64,000 bases of DNA from contig NC_081183.1 in the NCBI RefSeq assembly GCF_029867415.1, positions 55,626,336 to 55,690,335 on the forward strand, written 5' to 3'. The position numbers and the translations under genes are program-made. This DNA comes from Vicia villosa (Eukaryota > Streptophyta > Magnoliopsida > Fabales > Fabaceae). Numbering within the stretch: position 1 is the stretch's first letter; every line of letters begins with the position of its first letter. This document shows, piece after piece, positions 1 to 64,000 of the stretch. A model generated the notes under the pieces. The model had not been told where the DNA came from, made no database searches, and saw only the letters and a program-made list of their open reading frames with translations.

Positions 1-742
1 AGTCAATTATCTTGTCATCGATGAGGTCTTGGATTTTATTCTTCAATAGCCAGCAATCATTAGTGTCATGTCCGATGCTGTCGGAGTGGTAAGCACATCT
101 CGCATTAGGATTATACTGATGAGACAAAGTGTTAGGATTCCGAGGAGGATCCCTCAAAGTCATTAGTCCTTTCTTCAGCATCTGTTGCAACGCTTCAGCC
201 AAAGTCATGTTGATCTTTGTGAATTGTCTTTTAGGCGCGTTATGCTTACGTTGTGGTTGTGATGCTGATGTGGAGATCAGAGCTTCCCCAACTTGTTGGT
301 TACGCATAGTATTAGCCATGTAAGGCCCCTTAATTGAATTGAAGTCAATGATCTTGTCGTCAATTAAGTCTTGGATCTTATGCTTCAATGGTCCACAATC
401 CTCTGTGTCATGGCCAGGGCTATTCGAATGATAAGCACATCTTGCATGGTACTTATACCCAGGAGCAGGATTTGTAGGGATTGAATATGAAGGTAATAAG
501 GTTATCAAGTTCTGGTTGAGCAGTTGTTGCAGAACTTGAGACATCGGCATGTGCAACGGAGTGAATGATCGCTTGGGTTTGGATTTCCATTTACCTTGAC
601 CATCTTGTTGCCTATGTTGATCCTTCGCTTTCTCGATCAGAAGTGCCTTTAGTTCTTCTTGCCCCTTGGCCAAGTTAAAGATCATCTCTTGGAATTGGTT
701 GTTCTGAGCTTGGAGATTTTTGACAGATTGTTCAAGGTCCAT
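1..742 (-). CDS. gag: Partial gag of Tat/Ogre-type element, two CHHC fingers
   Basis: An open frame of 247 codons runs from the ATG at 742-740 to the window edge with no stop. Residues 1-40 form a glutamine-rich, coiled-coil-like start (MDLEQSVKNLQAQNNQF). Two zinc-finger-like modules of form C-x2-H-x5-H-x4-C start near residues 102 and 216, each followed by a KIQDLIDDKIID stretch; the second module looks like a copy of the first with its upstream MSQVLQQLL-type helix. In this family gag packages element RNA. The large capsid-like domain usually found between the N-terminal helix and the finger is missing: only about 60 residues separate them. The product may be an internally deleted gag. Pol would lie to the left, outside the window. 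Confidence 0.75.
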   Translation of the reverse strand, partial: MDLEQSVKNLQAQNNQFQEMIFNLAKGQEELKALLIEKAKDQHRQQDGQGKWKSKPKRSFTPLHMPMSQVLQQLLNQNLITLLPSYSIPTNPAPGYKYHARCAYHSNSPGHDTEDCGPLKHKIQDLIDDKIIDFNSIKGPYMANTMRNQQVGEALISTSASQPQRKHNAPKRQFTKINMTLAEALQQMLKKGLMTLRDPPRNPNTLSHQYNPNARCAYHSDSIGHDTNDCWLLKNKIQDLIDDKIID

Positions 743-1903
743 GATGCTGAAATAAACAGCGAGGGAGGATGAGAGACCTATTGTAAGAAACCTGTTATGC
801 GATGTTATGAATGCAAATGCCATATTTTCAAGGATCTTTAGGAATTTAGTTAGCAACTTTAGAAAATGATTTGGTCGCGCCTTTGTTTAAAGAAATCTGA
901 ACTTTGTCTTTGAACGTCTTTCTTTGAGAATCAAGCTCACCATATCGAGTGGGTCATCGCCTCTGATTCGGGATACCTCTGAATTTGAAGTTACATGGCT
1001 AGAGGAAAATAAATCCTCTGGCCCCTTGATGGGTACTGAGCCTTTGAATTGGAAGGTATAAGGCCAAAGGAAAATAAATCCTTTTGCCCCTTGATAGGAA
1101 TTCAGTCCTTGATAAGAGCACCTGAAATTGTGCGCCCTACATTCCTAAGATCCTTGAAAGGGTTAGTTAAATCATGTTATGCTTATGATGTCATGATGTC
1201 ATGTGAATGCAGTGCATTAGGCATAGTGTGAGATAGTAAGGACAAACAAGTCATTTTAACAAAACCTGCAAGGAAATGAAGGTTAGTAGCAAACATAGGC
1301 AACTCACGCAAGTCACACAATTTTTGGCTTGAGGCTTGCATGGGGTCTGATCAGGTGTCCTTCCTAAGGGTATTTCTATGGATAAAGAGATTTCAGCAAC
1401 AGGTTCTACCAAGTGACTCAGAATTGTCAGCCCCCTCTAAAGCACCCTCGAACATGGTACATGCATACCACGCAATGATACTTTAGGAAGAAACCTATCT
1501 GAGCTGTAGTATCGGGTAGCGACCATAACTTGGCATGCACCAAGAATAGCCCCCCCACTACGTTCCTAAAAGTTTAAGATGGGTTAAAGGTGACTAAAGG
1601 TCCCTGAGCTCCGACGCACCCAAAGATACATGCGTAAACCTCTCTCATGCAAAAGAGGTACACAATAACCAGTGGAGGCCTAACTCAAGTGCGAACTTCA
1701 TTTTGACCAACCCCAAGCATGCACAAGGGGGGTCTCCATGACTATGCCGCTCCTAAACTTAAGTGTTCTTGAATCCGGGAATAGGATTCGTCCTTCAGTT
1801 TTCCCAAGACAAACCTGAAAAATAAAACAAGCAAAGCAAACAAATAGAAAACATTTAAATGATTCCTAAACTTTTAAGGTAACCCCTCTTTTATTGAAAT
1901 TAA
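743..1903 (-). other. 5' untranslated leader of the Tat/Ogre-type element
   Basis: This stretch lies between the primer site and the gag ATG on the minus strand. I find no long open frame in it. Ogre elements proper carry an extra ORF upstream of gag; none is visible here, so the element is Tat/Ogre-like rather than a canonical Ogre. Confidence 0.55.
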
Positions 1904-1921
1904 TCCCCAGCAGAGTCGCCA
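1904..1921 (-). other. Primer binding site, tRNA-Arg type
   Basis: The minus strand reads TGGCGACTCTGCTGGGGA, beginning with the TGG that pairs with a tRNA CCA end. It lies 4 bases after the LTR terminus (CA at 1927-1926). This is the primer site style of Tat/Ogre elements, usually assigned to tRNA-Arg; that assignment is from family knowledge. Confidence 0.7.
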
Positions 1922-1925
1922 GTTC

Positions 1926-4900
1926 TGTAATACGGTGAACTGACTTTTATATTGAAATGTTGCGGATAGCAAGAGTCGCCACCGACTTTTATTTTATCCA
2001 AACAAATTCATAAAGGCTAAAAGAAACAGAAAAAAACCTTTTAAAGAAATCTAAGTTCGGGGGGTAATTTATGCAAAGGGAAGGTGTAAGGCACCCTTTG
2101 CATCCATGGTTTTCCATGGGCTCTTAATTGCTTTGCTTGCTCGTTTTCAGAAAATGTAGATGAAAGAGGAAAAAATGGACTTTAGCTCGTAAAATGAGCA
2201 TAGCCAGTTTTTGAAGAATTTTGAGAAAGAATATAGAAAATAGAGCATGGCAAGGCAATTAGGGGCAATTACCTTAAACTGAGATGATAGGTCTCTTTTT
2301 AGCCTTTCAGAATGAAAGGGTCAATCCTTGCCATAAGAGGGCAGGAAGCCTTTCGTTTGGAGGTAGAAGGGTCATCGAATTATCATTCGCTCAAAGACTG
2401 ACCCATGCCATAAAGAGGCAGGTAGTCTAAGAGGAAGGATCAGAATAGCCTTTCGTAGGCAACCAGAAGATACCTCAGCCTTTTCCGTAGGCAACTTTCG
2501 AGGGTCGAGGTCGTGTTAGTGTACCGAAGGCGGCATCATTAGGGACCATGACCTTTAATCGAGGCAACATGGCTGAGGTATCCTCGTATTCGAGGGACTG
2601 GCTATTCTGCAAAAAATACAAGGCAACAGAGAGGGTTACCCAAAAGTGTGCGTGTGTGCACCAATCATGTGATTCAATTCGAAATATATTATCTTGTAAT
2701 TAAATGGCTCTAATTCAGTTCAAGATTGCACTCCCTAAATTACTAACCACGCAATTTAAACAATATAATCAACAAATACGGGGGAGGGAAATTGTAACCA
2801 GCGGATCCCTAAATAGGGTTTGACATAAGTAATAATAAAGCATAAAATATTAAGGTTAGGGTTTAGGGTTACCAATACTCGTAGCCTTGGCGGTCAACAA
2901 ACCCTGAAAATTGAAAAGGAAAGAATAAACAGAAGAGAGTGAGTGTATTATTTGTTCAGAGGCAACTATGGTTAATCCTAAAAATAGACATAATAATACA
3001 GAAAAAGGGTAAAAGAAACTTAGCTTCGATTGATGAAGGTTGAGAATTGGAGGTAGCTTGAAGCATTGACTCTGACCATCTGATAATTGACTAGAGAAAT
3101 AAGAGGAACTGAGTGTAGAGGGATTTCATTGACAGGGGCAATCAAACCCTAATTAAAACAAAATAATAGGCGAAAAATATTAAATAAGAAGAAATTAGAA
3201 CTTAGCTTCGTTCTTTTGACGTGGCGCGTAGTCGGAAGGCGTTTGAAAAGACAATCCTGAAAAGGCACAGAAAAGAAATATTCAGTGTAGGGCCTGATCT
3301 TCGTGAACCCTGATTAGGGTACGAATTTAAATAAGCGAATCACAAACGATTTAATTAATTACTGGTCTCGCGACCTAATTAATTAAATCGGGATAGAAAA
3401 AATTAAAATCGAGTGCGGAAATATTCTTCATGAATTTTTATGGATTTTTATGAATTTGTTATGAATTAAATAAAATAGTTATGATTTGTTAAGGTTTAAG
3501 TAATTAATTAAAAGAAAATATCATAAGTAAATATTCATATTAAAATTAAAAGGAAATATAATAAATCAATAATTAATATTATAAAATAGAAAATAAATAG
3601 TTATTGTTAATAAGAAAAAGAAAATATTTATAATGATGTATATATTTATATAAATGAATAAGAAAAACAAGTTATATAATTAAAATTAAAAAAATGCAAA
3701 AAACTAAGCTATGATCTGGTGCGCCAGCGCGCGTGGGTACATGGTGCACCTGCAGGTTTGGGTGCGTTGGATCATAAGAGCGTGAGATCTGATGGTGGAA
3801 CGCTGAGGGAGCATGGCATCTGCGTGGAGCGTGTTGCACCGGATCTATCTGGTAACCACAAAAGGACGCGCGCCCTTTTCAATTTGAATTCGGCCAATCG
3901 CGAGATGACACGATGTCATCTTCTCCACATGAACCCTGCAAGTGATCTATTACACCGCTTTTTCACGATGCGCTGTAAAAGCCCCATTCTCTCAAACCTG
4001 AAAAAACAGCGAATACGTGCAAAACAACAAGGAAATATGGCGCACCACCATGGATCGATTCGTCTTACTCGTGCGAATTCAATGGTGGCAAATATTTGAC
4101 CTAATTTTGGCTTAAATAGAAAGCCCTAAAATAAAGCTTCGAAACCCTCACATGGCATATTGTTCAATACGTCGTATAAATGCAATTAATTCTCCAGAAA
4201 CATTCACAACATCAAGGTAAACACATATATGCAATTGAATCTCATTAATGATGCTTGTATGAGACAAATCGATGGAAAGAAAAAATAGCAAACCGTGAGC
4301 GAATTGGAACCGGTTCTTAACGTTTGGCTTGAGAATGACGATCGAGAAAGCTTCACTATACCCCTGGGAATCGTTTGGGAGGCTCACAAAGCTTTGAATT
4401 CTCCTTAAACTTCAAATTGATCTTTGAAATTTTTGATTCTTTGAAACTCGAATTAGGGGTTCTTCCACTGCAAAAACGTGAAAACTTTGTGTCTGGCCTT
4501 GCTCACATACTTATAGAGGGTGAATTAGGGTTGATAAATTGAACAAAATCTTGTTGAATCAAAATATTGCACTTTAGAGAAATTTTATTTTTTCAATCTT
4601 TCTAAAATTATCCAATTTGCTTTAATCACACCAATCTTGCTTGCCACGAATTTGTACTGAATATGTGGATTAAATGGAGATTGGAATTGAGTCCCACATA
4701 TTTTTAAATCAAATATTTGATTTTGTTTCAATTTATTTGATTTTAATTCCTTTTAAATTGAATAAAAAATCAAAATAAATTAGATGAATCAAGTAAATTC
4801 GTGGGGATTGGTTTCTAGGCTTTGGATGACTTGTAGATCAAGATTGAATCAAAAGATCTTGGGCCCATTTGCAAAAAATCCAAGTTCTTTCATATTTTTC

Positions 4901-5449
4901 CCTCCAAAATATCCCAACTTTGACAAGGCCTATCTCTCTTACTCTTTGAGGTATGGAAGTGTTCTAAGACTTTTTAGAAACCTTAGAGAGTCCTCTAACC
5001 AATGTCTTTGGCCTCATATCAAAATTATTTTCTATGCTCCTTGTGTGTCCTTTTGAAAAACATGACTTTTTGTTGACTTTTGAAAATGACCTATAATGTT
5101 TTAGTCCATATCTCTCAAATGAAGCATTTTTAGACTTGGCATGTGAGATACAAAGTTGTAGAGAATCAAATTTCCTTCAAAATGAGCTTTGGATGGAAAA
5201 TTTCTGATGTTCCATGTGAGAGTTATGGCTGGTCAAAGTTCAGTTCACTTTTCCTGTACAAAACCCTAATTTAGAAACTTCTTGATTTGTTGATTTTTTA
5301 TCTTTCCTTGATGAACCATGATCAATTATTGATCAAATGGTGAATGATACTTCAATATGAGGATCTTGACAAAAAATCAGAAGTTTTGACTTTACTTTGA
5401 CCACAGTTGACTTTTTAGGTCAACTAGTCGACTGTTGACTTTCTGAACA
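1926..5449 (-). repeat. 5' LTR of the Tat/Ogre-type element (about 3.5 kb)
   Basis: On the minus strand it starts TGTTCAGAAAGTC at 5449 and ends GTATTACA at 1926, directly before the primer site. It is mostly AT-rich, with a GC-rich patch around 3718-3870. Short frames at 3719-4099 (plus) and 4148-4387 (minus) look like chance ORFs. The start coordinate is less certain than the end because the second LTR is outside the window. Confidence 0.65.
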
Positions 5450-7046
5450 ATTGAGTGTCCAATTCTTTGAGATGAGCTTTGATATTTGTCATAGAGATAG
5501 TGTGAAATGTATTGAGCCATATGAGATGCTTTGGAGCCATTGATTCACTGATTTTTCCTTTGAATAAGTCAAACCCTAGTTTCAGAGCCTTGTGTAGGAG
5601 AATGTGTTTAGGAGCATTGTGTTTTGATTTGAACTTGAATAGGAGAAAATGTATGGGCAAATTTTGGGGTATGACATCTGTGGTGAGGATTGATGAGGAT
5701 GGAATATCAGAAGGAGTTGGGGGATGGATATTTAGTGGTGTGGGGTTCAAGACAAGTGTAGAAAGAGATGGTGGAGGAGGATTTTGTATGGTGAAGGTGT
5801 TTTGTGGTTCAGAAGGAGGAGTGAAAACATGCCTGGAGGTGTTGACAGTTCTTGAGGAACGAAGAGCTTCTCTAATGCGCTTCTGTTGATATTCTGGAGT
5901 ATTGACCTTGTCAGGATCATAGGTGACCCTCTGCTTCTTGGCTTGCTTGGCCTCATATTCTTGAGCCTTTCTTTTTAGCCTTGCTTCTTGCTTCTTCTGA
6001 TCTTTCTTCTGAAGATCACCCAGAGAAGGAAGCACTCTTCCACGAATCCACGCAGGATCAACCGAAGATTGATTCCTAACATAAGCTTCCAAGTAATGCT
6101 TAACAGCCTTGTGAAGTTCTGCTTGAAACAAAATGGCAAAGCCTTCAACAGGAACTCTTCTAGATAGAATATCTGGGAAGCTTAAAGGAGCAGAAGTTAC
6201 ATCTCTGATAAGTTGCAGCCTTAACAAATCCACACCATTGATGACAGGACCTTGAATAACTCCAAAGAATTGGGACGTTCTAGTAGTCCTTAGAGAGTCC
6301 ATCAAATCACTTTCTATCAGAATATCTGAGATCATTCTGGCGAAAGGAATAGTATCTCTTGGAAGATGAGGACACTTCTCACGTTCTTCATCTCTAGACT
6401 CTACAATAGACATCTTCAGATTCTGAAAAAGAATGTTGGAGATGTTGAGTTCCATTCTTCTTCCAATGCAGAAGAGAGTGTATTTGTGATCAAGACTGAT
6501 GTAAGAGGAGGAGAACGATTGCCTTCTGTGATTGAGAGAACCCAGAATAATTTCAGCCCAAACTTGATAAAACGCCCTCAACGTACCAGTTTTATGAGAT
6601 TCAATACCAGTAGCAAATGAGATTTTTTTTTCAACCTGTAGCCAATTAACTTTCCCAGGAAGAGGACCAGTGCATCCTTCTTCATCATCCAAGTTGTATA
6701 ACTTCCTTATCAACTTCTCAGTGACCACAACTTCATGCCCTAACACGAAGGAGATGACTGCAGTTGGAGTAACCGTTGCACGAACCCAGAAGTCTTTCAC
6801 AAGAGCCGGATAAATTGGTCCAACCAATCTATCAAGATAGTTTGACCAGCCTTGTGCCAAGATTCTTGCATCATGATGGAAACCATTTGCTTTCAGATTT
6901 TCAAAATCTACAGCAGACTCACAAAGAACTTCCAAATCTTCAATAGGAATGGTGCATGTCTTTAATGGAGCATACCCATGCTTTCTAAGAAGTATTTGAG
7001 TGGAAGAGATTTCTGCTGGGCTAGAAGAACTTGATGATGAATACAT
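5424..7046 (-). CDS. Sirevirus env-like ORF (putative plant transposon protein family)
   Basis: An open frame of 540 codons starts at ATG 7046-7044, about 500 bases after the pol stop. Residues 1-10 are serine-rich. Residues about 55-320 resemble the core of the env-like proteins of Sireviruses (FWVRATVTP, then VLGHEVVVTEKLIRKLY). Residues about 345-375 are Lys/Arg-rich and probably helical; residues about 408-450 are Pro/Ser-rich. I see no convincing signal peptide or fusion peptide. The natural C-terminus is lost: the last 8 or so codons (from about 5449) come from the inserted Tat/Ogre-type LTR. Function is unknown; calling it env-like rests only on position. The frame is open although the gag-pol of the same element is broken. 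Confidence 0.75.
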   Translation of the reverse strand: MYSSSSSSSPAEISSTQILLRKHGYAPLKTCTIPIEDLEVLCESAVDFENLKANGFHHDARILAQGWSNYLDRLVGPIYPALVKDFWVRATVTPTAVISFVLGHEVVVTEKLIRKLYNLDDEEGCTGPLPGKVNWLQVEKKISFATGIESHKTGTLRAFYQVWAEIILGSLNHRRQSFSSSYISLDHKYTLFCIGRRMELNISNILFQNLKMSIVESRDEEREKCPHLPRDTIPFARMISDILIESDLMDSLRTTRTSQFFGVIQGPVINGVDLLRLQLIRDVTSAPLSFPDILSRRVPVEGFAILFQAELHKAVKHYLEAYVRNQSSVDPAWIRGRVLPSLGDLQKKDQKKQEARLKRKAQEYEAKQAKKQRVTYDPDKVNTPEYQQKRIREALRSSRTVNTSRHVFTPPSEPQNTFTIQNPPPPSLSTLVLNPTPLNIHPPTPSDIPSSSILTTDVIPQNLPIHFLLFKFKSKHNAPKHILLHKALKLGFDLFKGKISESMAPKHLIWLNTFHTISMTNIKAHLKELDTQLFRKSTVD

Positions 7047-7541
7047 GATGAAATGCTTGGTTTCAGATCAAAGCTAGGGTTTGTGCCATGAATGCAAAGA
7101 GAGAGACAAATGAATAGAGAGAGAGCGAAAAAGATGAAATGAAGATGAAGCGGGTTATTTAAAAGATTGAATAAAAGAAAATAATAAATGAAATATGGTT
7201 TAAGTGAAATGATTACAGAAAAACATGACATCAATTTGCATTTAATGAGATATGACGTTAGGAGAGATAAAGTGACAAAATGAAATGATTTGCACAATTA
7301 CCTAGGACGGTGTCTCCTCAACTGCACTCATGCTTGTCCAAAAATAGTGAACACGTGTTCATTTTCTGGAAAGACTGGTGACAACTGTTTTGCTTTAAAA
7401 GAGCTTCTGAATTAACTTAGATAATGAAACGTTAGTGATAACAGAATCAGAGCTTCTAATTGATCATTATCAGAACTTCTTATAAACACCTAGTTCTGAA
7501 ACATTTCAGAAGATAACCATACATAAGATCTTCTCATCTTC
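7047..7541 (-). other. Spacer between Sirevirus pol and env-like ORF
   Basis: No coding support in either strand; a 111-codon frame at 6962-7297 (minus) overlaps the env-like start in another frame and has no recognisable domain. In Sireviruses this spacer may hold the splice acceptor for the env-like mRNA; I could not identify one with confidence. TCAGAAG-type words recur between 7390 and 7515. Confidence 0.5.
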
Positions 7542-7728
7542 TCATTCTGGGCATAAATCCATACTGATATTCTTCAGAATGAACTTAAACCTATCTTCAG
7601 CAAGGGGTTTTGTAAAGATATCAGCCCATTGATGGTCTGTATCCACAAAGTTCAAAAAGAGAACACCCTTCTGAACATAGTCCCTAATAAAATGATGTTT
7701 AATCTCAATATGTTTAGCTTTTGAATGT
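7542..7728 (-). pseudogene. Sirevirus RNase H C-terminal end (fragment split off by an insertion)
   Basis: This minus-strand frame holds the end of a Ty1/copia RNase H: KHIEIKHHFIRD, then ADIFTKPLAEDRF, ending in TGA at 7544-7542. Its upstream part is at 19093 and beyond, on the far side of the inserted Tat element. The two halves are in the same frame once one copy of the AATGT target duplication is discounted, so the insertion itself was clean. Confidence 0.9.
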
Positions 7729-10327
7729 TGTTGCACCCCAAAATTTGCCCATCTAATCTTACTTCTAACTGGCTTAAGCATTGCATTCATCTGCATACAT
7801 TCATCAAGTCATTCAACATTCAGGCTTTATCAATCAATAAATCAGGTAGAGGATCAAAGATCTTGTTGACTTGGAAGTCATTATTTCTTAAGAATATTTA
7901 TCTATATTCAAAGGTTATTCAAGGAGTATACCTTACTCAAGTTGATTTAAGATTGAATTAAGGGTTTCATAGAAGAGGAGAATTAATTGAGAATTTGTTC
8001 CTTGAAATTCAAGTGGATTCGAGCTCAAAGAATATCATAATGAATTAGAGTTCTTAAGAATTTGTATGTGATTTCCTGAGAAACAAGTTACTTGAAACTT
8101 AAAGCATATGACATGTACAAGGATATTCAAGCATGTTCATTCATTCAAGAGTTATTCAACACTATTACAAGACAAGTTCATTTCCAAAGTTCCATTCAAT
8201 ATTTACCTTAGGTTGCTATCTATTACAATGTTCATCACCCAAAATCTTATTACAAAACAACAAAACTACACAAAACTTTCTCTCTGCCTATTGTTCTAAT
8301 CCTAAACTTCCATCAATGGTGTTTTCTTCCTTGATTCCATCTTGTAAACTTTCTCTTCAAAGCTTCAAGCCATGTCTCATTCAACCAAACCATCCCTGTG
8401 CACACACAATTCAGAATTGCATCCAAATCTACACAAAAACAAAGCAAGTCAGCCCTGCATAAATTCACACACTTACATATATTCAACACAAAACCGAAAT
8501 CCAATCACAACACATCAGCCAAGCAAAACCAGTCCCTTAACTATTCCCTAACCGTCATAACAGTTCCTCTAAAAACCTATAACAGTTAGCAATTAACAGT
8601 TAACCTTGACTAAGCACTAACAGAATATTCAAACACCTCCTAACTATCTTTTGCTAACCTTTCACAAACAAATAACAAACTCCCTAACTGTCATAACTAA
8701 CCTAACAGCATAACCAACTAACACATAACAGAATCCTAACTGATTCCTAACTACCACAATTACTAACAGACTCATAACAGAAGATACCAGAGATAATAGA
8801 AAGAGTTTGGAGGGAGAGACTCACCTATATAATCAGAACTACCAGAATTCAGAAGTCCTCAACCATTTTTCCCAGTCTCCATTGATCTTCATCTCTCCGT
8901 TCCTCCTCCATAATTCTTCACCTTCCACAAAATCTTCAATCCTCTCTTCCATCCACCATTCTTCATCTTCATCATACGTTCTGAACCGCACTCCATCTCT
9001 GAACCATCTCCATAAACTCCATACTTCAGTCTTCAATCTATCTGCATCAATCACACAATTCAAAGCCTCCACCTTCTTCAATCAACAATCTCCAAAAACT
9101 CAAAAGAATCGCAAGAACAACCTTCAATCTCCCGCGTCTAATTCAACATTCTTCAGCATCATCTTCCCTCAATCTCGCAACGCAACAACAACACAAAGTT
9201 CATAGAAAAGAAATGAATAGCAAAAGAACCAGAAGAAAAAAGCATGAAATTCAACAAGAACAGAAAGAAGAAGAATCGAGAACAAGAGTGAGCTCGGAGC
9301 GTGCATTACCTGAAGTACTCGTCGTCGGCGTTTTCGTATCGGTCTCAGATTGAAGTTTAACTCTTCGCATCAAGCTGGACGAAGCTTCACTTCTGATATT
9401 CCATTCGTTTCACGCGCGCCTTCAAATCTAGGTAAGTCTTCAAATGTTCCTTTCTTCTTTATCTTCTTCTACGTTCTTGACGTTACAATATAAATGTTGC
9501 TTTACTGAGTAGAATCCCTAAGGTGCTGAGATTCAATTGAGCATGAGAGACATTCGATTTAGCTTTTAGGGTTTTGATCTATTCCGGTGTTGAGGGTTAA
9601 AGGATAAACGAGGAATTGAAGAAAAATAAGGTTAGAAATGGATTCGAGAGGGAGAAAGTGAGATGATGTTGTTCACGGCGGAGGAGAGATCGGAGAAGCT
9701 CGCCGGAAATCGCGAGAGCGAGAGACGAGAGGAAGAGAGGTTAGGGGAGAGTCTGAACGTGAGAGATGAATCGTCCTAAACAAACCCTATTCCCCTTTCA
9801 ATTTTTCCTTTTTAATTAATCTTTATTTTTCTTTTAATTTATTTTTGGATGATTAAAGAAAATAAGATAAAACGAATTGGATCATAAAATCTGCACAGAA
9901 CAAAACGCTTCTCGGGCCTTACTGCTCTTTGCACCCCCTTAGGCCCACGTATCTTTTTCTTTTATTACTTGAATTGTAATTCAATTTCTCCCATAAAAAT
10001 CAACATAAAAATAATAGTACTTTAATTCACTTTTGTGCTATATTTTGACTTGTTCTATTTCATGCTCTTGCACTATTTTCATATATCCTACTTATGACTT
10101 ATAATCGTGACTTTATTTTCATGTCTCCTTTAATCCTAACCTTAGGTAGAAACCATGATAACATTAGGTAGAAATTTCCTTCATACTTAGGCTATTTTCT
10201 TTTCCTTTTCAACTTTAAAACACTTAACAAATGCTTGATTTTAATTCCCTTAAAAGATACAAAGAAAACACCTAAAAAATGACTAATAAATGCTTGACTA
10301 ATAAAAAGGGAATGGAAGCTTGAATCT

Positions 10328-10452
10328 CCCTTGCTTAAGGGAATCATTCGAGTGCTTGGATCTCCCTTGCTTAAGGGTACCATTCAAGCGTAAGTTCCCA
10401 ACTTCTAAAAAACACAAACCAAAGAGTAACTCAAGTTTCCCTTGCTTAAGGG
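10328..10452 (+). repeat. Three hairpin motifs in the 5' LTR
   Basis: CCCTTGCTTAAGGG occurs at 10328-10341, 10364-10377 and 10439-10452. Each can fold as a CCCTT/AAGGG stem with a GCTT loop. The same three copies are kept in the 3' LTR at 18398, 18434 and 18509. Role unknown. Confidence 0.7.
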
Positions 10453-10720
10453 ATTTCCTCGAAACGCTCAAAGTCTCTCTTCATCTCGCCTCCGAGGCAT
10501 TCTTTCCCTTAATCGGACATGTTGCTTCCTTTCGATCGCAGACTGGTAACGCATAAGACTCCACTCAACGAGCTGCTATCCTGACGCTAGATTGCGAATG
10601 TAACTCCGTCCACTAAAAAACACAAAAACAAACAAAAACTAAAGAGCCGAACTACGACGCTCTGATTCCTGAAAAAGGATACGTAGGCATTAGGTCGGGG
10701 GGCCTAAGCGAGCACAACTA

Positions 10721-10728
10721 TTTATAAA
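10721..10728 (+). promoter_or_regulatory. TATA-like box in the 5' LTR
   Basis: TTTATAAA about 300 bases before the LTR end, repeated at 18791-18798 in the 3' LTR. The position suits an LTR promoter with a U5 of about 250 bases. The transcription start is not shown by the sequence. Confidence 0.4.
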
Positions 10729-11024
10729 CCTTATTTTCCCCGTGTTTCTTCTTCTTTTATTTGCATGCATTCCCTTAGTAATTAAGCTTTAGATCTACAC
10801 ACCCTTTAGATAGCAACCAACATAGGTGGATACCATCGAGTACGATGGGCGTGAGCGGTGCTAGTACCTTCCCCTCGCGTAACCGACTCCCGTACCTAGT
10901 TCTCTGGTCGAAAGACCTTTTCTTATCCTTTCTTTATTCTAGGTTTTCTGATATTCCTTTCCCTCTTTGGGATAAATATATTGGTGGCGACTCTGTTGTT
11001 CATATTTCGCGAGCGTGCGACAGC

Positions 11025-11042
11025 TGGCGACTCTGCTGGGGA
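11025..11042 (+). other. Primer binding site of the non-coding Tat element, tRNA-Arg type
   Basis: TGGCGACTCTGCTGGGGA lies 2 bases after the LTR terminus at 11022. It is identical to the primer site of the minus-strand Tat/Ogre-type element at 1904-1921, so both belong to one primer class. Confidence 0.8.
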
Positions 11043-11173
11043 TTAAGCAAGTCGATCCTAGCCTTTGTTTGTTGTTTGTTTATTGGGTGTACTTATATAT
11101 TGTTTATGTTTTGCATTGTCTACTTTATGCTTGCATATCATGTTTATTTTCTCGCATTCTGGACTATATTATG

Positions 11174-11189
11174 GGCCCCCGTGGGGGCC
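11174..11189 (+). other. GC-rich hairpin in the leader
   Basis: GGCCCCC-GT-GGGGGCC forms a 7-base-pair stem about 130 bases downstream of the primer site, where retroelements often keep packaging or dimerisation structures. The surroundings are AT-rich. Function is inferred only from position. Confidence 0.5.
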
Positions 11190-11529
11190 ACATATTTTTC
11201 TGTTTGTCTTTGCAGATGGGGGGTTTTGTGAGGTAAAAGGCCCACTACCCAGGCCAGTGACACATAGGATTAGCGCTTGCTATGACCGAGATTGACATGG
11301 GGTACCACAACTGGGCGAGGTTATTTCATGGAACACTGTGTCTGGCACGCTTGTTGCCTCAAACACTTTGTACCCCATGGGAACTGTAGACCCTAGTGAC
11401 CATTAGGGACCACTTGTCCGTGTCTAGACTACATACCCGTGAGATTGGGGTGGGACAGGAAACTTGACCTTCATCACACCCGGATTTCTGCCATTCAATA
11501 AAAGGCGTCAAACCTTTGATCCTGGGACA

Positions 11530-11834
11530 TTTGACTTATACAGAAGTTCTACATCAGTTATCTATCAGAATCAACGTCGAACCTCTGAATCTGGAGGATT
11601 CGACCTCATTTGACTTATACAGAAGCTCTACATCAGTTATCTATCAGAATCAACGTCGAACCTCTGAATCTGGAGGATTCGACTTCATTTGACTTATACA
11701 GAAGTTCTACATCAGTTATATATCAGAATCAACGTCGAACCTCTGAATCTGGAGAGTTCGACCATCTTTGACTTATGCACAAGATATTTATCCAGAAAGC
11801 AACGTCGAACCTCTAAATCTGGAGGATCCGACCT
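11530..11834 (+). repeat. 79-base minisatellite in the leader
   Basis: Copies begin TTTGACTTAT at 11530, 11609, 11688 and 11767 (period 79). Each includes the words CTACATCAGTTAT and AACGTCGAACCTCT. The fourth copy is diverged and slightly short. Confidence 0.85.
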
Positions 11835-14144
11835 TAGTTTATGACCATGAGAAGCTGTTATCCAAGAGGCCTTGATCCTTGATCCTGATTTATGCTGCAT
11901 TTGCATTATCATTAACATTTTTGCATCCATGCATGTGCATCCATGGTTACCAAGACTCTTACACTCTTCCTCTCCATCAGATCAGTCAAGACGATTCCTC
12001 CACACCGATATCTGACAAGAGCTCACAGAAGAAGAATCATGGGGGATTATAAACAAGATCAAGCTACTATCAAAGAATCTCATGCCTCCTCATGGGGCAC
12101 CTTCCACCAATGGAGCCTAAAGACTTTGTGTTTGTAAGAGAACATTTCATTTACATCATAATAAGGTCAATCTTGCCATTGTTTAGACTTCTCAAGCATT
12201 TTCAACTGTATTACTTTTGTTGTTATCAAGTACTTCTCATTGTAAGAAACTCATTCTGTTTGAATAAATAAAAATAATGCAATATACATGTTTTTCTCAA
12301 ATCATTTCATCTTTGTCATTATGTTCATTGATATTCAACTCATTTGTCTTAAGCAACTAAAAAAGGAGAATGATGAAAATCAAAAAAATACATGCACTAC
12401 TAACTGTATGCTTTTGGAACAAAGATCCTGCTGACGATGTACAGGCATTATTTCAATTCCTAAACACCGGAGTTATAAGGGAGTGAAACCCTCGTCAACC
12501 CCTTTGAGCCTAAGGAGTAGTAGTTTCTTTTCAAAAAAATACAAAACCCTCAATCTTAACCACGGGCAGGGTAGTCTTCAGTTATTGCGACCGAGCACTC
12601 AACTTTCAGGTATTCTATCAGAGGATCAATCATATCTCAGATCTCACAACAAAAAAGGAAGAGCACAATCCACAATGGATGTCTCCCATTCACTATGAAG
12701 AAGGCAGTCACAACCTTTTCATCAAGTCAATCACCAAAGTCATACAACTTGTTCCCGAACGAGACAAAAAAGAATGAAAAGAAAGTTATGAATCATGATC
12801 AAAAAAAAAGGAAAGAAACAATAGCCCGTTAAGTCAAAAAGAAAAGAAAAGCTTTGAAGCAAATGACTTAGGCAAAAATTAGGGCATATCCCGCTGGACA
12901 ACGAAATCCAAAGTCAAAAGAAACTTTTTGTCCAGGCAAAAGTTAGGGAAAGCAAAAGAAAAATCCTCCAAGGGACAAGTTGTTGTGACCATCAACAAAA
13001 GTACCAAAGGGTGACTGCCGCTTCCGTCAAAGCCATAAAGGATCCTCATCCATCACAATCCTTTCTGAAAGGTGAATACTCGTGTCAAACTAGCTGAACT
13101 TAGGACTGGAGGACATCACGAAGAGGGGTGGGTTAAGTAGAATTTGAGCCTTTATCCTTTGTTTCTCAAACCATGAACCCGGCCATGTTACAACCCTCAA
13201 AAGTCCTAATTGAAGTAGGGTTCGTTCCGAAAGCATACAAACTGTAAAATCATGTCAAACTGACTCCTAATGTTGTTGTGTCATTGGTGTTAGTATCCGT
13301 ACAACATTTTGACAAATAAAACTTTTCTTTAAGATTAACATGTTCATTGCATTCTCATTATCTTTTTCAAAACAGAATTGTCTCTAAACTTGAAAATAAG
13401 TACTTGATACCAAGGAAAGTTCAACGTTGAAATTCCATCAAGTAATCTTACAAAGGCAAAGGTTGTTCATCTACTAAGCAAATATCTGAAGAATCCATTT
13501 GGTGGAAGAGTTCCTTTCAATCTGGGGCATTCATTCTATGATCAACACTGGGGCAGACCATTGCAAATCTCCATGATTCAAGTATTATCAAAATTCTATC
13601 TCATAAGATCATACAAGCTGGGGCATGCCAATAATAATTCATCTCTCCATCTTCAATCAAGTGTCAGATATCGAGATAGGTGTCGAGGAGTCAAGCTAAA
13701 CACCTCACCTTCACAAGGGCTATCCTTCAAGCTATGACCTTTCCACAAAGGCAGTTCTCCATTATCCATATCCTGGAAACCATCATTCCATTCATAATCA
13801 TACATACATCATGCATATCATCACATTCTCATTAGCATATCTCCCTCAATAATCCAATCATCAACAAATCAGGGGCATCCACCCCACCTTGATTCTCAAA
13901 CAGAGTTTCAAAACTCCGCTTAATCTATTCCACACAAAGCAGAAACCCTAATCAATCAGTACACTGCATATAGAATTCATTGCATTGCATCCCCAGGAGT
14001 GCAAAAAATAAATCAAACATTGCATATGAAGCATAAGCCAAGTTACTCATCAGATGAGGTTCCTACAAAGCATTCAATTGATATTCCACTGGATCACTCA
14101 GAGTTACCATTGTGGTGTCATCTCCCAAAGTCAATCATGTTATC
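11835..14144 (+). other. Non-coding interior of the Tat element
   Basis: I see no gag-pol remnant on either strand. A-rich tracts lie around 12760-12990. Short frames such as 12483-12698 and 13999-14265 have no recognisable domain. In LARD-type elements this part serves only as template RNA. Confidence 0.6.
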
Positions 14145-15310
14145 CCCTTTTCAACCCAGAGTTGATGTTTTTGTGTTCAATCCAGAGTTGATTCCTTGTC
14201 TCTTCCCACTCAACCCAGAGTTGACGGTTATCTCTTGTTTCTTTTCCCACTCAACCCAGAGTTGACGGTTATCTTTTATTCAACCCAGAGTTGATCCCTT
14301 GTCTTTTCCCTCTCACCCAGAGTTGAGGGATATTTCTTATTGTTTCTTTTCCCCACTCAACCCAGAGTTGACAGTTATCTTTTCTTTTTCCCACTCAACC
14401 CAGAGTTGACGGTTATTTTCTTTCTTTCCCACTCAACTCAGAGTTGACGGTTATTTCTTATTGTTTCTTTTCCCACTCAACCCAGAGTTGACGGTCATCC
14501 TTTATTCAATCCAGAATTGATTCTTTCCCACTCAACCCAGAGTTGACGGTCATCCTTTATTCAATCCAGAATTGATTCTTTCCCAATCAACCCAGAGTTG
14601 ACAGTTATCCTTTATTCAATCCAGAATTGATTTCTTCTTTTCCCTCTCAACCCAGAGTTGACGGTTATTTTTCCACCTTTCCCGCTCAACCCAGAGTTGA
14701 CGGTTATCCCTTTTTCAACCCAGAGTTGATGTTTTTGTGTTCAACCCAGAGTTGGCGGTTATCTTTTATTCAAACCCAGAGTTGATCGCTTTCCCACTCA
14801 ACCCAGATTTGACGGTTATCTCTTTTCTTCCTCACCCAACCCAGAGTTGACAGTTATCCTTTGTCTTTTCCCACTCAACCCAGAGTTGACGGTTATTTCT
14901 CATTGTTTCTTTTCCCACTCAACCCAGAGTTGACGGTTATCTCTTGTCTTTCCCACTCAACCCAGAGTTGACGGTTATTCCTAATTATTCATCTTTCCTC
15001 TTTCAACCCAGAGTTGAATTACTTTCTCTCAACCCAGAGTTGATGTCTATCTCTTGTTTTCAACCCAGAGTTGATTTTCTTTCCTTCTTTCTCAACCCAA
15101 AGTTGATACCTATATCTTGTCCCACTAATACTGATTTCCCTTTTCTTTCTCAATCCAGAGTTGATGCTGACCTCTTATTCAACCCCGAGTTGACTTCCCT
15201 TTATTCTTCGACCCAGAGTTGACCCACCTTTCTTTTTCAACCCAGAGTTGATGTTTATTTGATTTCTAACCCAGAGTTAATTTGATCAATCCAGAATTGA
15301 TACATTCTTC
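14145..15310 (+). repeat. Hairpin minisatellite upstream of the polypurine tract
   Basis: About 35 imperfect copies of TCAACCCAGAGTTGA, with spacers of about 12-45 bases that often read CGGTTAT and TTTCCCAC. The core is an inverted repeat (TCAAC/GTTGA around a 5-base loop), and a common variant, TCAATCCAGAATTGA, keeps the pairing. The block occupies the 3' UTR, a region known in Tat/Ogre elements to be hypervariable and to generate tandem repeats. Confidence 0.88.
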
Positions 15311-15453
15311 CTCAATGGAGTTGACACCATCTCTTCCTCAGTGGATCCTATCTCTCACAAGGCAAATTTTCAGGTTCACTTGATATTTAATCTTCTTCCA
15401 CCTTGAATGCTCGAAAGGCTAGCGCCAATCTCACTTTCAGGTTCAAGACGATT

Positions 15454-15466
15454 AAATAGGGGCAGC
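15454..15466 (+). other. Polypurine tract of the Tat element
   Basis: AAATAGGGGCAGC lies directly before the 3' LTR start at 15467. The G-rich run in this position primes plus-strand synthesis in LTR elements and fixes the orientation as plus. Confidence 0.7.
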
Positions 15467-18400
15467 TGTTGCACCCCAAAATTTGCCCATCTAATCTTAC
15501 TTCTAACTGGCTTAAGCATTGCATTCATCTGCATACATTCATCAAGTCATTCAACATTCAGGCTTTATCAATCAATAAATCAGGTAGAGGATCAAAGATC
15601 TTGTTGACTTGGAAGTCATTATTGCTTAAGAATATTTATCTATATTCAAAGGTTATTCAAGGAGTATACCTTACTCAAGTTGATTTAAGATTGAATTAAG
15701 GGTTTCATAGAAGAGGAGAATTAATTGAGAATTTGTTCCTTGAAATTCAAGTGGATTCGAGCTCAAAGAATATCATAATGAATTAGAGTTCTTAAGAATT
15801 TGTATGTGATTTCCTGAGAAACAAGTTACTTGAAACTTAAAGCATATGACATGTACAAGGATATTCAAGCATGTTCATTCATTCAAGAGTTATTCAACAC
15901 TATTACAAGACAAGTTCATTTCCAAAGTTCCAGTCAATATTTACCTTAGGTTGTTATCTATTACAATGTTCATCACCCAAAATCTTATTACAAAATAACA
16001 AAACTACACAAAACTTTCTCTCTGCCTATTGTTCTAATCCTAAACTTCCATCAATGGTGTTTGCTTCCTTGATTCCATCTTGTAAACTTTCTCTTCAAAG
16101 CTTCAAGCCATGTCTCATTCAACCAAACCATCCCTGTGCACACACAATTCAGAATTGCATCCAAATCTACACAAAAACAAAGCAAGTCAGCCCTGCATAA
16201 ATTCTCACACTTACATATATTCAACACAAAACCGAAATCCAATCACAACACATCAGCCAAGCAAAACCAGTCCCTTAACTATTCCCTAACCGTCATAACA
16301 GTTCCTCTAAAAACCTATAACAGTTAGCAATTAACAGTTAACCTTGACTAAGCACTAACAGAATATTCAAACACCTCCTAACTATCTTTTGCTAACCTTT
16401 CACAAACAAATAACAAACTCCCTAACTGTCATAACTAACCTAACAACATAACCAACTAACACATAACAGAATCCTAACTGATTCCTAACTACCACAATTA
16501 CTAACACACTCATAACAGAAGATACCAGAGATAACAGAAAGAGTGTGGAGGGAGACACTCACCTATATAATCAGAACTACCAGAATTCAGAAGTCCTCAA
16601 CCATTTTTCCCAGTCTCCATTGATCTTCATCTCTCCATTCCTCCTCCATAATTCTTCACCTTCCACAAAATCTTCAATCCTCTCTTCCATCCACCATTCT
16701 TCATCTTCATCATACGTTCTGAACCGCACTCCATCTTTGAACCATCTCCATAAACTCCATACTTCAGTCTTCAATCTCTCTGCATCAATCACACAATTCA
16801 AAGCCTCCACCTTCTTCAATCAACAATCTCCAAAAACTCAAAAGAATCGCAAGAACAACCTTCAATCTCCCGCGTCTAATTCAACATTCTTCAGCATCAT
16901 CTTCCCTCAATTTCGCAACGCAACAACAACACAAAGTTCATAGAAAAGAAACAAATAGCGAAAGAACCAGAAGAAAAAAGCATGAAATTCAACAAGAACA
17001 GAAAGAAGAAGAATCGAGAACAAGAGTGAGCTCGGAGCGCGCATTACCTGAAGTACTCGTCGTCGGCGTTTTCGTATCGGTCTCAGATTGAAGTTTAACT
17101 CTTCGCATCAAGCTGGATAAAGCTTCACTTCTGATATTCTATTCGTTTCACGCGCGCCTTCAAATCCAGGTAAGTCTTCAAATGTTCCTTTCTTCTTCAT
17201 CTTCTTCTACGTTCTTGACGTTACAATATAAATGTTGCTTCACTGAGTAGAATCCCTAAGGTGCTGAGATTCAATTGAGCATGAGAGACATTCGATTTAG
17301 CTTTTAGGATTTTGATCTATTCCGGTGTTGAGGGTTAAAGGATAAACGAGGAATTGAAGAAAAATAAGGTTAGAAATGGATTCGAGAGGGAGAAAGTGAG
17401 ATGATGTTGTTCACGGCGGAGGAGAGATCGGAGAAGCTCGCCGGAAATCGCGAGAGCGAGAGACGAGAGGAAGAGAGGTTAGGGGAGAGTCTGAACGTGA
17501 GAGTTGAATCGTCCTAAACAAACCCTATTCCCCTTTCAATTTTTCCTTTTTAATTAATCTTTATTTTTCTTTTAATTTATTTTTGGATGATTAAAGAAAA
17601 TAAGATAAAACGAATTGGATCATAAAATCTGCACAGAACAAAACGCTTCTCGGGCCTTACTGCTCTTTGCACCCCCTTAGGCCCACGTATCTTTTTCTTT
17701 TATTACAAAAAGTCTGAAAACAATTCATTCTAGGCCTGTTCGCTATTCACACCTCTCCCTAAGGCCCATGTTGTTTTTGGCAATTCTGAACAGCAATGAA
17801 ACTTTCTGGGCCAGACTCAGTGGGCTCAGCGCCCTTACTCCTTACACCTTGCAATTCAGGCATGCACCCCTGTTCACATTTTTATTTTAGATTTTATTAG
17901 TTTTTTTACCATTTTTCTTTTAGGTGATAAAAACTAATTTTTCCTATCATTCTTAGACTTTTAGCATAATTTTTGTACATATAAAATAATCATAAAAAAT
18001 ATTAGTTTTTAGGCTATTTGTTTTTTAGTCTTTTTACTTGAATTGTAATTCAATTTCTCCCATAAAAATCAACATAAAAATAATAGTACTTTTAATTCAC
18101 TTTTGTGCTATATTTTGACTTGTTCTATTTCATGCTCTTGTACTATTTTCATATATCCTACTTATGACTTATAATCGTGACTTTATTTTCATGTCTCCTT
18201 TAATCCTAACCTTAGGTAGAAACCATGATAACATTAGGTAGAAATTCCCTTCATACTTAGGCTATTTTATTTTCCTTTTCGACTTTAAAACACTTAACAA
18301 ATGCTTGATTTTAATTCCCTTAAAAGATACAAAGAAAACACCTAAAAAATGACTAATAAATGCTTGACTAATAAAAAGGGAATGGAAGCTTGAATCTCCC

Positions 18401-19092
18401 TTGCTTAAGGGAATCATTCGAGTGCTTGGATCTCCCTTGCTTAAGGGTACCATTCAAGCGTAAGTTCCCAACTTCTAAAAAACACAAACCAAAGAGTAAC
18501 TCGAGTTTCCCTTGCTTAAGGGATTTCCTCGAAACGCTCAAAGTCTCTCTTTATCTCGCCTCCGAGGCATTCTTTCCCTTAATCGGACATGTTGCTTCCT
18601 TTCGATCGCAGACTGGTAACGCATAAGACTCCACTCAACGAGGTGCTATCCTGACGCTAGATTTCGAATGTAACTCCGTCCACTAAAAAACACAAAAACA
18701 AACAAAAACTAAAGAGCCGAACTACGGCGCTCTGATTCCTGAAAAAGGATACGTAGGCATTAGGTCGCGGGGCCTAAGCGAGCACAACTATTTATAAACC
18801 TTATTTTCCCCGTGTTTCTTCTTCTTTCATTTGCATGCATTCCCTTAGTAATTAAGCTTTAGATCTACACACCCTTTAGATAGCAACAAACATAGGTGGA
18901 TACCATCGAGTACGATGGGCGTGAGGGATGCTAGTACCTTCCCCTCGCGTAACCGACTCCCGTACCTAGTTCTCTGGTCGAAAGACCTTTTCTTATCCTT
19001 TCTTTATTCTAGGTTTTCTGATATTCCTTTCCCTCTTTGGGATAAATATATTGGTGGCGACTCTGTTGTTCATATTTCGCGAGCGTGCGACA
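15467..19092 (+). repeat. 3' LTR of the non-coding Tat element
   Basis: 3626 bases, TG...CA bounded. It keeps the 331-base segment (about 17707-18037) lost from the 5' LTR, so it represents the longer, probably original, form. It ends at 19092, followed by the target duplication AATGT. Confidence 0.93.
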
Positions 19093-21004
19093 AATGTAAG
19101 ATAGGATTCTTTGATAAACATATAGCAGATGTATTATCACAGAAGATAGGAATGTTACTCTCATATATTTGATAATCTTCTAGCTGACTCTTCATCCAGA
19201 GCATTTGTGTGCTACACCCAGCAGCAGCAACATATTCTGCTTCAGTTGTTGAGAGGGCTATGGTAGCTTGCTTTTTGCTGTACCAGGAGATCAAATGACT
19301 TCCAAGAAATTGACAACTTCCAGAAGTACTCTTCCTTTCAATTCTATCTCCAGCATAGTCAGCATCACAAAATCCTACTAAGTTGTATTCTTTAGATCTT
19401 CTGTAGACTAAACCAACATTAGTAGTACCTTTCAGATACCTCAGAATTCTCTTAACAGCAGTTAAGTGAGATTCTCTAGGATCTGATTGGAATCTAGCAC
19501 ACAAACAAACACTGAAAAGAATGTCAGGTCTAGAAGAAGTTAAATATAGAAGAGATCCAATCATACCTCTGTACAACTTCTAATCTACCTTCTTACTTAC
19601 CTCATCCTTACCTAGAACACACGTTGGATGCATAGGAGTTTTGGCTTCTTTGCTTTCAGAAAGATTAAACTTCTTCAGAAGTTCTTTCACATACTTCGTT
19701 TGATGAATATAAGTTCCATCAGAAGTTTGATTGATTTGAATCCCAAGAAAATACTTGAGTTCACCCATCATACTCATTTCAAATTCAGCCTGCATAGACT
19801 TAGCAAATTCCTTTCCAAGTGAAGCATTAGATGTTCCAAAGATAATATCATCAACATAGATTTGACAAATTAAGATATCCTTCTTAGACGTTTTACAGAA
19901 AAAGGTTGTATCCACTTGTCCTCTAGGGAAACCATTGTTTAGAAGGAAAGAACTTAATCTCTCATACCAAGCTCTAGGAGCTTGCTTCAATCCATACAAT
20001 GATTTCTTAAGTTTGAAAACATGTTCTGGAGACTTAGAGTCTTCAAAACCAGGAGGTTGGTGGACATAGACTTCCTCATCTATATAGCCATTTAAGAAGG
20101 CACTCTTAACATCCATCTGATATAGAGTGATGTTATGTTGAGTGGCAAAAGAAATTAATAAGTGAATAGATTCTAACCTGGCCACTGGTGCAAAGGTTTC
20201 TGTATAGTCAATTCCTTCTTGTTGACTATAACCCTGAGCCACCAGTCTGGCTTTGTTTCTTACCACTTCTCCTTTTTCACTTAGCTTGTTTCTGAACACC
20301 CACTTTGTACCAATGATGTTGAATCCTTTTGGTCTAGGAACCAAATCCCATACATCATTCCTTGTAAACTGATTTAATTCTTCTTGCATGGCAATTATCC
20401 AGTCTGGATCTTCTAGAGCTTGATCAACAGAAGTTTGCTCGATCAAAGAAACAAGACTTAATTGACATTCATCATTGTTCTTAAGGAATGCTCTTGTTCT
20501 GATAGGATCATCTTTCTTTCCAAGGATCACATCTTCTGAGTGAGCTGAGGTGAGTCTAGAATATTTTTTGACTGTTGGCTCTTCAGAAATTCTGAGATTC
20601 TCTAAAGATGCAACAACTTGATCTTCTGATTCTTTGCTTCTGATATTTCCAGCTTCTGAAACTTTGCTTCTTGGTTCTACAGCTTCTGATATGTCAATAT
20701 CTATATCTGCAAAATTCTCAAACTGCTTTGGCTTTTCAAGACCAAGCTTATCATTAAATCTGATATTGATTGATTCTTCTACAACCAATGTTTCAGTATT
20801 GTATACTCTGTAGCCTTTAGAGCGTTCAGAATATCTAAGAAGAAAACTTTTTTGTGCCTTAGAATAAAACTTACCAAGATGATCTTTAGTATTCAGAATA
20901 AAACACACACATCCAAAAGGATGAAAGTATGAAATGTTGGGCTTTCTGTTCTTCCACAGTTCATAAGGAGTCTTATTTAGAATAGGTCTTATAGAGATTC
21001 TATT
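19093..21004 (-). pseudogene. Sirevirus reverse transcriptase and RNase H (interrupted)
   Basis: Minus-strand continuation of pol after the stop at 21007-21005. Recognisable Ty1/copia blocks in order: the integrase C-terminal end, KWVFRNKLSEKGEV and KARLVAQGYSQQ, QMDVKSAFLNG, the catalytic YVDD (19847-19858), SLYGLKQAPRAWY, the RNase H start FCDADYAGD and LSTTEAEY. One further in-frame TAG sits at 19582-19580, between reverse transcriptase and RNase H. The frame is cut at 19092/19093 by the Tat insertion and resumes at 7728. Inactive as it stands. Confidence 0.9.
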
Positions 21005-22048
21005 CTAAATATAACATGCAGTGTTTATTGCTTCTGCCCAGAAGTGCTTAGCCATATTGGTCTCATTGATCATGGTTCTGGCCATTTCTTGCAGAGTCCT
21101 ATTCTTTCGCTCTACAACTCCATTTTGCTGTGGAGTTCTAGGGCAAGAGAAATCATGGGCAATACCATTTTCTTTGAAGAACTCCTCAAAGAATCTGTTC
21201 TCAAATTCGCCACCATGATCACTTCTGACCTTTATGATTTTGCACTCCTTCTCAGATTGGATCTGAGTGCAGAATTCAAAGAACACTGAATGAGACTCAT
21301 CCTTGTGTTTTAAGAACTTTACCCATGTCCAGCGGCTATAATCATCTATGATGACTAATCCATATTTCTTCCCTCTGACAGATGTTGTTTTGACTGGTCC
21401 AAACAGATCAATGTGTAGAAGTTCTAACGGCCTTGAGGAAGAGACAACATTCTTAGATTTGAATGTAGGTTTGGAGAACTTGCCCTTCTGACATGCTTCA
21501 CAAAGAGCATCTGATTTGTATTTCAGATTTGGGAGTCCTCTGACCAGATTTAGTTTGTTAATCTGAGAAATCTTTCTCAAACTAGCACGTCCTAATCTTC
21601 TGTGCCAGACCCATTGCTCTTCAGAAACAAACATAAGGCAAGTCACCTTCTCCTTCTCAAGATCTGAAAGATCAATCTTATGAATGTTGTTCTTTCTCTT
21701 GCCTATAAATAGGATTGAGCCATCCTTTTGACTTATAGCCTTGCAAGACTTTTGATTGAAGATTATATCATAACCATTGTCACTTAATTGACTTATGAAC
21801 AATAAGTTATGCGTTAATCCTTCTACAAGAAGTACATTAGTTATGGAAGGAGAGTTACCAATACTTATGGTTCCAGAGCCAATAATCTTGCCCTTCTGAT
21901 CTCCTCCAAACTTGACTTCTCCACCAGATTTAAGCTCCAGGTCTTGGAACATAGACCTTCTTCCCGTCATGTGTCGCGAGCACCCAGAGTCCAGGTACCA
22001 TGACATTTTGTGCTTTGTCTTCTTTGCTGCTAAGGATATCTGCAACAT
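21005..22048 (-). pseudogene. Sirevirus protease and integrase
   Basis: The minus-strand frame starts with the protease active-site block WYLDSGCSRHMTG. Integrase follows: zinc-binding region WHRRLGR...CEACQKGK, then catalytic D in LLHIDLFGP, D in VRSDHGGEF and E in NGVVERKNRT. The HHCC finger normally ends its His pair in LGH; here the second His is Arg (LGR). The frame ends in TAG at 21007-21005, and the same frame continues below it. It is joined upstream to the gag linker by a frameshift near 22050-22090. Confidence 0.9.
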
Positions 22049-22751
22049 AAATTATCTTCTCCTTAGGTACCCACAGTTTCTTGGGTCCTTTCTTGTTAGT
22101 TTTCCTCAAGTTCTGATTGAACTTGGGTTTAGCATGATAATTAATAGGAGGAATAGCATGATATTCTTTAGGTTTGGCAGCATGATATTTTTTAGGTTGT
22201 GTCACATGCTTCTTGGTGTGTGTAGTGTGAAAACTTTGTGCATGTGAGGTGAGCCTAATATCATGTGAGTGACCATATTTGAACTGATCATACAGTGGCT
22301 TGTATGTGATTTTCAAATCATCAACAGGTTCAAATTTATGTGAGGTATCACCCTCATAGCCAAAACCAAACCTTTTGTTTCCAGAAACACCATATATCAT
22401 AGAAGCAAGATGACTTCTGCCAATACTTCTAGATAGGAACTTTCTGAAGCTCGAGTCATATTCTTTCAGAATATGATTGAGACTAGGAATGGATTTTTCT
22501 GATTCAGAAGGAGATCCAACATCTTTAGATAATTTTAAAACTTTTTCCTTCAATTCATAATTTTCAACTTCCAGCTTCTTAGTTTCAAATTCAAATTGCT
22601 TTTTCAGCTTTTTGTATTTGATACTAAGATGAGCCTTGAGTTCCAGAAGTTCAGTTAAACTGGAAACTAACTCTTCTCTAGATAGTTCAGAAAATACCTC
22701 TTTAGAATCTGATTCTGATGTAGATTCTGATCCATCATTCATTGTGGCCAT
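22049..22751 (-). pseudogene. Sirevirus gag-protease linker
   Basis: Minus-strand frame between gag and protease. It contains a long coiled-coil-like stretch (LTELLELKAHLSIKYKKLKK onward), then a His/Lys-rich part with repeated KxYHA motifs, then WVPKEKIIYVADIL. This long linker is typical of legume Sireviruses. It is in a different frame from gag (shift near 22751-22790) and from protease (shift near 22050-22090), so at least two indels have accumulated. Confidence 0.7.
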
Positions 22752-23842
22752 CAGTGCAAAGTTAGCTTGCTCGCTTCAGAGTCTGATTCTGATTCAGAAT
22801 CATCCCATGTTGCCATAAGACCCTTCTTCTTATGAAACTTCTTTTGGGGATTCTCCTTCTGAAGTTTTGGACATTTATTCTTGAAGTGTCCAGGCTCATT
22901 GCACTTATAGCAGATGACCTTCTTCTTGTCAGATCTTCTGCCACCAGAAGATTCTCCTCTTTCAAACTTCTTTGAGCTTCTGAAACTCTTGAACTTCCTT
23001 TGCTTGCTCTTCCAGAGTTGGTTCACCCTTCTGGAGATCATGGACAGTTCATCTTCTTCTTCTGATTCTGATTCTTCAGAATCTACTTCTTCAGCCTGAA
23101 AAGCGTTAGTGCATTTTTTAAAATTAGATTTTAATGCAATAGACTTACCTTTCTTCTGAGGCTCATTTGCATCCAGCTCTATCTCATGGCTTCTCAAGGC
23201 ACTGATTAGCTCTTCCAAAGAAACCTCATTCGGAATCTTTGCAATCTTGAATGCAGTCACCATTGGACCCCATCTTCTGGGCAAGCTTCTGATGATCTTC
23301 TTTACATGATCAGCCTTGGTGTAGCCTTTGTCCAAAACTCTTAATCCAGCAGTTAGCGTTTGAAATCTTGAGAACATCTTCTCAATATTTTCATCATCCT
23401 CCATCTTGAAGGCTTCATATTTCTGGATTAGAGCAAGAGCTTTGGTCTCCTTGACTTGAGCATTTCCTTCATGGGTCATTTTCAATTACTCATATATATC
23501 ACGGGCAGTTTCCCTGTTAGATATCTTCTCATACTCAGCTTGAGAGATAGCATTCAGCAAAACAGTCCTACATTTATGATGATTTTTGAAAAGCTTCTTT
23601 TGATCATCATTTATTTCTTGTCTTGTAAGCCTTACGCCAGTAGCTTTCACTGGATGTTTGTAACCATCCATCAGAAGATCCCATAAGTCACCATCTAGAC
23701 CGAGGAAGTAACTTTCAAGTTTATCTTTCCAGTATTCAAAGTTTTCACCATCAAATACTGGTGGTCTAGTATAACCATTGTTACCATTTCCATTGTATTG
23801 CTCAGCAGAGCCAGATGTAGATGTAGGTTCTTTACCAGCCAT
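22751..23842 (-). pseudogene. gag: Sirevirus gag with zinc knuckle
   Basis: Starts at ATG 23842 (MAGKEPTSTSG). The N-terminal block TRPPVFDGENFEYWKDKLES matches copia-type gag. An in-frame TAA at 23488-23486 cuts residue 119; the same frame then runs on through ADHVKKIIRSLPRRW, acidic SEESESEEED and the zinc knuckle CYKCNEPGHFKNKC (C-x2-C-x4-H-x4-C). It leaves frame near 22751-22790. Confidence 0.88.
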
Positions 23843-23914
23843 CTTTTACTAAAGCGTTTTTCTCTTCCTGAATCTTTTCTAAACACGATTAAGTGCTTGC
23901 ACCTTAGAACCGGC

Positions 23915-23926
23915 GCTCTGATGCCA
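23915..23926 (-). other. Sirevirus primer binding site, initiator Met-tRNA type
   Basis: The minus strand reads TGGCATCAGAGC two bases after the LTR end (23929). It differs at one base from the usual plant copia site TGGTATCAGAGC. About 70 bases separate it from the gag ATG. Confidence 0.8.
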
Positions 23927-23928
23927 AT

Positions 23929-25058
23929 TGAAGGATAGAAAAACACTTAGAAAGGGGAGTTTGAATAAGTGTAGCTTTAAAACTTGTAAGATAAAAACAA
24001 TTTGCACAATGATTTTTATCCTGGTTTGTTGTTAACTAAACTACTCCAGTCCACCCCCTTGGAGTGATTTACCTCACCTGAGGATTTAATCCACTAATCA
24101 CACAAGATTACAATGGTTTTCCACTTAGACAACTTCTAAGTCTTCTAGAGTATACTGATCACAACCTGATCACTCTAGGAACAATCTGCTTAGATACCCT
24201 CTAAGACTTTCTAGAGTATACTGATCAACAACCTGATCACTCTAGTTCTTACAACTTAATGTAAACAAATTCTTTTAAGAGTTACAATGCTTCTAATAAA
24301 GCTATTATCACAACTGTTATTTTTTCTTAAGTTTAAGCTTAATCTCACTAAAATATTACAACAGCAATGTAGTGAGGTTGATGATGAAGTTTGAGTGCTT
24401 TTTGAATTTGACAGCGTTTCTGTATATTTGCGCAAGTGTTGTATTCAGCTTCTCTTCAGAACTTCAATATATAGGCATTTGAGAAGATGACCGTTGGGAG
24501 CATTTAATGCTTTGCGTAATCCGTACAGCATTGCATTTAATGTTTCACTCTTTGGTCAACTACCTCGAGCCTTGCTTTCGCTGTGTCTACTGACGTTGCC
24601 TTTAATAGCTTCTAACGTTCCTTTTGTCAGTCAGCATAGCCTGCCAGCTAGTACTTGCTTCTGATATGATGTTTGTGTGAACAACGCTTGAATATCATCA
24701 GAGTCAAACAGCTTGGTGCAGAGCATCTTCTTGTCTTCTGACCTTGAAGTGCTTCTGAGCGTGATACCATGAGAACTTCAGTGCTTCTGCTTCTGATCTC
24801 AAGTTCTTCTGATGCTTCCATAGACCCATGTTCTGATTCTGCTTGACCATCTTCTGATGTCTTGCCAGACCATGTTCTGATGATGCATGTTGAATCTTCT
24901 GAGTCAGTGCTTCTTGCGCTGATTTTGTGCTACTCTTTATATAATTCCTGAAATGGAAATTGCATAGTATTAGAGTACCACATTATCTCATACAAAATTC
25001 ATATACATTGTTATCATCAAAACTAAGAATATTGATCAGAACAAATCTTGTTCTAACA
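23929..25058 (-). repeat. 5' LTR of the Sirevirus
   Basis: 1130 bases. The minus strand begins TGTTAGAACAAGATTTG at 25058 and ends ATCCTTCA at 23929. It is rich in TCAGAAG-type words (24690-24920). Its outer end falls inside an array unit, within exon 1 of an RPA1-like copy. Confidence 0.85.
24465..24473 (-). promoter_or_regulatory. TATA-like box in the Sirevirus LTR
   Basis: The minus strand reads TATATATTG about 590 bases into the LTR, leaving about 540 bases for R and U5. A second TATATAAAG at 24943-24935 is close to the LTR start and less likely. Inferred from sequence only. Confidence 0.4.
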
Positions 25059-25149
25059 GAGTCCACATACGAATGATTCGAACCTTCAAATTCCAATCTA
25101 TCTTTCCAGCGTGAATGTTATCAATGAAAGTAAATATAGGTAGTGCCTT
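25059..25149 (-). pseudogene. RPA1-like copy 0, exon 1 fragment
   Basis: Only exon 1 from the start-codon position to the Sirevirus breakpoint. The start codon is AAG instead of ATG (25149-25147), so this copy had lost its start. Exons 2-3 should lie on the far side of the Sirevirus, outside the window. Confidence 0.85.
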
Positions 25150-25692
25150 TGAATAAACTATGGAAAAGAAAGCTGAATATTGGAGAGATGAATTTATACC
25201 AATTGGGTGGAGGAGAACTGAATTTATACCAATTTGGTGGAGGAGTTACGCATGAATAAAATGAGATTGTGATTTGGAACATGGGTTTATGATTTATAAA
25301 AAACGTGGGTTTAGAATTTGGATGTGGGGTTTTGAGACCGTATCAAAGAATGTGGGTTTGTGATTTAGAAAATAAGAATGTATGTTTAGTTGACCTGGTA
25401 ATGAAACATGGGTTTGAATTAATACGTTGGTGAAATAAGTAGTTTTTTTAGGATTTATTTTATTCAATATATTTAATATTTAATAATAATTAGTGCGTTT
25501 AATCGGGTTAAATCAACTAAAAAGTAGGAAACAATGAAAGTATTTTGTTTAGGATTTATTTCATTTAATATATTTAGTAAATTAATAATTAGTAATGAAA
25601 CGTGGGGGGATGAAATTAGTTTGAGAAAATAATATATACCATAAATTAAATTACGTAATTTAATATAATGATAAGCTATTATTAAATCTTAC

Positions 25693-26417
25693 TCTAAATC
25701 CTCAAGAACAATGTTAATCAGCTTGTAGTTTTTTCAATTCTTTGGAGTTTGTTCAATGTTGTCCTTTTCCACAAAATGTGCAATTACATCTGTTAAATTC
25801 AAGAAAAAAATTACATATAAATTTAGCCAAATGAATTATAAATTTTGTTTTTGTAAATTCATAAATAAATGTGAATGTAAATATAAAATAATATAACATA
25901 ATATATATACCAAGTAATTTATCACCATTTGTACCTGAGAGGATATATGAAAAAGCAACAAAATCAAAATGATTTGTTGGAATTTCATTCGAAACTATGT
26001 TACTGCACTTTGTAGCTCCCATAAAGTTCAATTTGAACTTATGTGTTACTGGTTTGAATTTCATTTCATTTATGGCAACTAAGATAGTTTCAAATATATA
26101 AGTAGAACCTTCCTTTAAGGATTCTTGAATCTGTGTGATAAGTCTTTTCCTCACTGTAGCCGGAATCTTTCCATACTACGATGAAAAAAAGATGAAAATA
26201 CAAATACAAAATCAATATAGATTGTAAATATTATTATGAAATTAAAAATGTAAAATATTTATACCTTTTCGTCAAGTAGAATCATCTCCAAACTGTTTGT
26301 TCCAGATGGATTTTTGAATTCAGGTTGAGTCCACGTACGAATGATTCGAACCTTCAAATTCCAATCAATCTTTCCAGCGTGAATGTTATCAATGAAAGTA
26401 ATTATAGGAAGTGCCAT
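25693..26417 (-). pseudogene. RPA1-like copy 1 (left-edge variant)
   Basis: Exon 1 26265-26417, intron 26176-26264, exon 2 25911-26175, intron 25790-25910, exon 3 25693-25789, with the structure set out for copy 2. Exon 2 carries private changes (ETILVAINE, KPVTHKF, SGTNGD). The spliced frame is open to the shared TGA. Confidence 0.85.
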
Positions 26418-26458
26418 TGAATAAACTATGGAAAAGAAAGCTGAATATTGGAGAGATG

Positions 26459-26496
26459 AATTTATACCAGTTTGGTGGAGGAGAACTGAATTTATA
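26459..26496 (-). promoter_or_regulatory. Duplicated TATA-like box upstream of each unit's exon 1 (copy 1 shown)
   Basis: GGTATAAATTCA occurs twice on the minus strand, with TATAAATT at 26466-26459 and 26496-26489, about 42 and 72 bases before the ATG of copy 1. The pair comes from a 30-base duplication that includes CTCCTCCACCAAA. The same pair precedes exon 1 in every complete unit. Promoter activity is inferred. Confidence 0.5.
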
Positions 26497-26959
26497 CCAA
26501 TTTGGTGGAGGAGTTACGCATGAATAAAATGAGATTGTGATTTGGAACATGGGTTTATGATTTATAAAAAACGTGGGTTTAGAATTTGGATGTGGGGTTT
26601 TGAAACCGTACCAAGAATGTGCGTTTGTGATTTAGAAAATAAGAATGTATGGTTAGTTGACCTGGTAATGAAACATGGGTTTGAATTAATACGTTGGTGA
26701 AATAAGTAGTTTTTTTAGGATTTATTTTATTCAATATATTTAATATTTAATAATAATTAGTGCGTTTAATCGGGTTAAATCAACTAAAAAGTAGGAAACA
26801 ATGAAAGTATTTTGTTTAGGATTTATTTCATTTAATATATTTAATAAATTAATAATTAGTAATGAAACGTGGGGGGATGAAATTAGTTTGAGAAAATAAT
26901 ATATACCATAAATTAAATTACGTAATTTAATATAATGATAAGCTATTATTAAATCTTAC

Positions 26960-27684
26960 TCTAAATCCTCAAGAACAATGTTAATCAGCTTGTAGTTTTT
27001 TCAATTCTTTGGAGTTTGTTCGATGTTGTCCTTTTCCACAAAATGTGCAATTACATCTGTTAAATTTAAGAAAAAAATTACATATAAATTTAGCCAAATG
27101 AATTATAAATTTTGTTTTTGTAAATTCATAAATAAATGTGAATGTAAATATAAAATAATATAACATAATATATATACCAAGTAATTTATCACCATTTGTA
27201 GCTGAGAGGATATATGAAAAAGCAACAAAATCAAAATGATTTGTTGGAATTTCATTCGAAACTATGTTACTGCACTTTGTAGCTCCCATAAAGTTCAATT
27301 TGAACTTGTGTGTTGCTGGTTTGAATTTCATTTCATTTCTGGCAACTAAGACAATTTCAAATAAATAAGTAGAACCTTCCTTTAAGGATTCTTGAATCTG
27401 TGTGATAAGTCTTTTCCTCACTGTAGCCGGAATCTTTCCATACTACAATGAAAAAAAGATGAAAATACAAATACAAAATCAATATAGATTGTAAATATTA
27501 TTATGAAATTAAAAATGTAAAATATTTATACCTTTTCGTCAAGTAGAATCATCTCCAAACTGTTTGTTCCAGATGGATTTTTGAATTCAGGTTGAGTCCA
27601 CGTACGAATGATTCGAACCTTCAAATTCCAATCAATCTTTCCAGCGTGAATGTTATCAATGAAAGTAATTATAGGAAGTGCCAT
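26960..27684 (-). pseudogene. RPA1-like copy 2 (reference unit): three-exon OB-fold gene fragment
   Basis: Exon 1 (51 codons from ATG 27684) reads MALPIITFIDNIHAGKID and continues LKVRIIRTWTQPEF...SLEMILLDEK. A GTATAAAT...CATTGTAG intron follows. Exon 2 (265 bases) begins YGKIPATVRKRLITQIQESL and includes NEMKFKPATHKFKLNF, NHFDFVAFSYILS and NGDKLL. A GTATATAT...TTTAACAG intron follows; exon 3 gives DVIAHFVEKDNIEQTPKN, an in-frame TGA, then KLINIVLEDLE up to a GTAAG donor. This is the order seen in plant RPA1/DUF223 single-stranded-DNA-binding proteins (KVRIIRTW, SLEMILLDE, FKLNF, LLDVI, IVLEDLE). Full-length relatives are several hundred residues; only the first OB-fold region is here. The spliced product to the TGA would be about 157 residues. 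Transcription is not shown. Confidence 0.85.
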
Positions 27685-28226
27685 TGAATAAACTATGGAA
27701 AAGAAAGCTGAATATTGGAGAGATGAATTTATACCAGTTTGGTGGAGGAGAACTGAATTTATACCAATTTGGTGGAGGAGTTACGCATGAATAAAATGAG
27801 ATTGTGATTTGGAACATGGGTTTATGATTTATAAAAAACGTGGGTTTAGAATTTGGATGTGGGGTTTTGAAACCGTACCAAGAATGTGCGTTTGTGATTT
27901 AGAAAATAAGAATGTATGGTTAGTTGACCTGGTAATGAAACATGGGTTTGAATTAATACGTTGGTGAAATAAGTAGTTTTTTTAGGATTTATTTTATTCA
28001 ATATATTTAATATTTAATAATAATTAGTGCGTTTAATCGGGTTAAATCAACTAAAAAGTAGGAAACAATGAAAGTATTTTGTTTAGGATTTATTTCATTT
28101 AATATATTTAATAAATTAATAATTAGTAATGAAACGTGGGGGGATGAAATTAGTTTGAGAAAATAATATATACCATAAATTAAATTACGTAATTTAATAT
28201 AATGATAAGCTATTATTAAATCTTAC

Positions 28227-28951
28227 TCTAAATCCTCAAGAACAATGTTAATCAGCTTGTAGTTTTTTCAATTCTTTGGAGTTTGTTCGATGTTGTCCTT
28301 TTCCACAAAATGTGCAATTACATCTGTTAAATTTAAGAAAAAAATTACATATAAATTTAGCCAAATGAATTATAAATTTTGTTTTTGTAAATTCATAAAT
28401 AAATGTGAATGTAAATATAAAATAATATAACATAATATATATACCAAGTAATTTATCACCATTTGTAGCTGAGAGGATATATGAAAAAGCAACAAAATCA
28501 AAATGATTTGTTGGAATTTCATTCGAAACTATGTTACTGCACTTTGTAGCTCCCATAAAGTTCAATTTGAACTTGTGTGTTGCTGGTTTGAATTTCATTT
28601 CATTTCTGGCAACTAAGACAATTTCAAATATATAAGTAGAACCTTCCTTTAAGGATTCTTGAATCTGTGTGATAAGTCTTTTCCTCACTGTAGCCGGAAT
28701 CTTTCCATACTACAATGAAAAAAAGATGAAAATACAAATACAAAATCAATATAGATTGTAAATATTATTATGAAATTAAAAATGTAAAATATTTATACCT
28801 TTTCGTCAAGTAGAATCATCTCCAAACTGTTTGTTCCAGATGGATTTTTGAATTCAGGTTGAGTCCACGTACGAATGATTCGAACCTTCAAATTCCAATC
28901 AATCTTTCCAGCGTGAATGTTATCAATGAAAGTAATTATAGGAAGTGCCAT
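28227..28951 (-). pseudogene. RPA1-like copy 3
   Basis: Matches copy 2 by eye except for the exon 2 variant YIFEIV (TATATAAGT instead of TAAATAAGT on the plus strand), shared with copies 1, 13 and 17. Shared TGA in exon 3. Confidence 0.85.
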
Positions 28952-29493
28952 TGAATAAACTATGGAAAAGAAAGCTGAATATTGGAGAGATGAATTTATA
29001 CCAGTTTGGTGGAGGAGAACTGAATTTATACCAATTTGGTGGAGGAGTTACGCATGAATAAAATGAGATTGTGATTTGGAACATGGGTTTATGATTTATA
29101 AAAAACGTGGGTTTAGAATTTGGATGTGGGGTTTTGAAACCGTACCAAGAATGCGCGTTTGTGATTTAGAAAATAAGAATGTATGGTTAGTTGACCTGGT
29201 AATGAAACATGGGTTTGAATTAATACGTTGGTGAAATAAGTAGTTTTTTTAGGATTTATTTTATTCAATATATTTAATATTTAATAATAATTAGTGCGTT
29301 TAATCGGGTTAAATCAACTAAAAAGTAGGAAACAATGAAAGTATTTTGTTTAGGATTTATTTCATTTAATATATTTAATAAATTAATAATTAGTAATGAA
29401 ACGTGGGGGGATGAAATTAGTTTGAGAAAATAATATATACCATAAATTAAATTACGTAATTTAATATAATGAAAAGCTATTATTAAATCTTAC

Positions 29494-30218
29494 TCTAAAT
29501 CCTCAAGAACAATGTTAATCAGCTTGTAGTTTTTTCAATTCTTTGGAGTTTGTTCGATGTTGTCCTTTTCCACAAAATGTGCAATTACATCTGTTAAATT
29601 TAAGAAAAAAATTACATATAAATTTAGCCAAATGAATTATAAATTTTGTTTTTGTAAATTCATAAATAAATGTGAATGTAAATATAAAATAATATAACAT
29701 AATATATATACCAAGTAATTTATCACCATTTGTAGCTGAGAGGATATATGAAAAAGCAACAAAATCAAAATGATTTGTTGGAATTTCATTCGAAACTATG
29801 TTACTGCACTTTGTAGCTCCCATAAAGTTCAATTTGAACTTGTGTGTTGCTGGTTTGAATTTCATTTCATTTCTGGCAACTAAGACAATTTCAAATAAAT
29901 AAGTAGAACCTTCCTTTAAGGATTCTTGAATCTGTGTGATAAGTCTTTTCCTCACTGTAGCCGGAATCTTTCCATACTACAATGAAAAAAAGATGAAAAT
30001 ACAAATACAAAATCAATATAGATTGTAAATATTATTATGAAATTAAAAATGTAAAATATTTATACCTTTTCGTCAAGTAGAATCATCTCCAAACTGTTTG
30101 TTCCAGATGGATTTTTGAATTCAGGTTGAGTCCACGTACGAATGATTCGAACCTTCAAATTCCAATCAATCTTTCCAGCGTGAATGTTATCAATGAAAGT
30201 AATTATAGGAAGTGCCAT
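29494..30218 (-). pseudogene. RPA1-like copy 4
   Basis: Standard-class copy with the same exon-intron layout as copy 2. The bases 3' of exon 3 read GAAAAGCT instead of GATAAGCT on the plus strand, a marker shared with copies 5-8. Confidence 0.85.
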
Positions 30219-30759
30219 TGAATAAACTATGGAAAAGAAAGCTGAATATTGGAGAGATGAATTTATACCAGTTTGGTGGAGGAGAACTGAATTTATACCA
30301 ATTTGGTGGAGGAGTTACGCATGAATAAAATGAGATTGTGATTTGGAACATGGGTTTATGATTTATAAAAAACGTGGGTTTAGAATTTGGATGTGGGGTT
30401 TTGAAACCGTACCAAGAATGCGCGTTTGTGATTTAGAAAATAAGAATGTATGGTTAGTTGACCTGGTAATGAAACATGGGTTTGAATTAATACGTTGGTG
30501 AAATAAGTAGTTTTTTAGGATTTATTTTATTCAATATATTTAATATTTAATAATAATTAGTGCGTTTAATCGGGTTAAATCAACTAAAAAGTAGGAAACA
30601 ATGAAAGTATTTTGTTTAGGATTTATTTCATTTAATATATTTAATAAATTAATAATTAGTAATGAAACGTGGGGGGATGAAATTAGTTTGAGAAAATAAT
30701 ATATACCATAAATTAAATTACGTAATTTAATATAATGAAAAGCTATTATTAAATCTTAC

Positions 30760-31484
30760 TCTAAATCCTCAAGAACAATGTTAATCAGCTTGTAGTTTTT
30801 TCAATTCTTTGGAGTTTGTTCGATGTTGTCCTTTTCCACAAAATGTGCAATTACATCTGTTAAATTTAAGAAAAAAATTACATATAAATTTAGCCAAATG
30901 AATTATAAATTTTGTTTTTGTAAATTCATAAATAAATGTGAATGTAAATATAAAATAATATAACATAATATATATACCAAGTAATTTATCACCATTTGTA
31001 GCTGAGAGGATATATGAAAAAGCAACAAAATCAAAATGATTTGTTGGAATTTCATTCGAAACTATGTTACTGCACTTTGTAGCTCCCATAAAGTTCAATT
31101 TGAACTTGTGTGTTGCTGGTTTGAATTTCATTTCATTTCTGGCAACTAAGACAATTTCAAATAAATAAGTAGAACCTTCCTTTAAGGATTCTTGAATCTG
31201 TGTGATAAGTCTTTTCCTCACTGTAGCCGGAATCTTTCCATACTACAATGAAAAAAAGATGAAAATACAAATACAAAATCAATATAGATTGTAAATATTA
31301 TTATGAAATTAAAAATGTAAAATATTTATACCTTTTCGTCAAGTAGAATCATCTCCAAACTGTTTGTTCCAGATGGATTTTTGAATTCAGGTTGAGTCCA
31401 CGTACGAATGATTCGAACCTTCAAATTCCAATCAATCTTTCCAGCGTGAATGTTATCAATGAAAGTAATTATAGGAAGTGCCAT
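30760..31484 (-). pseudogene. RPA1-like copy 5
   Basis: Standard-class copy. The unit step between copies 4 and 5 is 1266 rather than 1267, from one T fewer in the T-run at about 30512. Confidence 0.85.
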
Positions 31485-32026
31485 TGAATAAACTATGGAA
31501 AAGAAAGCTGAATATTGGAGAGATGAATTTATACCAGTTTGGTGGAGGAGAACTGAATTTATACCAATTTGGTGGAGGAGTTACGCATGAATAAAATGAG
31601 ATTGTGATTTGGAACATGGGTTTATGATTTATAAAAAACGTGGGTTTAGAATTTGGATGTGGGGTTTTGAAACCGTACCAAGAATGCGCGTTTGTGATTT
31701 AGAAAATAAGAATGTATGGTTAGTTGACCTGGTAATGAAACATGGGTTTGAATTAATACGTTGGTGAAATAAGTAGTTTTTTTAGGATTTATTTTATTCA
31801 ATATATTTAATATTTAATAATAATTAGTGCGTTTAATCGGGTTAAATCAACTAAAAAGTAGGAAACAATGAAAGTATTTTGTTTAGGATTTATTTCATTT
31901 AATATATTTAATAAATTAATAATTAGTAATGAAACGTGGGGGGATGAAATTAGTTTGAGAAAATAATATATACCATAAATTAAATTACGTAATTTAATAT
32001 AATGAAAAGCTATTATTAAATCTTAC

Positions 32027-32751
32027 TCTAAATCCTCAAGAACAATGTTAATCAGCTTGTAGTTTTTTCAATTCTTTGGAGTTTGTTCGATGTTGTCCTT
32101 TTCCACAAAATGTGCAATTACATCTGTTAAATTTAAGAAAAAAATTACATATAAATTTAGCCAAATGAATTATAAATTTTGTTTTTGTAAATTCATAAAT
32201 AAATGTGAATGTAAATATAAAATAATATAACATAATATATATACCAAGTAATTTATCACCATTTGTAGCTGAGAGGATATATGAAAAAGCAACAAAATCA
32301 AAATGATTTGTTGGAATTTCATTCGAAACTATGTTACTGCACTTTGTAGCTCCCATAAAGTTCAATTTGAACTTGTGTGTTGCTGGTTTGAATTTCATTT
32401 CATTTCTGGCAACTAAGACAATTTCAAATAAATAAGTAGAACCTTCCTTTAAGGATTCTTGAATCTGTGTGATAAGTCTTTTCCTCACTGTAGCCGGAAT
32501 CTTTCCATACTACAATGAAAAAAAGATGAAAATACAAATACAAAATCAATATAGATTGTAAATATTATTATGAAATTAAAAATGTAAAATATTTATACCT
32601 TTTCGTCAAGTAGAATCATCTCCAAACTGTTTGTTCCAGATGGATTTTTGAATTCAGGTTGAGTCCACGTACGAATGATTCGAACCTTCAAATTCCAATC
32701 AATCTTTCCAGCGTGAATGTTATCAATGAAAGTAATTATAGGAAGTGCCAT
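32027..32751 (-). pseudogene. RPA1-like copy 6
   Basis: Standard-class copy; I see no coding difference from copies 4 and 5. Confidence 0.85.
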
Positions 32752-33293
32752 TGAATAAACTATGGAAAAGAAAGCTGAATATTGGAGAGATGAATTTATA
32801 CCAGTTTGGTGGAGGAGAACTGAATTTATACCAATTTGGTGGAGGAGTTACGCATGAATAAAATGAGATTGTGATTTGGAACATGGGTTTATGATTTATA
32901 AAAAACGTGGGTTTAGAATTTGGATGTGGGGTTTTGAAACCGTACCAAGAATGCGCGTTTGTGATTTAGAAAATAAGAATGTATGGTTAGTTGACCTGGT
33001 AATGAAACATGGGTTTGAATTAATACGTTGGTGAAATAAGTAGTTTTTTTAGGATTTATTTTATTCAATATATTTAATATTTAATAATAATTAGTGCGTT
33101 TAATCGGGTTAAATCAACTAAAAAGTAGGAAACAATGAAAGTATTTTGTTTAGGATTTATTTCATTTAATATATTTAATAAATTAATAATTAGTAATGAA
33201 ACGTGGGGGGATGAAATTAGTTTGAGAAAATAATATATACCATAAATTAAATTACGTAATTTAATATAATGAAAAGCTATTATTAAATCTTAC

Positions 33294-34018
33294 TCTAAAT
33301 CCTCAAGAACAATGTTAATCAGCTTGTAGTTTTTTCAATTCTTTGGAGTTTGTTCGATGTTGTCCTTTTCCACAAAATGTGCAATTACATCTGTTAAATT
33401 TAAGAAAAAAATTACATATAAATTTAGCCAAATGAATTATAAATTTTGTTTTTGTAAATTCATAAATAAATGTGAATGTAAATATAAAATAATATAACAT
33501 AATATATATACCAAGTAATTTATCACCATTTGTAGCTGAGAGGATATATGAAAAAGCAACAAAATCAAAATGATTTGTTGGAATTTCATTCGAAACTATG
33601 TTACTGCACTTTGTAGCTCCCATAAAGTTCAATTTGAACTTGTGTGTTGCTGGTTTGAATTTCATTTCATTTCTGGCAACTAAGACAATTTCAAATAAAT
33701 AAGTAGAACCTTCCTTTAAGGATTCTTGAATCTGTGTGATAAGTCTTTTCCTCACTGTAGCCGGAATCTTTCCATACTACAATGAAAAAAAGATGAAAAT
33801 ACAAATACAAAATCAATATAGATTGTAAATATTATTATGAAATTAAAAATGTAAAATATTTATACCTTTTCGTCAAGTAGAATCATCTCCAAACTGTTTG
33901 TTCCAGATGGATTTTTGAATTCAGGTTGAGTCCACGTACGAATGATTCGAACCTTCAAATTCCAATCAATCTTTCCAGCGTGAATGTTATCAATGAAAGT
34001 AATTATAGGAAGTGCCAT
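33294..34018 (-). pseudogene. RPA1-like copy 7
   Basis: Standard-class copy; its upstream part carries the GTGCGTTTG marker (about 34220) where copies 3-6 carry GCGCGTTTG. Confidence 0.85.
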
Positions 34019-34560
34019 TGAATAAACTATGGAAAAGAAAGCTGAATATTGGAGAGATGAATTTATACCAGTTTGGTGGAGGAGAACTGAATTTATACCA
34101 ATTTGGTGGAGGAGTTACGCATGAATAAAATGAGATTGTGATTTGGAACATGGGTTTATGATTTATAAAAAACGTGGGTTTAGAATTTGGATGTGGGGTT
34201 TTGAAACCGTACCAAGAATGTGCGTTTGTGATTTAGAAAATAAGAATGTATGGTTAGTTGACCTGGTAATGAAACATGGGTTTGAATTAATACGTTGGTG
34301 AAATAAGTAGTTTTTTTAGGATTTATTTTATTCAATATATTTAATATTTAATAATAATTAGTGCGTTTAATCGGGTTAAATCAACTAAAAAGTAGGAAAC
34401 AATGAAAGTATTTTGTTTAGGATTTATTTCATTTAATATATTTAATAAATTAATAATTAGTAATGAAACGTGGGGGGATGAAATTAGTTTGAGAAAATAA
34501 TATATACCATAAATTAAATTACGTAATTTAATATAATGAAAAGCTATTATTAAATCTTAC

Positions 34561-35285
34561 TCTAAATCCTCAAGAACAATGTTAATCAGCTTGTAGTTTT
34601 TTCAATTCTTTGGAGTTTGTTCGATGTTGTCCTTTTCCACAAAATGTGCAATTACATCTGTTAAATTTAAGAAAAAAATTACATATAAATTTAGCCAAAT
34701 GAATTATAAATTTTGTTTTTGTAAATTCATAAATAAATGTGAATGTAAATATAAAATAATATAACATAATATATATACCAAGTAATTTATCACCATTTGT
34801 AGCTGAGAGGATATATGAAAAAGCAACAAAATCAAAATGATTTGTTGGAATTTCATTCGAAACTATGTTACTGCACTTTGTAGCTCCCATAAAGTTCAAT
34901 TTGAACTTGTGTGTTGCTGGTTTGAATTTCATTTCATTTCTGGCAACTAAGACAATTTCAAATAAATAAGTAGAACCTTCCTTTAAGGATTCTTGAATCT
35001 GTGTGATAAGTCTTTTCCTCACTGTAGCCGGAATCTTTCCATACTACAATGAAAAAAAGATGAAAATACAAATACAAAATCAATATAGATTGTAAATATT
35101 ATTATGAAATTAAAAATGTAAAATATTTATACCTTTTCGTCAAGTAGAATCATCTCCAAACTGTTTGTTCCAGATGGATTTTTGAATTCAGGTTGAGTCC
35201 ACGTACGAATGATTCGAACCTTCAAATTCCAATCAATCTTTCCAGCGTGAATGTTATCAATGAAAGTAATTATAGGAAGTGCCAT
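34561..35285 (-). pseudogene. RPA1-like copy 8
   Basis: Standard-class copy, last of the run with the GAAAAGCT marker 3' of exon 3. Confidence 0.85.
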
Positions 35286-35827
35286 TGAATAAACTATGGA
35301 AAAGAAAGCTGAATATTGGAGAGATGAATTTATACCAGTTTGGTGGAGGAGAACTGAATTTATACCAATTTGGTGGAGGAGTTACGCATGAATAAAATGA
35401 GATTGTGATTTGGAACATGGGTTTATGATTTATAAAAAACGTGGGTTTAGAATTTGGATGTGGGGTTTTGAAACCGTACCAAGAATGTGCGTTTGTGATT
35501 TAGAAAATAAGAATGTATGGTTAGTTGACCTGGTAATGAAACATGGGTTTGAATTAATACGTTGGTGAAATAAGTAGTTTTTTTAGGATTTATTTTATTC
35601 AATATATTTAATATTTAATAATAATTAGTGCGTTTAATCGGGTTAAATCAACTAAAAAGTAGGAAACAATGAAAGTATTTTGTTTAGGATTTATTTCATT
35701 TAATATATTTAATAAATTAATAATTAGTAATGAAACGTGGGGGGATGAAATTAGTTTGAGAAAATAATATATACCATAAATTAAATTACGTAATTTAATA
35801 TAATGATAAGCTATTATTAAATCTTAC

Positions 35828-36551
35828 TCTAAATCCTCAAGAACAATGTTAATCAGCTTGTAGTTTTTTCAATTCTTTGGAGTTTGTTCGATGTTGTCCT
35901 TTTCCACAAAATGTGCAATTACATCTGTTAAATTTAAGAAAAAAATTACATATAAATTTAGCCAAATGAATTATAAATTTTGTTTTTGTAAATTCATAAA
36001 TAAATGTGAATGTAAATATAAAATAATATAACATAATATATATACCAAGTAATTTATCACCATTTGTAGCTGAGAGGATATATGAAAAAGCAACAAAATC
36101 AAAATGATTTGTTGGAATTTCATTCGAAACTATGTTACTGCACTTTGTAGCTCCCATAAAGTTCAATTTGAACTTGTGTGTTGCTGGTTTGAATTTCATT
36201 TCATTTCTGGCAACTAAGACAATTTCAAATAAATAAGTAGAACCTTCCTTTAAGGATTCTTGAATCTGTGTGATAAGTCTTTTCCTCACTGTAGCCGGAA
36301 TCTTTCCATACTACAATGAAAAAAGATGAAAATACAAATACAAAATCAATATAGATTGTAAATATTATTATGAAATTAAAAATGTAAAATATTTATACCT
36401 TTTCGTCAAGTAGAATCATCTCCAAACTGTTTGTTCCAGATGGATTTTTGAATTCAGGTTGAGTCCACGTACGAATGATTCGAACCTTCAAATTCCAATC
36501 AATCTTTCCAGCGTGAATGTTATCAATGAAAGTAATTATAGGAAGTGCCAT
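35828..36551 (-). pseudogene. RPA1-like copy 9
   Basis: Standard-class copy; intron 1 is one A shorter (about 36318), which explains the 1266-base step to copy 10. Confidence 0.85.
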
Positions 36552-37093
36552 TGAATAAACTATGGAAAAGAAAGCTGAATATTGGAGAGATGAATTTATA
36601 CCAGTTTGGTGGAGGAGAACTGAATTTATACCAATTTGGTGGAGGAGTTACGCATGAATAAAATGAGATTGTGATTTGGAACATGGGTTTATGATTTATA
36701 AAAAACGTGGGTTTAGAATTTGGATGTGGGGTTTTGAAACCGTACCAAGAATGTGCGTTTGTGATTTAGAAAATAAGAATGTATGGTTAGTTGACCTGGT
36801 AATGAAACATGGGTTTGAATTAATACGTTGGTGAAATAAGTAGTTTTTTTAGGATTTATTTTATTCAATATATTTAATATTTAATAATAATTAGTGCGTT
36901 TAATCGGGTTAAATCAACTAAAAAGTAGGAAACAATGAAAGTATTTTGTTTAGGATTTATTTCATTTAATATATTTAATAAATTAATAATTAGTAATGAA
37001 ACGTGGGGGGATGAAATTAGTTTGAGAAAATAATATATACCATAAATTAAATTACGTAATTTAATATAATGATAAGCTATTATTAAATCTTAC

Positions 37094-37818
37094 TCTAAAT
37101 CCTCAAGAACAATGTTAATCAGCTTGTAGTTTTTTCAATTCTTTGGAGTTTGTTCGATGTTGTCCTTTTCCACAAAATGTGCAATTACATCTGTTAAATT
37201 TAAGAAAAAAATTACATATAAATTTAGCCAAATGAATTATAAATTTTGTTTTTGTAAATTCATAAATAAATGTGAATGTAAATATAAAATAATATAACAT
37301 AATATATATACCAAGTAATTTATCACCATTTGTAGCTGAGAGGATATATGAAAAAGCAACAAAATCAAAATGATTTGTTGGAATTTCATTCGAAACTATG
37401 TTACTGCACTTTGTAGCTCCCATAAAGTTCAATTTGAACTTGTGTGTTGCTGGTTTGAATTTCATTTCATTTCTGGCAACTAAGACAATTTCAAATAAAT
37501 AAGTAGAACCTTCCTTTAAGGATTCTTGAATCTGTGTGATAAGTCTTTTCCTCACTGTAGCCGGAATCTTTCCATACTACAATGAAAAAAAGATGAAAAT
37601 ACAAATACAAAATCAATATAGATTGTAAATATTATTATGAAATTAAAAATGTAAAATATTTATACCTTTTCGTCAAGTAGAATCATCTCCAAACTGTTTG
37701 TTCCAGATGGATTTTTGAATTCAGGTTGAGTCCACGTACGAATGATTCGAACCTTCAAATTCCAATCAATCTTTCCAGCGTGAATGTTATCAATGAAAGT
37801 AATTATAGGAAGTGCCAT
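37094..37818 (-). pseudogene. RPA1-like copy 10 (mosaic promoter)
   Basis: Coding part is standard class, but the upstream part (37860-38040) carries markers of the second class: GGTGGCGGAG, GAGTGACGC and GTGGGTTTG. It is the last complete copy before the assembly gap. Confidence 0.85.
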
Positions 37819-38360
37819 TGAATAAACTATGGAAAAGAAAGCTGAATATTGGAGAGATGAATTTATACCAATTTGGTGGCGGAGAACTGAATTTATACCA
37901 ATTTGGTGGAGGAGTGACGCATGAATAAAATGAGATTGTGATTTGGAACATGGGTTTATGATTTATAAAAAACGTGGGTTTAGAATTTGGATGTGGGGTT
38001 TTGAAACCGTACCAAGAATGTGGGTTTGTGATTTAGAAAATAAGAATGTATGGTTAGTTGACCTGGTAATGAAACATGGGTTTGAATTAATACGTTGGTG
38101 AAATAAGTAGTTTTTTTAGGATTTATTTTATTCAATATATTTAATATTTAATAATAATTAGTGCGTTTAATCGGGTTAAATCAACTAAAAAGTAGGAAAC
38201 AATGAAAGTATTTTGTTTAGGATTTATTTCATTTAATATATTTAATAAATTAATAATTAGTAATGAAACGTGGGGGGATGAAATTAGTTTGAGAAAATAA
38301 TATATACCATAAATTAAATTACGTAATTTAATATAATGATAAGCTATTATTAAATCTTAC

Positions 38361-38403
38361 TCTAAATCCTCAAGAACAATGTTAATCAGCTTGTAGTTTT
38401 TTC
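38361..38403 (-). pseudogene. RPA1-like copy 11, cut by the assembly gap
   Basis: Only the 3' part of exon 3 (KLINIVLEDLE side) and the predicted donor are present before the N run. Confidence 0.8.
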
Positions 38404-38503
38404 NNNNNNNNNNNNNNNNNNNNNNNNNNNNNNNNNNNNNNNNNNNNNNNNNNNNNNNNNNNNNNNNNNNNNNNNNNNNNNNNNNNNNNNNNNNNNNNNN
38501 NNN
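38404..38503. other. Assembly gap of 100 N
   Basis: Exactly 100 N, the conventional placeholder for unknown length. The 35 bases before it (38369-38403) are identical to the 35 bases after it (38504-38538), so both contig ends stop at the same place in the repeat unit. The true number of missing units is unknown. Confidence 0.97.
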
Positions 38504-39220
38504 CTCAAGAACAATGTTAATCAGCTTGTAGTTTTTTCAATTCTTTGGAGTTTGTTCGATGTTGTCCTTTTCCACAAAATGTGCAATTACATCTGTTAAA
38601 TTTAAGAAAAAAATTACATATAAATTTAGCCAAATGAATTATAAATTTTGTTTTTGTAAATTCATAAATAAATGTGAATGTAAATATAAAATAATATAAC
38701 ATAATATATATACCAAGTAATTTATCACCATTTGTAGCTGAGAGGATATATGAAAAAGCAACAAAATCAAAATGATTTGTTGGAATTTCATTCGAAACTA
38801 TGTTACTGCACTTTGTAGCTCCCATAAAGTTCAATTTGAACTTGTGTGTTGCTGGTTGGAATTTCATTTCATTTCTGGCAACTAAGACAATTTCAAATAA
38901 ATAAGTAGAACCTTCGTTTAAGGATTCTTGAATCTGTGTGATAAGTCTTTTCCTCACTGTAGCCGGAATCTTTCCATACTACAATGAAAAATAGATGAAA
39001 ATACAAATACAAAATCAATATAGATTGTAAATATTATTATGAAATTAAAAATGTAAAATATTTATACCTTTTCGTCAAGTAGAATCATCTCCAAACTGTT
39101 TGTTCCAGATGGATTTTTGAATTCAGGTTGAGTCCACGTACGAATGATTCGAACCTTCAAATTCCAATCAATCTTTCCAGCGTGAATGTTATCAATGAAA
39201 GTAATTATAGGAAGTGCCAT
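38504..39220 (-). pseudogene. RPA1-like copy 12 (NEG/FQPA variant)
   Basis: Exon 2 has LNEGSTY and MKFQPATHK instead of LKEGSTY and MKFKPATHK. The last bases of exon 3 fall in the gap. The variant recurs in copies 14 and 20. Confidence 0.85.
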
Positions 39221-39762
39221 TGAATAAACTATGGAAAAGAAAGCTGAATATTGGAGAGATGAATTTATACCAGTTTGGTGGAGGAGAACTGAATTTATAC
39301 CAATTTGGTGGAGGAGTTACGCATGAATAAAATGAGATTGTGATTTTGAACATGGGTTTATGATTTATAAAAAACGTGGGTTTAGAATTTGGATGTGGGG
39401 TTTTGAAACCGTACCAAGAATGCGCGTTTGTGATTTAGAAAATAAGAATGTATGGTTAGTTGACCTGGTAATGAAACATGGGTTTGAATTAATACGTTGG
39501 TGAAATAAGTAGTTTTTTTAGGATTTATTTTATTCAATATATTTAATATTTAATAATAATTAGTGCGTTTAATCGGGTTAAATCAACTAAAAAGTAGGAA
39601 ACAATGAAAGTATTTTGTTTAGGATTTATTTCATTTAATATATTTAATAAATTAATAATTAGTAATGAAACGTGGGGGGATGAAATTAGTTTGAGAAAAT
39701 AATATATACCATAAATTAAATTACGTAATTTAATATAATGAAAAGCTATTATTAAATCTTAC

Positions 39763-40487
39763 TCTAAATCCTCAAGAACAATGTTAATCAGCTTGTAGTT
39801 TTTTCAATTCTTTGGAGTTTGTTCGATGTTGTCCTTTTCCACAAAATGTGCAATTACATCTGTTAAATTTAAGAAAAAAATTACATATAAATTTAGCCAA
39901 ATGAATTATAAATTTTGTTTTTGTAAATTCATAAATAAATGTGAATGTAAATATAAAATAATATAACATAATATATATACCAAGTAATTTATCACCATTT
40001 GTAGCTGAGAGGATATATGAAAAAGCAACAAAATCAAAATGATTTGTTGGAATTTCATTCGAAACTATGTTACTGCACTTTGTAGCTCCCATAAAGTTCA
40101 ATTTGAACTTGTGTGTTGCTGGTTTGAATTTCATTTCATTTCTGGCAACTAAGACAATTTCAAATATATAAGTAGAACCTTCCTTTAAGGATTCTTGAAT
40201 CTGTGTGATAAGTCTTTTCCTCACTGTAGCCGGAATCTTTCCATACTACAATGAAAAAAAGATGAAAATACAAATACAAAATCAATATAGATTGTAAATA
40301 TTATTATGAAATTAAAAATGTAAAATATTTATACCTTTTCGTCAAGTAGAATCATCTCCAAACTGTTTGTTCCAGATGGATTTTTGAATTCAGGTTGAGT
40401 CCACGTACGAATGATTCGAACCTTCAAATTCCAATCAATCTTTCCAGCGTGAATGTTATCAATGAAAGTAATTATAGGAAGTGCCAT
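39763..40487 (-). pseudogene. RPA1-like copy 13
   Basis: Exon 2 variant YIFEIV as in copy 3. It lies between the two near-identical copies 12 and 14, hinting at a two-unit duplication. Confidence 0.85.
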
Positions 40488-41029
40488 TGAATAAACTATG
40501 GAAAAGAAAGCTGAATATTGGAGAGATGAATTTATACCAGTTTGGTGGAGGAGAACTGAATTTATACCAATTTGGTGGAGGAGTTACGCATGAATAAAAT
40601 GAGATTGTGATTTGGAACATGGGTTTATGATTTATAAAAAACGTGGGTTTAGAATTTGGATGTGGGGTTTTGAAACCGTACCAAGAATGCGCGTTTGTGA
40701 TTTAGAAAATAAGAATGTATGGTTAGTTGACCTGGTAATGAAACATGGGTTTGAATTAATACGTTGGTGAAATAAGTAGTTTTTTTAGGATTTATTTTAT
40801 TCAATATATTTAATATTTAATAATAATTAGTGCGTTTAATCGGGTTAAATCAACTAAAAAGTAGGAAACAATGAAAGTATTTTGTTTAGGATTTATTTCA
40901 TTTAATATATTTAATAAATTAATAATTAGTAATGAAACGTGGGGGGATGAAATTAGTTTGAGAAAATAATATATACCATAAATTAAATTACGTAATTTAA
41001 TATAATGAAAAGCTATTATTAAATCTTAC

Positions 41030-41754
41030 TCTAAATCCTCAAGAACAATGTTAATCAGCTTGTAGTTTTTTCAATTCTTTGGAGTTTGTTCGATGTTGTC
41101 CTTTTCCACAAAATGTGCAATTACATCTGTTAAATTTAAGAAAAAAATTACATATAAATTTAGCCAAATGAATTATAAATTTTGTTTTTGTAAATTCATA
41201 AATAAATGTGAATGTAAATATAAAATAATATAACATAATATATATACCAAGTAATTTATCACCATTTGTAGCTGAGAGGATATATGAAAAAGCAACAAAA
41301 TCAAAATGATTTGTTGGAATTTCATTCGAAACTATGTTACTGCACTTTGTAGCTCCCATAAAGTTCAATTTGAACTTGTGTGTTGCTGGTTGGAATTTCA
41401 TTTCATTTCTGGCAACTAAGACAATTTCAAATAAATAAGTAGAACCTTCGTTTAAGGATTCTTGAATCTGTGTGATAAGTCTTTTCCTCACTGTAGCCGG
41501 AATCTTTCCATACTACAATGAAAAATAGATGAAAATACAAATACAAAATCAATATAGATTGTAAATATTATTATGAAATTAAAAATGTAAAATATTTATA
41601 CCTTTTCGTCAAGTAGAATCATCTCCAAACTGTTTGTTCCAGATGGATTTTTGAATTCAGGTTGAGTCCACGTACGAATGATTCGAACCTTCAAATTCCA
41701 ATCAATCTTTCCAGCGTGAATGTTATCAATGAAAGTAATTATAGGAAGTGCCAT
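41030..41754 (-). pseudogene. RPA1-like copy 14 (NEG/FQPA variant)
   Basis: Shares the coding changes of copy 12 and its upstream marker GATTTTGAACATGGG (about 41875), so 12 and 14 are recent duplicates. Confidence 0.85.
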
Positions 41755-42295
41755 TGAATAAACTATGGAAAAGAAAGCTGAATATTGGAGAGATGAATTT
41801 ATACCAGTTTGGTGGAGGAGAACTGAATTTATACCAATTTGGTGGAGGAGTTACGCATGAATAAAATGAGATTGTGATTTTGAACATGGGTTTATGATTT
41901 ATAAAAAACGTGGGTTTAGAATTTGGATGTGGGGTTTTGAAACCGTACCAAGAATGCGCGTTTGTGATTTAGAAAATAAGAATGTATGGTTAGTTGACCT
42001 GGTAATGAAACATGGGTTTGAATTAATACGTTGGTGAAATAAGTAGTTTTTTAGGATTTATTTTATTCAATATATTTAATATTTAATAATAATTAGTGCG
42101 TTTAATCGGGTTAAATCAACTAAAAAGTAGGAAACAATGAAAGTATTTTGTTTAGGATTTATTTCATTTAATATATTTAATAAATTAATAATTAGTAATG
42201 AAACGTGGGGGGATGAAATTAGTTTGAGAAAATAATATATACCATAAATTAAATTACGTAATTTAATATAATGAAAAGCTATTATTAAATCTTAC

Positions 42296-43020
42296 TCTAA
42301 ATCCTCAAGAACAATGTTAATCAGCTTGTAGTTTTTTCAATTCTTTGGAGTTTGTTCGATGTTGTCCTTTTCCACAAAATGTGCAATTACATCTGTTAAA
42401 TTTAAGAAAAAAATTACATATAAATTTAGCCAAATGAATTATAAATTTTGTTTTTGTAAATTCATAAATAAATGTGAATGTAAATATAAAATAATATAAC
42501 ATAATATATATACCAAGTAATTTATCACCATTTGTAGCTGAGAGGATATATGAAAAAGCAACAAAATCAAAATGATTTGTTGGAATTTCATTCGAAACTA
42601 TGTTACTGCACTTTGTAGCTCCCATAAAGTTCAATTTGAACTTGTGTGTTGCTGGTTTGAATTTCATTTCATTTCTGGCAACTAAGACAATTTCAAATAA
42701 ATAAGTAGAACCTTCCTTTAAGGATTCTTGAATCTGTGTGATAAGTCTTTTCCTCACTGTAGCCGGAATCTTTCCATACTACAATGAAAAATAGATGAAA
42801 ATACAAATACAAAATCAATATAGATTGTAAATATTATTATGAAATTAAAAATGTAAAATATTTATACCTTTTCGTCAAGTAGAATCATCTCCAAACTGTT
42901 TGTTCCAGATGGATTTTTGAATTCAGGTTGAGTCCACGTACGAATGATTCGAACCTTCAAATTCCAATCAATCTTTCCAGCGTGAATGTTATCAATGAAA
43001 GTAATTATAGGAAGTGCCAT
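42296..43020 (-). pseudogene. RPA1-like copy 15
   Basis: Standard coding class, but intron 1 carries AAAAATAGATG as in copies 12 and 14, so it is a mosaic of the two types. Confidence 0.85.
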
Positions 43021-43562
43021 TGAATAAACTATGGAAAAGAAAGCTGAATATTGGAGAGATGAATTTATACCAGTTTGGTGGAGGAGAACTGAATTTATAC
43101 CAATTTGGTGGAGGAGTTACGCATGAATAAAATGAGATTGTGATTTGGAACATGGGTTTATGATTTATAAAAAACGTGGGTTTAGAATTTGGATGTGGGG
43201 TTTTGAAACCGTACCAAGAATGTGCGTTTGTGATTTAGAAAATAAGAATGTATGGTTAGTTGACCTGGTAATGAAACATGGGTTTGAATTAATACGTTGG
43301 TGAAATAAGTAGTTTTTTTAGGATTTATTTTATTCAATATATTTAATATTTAATAATAATTAGTGCGTTTAATCGGGTTAAATCAACTAAAAAGTAGGAA
43401 ACAATGAAAGTATTTTGTTTAGGATTTATTTCATTTAATATATTTAATAAATTAATAATTAGTAATGAAACGTGGGGGGATGAAATTAGTTTGAGAAAAT
43501 AATATATACCATAAATTAAATTACGTAATTTAATATAATGAAAAGCTATTATTAAATCTTAC

Positions 43563-44287
43563 TCTAAATCCTCAAGAACAATGTTAATCAGCTTGTAGTT
43601 TTTTCAATTCTTTGGAGTTTGTTCGATGTTGTCCTTTTCCACAAAATGTGCAATTACATCTGTTAAATTTAAGAAAAAAATTACATATAAATTTAGCCAA
43701 ATGAATTATAAATTTTGTTTTTGTAAATTCATAAATAAATGTGAATGTAAATATAAAATAATATAACATAATATATATACCAAGTAATTTATCACCATTT
43801 GTAGCTGAGAGGATATATGAAAAAGCAACAAAATCAAAATGATTTGTTGGAATTTCATTCGAAACTATGTTACTGCACTTTGTAGCTCCCATAAAGTTCA
43901 ATTTGAACTTGTGTGTTGCTGGTTTGAATTTCATTTCATTTCTGGCAACTAAGACAATTTCAAATAAATAAGTAGAACCTTCCTTTAAGGATTCTTGAAT
44001 CTGTGTGATAAGTCTTTTCCTCACTGTAGCCGGAATCTTTCCATACTACAATGAAAAAAAGATGAAAATACAAATACAAAATCAATATAGATTGTAAATA
44101 TTATTATGAAATTAAAAATGTAAAATATTTATACCTTTTCGTCAAGTAGAATCATCTCCAAACTGTTTGTTCCAGATGGATTTTTGAATTCAGGTTGAGT
44201 CCACGTACGAATGATTCGAACCTTCAAATTCCAATCAATCTTTCCAGCGTGAATGTTATCAATGAAAGTAATTATAGGAAGTGCCAT
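43563..44287 (-). pseudogene. RPA1-like copy 16
   Basis: Standard-class copy with an open spliced frame to the shared TGA. Confidence 0.85.
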
Positions 44288-44829
44288 TGAATAAACTATG
44301 GAAAAGAAAGCTGAATATTGGAGAGATGAATTTATACCAGTTTGGTGGAGGAGAACTGAATTTATACCAATTTGGTGGAGGAGTTACGCATGAATAAAAT
44401 GAGATTGTGATTTGGAACATGGGTTTATGATTTATAAAAAACGTGGGTTTAGAATTTGGATGTGGGGTTTTGAAACCGTACCAAGAATGCGCGTTTGTGA
44501 TTTAGAAAATAAGAATGTATGGTTAGTTGACCTGGTAATGAAACATGGGTTTGAATTAATACGTTGGTGAAATAAGTAGTTTTTTTAGGATTTATTTTAT
44601 TCAATATATTTAATATTTAATAATAATTAGTGCGTTTAATCGGGTTAAATCAACTAAAAAGTAGGAAACAATGAAAGTATTTTGTTTAGGATTTATTTCA
44701 TTTAATATATTTAATAAATTAATAATTAGTAATGAAACGTGGGGGGATGAAATTAGTTTGAGAAAATAATATATACCATAAATTAAATTACGTAATTTAA
44801 TATAATGATAAGCTATTATTAAATCTTAC

Positions 44830-45553
44830 TCTAAATCCTCAAGAACAATGTTAATCAGCTTGTAGTTTTTTCAATTCTTTGGAGTTTGTTCGATGTTGTC
44901 CTTTTCCACAAAATGTGCAATTACATCTGTTAAATTTAAGAAAAAAATTACATATAAATTTAGCCAAATGAATTATAAATTTTGTTTTTGTAAATTCATA
45001 AATAAATGTGAATGTAAATATAAAATAATATAACATAATATATATACCAAGTAATTTATCACCATTTGTAGCTGAGAGGATATATGAAAAAGCAACAAAA
45101 TCAAAATGATTTGTTGGAATTTCATTCGAAACTATGTTACTGCACTTTGTAGCTCCCATAAAGTTCAATTTGAACTTGTGTGTTGCTGGTTTGAATTTCA
45201 TTTCATTTCTGGCAACTAAGACAATTTCAAATATATAAGTAGAACCTTCCTTTAAGGATTCTTGAATCTGTGTGATAAGTCTTTTCCTCACTGTAGCCGG
45301 AATCTTTCCATACTACAATGAAAAAAGATGAAAATACAAATACAAAATCAATATAGATTGTAAATATTATTATGAAATTAAAAATGTAAAGTATTTATAC
45401 CTTTTCGTCAAGTAGAATCATCTCCAAACTATTTGGTCCAGATGGATTTTTGAATTCAGGTTGAGTCCACATACGAATGATTCGAACCTTCAAATTCAAG
45501 TCAATCTTTCCAGCGTGAATGTTATCATTGAAAGTAATTATAGGAAGTTCCAT
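44830..45553 (-). pseudogene. RPA1-like copy 17 (class switch in intron 1)
   Basis: Exons 2-3 are standard class (YIFEIV). Exon 1 is of the second class, beginning MELPIITFNDN and containing KIDLNLK and RMWTQ. The switch near 45320-45390 marks the start of the diverged block. Confidence 0.85.
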
Positions 45554-46096
45554 TGAATAAACTATGGAAAAGAAAGCTGAATATTGGAGAGATGAATTTA
45601 TACCAATTTGGTGGCGGAGAACTGAATTTATACCAATTTGGTGGAGGAGTGACGCATGAATAAAATGAGATTGTGATTTGGAACATGGGTTTATGATTTA
45701 TAAAAAACGTGGGTTTAGAATTTGGATGTGGGGTTTTGAAACCGTACCAAGAATGTGGGTTTGAGATTTAGAAAATAAGAATGTATGGTTAGTTGACCTG
45801 GTAATGAAACATGGGTTTGAATTAATACGTTGGTGAAATAAGTAGTTTTTTTAGGACTTATTTTATTCAATATATTTAATACTTAATAATCATTAGTGTG
45901 TTTAATCAGGTTAAATCAACTAAGAAGTAGGAAACAATGAAAGTAGTTTTTTTAGGGTTTATTTCATTTAATATATTTAATAAATTAATAATTAGTAATG
46001 AAACGTGGGGGGAATGAAATTAGTTTGAGAAAATAATATATACCATAAATTAAATTACGTAATTTAATATAATGATAAGCTATTATTAAATCTTAC

Positions 46097-46821
46097 TCGA
46101 AATCCTCAAGAACAATGTTAATCAGCTTGTAGTTTTTTCAATTCTTTGGACTTTGTTTGATGTGGTCCTTTTCCACAAAATGTGCAATTACATCTGTTAA
46201 ATTTAAGAAAAAAATTACATATTAATTGAGCCAAATGAATTATAAAATTTGTTATTTTGAATTCTAAAATAAATGTGAATGTAAATATAAAATAATATAA
46301 CATAATATATATACCAACTAATTTATCACCATTTGTAGCTGAGAGGATATATGAAAAAGCAACAAAATCAAAATGATTTGTTGGAATTTCATTCGAAACT
46401 ATGTTACTGCACTTTGTAGCTCCCATAAAGTTCAATTTGAACTTGTGTGTTGTTGGTTTGAATTTCATTTCATTTCTGGCAACTAAGACAATTTCAAATA
46501 AATAAGTAGAACCTTCCTTTAAGGATTCTTGAATCTGTGTGATAAGTCTTTTCCTCACTGTAGCCGGAATCTTTCCATACTACAATGAAAAAAAGATGAA
46601 AATACAAATACAAAATCAATATAGATTGTAAATATTATTATGAAATTAAAAATGTAAAATATTTATACCTTTTCGTCAAGTAGAATCATCTCCAAACTGT
46701 TTGTTCCAGATGGATTTTTGAATTCAGGTTGAGTCCACGTACGAATGATTCGAACCTTCAAATTCCAATCAATCTTTCCAGCGTGAATGTTATCAATGAA
46801 AGTAATTATAGGAAGTGCCAT
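46097..46821 (-). pseudogene. RPA1-like copy 18 (second class)
   Basis: Exon 2 has KPTTHKF and ends DKLV instead of DKLL; intron 2 is rearranged at many positions (46224-46275). Exon 1 is standard. The matching duplicate is copy 23. Confidence 0.85.
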
Positions 46822-47364
46822 TGAATAAACTATGGAAAAGAAAGCTGAATATTGGAGAGATGAATTTATACCAATTTGGTGGCGGAGAACTGAATTTATA
46901 CCAATTTGGTGGAGGAGTGACGCATGAATAAAATGAGATTGTGATTTGGAACATGGGTTTATGATTTATAAAAAACGTGGGTTTAGAATTTGGATGTGGG
47001 GTTTTGAAACAGTATCAAAGAACATGGATTTGTGATTTAGAAAATAAGAATGTATGGTTAGTTGACCTGGTAATGAAACATGGGTTTGAATTAATACGTT
47101 GGTGAAATAAGTAGTTTTTTTAGGATTTATTTTATTCAATATATGTAATATTTAATAATAATTAGTGCGTTTAATCGGGTTAAATCAACTAAAAAGTAGG
47201 AAGCAATGAAAGTATTTTGTTTAGGATTTATTTCATTTAATATATTTAATAAATTAATAATTAGTAATGAAACGTGGGGGGATGAAATTAGTTTGAGAAA
47301 ATAATATATACCATAAATTAAATTACGTAATTTAATATAATGATAAGCTATTATTAAATCTTAC

Positions 47365-48087
47365 TCTAAATCCTCAAGAACAATGTTAATCAGCTTGTAG
47401 TTTTTTCAATTCTTTGGAGTTTGTTCGATGTTGTCCTTTTCCACAAAATGTGCAATTACATCTGTTAAATTTAAGAAAAAAATTACATATAAATTTAGCC
47501 AAATGAATTATAAATTTTGTTTTTGTAAATTCATAAATAAATGTGAATGTAAATATAAAATAATATAACATAATATATATACCAAGTAATTTATCACCAT
47601 TTGTACCTGAGAGGATATATGAAAAAGCAACAAAATCAAAATGATTTGTTGGAATTTCATTCGCAACTATGTTACTGCACTTTGTAGCTCCCACAAATTT
47701 CAATTTGAACTTATGTGTTGCTGGTTTGAATTTCATTTCATTTATGGCAACTAAGACAGTTTTAATTATATAAGTAGATCATTCCTTTAAGGATTCTTGA
47801 ATCTGTCTGATAAGTCTTTTCTTCACTGTAGCCTGAATCTTTCCATACTACGATGAAAAAAGATGAAAATACAAATACAAAATCAATATAGATTGTAAAT
47901 ATTTTATGAAATTAAAAATGTAAAGTATTTATACCTTTTCCTCAAGTAGAATCATCTCCAAACTATTTGGTCCAGATGGATTTTTGAATTCAGGTTGAGT
48001 CCACATACGAATGATTCGAACCTTCAAATTCAAGTCAATCTTTCCAGCGTGAATGTTATCATTGAAAGTAATTATAGGAAGTTCCAT
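47365..48087 (-). pseudogene. RPA1-like copy 19 (nonsense mutation)
   Basis: Exon 2 differs strongly (KRLIRQIQES, FKLKFVGATKCSNIVANE) and has an in-frame TGA where copy 24 reads KEES (plus strand TAGATCATTCC near 47777). This copy cannot give the 157-residue product. Exon 1 is second class. Confidence 0.85.
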
Positions 48088-48629
48088 TGAATAAACTATG
48101 GAAAAGAAAGCTGAATATTGGAGAGATGAATTTATACCAATTTGGTGGCGGAGAACTGAATTTATACCAATTTGGTGGAGGAGTGACGCATGAATAAAAT
48201 GAGATTGTGATTTGGAACATGGGTTTATGATTTATAAAAAACGTGGGTTTAGAATTTGGATGTGGGGTTTTGAAACCGTACCAAGAATGTGGGTTTGTGA
48301 TTTAGAAAATAAGAATGTATGGTTAGTTGACCTGGTAATGAAACATGGGATTGAATTAATACGTTGGTGAAATAAGTAGTTTTTTTAGGACTTATTTTAT
48401 TCAATATATTTAATACTTAATAATAATTAGTGTGTTTAATGAGGTTAAATCAACTAAGAAGTAGGAAACAATGAAAGTAGTTTTTTTAGGGTTTATTTCA
48501 TTTAATATATTTAATAAATTAATAATTAGTAATGAAACGTGGGGGGATGAAATTAGTTTGAGAAAATAATATATACCATAAATTAAATTACGTAATTTAA
48601 TATAATGATAAGCTATTATTAAATCTTAC

Positions 48630-49354
48630 TCGAAATCCTCAAGAACAATGTTAATCAGCTTGTAGTTTTTTCAATTCTTTGGAGTTTGTTTGATGTGGTC
48701 CTTTTCCACAAAATGTGCAATTACATCTGTTAAATTTAAGAAAAAAATTACATATAAATTTAGCCAAATGAATTATAAATTTTGTTTTTGTAAATTCATA
48801 AATAAATGTGAATGTAAATATAAAATAATATAACATAATATATATACCAAGTAATTTATCACCATTTGTAGCTGAGAGGATATATGAAAAAGCAACAAAA
48901 TCAAAATGATTTGTTGGAATTTCATTTGAAACTATGTTACTGCACTTTGTAGCTCCCATAAAGTTCAATTTGAACTTGTGTGTTGCTGGTTGGAATTTCA
49001 TTTCATTTCTGGCAACTAAGACAATTTCAAATAAATAAGTAGAACCTTCGTTTAAGGATTCTTGAATCTGTGTGATAAGTCTTTTCCTCACTGTAGCCGG
49101 AATCTTTCCATACTACAATGAAAAATAGATGAAAATACAAATACAAAATCAATATAGATTGTAAATATTATTATGAAATTAAAAATGTAAAATATTTATA
49201 CCTTTTCGTTAAGTAGAATCATCTCCAAACTGTTTGTTCCAGATGGATTTTTGAATTCAGGTTGAGTCCACGTACGAATGATTCGAACCTTCAAATTCCA
49301 ATCAATCTTTCCAGCGTGAATGTTATCAATGAAAGTAATTATAGGAAGTGCCAT
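48630..49354 (-). pseudogene. RPA1-like copy 20 (mosaic)
   Basis: Exon 3 is second class (DHIKQT; plus strand GTTTGATGTGGTCC) while exon 2 is the NEG/FQPA variant of copies 12 and 14, so a class junction lies within this copy. Confidence 0.85.
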
Positions 49355-49895
49355 TGAATAAACTATGGAAAAGAAAGCTGAATATTGGAGAGATGAATTT
49401 ATACCAGTTTGGTGGAGGAGAACTGAATTTATACCAATTTGGTGGAGGAGTTACGCATGAATAAAATGAGATTGTGATTTGGAACATGGGTTTATGATTT
49501 ATAAAAAACGTGGGTTTAGAATTTGGATGTGGGGTTTTGAAACCGTACCAAGAATGCGCGTTTGTGATTTAGAAAATAAGAATGTATGGTTAGTTGACCT
49601 GGTAATGAAACATGGGTTTGAATTAATACGTTGGTGAAATAAGTAGTTTTTTAGGATTTATTTTATTCAATATATTTAATATTTAATAATAATTAGTGCG
49701 TTTAATCGGGTTAAATCAACTAAAAAGTAGGAAACAATGAAAGTATTTTGTTTAGGATTTATTTCATTTAATATATTTAATAAATTAATAATTAGTAATG
49801 AAACGTGGGGGGATGAAATTAGTTTGAGAAAATAATATATACCATAAATTAAATTACGTAATTTAATATAATGAAAAGCTATTATTAAATCTTAC

Positions 49896-50620
49896 TCTAA
49901 ATCCTCAAGAACAATGTTAATCAGCTTGTAGTTTTTTCAATTCTTTGGAGTTTGTTCGATGTTGTCCTTTTCCACAAAATGTGCAATTACATCTGTTAAA
50001 TTTAAGAAAAAAATTACATATAAATTTAGCCAAATGAATTATAAATTTTGTTTTTGTAAATTCATAAATAAATGTGAATGTAAATATAAAATAATATAAC
50101 ATAATATATATACCAAGTAATTTATCACCATTTGTAGCTGAGAGGATATATGAAAAAGCAACAAAATCAAAATGATTTGTTGGAATTTCATTCGAAACTA
50201 TGTTACTGCACTTTGTAGCTCCCATAAAGTTCAATTTGAACTTGTGTGCTGCTGGTTTGAATTTCATTTCATTTCTGGCAACTAAGACAATTTCAAATAA
50301 ATAAGTAGAACCTTCCTTTAAGGATTCATGAATCTGTGTGATAAGTCTTTTCCTCACTGTAGCCGGAATCTTTCCATACTACAATGAAAAAAAGATGAAA
50401 ATACAAATACAAAATCAATATAGATTGTAAATATTATTATGAAATTAAAAATGTAAAATATTTATACCTTTTCGTCAAGTAGAATCATCTCCAAACTGTT
50501 TGTTCCAGATGGATTTTTGAATTCAGGTTGAGTCCACGTACGAATGATTCGAACCTTCAAATTCCAATCAATCTTTCCAGCGTGAATGTTATCAATGAAA
50601 GTAATTATAGGAAGTGCCAT
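49896..50620 (-). pseudogene. RPA1-like copy 21
   Basis: Standard class with two private changes in exon 2, ITQIHESL and KPAAHKF. Confidence 0.85.
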
Positions 50621-51162
50621 TGAATAAACTATGGAAAAGAAAGCTGAATATTGGAGAGATGAATTTATACCAGTTTGGTGGAGGAGAACTGAATTTATAC
50701 CAATTTGGTGGAGGAGTTACGCATGAATAAAATGAGATTGTGATTTGGAACATGGGTTTATGATTTATAAAAAACGTGGGCTTAGAATTTGGATGTGGGG
50801 TTTTGAAACCGTACCAAGAATGTGCGTTTGTGATTTAGAAAATAAGAATGTATGTTTAGTTGACCTGGTAATGAAACATGGGTTTGAGTTAATACGTTGG
50901 TGAAATAAGTAGTTTTTTAAGGATTTATTTTATTCAATATATTTAATATTTAATAATAATTAGTGCGTTTAATCGGGTTAAATCAACTAAAAAGTAGGAA
51001 ACAATGAAAGTATTTTGTTTAGGACTTATTTCATTTAATATATTTAATAAATTAATAATTAGTAATGAAACGTGGGGGGATGAAATTAGTTTGAGAAAAT
51101 AATATATACCATAAATTAAATTACGTAATTTAATATAATGATAAGCTATTATTAAATCTTAC

Positions 51163-51887
51163 TCTAAATCCTCAAGAACAATGTTAATAAGCTTGTAGTT
51201 TTTTCAATTCTTTGGAGTTTGTTCGATGTTGTCCTTTTCCACAAAATGTGCAATTACATCTGTTAAATTTAAGAAAAAAATTACATATAAATTTAGCCAA
51301 ATGAATTATAAATTTTGTTTTTGTAAATTCATAAATAAATGTGAATGTAAATATAAAATAATATAACAAAATATATATACCAAGTAATTTATCACCATTT
51401 GTAGCTGAGAGGATATATGAAAAAGCAACAAAATCAAAATGATTTGTTGGAATTTCATTCGAAACTATGTTACTGCACTTTGTAGCTCCCATAAAGTTCA
51501 ATTTGAACTTGTGTGTTGCTGGTTTGAATTTCATTTCATTTCTGGCAACTAAGACAATTTCAAATAAATAAGTAGAACCTTCCTTTAAGGATTCTTGAAT
51601 CTGTGTGATAAGTCTTTTCCTCACTGTAGCCGGAATCTTTCCATACTACAATGAAAAATAGATGAAAATACAAATACAAAATCAATATAGATTGTAAATA
51701 TTATTATGAAATTAAAAATGTAAAGTATTTATACCTTTTCGTCAAGTAGAATCATCTCCAAACTATTTGGTCCAGATGGATTTTTGAATTCAGGTTGAGT
51801 CCACGTACGAATGATTCGAACCTTCAAATTCAAGTCAATCTTTCCAGCGTGAATGTTATCATTGAAAGTAATTATAGGAAGTTCCAT
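51163..51887 (-). pseudogene. RPA1-like copy 22 (promoter split by Tork element)
   Basis: Exons 2-3 standard class; exon 1 second class (MELPIITFNDN, KIDLNLK). The sequence upstream of exon 1 is interrupted 140 bases from the ATG by the Tork element at 52028; the rest of the unit resumes at 56922. Confidence 0.85.
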
Positions 51888-52027
51888 TGAATAAACTATG
51901 GAAAAGAAAGCTGAATATTGGAGAGATGAATTTATACCAATTTGGTGGCGGAGAACTGAATTTATACCAATTTGGTGGAGGAGTGACGCATGAATAAAAT
52001 GAGATTGTGATTTGGAACATGGGTTTA

Positions 52028-52454
52028 TGTGAGATATTGGATCGAACTCTAGTATGGCCGAAGGGTAGCTTCTTGGTTCGACAGGGTTAAGCATGATGTC
52101 GAAGGTTGTTCACATGCTTGTGTCGAAGATGCTAGGGTTGTTAGCATGTTAAATTAGGTTTTAGTGTTTAAACCCTAATTTGTTAAGTTAGCTTGTTTAT
52201 TAAGTTGACTTGTGTAATGGGCCTTGTGGAAAAAGCCCATTAGTTAGTATGTTAGGTTTTATTATAAATAGCATACTAGTCTCTCATCATTGCTAAGCTG
52301 CAAATCCTAATTTAGGGTGAGAGAGGTTATTTGTTATTCTTGTAAACTTGTAATCTTGTTTTAAGAGAAAGTAAAAGAATAACGGTTATAACCAATTCTT
52401 GTGTTCCTCTTCTTCCTTGTTTTATACTTTGTTCTTGGCATTGAATTCACAACA
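52028..52454 (+). repeat. 5' LTR of the Tork element
   Basis: 427 bases, TGTGAGATATTGG...TTCACAACA. Identical by eye to the 3' LTR up to about 52395; the last 55-60 bases differ at many positions and include a net 9-base length difference. Confidence 0.92.
52263..52270 (+). promoter_or_regulatory. TATA box in the Tork 5' LTR
   Basis: TATAAATA, 236 bases into the LTR and repeated at 56721-56728. Transcription would start about 30 bases further, near TCTCTCATCATTGC. Confidence 0.6.
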
Positions 52455-52457
52455 AAT

Positions 52458-52474
52458 TGGTGCGGTGAGCGTGG
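52458..52474 (+). other. Tork primer binding site matching tRNA-Phe
   Basis: TGGTGCGGTGAGCGTGG lies 3 bases after the LTR end. Its complement, CCACGCTCACCGCACCA, equals the 3' end of plant cytosolic tRNA-Phe as I recall it. Most plant copia elements use initiator Met-tRNA instead. Confidence 0.7.
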
Positions 52475-52479
52475 AGAAG

Positions 52480-55400
52480 ATGCCGTCAACAAAGTATGAG
52501 ATTGAAAAGTTCACCGGAGTGAATGATTTCGGTCTGTGGCGCTTGAAGATGAAAGCCCTACTGGTTCAGCAGGGTTGTTTGGAAGCGTTGAAGGGAGAGG
52601 CAGCCATGAATGCTGCATTAACGGCAGCGGAGAAGACGACTATGATTGAGAAGGCACACAGCGCAATTTTGTTGAGCCTTGGTGATAAGGTTCTCAGGCA
52701 GGTATCAAAGGAGACGACGGCATCAGGGTTATGGGTGAAACTTGAAAGTTTGTACATGACCAAATCGCTGGTAAATCGACTCTACCTGAAGCAAGCTTTG
52801 TATTCATTCAAGATGATTGAAGACAAAGTATTGGCTGAGCAGTTGGATATGTTCAACAAGCTGATTCTTGATCTTGAAAATATTGATGTGAAAATCGATG
52901 ATGAAGATCAAGCGCTGTTACTATTGTGTTCTTTGCCTCGATCACATGCTCACTTCAAAGAAACTCTCTTGTATGGAAGGGAGTCCTTGACGTTTGAAGA
53001 AGTTCAATCAGCCTTGTACTCTAAGGACTTGAATGAACGAAAGGAGCATAAACCTTCGACTGTTGGCGAAGGTTTGGCCGTTAAAGGAAAACTCTTACGA
53101 AAGGATGGTAAGTTCGACAAGAAGAAAGGCAAAAGCCAGTCGAAGACTTACAGTGGCGAAGCATCTGGCATTCGATGCTACCATTGTAAGAAGGAGGGTC
53201 ACACAAGAAAGGTGTGCCCTGAACGCTTGAAATATCATGGAGGTAAGGATAATGGCAACGCTGCCATTGTTCAAGATGATTTCGAATCATCTGATGTTCT
53301 TGTGGTTTCAAGCAGTGACTCTAAGAAGGAGTGGATTATGGATTCAGGTTGCACTTGGCACATGACTCCAAACAAAGACTTGTTCGAGGAATTATGTGAT
53401 CAAGATGGTGGATCAGTATTGCTGGGAAACAACAAGGCTTGCAAGATTGCAGGTGTTGGATCTGTGAGATTCAAGCTCCATGATGAGTCAATAAAGTTGT
53501 TGACTGAAGTCAGGTATGTTCCTGATTTGAAGAGAAATTTGCTTTCTCTTGGTGAATTCGACAAGAAAGGATATGTTTTCCAAGGAGAGAAAAGCATCCT
53601 AAGAGTCATGAAGGGGTCGAAGGAAGTCTTGAGAGGCGTGAAGAAACAAGGCTTGTATACCCTTGAGGCTGAAGTTGTAAGTGGTTCGACAAATGTTGTA
53701 TCCACGAAACCTTTGTCGAAGACAGAAATCTGGCACATGAGATTGGGCCATGTCAGTGAAAGGGGTCTGGTCGAATTAGGGAAACAAAATCTGCTTGGTG
53801 GAGACAAAATCGAAAAGCTGAAGTTTTGTGAACCCTGTGTACTTGGAAAATCTTGCAGAGTGAAGTTCAACAAAGGCAAACAAAGAACACATGGATCCCT
53901 TGATTACATCCATGCTGATCTTTGGGGGCCTGCAAGGTGTCCATCACATTCAGGAGCAAGGTATTTTCTATCCATAGTAGATGATTATTCCAGAAAATTA
54001 TGGGTATTCATCCAGAAGACTAAGGATGAAACTTTTGAGAATTTCAAAAGTTGGAAGACTCTGGTTGAAAATCAGACTGGCAGAAAGGTCAAGAGGTTGA
54101 GAACCGACAATGGCCTTGAATTTTTCAATGAGGCATTCGACAGTTTTTGTGCTGCCTCTGGTATTGCAAGGCATAGAACTACTGCAGGTACTCCACAGCA
54201 AAATGGTTTGGCTGAAAGGTTTAATCGAACTATTTTGGAGAGAGTCAGATGCATGTTGACTAGTGCGGGGTTAACAAAGGTGTTCTGGGCTGAGGCTGTT
54301 TCGACAGCAACATATCTGATAAACAGATGTCCTTCGACAGCGTTAGATATGAAGACACCTGAAGAAGTTTGGTCGGGACATCCACCAGATCTCGACAAAC
54401 TGAGAGTATTTGGCTGCGTAGCCTATGCTCACATTAGGCAAGACAAGGTCGAACCTAGAGCTCTGAAATGCATGTTCATGGGATACCCTGAAGGAGTCAA
54501 AGCTTATAGGCTATGGTGCCTAGAGCCAGGTCACAGGAGGTGTATCACCAGTCGAGATGTAGTTTTTAATGAAGCTAAAATGGCTTTTAAGAAAACTGAT
54601 GATGTTGGTCGAAGTACAGAAACATCTGACGAAGAGCTGGAACAGGTAGAGATTCCTGTTGAGGTGGAGCATGTTGATGCTGAATTGCATATCCCAGATG
54701 AAGTCGAAGAAGAAGCAGAAGATGCTGAAGTTGAGGAAACTGACGATGACTACCTATTGTCGAGAGATAGGTCGAGAAGAGTCATCAAGCCACCTCAAAG
54801 ACTTGGATATGCAGATCTTATAGCTTATGCCTTAATCTCTGCAAGTGAGGTTCTAGACGAAGAACCTAGAGACTATAAGGAAGTTATGAGGAGTCGAAAT
54901 AAGACTGAATGGCTGAAGGCCATGGATGATGAGATGAAATCTCTTCATGATAATCATACTTGGGAACTGATCAAGAAACCTGTTGGGGCAAGGTTAGTCA
55001 GCTGTAAATGGATTTTCAAAGTTAAGGAAGGAATTGAAGGAGTGACGTCGAAAAGATACAAGGCAAGGTTAGTTGCAAGGGGTTTCACTCAGAAAGAAGG
55101 TGTCGACTTCAATGATGTGTTTTCTCCTGTTGTGAAGCATAGGTCCATTCGAATGTTGCTTGCCATGGTGGCACAGTTCGATCTTGAACTGGAACAGATG
55201 GATGTGAAGACTGCGTTCTTGTATGGTGATCTAGATGAAACGATCCTGATGAGGCAACCTGGAGGGTATGTCGAAAAGGGGAAGGAAGATTATGTGTGCA
55301 AGTTAAAGAGATCTTTGTATGGGCTGAAACAATCTCCTCGACAGTGGAATAGGAGATTCGACAAGTTCATGGCACGCATAAGTTTCATTAGAAGTCAGTT

Positions 55401-56442
55401 CGACCATTGCGTTTACTTCAGATTTCGACCTGGTAATTCATTTGTTATTTTGTTACTTTATGTGGATGATATTCTCATAGCAAGCAACAATGTTGAAGAT
55501 GTGATGAGGGTGAAGGCTGAACTCAATAAGGAGTTCGATATGAAGGATCTGGGAGCTGCTTCCAGGATTCTTGGAATTGACATTCGAAGAGATAGAAAGA
55601 AGTCGAAGTTATGTCTATCTCAAGAGGCATATCTACGGAAGATTCTTGAAAAGTTTGGTATGTCGAATTCGAAGCCAGTTGTGACTCCAACAAACCCTCA
55701 ATTCAAGCTGAGTGTTGATCAGTGTCCCAGTACTGATGTCGAAATAGCCTATATGAATAGCATCCCATATGCTAATATAGTTGGTTCTTTGATGTATGCT
55801 ATGGTCTGTACTAGACCCGACATAGCTTACGCAGTCAGTCTTGTAAGCAGGTACATGGCGAATCCTGGAAAGGCTCACTGGCAAGCATTGAAGTGGATTT
55901 TAAGGTACATAAATGGGTCTCTGAATAGAGTCCTAATTTATGGTGGAGCCTTGGGTGAAGATAGTAAAGCAGTAATAGAAGGATATGTCGACTCTGATTA
56001 TGCAGGTTGTATGGATTCTAGAAAGTCTATTTCTGGATATGTTTTCACTATGTTTGGCACAGCAATTAGTTGGAAAGAAACTCTTCAGAAGGTTGTTGCT
56101 CTATCAACCACTGAAGCGGAATATATTGCTCTCACTGAAGCTGTGAAAGAAGCATTGTGGCTTGAAGGTTTTGCAAAGGAGCTGAAACTTCAAGGTCGAA
56201 GTATCACTGTTAAATGTGATAGTCAGAGTGCAATACACCTGTCGAAGAATTCAGCCTATCATGAGCGAACTAAGCACATTGATGTGAGGCTGCATTTCGT
56301 CAGAGGAGTAATCGAGCGTGGAGAAGTCCAAGTGCTGAAGGTTTCGACTGAAGACAATGCTGCTGATATGATCACCAAGACATTGCCGAGTTGCAAGTTT
56401 TTCCACTGTATGCAGTTGATAAAGCTGCATGAAGAAAGCTAG
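52480..56442 (+). CDS. Tork-lineage gag-pol polyprotein, intact
   Basis: 1320 codons from ATG 52480 to TAG with no break. The frame is open further upstream into the LTR, but there it has no ATG, so 52480 is the likely start. Domains in order: gag (MPSTKYEIEKF start), zinc knuckle CYHCKKEGHTRKVC from residue 233, protease DSG at 288, integrase zinc region from His 419 (HMRLGH...CEPC), integrase catalytic Asp 480, Asp 543 and Glu 579 (spacing 35), reverse transcriptase YVDD at 994-997, RNase H from Asp 1171 (VDSDYAG) with STTEAEY and VKCDSQSA. Gag, protease, integrase, reverse transcriptase, RNase H is the copia order; gag resembles Tnt1. It would make particles in the cytoplasm, copy its RNA and integrate the cDNA. 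Expression is not shown. Confidence 0.95.
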   Translation: MPSTKYEIEKFTGVNDFGLWRLKMKALLVQQGCLEALKGEAAMNAALTAAEKTTMIEKAHSAILLSLGDKVLRQVSKETTASGLWVKLESLYMTKSLVNRLYLKQALYSFKMIEDKVLAEQLDMFNKLILDLENIDVKIDDEDQALLLLCSLPRSHAHFKETLLYGRESLTFEEVQSALYSKDLNERKEHKPSTVGEGLAVKGKLLRKDGKFDKKKGKSQSKTYSGEASGIRCYHCKKEGHTRKVCPERLKYHGGKDNGNAAIVQDDFESSDVLVVSSSDSKKEWIMDSGCTWHMTPNKDLFEELCDQDGGSVLLGNNKACKIAGVGSVRFKLHDESIKLLTEVRYVPDLKRNLLSLGEFDKKGYVFQGEKSILRVMKGSKEVLRGVKKQGLYTLEAEVVSGSTNVVSTKPLSKTEIWHMRLGHVSERGLVELGKQNLLGGDKIEKLKFCEPCVLGKSCRVKFNKGKQRTHGSLDYIHADLWGPARCPSHSGARYFLSIVDDYSRKLWVFIQKTKDETFENFKSWKTLVENQTGRKVKRLRTDNGLEFFNEAFDSFCAASGIARHRTTAGTPQQNGLAERFNRTILERVRCMLTSAGLTKVFWAEAVSTATYLINRCPSTALDMKTPEEVWSGHPPDLDKLRVFGCVAYAHIRQDKVEPRALKCMFMGYPEGVKAYRLWCLEPGHRRCITSRDVVFNEAKMAFKKTDDVGRSTETSDEELEQVEIPVEVEHVDAELHIPDEVEEEAEDAEVEETDDDYLLSRDRSRRVIKPPQRLGYADLIAYALISASEVLDEEPRDYKEVMRSRNKTEWLKAMDDEMKSLHDNHTWELIKKPVGARLVSCKWIFKVKEGIEGVTSKRYKARLVARGFTQKEGVDFNDVFSPVVKHRSIRMLLAMVAQFDLELEQMDVKTAFLYGDLDETILMRQPGGYVEKGKEDYVCKLKRSLYGLKQSPRQWNRRFDKFMARISFIRSQFDHCVYFRFRPGNSFVILLLYVDDILIASNNVEDVMRVKAELNKEFDMKDLGAASRILGIDIRRDRKKSKLCLSQEAYLRKILEKFGMSNSKPVVTPTNPQFKLSVDQCPSTDVEIAYMNSIPYANIVGSLMYAMVCTRPDIAYAVSLVSRYMANPGKAHWQALKWILRYINGSLNRVLIYGGALGEDSKAVIEGYVDSDYAGCMDSRKSISGYVFTMFGTAISWKETLQKVVALSTTEAEYIALTEAVKEALWLEGFAKELKLQGRSITVKCDSQSAIHLSKNSAYHERTKHIDVRLHFVRGVIERGEVQVLKVSTEDNAADMITKTLPSCKFFHCMQLIKLHEES

Positions 56443-56473
56443 TGTGTTCCCTTGATGTTGTAGAGTTAGATCC

Positions 56474-56485
56474 AAGGTGGAGATT
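56474..56485 (+). other. Tork polypurine tract
   Basis: AAGGTGGAGATT directly before the 3' LTR, the usual position and composition for copia elements. Confidence 0.8.
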
Positions 56486-56921
56486 TGTGAGATATTGGAT
56501 CGAACTCTAGTATGGCCGAAGGGTAGCTTCTTGGTTCGACAGGGTTAAGCATGATGTCGAAGGTTGTTCACATGCTTGTGTCGAAGATGCTAGGGTTGTT
56601 AGCATGTTAAATTAGGTTTTAGTGTTTAAACCCTAATTTGTTAAGTTAGCTTGTTTATTAAGTTGACTTGTGTAATGGGCCTTGTGGAAAAAGCCCATTA
56701 GTTAGTATGTTAGGTTTTATTATAAATAGCATACTAGTCTCTCATCATTGCTAAGCTGCAAATCCTAATTTAGGGTGAGAGAGGTTATTTGTTATTCTTG
56801 TAAACTTGTAATCTTGTTTTAAGAGAAAGTAAAAGAATAACGGTTATAACCAATTATTGTGTTCTTCTTCTCCCCTATAATTCCCTATTATACTTTGTTA
56901 TTGGTATCGTTTTTCACAACA
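56486..56921 (+). repeat. 3' LTR of the Tork element
   Basis: 436 bases, same start as the 5' LTR, ending TTTTTCACAACA. Followed by GTTTA and the resumed array unit. Confidence 0.92.
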
Positions 56922-57329
56922 GTTTATGATTTATAAAAAACGTGGGTTTAGAATTTGGATGTGGGGTTTTGAAACCGTACCAAGAATGTGGGTTTGTGAT
57001 TTAGAAAATAAGAATGTATGGTTAGTTGACCTGGTAATGAAACATGGGTTTGAATTAATACGTTGGTGAAATAAGTAGTTTTTTTAGGACTTATTTTATT
57101 CAATATATTTAATACTTAATAATAATTAGTGTGTTTAATCAGGTTAAATCAACTAAGAAGTAGGAAACAATGAAAGTAGTTTTTTTAGGGTTTATTTCAT
57201 TTAATATATTTAATAAATTAATAATTAGTAATGAAACGTGGGGGGAATGAAATTAGTTTGAGAAAATAATATATACCATAAATTAAATTACGTAATTTAA
57301 TATAATGATAAGCTATTATTAAATCTTAC

Positions 57330-58054
57330 TCGAAATCCTCAAGAACAATGTTAATCAGCTTGTAGTTTTTTCAATTCTTTGGAGTTTGTTTGATGTGGTC
57401 CTTTTCCACAAAATGTGCAATTACATCTGTTAAATTTAAGAAAAAAATTACATATTAATTGAGCCAAATGAATTATAAAATTTGTTATTTTGAATTCTAA
57501 AATAAATGTGAATGTAAATATAAAATAATATAACATAATATATATACCAACTAATTTATCACCATTTGTAGCTGAGAGGATATATGAAAAAGCAACAAAA
57601 TCAAAATGATTTGTTGGAATTTCATTCGAAACTATGTTACTGCACTTTGTAGCTCCCATAAAGTTCAATTTGAACTTGTGTGTTGTTGGTTTGAATTTCA
57701 TTTCATTTCTCGCAACTAAGACAATTTCAAATAAATAAGTAGAACCTTCCTTTAAGGATTCTTGAATCTGTGTGATAAGTCTTTTCCTCACTGTAGCCGG
57801 AATCTTTCCATACTACAATGAAAAAAAGATGAAAATACAAATACAAAATCAATATAGATTGTAAATATTATTATGAAATTAAAAATGTAAAATATTTATA
57901 CCTTTTCGTCAAGTAGAATCATCTCCAAACTGTTTGTTCCAGATGGATTTTTGAATTCAGGTTGAGTCCACGTACGAATGATTCGAACCTTCAAATTCCA
58001 ATCAATCTTTCCAGCGTGAATGTTATCAATGAAAGTAATTATAGGAAGTGCCAT
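57330..58054 (-). pseudogene. RPA1-like copy 23 (second class)
   Basis: Near-duplicate of copy 18: KPTTHKF, DKLV and the same rearranged intron 2. Confidence 0.85.
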
Positions 58055-58597
58055 TGAATAAACTATGGAAAAGAAAGCTGAATATTGGAGAGATGAATTT
58101 ATACCAATTTGGTGGCGGAGAACTGAATTTATACCAATTTGGTGGAGGAGTGACGCATGAATAAAATGAGATTGTGATTTGGAACATGGGTTTATGATTT
58201 ATAAAAAACGTGGGTTTAGAATTTGGATGTGGGGTTTTGAAACAGTATCAAAGAACATGGATTTGTGATTTAGAAAATAAGAATGTATGGTTAGTTGACC
58301 TGGTAATGAAACATGGGTTTGAATTAATACGTTGGTGAAATAAGTAGTTTTTTTAGGATTTATTTTATTCAATATATGTAATATTTAATAATAATTAGTG
58401 CGTTTAATCGGGTTAAATCAACTAAAAAGTAGGAAGCAATGAAAGTATTTTGTTTAGGATTTATTTCATTTAATATATTTAATAAATTAATAATTAGTAA
58501 TGAAACGTGGGGGGATGAAATTAGTTTGAGAAAATAATATATACCATAAATTAAATTACGTAATTTAATATAATGATAAGCTATTATTAAATCTTAC

Positions 58598-59320
58598 TCT
58601 AAATCCTCAAGAACAATGTTAATCAGCTTGTAGTTTTTTCAATTCTTTGGAGTTTGTTCGATGTTGTCCTTTTCCACAAAATGTGCAATTACATCTGTTA
58701 AATTTAAGAAAAAAATTACATATAAATTTAGCCAAATGAATTATAAATTTTGTTTTTGTAAATTCATAAATAAATGTGAATGTAAATATAAAATAATATA
58801 ACATAATATATATACCAAGTAATTTATCACCATTTGTACCTGAGAGGATATATGAAAAAGCAACAAAATCAAAATGATTTGTTGGAATTTCATTCGCAAC
58901 TATGTTACTGCACTTTGTAGCTCCCACAAATTTCAATTTGAACTTATGTGTTGCTGGTTTGAATTTCATTTCATTTATGGCAACTAAGACAGTTTTAATT
59001 ATATAAGTAGATTCTTCCTTTAAGGATTCTTGAATCTGTCTGATAAGTCTTTTCTTCACTGTAGCCTGAATCTTTCCATACTACGATGAAAAAAGATGAA
59101 AATACAAATACAAAATCAATATAGATTGTAAATATTTTATGAAATTAAAAATGTAAAGTATTTATACCTTTTCCTCAAGTAGAATCATCTCCAAACTATT
59201 TGGTCCAGATGGATTTTTGAATTCAGGTTGAGTCCACATACGAATGATTCGAACCTTCAAATTCAAGTCAATCTTTCCAGCGTGAATGTTATCATTGAAA
59301 GTAATTATAGGAAGTTCCAT
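58598..59320 (-). pseudogene. RPA1-like copy 24 (second class)
   Basis: Near-duplicate of copy 19 (KKRLIRQIQES, FKLKFVGATKC) but without its nonsense codon. Exon 1 is second class. Confidence 0.85.
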
Positions 59321-59863
59321 TGAATAAACTATGGAAAAGAAAGCTGAATATTGGAGAGATGAATTTATACCAATTTGGTGGCGGAGAACTGAATTTATAC
59401 CAATTTGGTGGAGGAGTGACGCATGAATAAAATGAGATTGTGATTTGGAACATGGGTTTATGATTTATAAAAAACGTGGGTTTAGAATTTGGATGTGGGG
59501 TTTTGAAACCGTACCAAGAATGTGGGTTTGTGATTTAGAAAATAAGAATGTATGGTTAGTTGACCTGGTAATGAAACATGGGTTTGAATTAATACGTTGG
59601 TGAAATAAGTAGTTTTTTTAGGACTTATTTTATTCAATATATTTAATACTTAATAATAATTAGTGTGTTTAATCAGGTTAAATCAACTAAGAAGTAGGAA
59701 ACAATGAAAGTAGTTTTTTTAGGGTTTATTTCATTTAATATATTTAATAAATTAATAATTAGTAATGAAACGTGGGGGGAATGAAATTAGTTTGAGAAAA
59801 TAATATATACCATAAATTAAATTACGTAATTTAATATAATGATAAGCTATTATTAAATCTTAC

Positions 59864-60589
59864 TCGAAATCCTCAAGAACAATGTTAATCAGCTTGTAGT
59901 TTTTTCAATTCTTTGGAGTTTGTTTGATGTGGTCCTTTTCCACAAAATGTGCAATTACATCTGTTAAATTTAAGAAAAAAATTACATATTAATTGAGCCA
60001 AATGAATTATAAAATTTGTTATTTTGAATTCTAAAATAAATGTGAATGTAAATATAAAATAATATAACATAATATATATACCAAGTAATTTATCACCATT
60101 TGTAGCTGAGAGGATATATGAAAAAGCAACAAAATCAAAATGATTTGTTGGAATTTCATTCGAAACTATGTTACTGCACTTTGTAGCTCCCATAAAGTTC
60201 AATTTGAACTTGTGTGTTGCTGGTTTGAATTTCATTTCATTTCTGGCAACTAAGAAAATTTCAAATAAATAAGTAGAACCTTCCTTTAAGGATTCTTGAA
60301 TCTGTGTGATAAGTCTTTTCCTCACTGTAGCCGGAATCTTTCCATACTACAATGAAAAAAAGATGAAAATACAAATACAAAATCAATATAGATTGTAAAT
60401 ATTATTATGAAATTAAAAAATGTAAAATATTTATACCTTTTCGTCAAGTAGAATCATCTCCAAACTGTTCGTTCCAGATGGATTTTTGAATTCAGGTTGA
60501 GTCCACGTACGAATGATTCGAAACTTCAAATTCCAATCAATCTTTCCAGCGTGAATGTTATCAATGAAAGTAATTATAGGAAGTGCCAT
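59864..60589 (-). pseudogene. RPA1-like copy 25 (right-edge copy)
   Basis: Intron 2 of the second class combined with a mostly standard exon 2 (EIFLVARNE). Only 65 bases upstream of the ATG remain before the chromovirus-like LTR at 60655, so one of the two TATA-like boxes is lost. Confidence 0.85.
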
Positions 60590-61535
60590 TGAATAAACTA
60601 TGGAAAAGAAAGCTGAATATTGGAGAGATGAATTTATACCAATTTGGTGGCGGATGTAACACCCTTCTAAACCCCACGGAAATTTATAAAATAATTTTCA
60701 GAGTAAAACATGAAAACAAGGGTGTCACAATTAAATTTAAAACAAATCATCATAATTCATTGTCATGCTTTCACTAAGGAACAATCTGTCATAATACATA
60801 AACATCTCATGTTTACACAGCGGAAAATTCATCATACGGATAAGCATAACATCATCTATGCAATATCCCACATAATTTAATACAATAACAACACGATAGA
60901 GTATCATCATAAACTCTAATCTAACGTTCCCCCAGTGTTACAGTATCAGAGCATGACACCTGACGCTACACTAATACACTGACTTATGAGCTAATCCTCA
61001 CCAAGTCGAAAGCAGCTATCCTCAATCTGAAAATGTCAACAGTAAGGGTGAGTCTCATCACAGTTAACAAATGTTATTGCATCTTAAATAACAATACATC
61101 GTAGTTATATCATTCACCCAATTTCATCATATTCAGATTATCAGGAACATCTATCGTTTACACAAACATCAACAGAACACATCTTTCAAACAGACAATCA
61201 TCTCAACATTAATTCAACAAAACACACAACCAACACATCATCAATATTTATAACACTGGAATACATCCAATCATGTTATAAAAATATGCATATGTATGAA
61301 CTGACACTATGCATGTGGTACCAACCTCATCAAATGGGAATAACCCATGACCGATCCAACATCATCAAGATACGGCCCTGCCAGCACAGATTCCACACAA
61401 TGGGAATCATGCCCTTCACTGATCCAACACACCCTTATGGATACAGTATCATCAATGAACATGAATGAATGCAACATATACAACATACTATACCATCGTC
61501 AAGTCTAATGAGTAACATCATCAAATACCCATTTC

Positions 61536-61645
61536 ATCATCATCATCATCATCAAAGTATGTTTATATACATTAGCATCATTCAAATATAATCAATCATC
61601 ATCATCATTAAAGAACATACAAGTGTCCACATCCATCATCATCAT
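61536..61645 (+). repeat. ATC-rich microsatellite tracts
   Basis: TTTCATCATCATCATCATC at about 61541, and shorter CATCATCATC runs at about 61596 and 61636. Simple-sequence tracts inside the LTR. Confidence 0.8.
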
Positions 61646-62052
61646 AAAAAAATAAGGACACACATGTATTCACATCATTTCAAAGCAATTCAGTCATTAT
61701 CATACGACTCTAAACAAATCATCACATCATAATGTTTTTCAAAACATCATCTCATATTGTCACATTTCATCATATATGTCAACAATACTTCATCCAATTA
61801 AACAAATCGTCACATGATTAATATTTCAACATATCATGTATTTAACACATCTCATCACATATATGTACAATACATCATACACCAAGAAATAAAATCATAT
61901 TTAAAAATAATTGGATTCACACCTCATTTCATCATTTAAACACGTAGGCTATCTCATAAGATTCATCGTGCTCGAAACGACACTAAAAACGGACCTACGG
62001 TTCGAAAGTTACACATCATTTAACTTTTCAAGAAAACAACTAACGCTACAGC

Positions 62053-62190
62053 ACGCGGCGCAACCAAGACTTCGCGGCGCGACCTGAAGCACACAAACAC
62101 GTTCGCGGCGCCAACCTATGCACGCGGCGCGGTGCGAGGAAAACAAGTACGCCTTCGCGGCGCCAACACTAGGACGCGGCGCGAACTGGC
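62053..62190. repeat. CGCGGCGC cluster in the LTR
   Basis: CGCGGCGC occurs about six times in under 140 bases, in an otherwise AT-rich LTR. The spacing is irregular, with CCAAC and ACACAA-type spacers. Confidence 0.75.
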
Positions 62191-62786
62191 GATTTCACAG
62201 ACTTTCAGGTCTGCGTCAGATCCTACGATCTCACCCAATTTGAGTCCAAAACTGACTCTAAACATCATATACAGGCAGTTAATCATCAATTGCATCATTA
62301 TTCATCATCACACATCAAAACAACACATAATCAATCAATAATACATGCAATTTTCATCAATTCATAACCTCCCTAAACCCGACATATAATCCAAATTGAC
62401 TCAACAACATTCCTAATCAATATTATTATCCAAGAATACGATAATAGATGATAACCGGAGAGTCCCCCCTTACCTTAGCCAAGAGTTCTTGATCTTTGGT
62501 CCTCTTCCTCTTTGGTTCCTCTTTACGTTCCTCAGCTCTTCTCTTCCACTTCTCATTTTTCACGTTCTGACTCTTTTCCTCATTTCCCAATTTTCCTTAT
62601 TTTATGAAACATAACATTTTAATTAGTAAAGGCTTTACTAACATAGTACCCCCTCTTTACTAACCCACACTTGGCCCAATAGCTTATCTCATATTTCTTT
62701 CCAAATAATTCCACAAAATACTGAATAATTCCAAATAATAATTTAATTTCCAATTAAATTAAATTTAGAAAATATGGGGTGTTACA

Positions 62787-62799
62787 ACTCTCCCCCACT
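62787..62799 (-). other. Polypurine tract of the chromovirus-like element
   Basis: The minus strand reads AGTGGGGGAGAGT directly before the LTR start TGTAACACCCC, setting the element on the minus strand. Confidence 0.75.
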
Positions 62800-62902
62800 A
62801 AAAGAGTTTTCGTCCTCGAAAACATACCTCAAGTAACCAGCTCGTATAAGAGTCCTCCACCTGACTCTTCAGCTCCCAATTAACATTACCATCGGTCAAT
62901 CC
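62798..62902 (-). pseudogene. C-terminal tail of chromovirus-like pol
   Basis: 34 codons on the minus strand (GLTDGNVNWELKSQVEDSYT...FRGRKLF, then TAG) resemble the end of Tekay/Del-type pol, where a WEL/S-Y block precedes FRGRK. An in-frame TGA lies just upstream, so the copy is degraded. Confidence 0.5.
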
Positions 62903-64000
62903 TCAAAATCCATCTGACATCACCAACAGGGAACATGTTTCATACATTCAAATCCCAGTTCTTACGTCGCTTTTGGCTATCCAAAAGTATACCACTCGCT
63001 ATAGCTCCAAAAGGTTAACAACAACAGAACATTGAGATACAACCTATACAATACGCCCAACAGCCGAGTAATACAATTACACAATCTATAGTATGATCAC
63101 ACTGATCAACACTGCAGTAATGCATACCATCTACCAACACACCAACCTTAGGCATATTCTTCCATCTGAGCGATAAAATAATACTTACACTTTTCACTAA
63201 CTGCTTCCTTCAAGAAACTCAATACTCATATTCCTATACCATTGAATTCCAATTATCTGTCTCCTCTTAAGTCACACCAGCAATTATCCAACTCGTTGCA
63301 TTCTGCTTTTTCCGCACTACTCTGATTACTCATCACAATCATCTATACCAAATAGATTTCTGAGTTTCACCCGATTCTGATTCTCTTTACTCATTCGTCC
63401 AAGAATCATTCTTCATCATTCATGGTACCAATTTACCATTCAGTAATACTTACTCGCACTCAAAAACAAATTCCTGAGTTACTACATCTATTAAACATTC
63501 CGGCCATCGGAACGAGTGCACACAAGTAATTAAAATCACGCTCATCAGCCTCAATACGCCATTCCTTACAAACAACTCCAATTGAGTTTCACTCTTTTCT
63601 AAGAACTAAATCAATTCCTCCCTTCATAGAGTATAATTCCTCATTATATCTAGAATCTACAATAACCCCTTAACAACAACACAAAATTATTACGACGTCA
63701 TATAGCATCAACTCTTCGTTTTAATTCCACCGAATACATACTCGTTAACTACGTACAACCGTAATAACATATTCATCACCTCGGCAATTATTCAAAAGAG
63801 TTATAATTTTTTTGACACGACATCCTTACATCCACTGGATTCTAAATCCAACATATAGATCAACACATATGTTCTATGTAGGCTTCCGACATATTAATTC
63901 CTTTACTGCCCGCGAGTAGTACTCATAACACTACTCCACATCACACTTTCGCTGCGCGACTCTGATTACCCGTCTTAAGTCATCATCCACCATGTCGCAC
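62903..64000 (-). other. Internal 3' region of the chromovirus-like element, no clear gene
   Basis: I cannot recognise integrase or chromodomain coding on either strand; frames are short (a 60-codon minus frame at 63015-63197 has no domain). It is probably heavily degraded pol or 3' UTR. Confidence 0.4.

Follow-up and report, generated by a model that had tools for sequence, protein, structure and literature searches.

The tandem array and the elements inserted in it

The window analyzed in this work (the whole stretch of 64,000 nucleotides of Vicia villosa DNA, positions 55,626,336 to 55,690,335 of contig NC_081183.1, assembly GCF_029867415.1) contains a tandem array interrupted by inserted elements and by an assembly gap. 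Its features, in window positions, are the following:

1..25058, no strand assigned: part of a 36-kb repeat nest inserted in the array (outer LTRs at C4:55615177-55616308 and 55650264-55651393)
25059..52027, minus strand: left array block, a partial unit (25059-25799) and then ~1267-bp units, interrupted by the gap (blastn map and 21-unit alignment)
38404..38503, no strand: 100-N assembly gap inside the array (blastn unit map)
52028..56921, plus strand: Ty1/copia-type LTR retrotransposon within a unit (typed by its own sequence features; LTRs 99.5% identical over 384 bp aligned)
56922..60654, minus strand: right array block, two complete and two partial units, ended by an LTR insertion
60655..62786, minus strand: LTR of 2132 bp, 99.8% identical to its partner, whose parent element sits within a unit (GCGGA target duplication, identified by eye)

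Comparison of one unit with the window by blastn revealed 21 complete units of ~1,267 bp and several partial ones, all arranged head to tail, between 25059 and 60654, that is, 25 unit places if complete and partial units are taken together. The edges are identical to those of a previous sequence-only reading, which had counted at least 24 units of about 1267 bp. The most frequent spacings of 20-mers shared within the window are 1267 and 1266 bp. When the 21 complete units are aligned, their pairwise identity has a mean of 98.6% and a range of 95.3-100%, so that the tandem repetition goes beyond chance. The partial units comprise a 741-bp alignment at 25059 and a 685-bp piece with its end at 60654; two further units are broken, one by the 100-N gap and the other by the Ty1/copia-type element, and the interval 25059-60654 thus includes ~4.9 kb of inserted element that is not array sequence. 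The kilobases within the array have an AT content of ~70-74%, and the unit embeds two short internal duplications of 30 and about 58 bp.

The edges of the array in the window are not its true edges, since each adjoins an LTR-type insertion beyond which units resume: units are found again to the left of the 36-kb nest, up to C4:55615176, and restart at C4:55694690 after the element begun at 60655. On the whole, units span ~415 kb of the chromosome scaffold C4, from C4:55,365,758 to 55,780,704, with LTR retrotransposons interspersed, and further units lie on unplaced contigs. All the C4 unit matches listed are on the same strand, and the 264-kb C4 region that was fetched contains 41 complete and 22 partial units. 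The abundance of the array is low for a satellite. At the left array edge the last piece consists of 36 bp of intron 2, next to other sequence and an N gap, and no in-situ donor was found there.

It might be supposed that misassembly has inflated the copy number. Indeed, unit positions 1169-1203 (~35 bp) are present on both sides of the 100-N gap, so that the copy number at this point is approximate, and two more N gaps adjoin units, at C4:55603452 and C4:55365795. However, the assembly was built from HiFi reads, as stated in the available text of PMC10659084, and the units carry distinct variants, even though the exact copy number is left unfixed. In addition, the array harbors three separate insertions, two of them with clean 5-bp target duplications (GTTTA, read by eye at the junctions, for the element at 52028-56921, and the GCGGA listed above) and one, the 36-kb nest, whose outer LTRs are 96.8% identical, with an imperfect one. 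An artefact thus appears very improbable.

The gene fragment carried by the unit

Each unit carries, on the minus strand, a gene fragment made up of a 5' flank and exons 1-3 with their introns. The features of a representative repeat (offsets taken from the consensus and precise to 1-2 bp) are the following:

29398..30664, minus strand: the representative repeat
30664-30219, minus strand: 5' flank, with the ATG at 30218 (consensus offsets)
30066..30218, minus strand: exon 1, 51 codons (consensus offsets)
29712..29976, minus strand: exon 2, second half of DUF223 (DUF223 match, consensus)
29494..29590, minus strand: exon 3, with an in-frame TGA at 29535-29537, where the dispersed copies L035 and L032 have GGA
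29398..29423, minus strand: founder junction filler; the intron-3 breakpoint at 29424 is followed by the filler and then by 5'-flank sequence

In the unit consensus the three exons measure 153, 265 and 97 bp; each of the two introns has GT/AG borders, and exon 3 is followed by a GT donor. The spliced product matched Pfam DUF223 with 59.7 bits (E=3.8e-16), well above the cut-off of 24.6 bits, whereas two single-exon ORFs, with 22.4 and 19.5 bits, fell under it. The best matches among solved structures, both weak and obtained with a four-row profile, were 1ynx (E 0.0049), named Replication factor-A protein 1, and 4gnx (E 0.018), which was deposited as uncharacterised and which we take to be an RPA complex. 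The idea that the unit contains the three-exon 5' end of an RPA1-like (DUF223) gene is therefore borne out, as is the proposal that the amplification occurred at the DNA level: the units keep their two introns together with the 5' flank, which rules out retroposition.

Exons 1-3 are open as far as a TGA at codon 158 in 27 of the 41 complete units of the fetched C4 region, and the remaining 14 have an earlier first stop. On this basis one might imagine that the array consists of truncated but functional RPA-like genes in tandem, maintained under selection and encoding, for instance, a dominant-negative OB-fold peptide of at most 157 residues. The analysis of the variants speaks against this. 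The array exons evolve neutrally: their pN/pS is 1.04, with 137 nonsynonymous and 34 synonymous variants versus 136.0 and 38.6 expected from the noncoding parts, and 11 of the 137 nonsynonymous variants are new stops. Nor is diversity lower in the exons (0.043, 0.037 and 0.031) than in the introns (0.026 and 0.036) or in the rest of the unit (0.033). Neutral exon evolution rules out a coding tandem gene family, and functional truncated genes are a highly improbable reading of the locus. The array does not behave as a gene family; most likely it has no coding function and is kept as presumably silent satellite DNA; judged on its sequence it is a long, homogenised, noncoding head-to-tail array, as expected of a satellite.

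The exon-3 stop of the codon-158 type is present in 52 of the 52 copies matched in C4:55.576-55.840 Mb. At the left array tip, both exon-3 copies matched have GGA instead of TGA, and the nine copies matched in C1261 comprise six with TGA, one with GGA and two with AGA. These codons rule out a mutation fixed before the amplification and imply that the exon-3 stop spread later.

Dispersed relatives and the source of the unit

The unit corresponds to an internal gene piece, from about -423 relative to the start codon to +70 of intron 3, and embeds neither Helitron end. The junction formed by its two limits was found 28 times (within 3 mismatches), always in the C4 array, and its reversed control 0 times; diverged junctions, one base longer, occur at the left array tip and on C1261, in three pieces of the latter. 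The founder junction is thus present in every array set examined and absent from the dispersed copies, and the array sets examined have it in common.

Beyond the breakpoint, the gene continues in five of the six dispersed copies that were fetched (L032-L035 and L040): their similarity crosses unit position 795 further into the gene, where the unit switches to its 5' flank. In the sixth, L041, similarity extends only as far as unit position 611, and this copy therefore does not demonstrate the continuation of the gene. The closest copy is L035, which matches unit positions 1-795 at 91.5% and 822-1267 at 79.1% in one contiguous stretch, and whose joined exons 1-2 gave 67.6 bits against DUF223. 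In a tree rooted on L034, for which every other one of the 50 sequences of the 264-kb region was taken, the array clade had a support of only 0.63.

A Helitron 3' terminus (a hairpin about 10 nt before CTRR, with insertion before T; here the hairpin and then CTAG|T) lies 3' of the gene in four of the six fetched copies. These represent three of five independent ones, since L034 and L040, 97.8% identical over ~970 bp past the 3' end, were scored as a single copy. The mutual similarity of L032, L033 and L034 stops at the hairpin and CTAG|T. Within the stretch fetched no Helitron 3' end was found in L035 or L041. Upstream of the gene, a common 5' motif with a TC start after A is shared by L032 and L036/L034; it is ambiguous in L033/L037 and was not found in L035/L038, and the upstream regions of L040 and L041 were barely covered. 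Helitron replication genes are numerous in the genome, with at least 151 matches to PF14214 (150 of 1160 candidates scored), and none of those listed falls at the loci of the dispersed copies. A remnant in L034, possibly a helicase C-terminus, had no helicase match in Pfam. Non-autonomous Helitrons are devoid of a Rep/helicase gene.

These data bear on the hypothesis that the 5' end of a host RPA1-family gene was tandemly amplified and that Helitrons only captured other copies of it. Such a scenario would fit the RPA1-like nature of the spliced product, the capture of host fragments by Helitrons described in the available text of PMC12628747, and the fact that the fetched part of L035, the closest copy, shows no Helitron end. 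It is opposed by the Helitron 3' terminus after the gene in most of the fetched copies and by the distribution of the RPA1 C-terminal domain (PF08646, Rep_fac-A_C). The six matches of this domain (17 of 17 candidates scored) lie elsewhere in the genome, at C2:116.3, C4:102.3 and C1:39.2 Mb and on C955, the C4 site being ~47 Mb from the array, and none of the six lies beside the DUF223 part at the array or at the dispersed copies; a zinc-finger-like ORF in L032 had no PF08646 match either. Moreover, in many plant Helitrons an RPA-like gene is part of the element itself, according to the part of PMC4683698 available. A host source is thus unlikely, and the suggestion of the sequence-only reading that an ordinary plant RPA1 gene was amplified is not supported in this form. 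Given that the gene passes the breakpoint in five of six copies and is followed by a Helitron 3' terminus in four, the source was most likely a Helitron-borne RPA-like gene.

If the source was probably a Helitron, the array might be a rolling-circle concatemer of truncated Helitrons of the type described by Xiong et al., including the variant in which internal sequences are copied. Arrays of this type, with several to several hundred repeats, were reported in an analysis of 27 plant genomes, according to a review that also mentions multiplied internal Helitron sequences (PMC12628747, available text). Of the four Helitron 5' ends compared with the unit, one reached a score of 31, versus a shuffled mean of 21.4 (sd 3.0) and a maximum of 35 among 200 shufflings. 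However, this match lies within intron 3 (unit 743-768), away from the junction; scores were 18, 22 and 25 for the remaining 5' ends (shuffled means 20.4-22.2) and 19 for the 3' end (shuffled 16.3), whereas real 5' ends score 50-71 among themselves. The CTRR|TC junction is absent from the unit, and no copy of the hairpin 3' motif was found on either strand of the 264 kb of C4; a looser version that lacks the hairpin (GCACG..CTAGT) has a single match in the C4 region, at 55790207. The lack of a terminal junction and the near-shuffled scores of three of the 5' ends speak against a complete Helitron or an end-bearing Helitron concatemer as the unit, and rolling-circle concatenation as a whole seems rather improbable, although its variant with copied internal sequences may still apply.

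Origin of the array and comparison with known systems

Growth of the array by unequal exchange is visible; one LTR element occurs three times at an equal unit phase, and a stretch of 13.46 kb is repeated at 99.94%. On the evidence of the sequences compared here, the array is probably a transposon-derived, long-monomer satellite that arose from a Helitron-borne RPA-like gene piece and grew mainly by unequal exchange. According to this model, a Helitron harboring an intron-containing RPA-like (DUF223/OB-fold) gene would have deposited copies in the genome, the donor copy itself presumably being a Helitron. A piece of one copy, beginning ~423 bp before the start codon and extending ~70 bp into intron 3, would then have been joined to itself head to tail, presumably in a single event, at one junction that contains about 26 bp of filler. 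The dimer would then have expanded, chiefly via unequal exchange of misaligned units, to ~415 kb at one place of C4, with units homogenised blockwise, decaying neutrally and repeatedly hit by LTR retrotransposons.

The first step in the birth of a satellite is usually erased, whereas here the donor family, the breakpoints, the founder junction and the block duplications can still be read. The source was most likely a Helitron RPA gene and neither the end of a transposon nor a transposon segment that was repetitive beforehand. From a practical viewpoint, annotation may label such units as truncated “replication protein A” genes.

The novelty claimed for a satellite of recognisable genic origin holds in part. 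Transposon-derived satellites, including Helitron-derived ones, are known (PMC12628747 and PMC9659126), as are the long-monomer satellites of Vicia faba (PMC5895790), as far as the available text of these sources goes. No published description of a Helitron-RPA satellite in Vicia was found among the top-ranked listings of the open-licence literature, and the word “satellite” is absent from one V. villosa assembly paper (PMC10659084).

The array offers a testable origin for the Vicia long-monomer satellites. In the part of PMC5895790 available, 17 long-monomer VfSat satellites of 687-2033 bp are described in V. faba; most of the satellites of that study have 65-80% AT, and each family mostly occupies one FISH locus. 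The likeness to our array lies in the long AT-rich monomers, compared by their published description. Internal subrepeats are lacking in all of those families but VfSat8, in contrast to the two short duplications of our unit, and the origin of the families is left unexplained in that text, whereas a donor family is identifiable here. One may speculate that single-locus long-monomer satellites, which are unusually common in Vicia, are, as a rule, self-joined random internal pieces of a transposon or gene that expanded, some of them becoming centromeres, and that this array is possibly centromeric or pericentromeric. We regard this as doubtful; if it were true, the present array would be a satellite caught together with its source.

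The remaining comparisons concern mobile elements, within the limits of the text available for each. Mothra and related plant Helitrons harbor an RPA-like gene within Helitron termini (PMC4683698), whereas what is repeated in the array is an internal segment with no ends, not mobile as such. The Xiong-type arrays of plants (via PMC12628747) are likewise Helitron-derived and head to tail, with up to several hundred repeats, but in many of them multiple 5' ends are combined with a single 3' end; our unit lacks both kinds of end, and its two limits lie inside the gene region. Finally, the monomers of PisTR-A, E900 and HinfI likewise go back to internal or coding portions of mobile elements (PMC9659126), the difference being that the source of our array is an intron-bearing gene, most likely that of a rolling-circle DNA transposon.

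The array and the gene fragment it repeats

The sequence-only reading had placed a satellite array built from the 5' end of a plant RPA1-like gene at 25059-60654, and mapping one unit onto the window by blastn returned a head-to-tail array with these same coordinates. Of the units in the window, 21 are complete and share 95.3-100% identity in pairwise comparison (mean 98.6%); incomplete ones lie at both array ends in the window, beside a 100-N assembly gap (38404-38503) and beside an inserted element. Kilobases lying wholly within the array and free of gaps have a G+C content of about 26-30%. The majority of the units are near-identical, with more divergence in units 16-18 and 22-23; units 22 and 23 repeat units 17 and 18, with identities of 99.9% and 99.6%, a first sign of block-wise exchange between units. 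Both flanks of the gap carry about 35 bp of one same unit phase, and the contigs may overlap there, or the size of the gap may be arbitrary.

Gene structure of the consensus unit
minus strand: start codon, exon 1 (153 bp), intron 1, exon 2 (265 bp), intron 2, exon 3 (97 bp), splice donor

The proposed identity of the gene was borne out by the spliced product of the unit, which matched the Pfam DUF223 profile (PF02721) with E=3.8e-16 and 59.7 bits (cut-off 24.6); single-exon ORFs reached only 22.4 and 19.5 bits against the same cut-off. Among solved structures, a four-row profile gave weak matches to 1ynx, Replication factor-A protein 1 (E 0.0049), and to 4gnx (E 0.018), which we take to be an RPA structure, and the third match was an unrelated enzyme (E 0.21). 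The consensus reading frame stops at a TGA within exon 3.

The window edges of the array, 25059 and 60654, are not its true edges. In a 264-kb region of the chromosome scaffold C4 (the window, at C4:55626336-55690335, plus 20 stretches fetched around it), 41 complete and 22 partial units amount to 66.5 kb, or 52.5 unit equivalents, and extend from the gap at C4:55603551 as far as 55780704. A genome-wide protein search, in which 150 of 1405 candidates were scored, gave at least 225 exon-level matches; all the C4 matches listed are on the minus strand at 55.368-55.780 Mb, and those listed off the C4 array fall on the unplaced contigs C1261 and C1329 (on C1329 on both strands), with nine elsewhere. 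At the left tip an N gap separates a 36-bp piece at C4:55365758 from the first units, which begin at 55365895, and the array at C4 55.369-55.576 Mb is traced solely by the exon matches listed. The Vvill1.0 assembly is described as built from PacBio HiFi reads (PMC10659084).

Source piece, founder junction and donor family

Six of the nine dispersed copies of the gene listed were fetched (L032, L033, L034, L035, L040 and L041; C574, C218 and C3:217588790 were left out). In L032-L035 and L040 the similarity does not stop at unit position 795, which lies 70 bp inside intron 3, but extends further into the gene, exon 4 in L033 (KRINCTLWGTYVEQMQQYLE) lying beyond the unit breakpoint; unlike these copies, the unit switches past this position to its own 5' flank. 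In L041 the similarity stops at position 611. The closest copy, L035, is 91.5% identical over unit 1-795 and 79.1% identical over 822-1267, two stretches that are contiguous in L035. Because of this contiguity and of the similarity across position 795, the unit is read as one contiguous piece of such a gene, starting about 423 bp upstream of the start codon and stopping about 70 bp inside intron 3, with a filler of about 26 bp added. AAACTACTTTCATTGT or a near match occurs in the filler of the left tip and of part of C1261, and the same motif returns about 75 bp further on, a pattern that would fit slippage or template switching when the array was founded.

An ungapped search of the whole genome for the junction, where intron-3 sequence is joined through the filler to the 5' flank of the next unit, gave 28 matches with at most three mismatches, all of them in the C4 array, and none for the reversed pattern; the local count in the 264-kb region is also 28. 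The left tip and three separate pieces of C1261 contain diverged junctions with one extra base. Judging from these sequences, we consider that the array traces to one founder. The 34 array sequences form one group, with a support of only 0.63, in a tree that was rooted on L034 and included 40 of the 65 sequences (every second of the 50 from the 264 kb and all the others); the nearest outsiders are L035 and then L041.

The family that donated this piece is most likely Helitron. When L032, L033 and L034 are aligned downstream of the gene, their similarity stops jointly at a hairpin, which reads CTCGTGCATCGCACGGG in L034; some ten bases, CTAG and then a T come after it, an arrangement typical of Helitron 3' ends. 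The terminal hairpin is referred to as the Helitron stop signal in PMC12628747. Ends of this type follow the gene in four of the six fetched copies, or in three of five when L034 and L040 are counted once because they are near-identical for about 970 bp past the 3' end. The hairpin motif was not found on either strand of the 264 kb of C4, and a looser 3' motif without the hairpin occurs once in the C4 region, at C4:55790207. Upstream of the gene, a common 5' motif with a TC start after A is present in L032 and L036/L034, ambiguous in L033/L037 and not found in L035/L038. According to PMC4683698, many plant Helitrons have their own RPA-like gene. Matches to PF14214, for Helitron replication genes, number at least 151 genome-wide (150 of 1160 candidates scored), none of those listed being at the dispersed copies; the RPA1 C-terminal domain has six matches, all elsewhere than the array or the copies, the nearest about 47 Mb off on C4.

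At L033/L037 (C2:13.710-13.717 Mb) there are two more Helitron 3' ends in addition to that following the RPA-like gene, one directly before a 5'-like motif, and these extra ends would be those of nested or head-to-tail Helitrons. From nt 2699 of L032 onward (C3:183.227 Mb), an open frame lies downstream of the Helitron 3' end and presumably resembles a LINE endonuclease.

Growth of the array and evolution of its units

As to how the array grew, we favour a single internal duplication, which would have founded it, and unequal exchange, which would then have expanded the duplicated piece, over rolling-circle copying. The latter, acting on an internal piece or on an extrachromosomal circle, may have built the array, and partial rolling-circle copying is mentioned in PMC12628747 as a process that may multiply internal Helitron sequences; the arrays of Xiong et al., as told there, combine several 5' ends with only one 3' end. 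However, the unit contains no CTRR/TC junction, and three of the four Helitron 5' ends scored against it were near the shuffled mean. The fourth, placed at unit 743-768 and thus away from the junction, reached 31, compared with a mean of 21.4 (sd 3.0) and a maximum of 35 over 200 shuffles, whereas true Helitron 5' ends compared among themselves reach 50-71; the Helitron 3' end scored 19 against the unit (shuffled mean 16.3).

Unequal exchange has left traces in the array: one LTR element is present three times at identical unit phase, and a 13.46-kb block of array units and part of this element is repeated at 99.94% (C4:55735371-55762279). Both are evidence of exchange between misaligned array segments, and the 13.46-kb duplication is a recent higher-order step.

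In the 41 complete units of the 264-kb region, exon diversity matches that of the rest of the unit (pi of 0.043, 0.037 and 0.031 in the exons, 0.026 and 0.036 in the introns and 0.033 in the remainder). The exons hold 137 nonsynonymous and 34 synonymous variants (pN/pS 1.04), against 136.0 and 38.6 expected from the noncoding spectrum. The first stop is at codon 158 in 27 of the 41 units and earlier in the other 14. Codon 158 is TGA in all 52 exon-3 copies matched in the 264-kb region, GGA in both left-tip copies, and TGA in six, GGA in one and AGA in two of the nine in C1261; among the dispersed copies it is GGA in L035 and L032, L033 is shifted there, and L034, L040 and L041 gave no match at this position. 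Since the left tip, part of C1261, L035 and L032 do not have the TGA, this stop most likely arose within the array and then spread.

Insertions, age and related satellites

Elements inserted in the array (window coordinates)
including the block left of 25059: 36-kb repeat nest; outer LTRs 96.8% identical
about 52028-56921: inserted element; LTRs 99.5% identical over the alignable 384 bp; target duplication GTTTA (read by eye)
60655: inserted element; LTRs 99.8% identical over 2132 bp; target duplication GCGGA (read by eye)

The 36-kb nest has an imperfect target duplication: the flanking units overlap by five bases of phase, which are not the same on its two sides. In the element at 52028-56921 the LTRs are clearly unlike in their last 50-60 bp, as if the ends derived from different templates. 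If 1.3e-8 changes per site per year are assumed, the oldest insertion would date back roughly 1.2 million years, and the array would therefore be at least about that age.

The nest left of the array also embeds a minisatellite based on CTCAACCCAGAGTTGAC, with periods of 26-154 bp (14240-15251). Direct repeats of 2240 bp, 98.8% identical and 7.7 kb apart, lie at 7729-9968 and 15467-17706 (C4:55634064 and 55641802) and are probably the LTR pair of an element sitting inside the 36-kb insertion. A GC-rich tandem repeat (CGCGGCGC...) lies at 62073-62188, within the long LTR of the right-hand element.

Two predicted proteins from other sources, P0001 and P0002 (the latter from a 1725-bp JGI contig), continue straight through intron 2 of the gene and align with about three quarters of the unit ORF at 73% and 91% identity, respectively; therefore, related DNA exists outside this assembly. 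Both would seem to be transposon- or satellite-derived DNA annotated as protein.

In Vicia faba, 17 satellites with monomers of 687-2033 bp are reported in PMC5895790, and for most of these long-monomer ones that paper describes one FISH signal each, as a rule close to a centromere, with four in primary constrictions. The present array looks like one of the same long-monomer kind in another Vicia, with an origin that is still readable.
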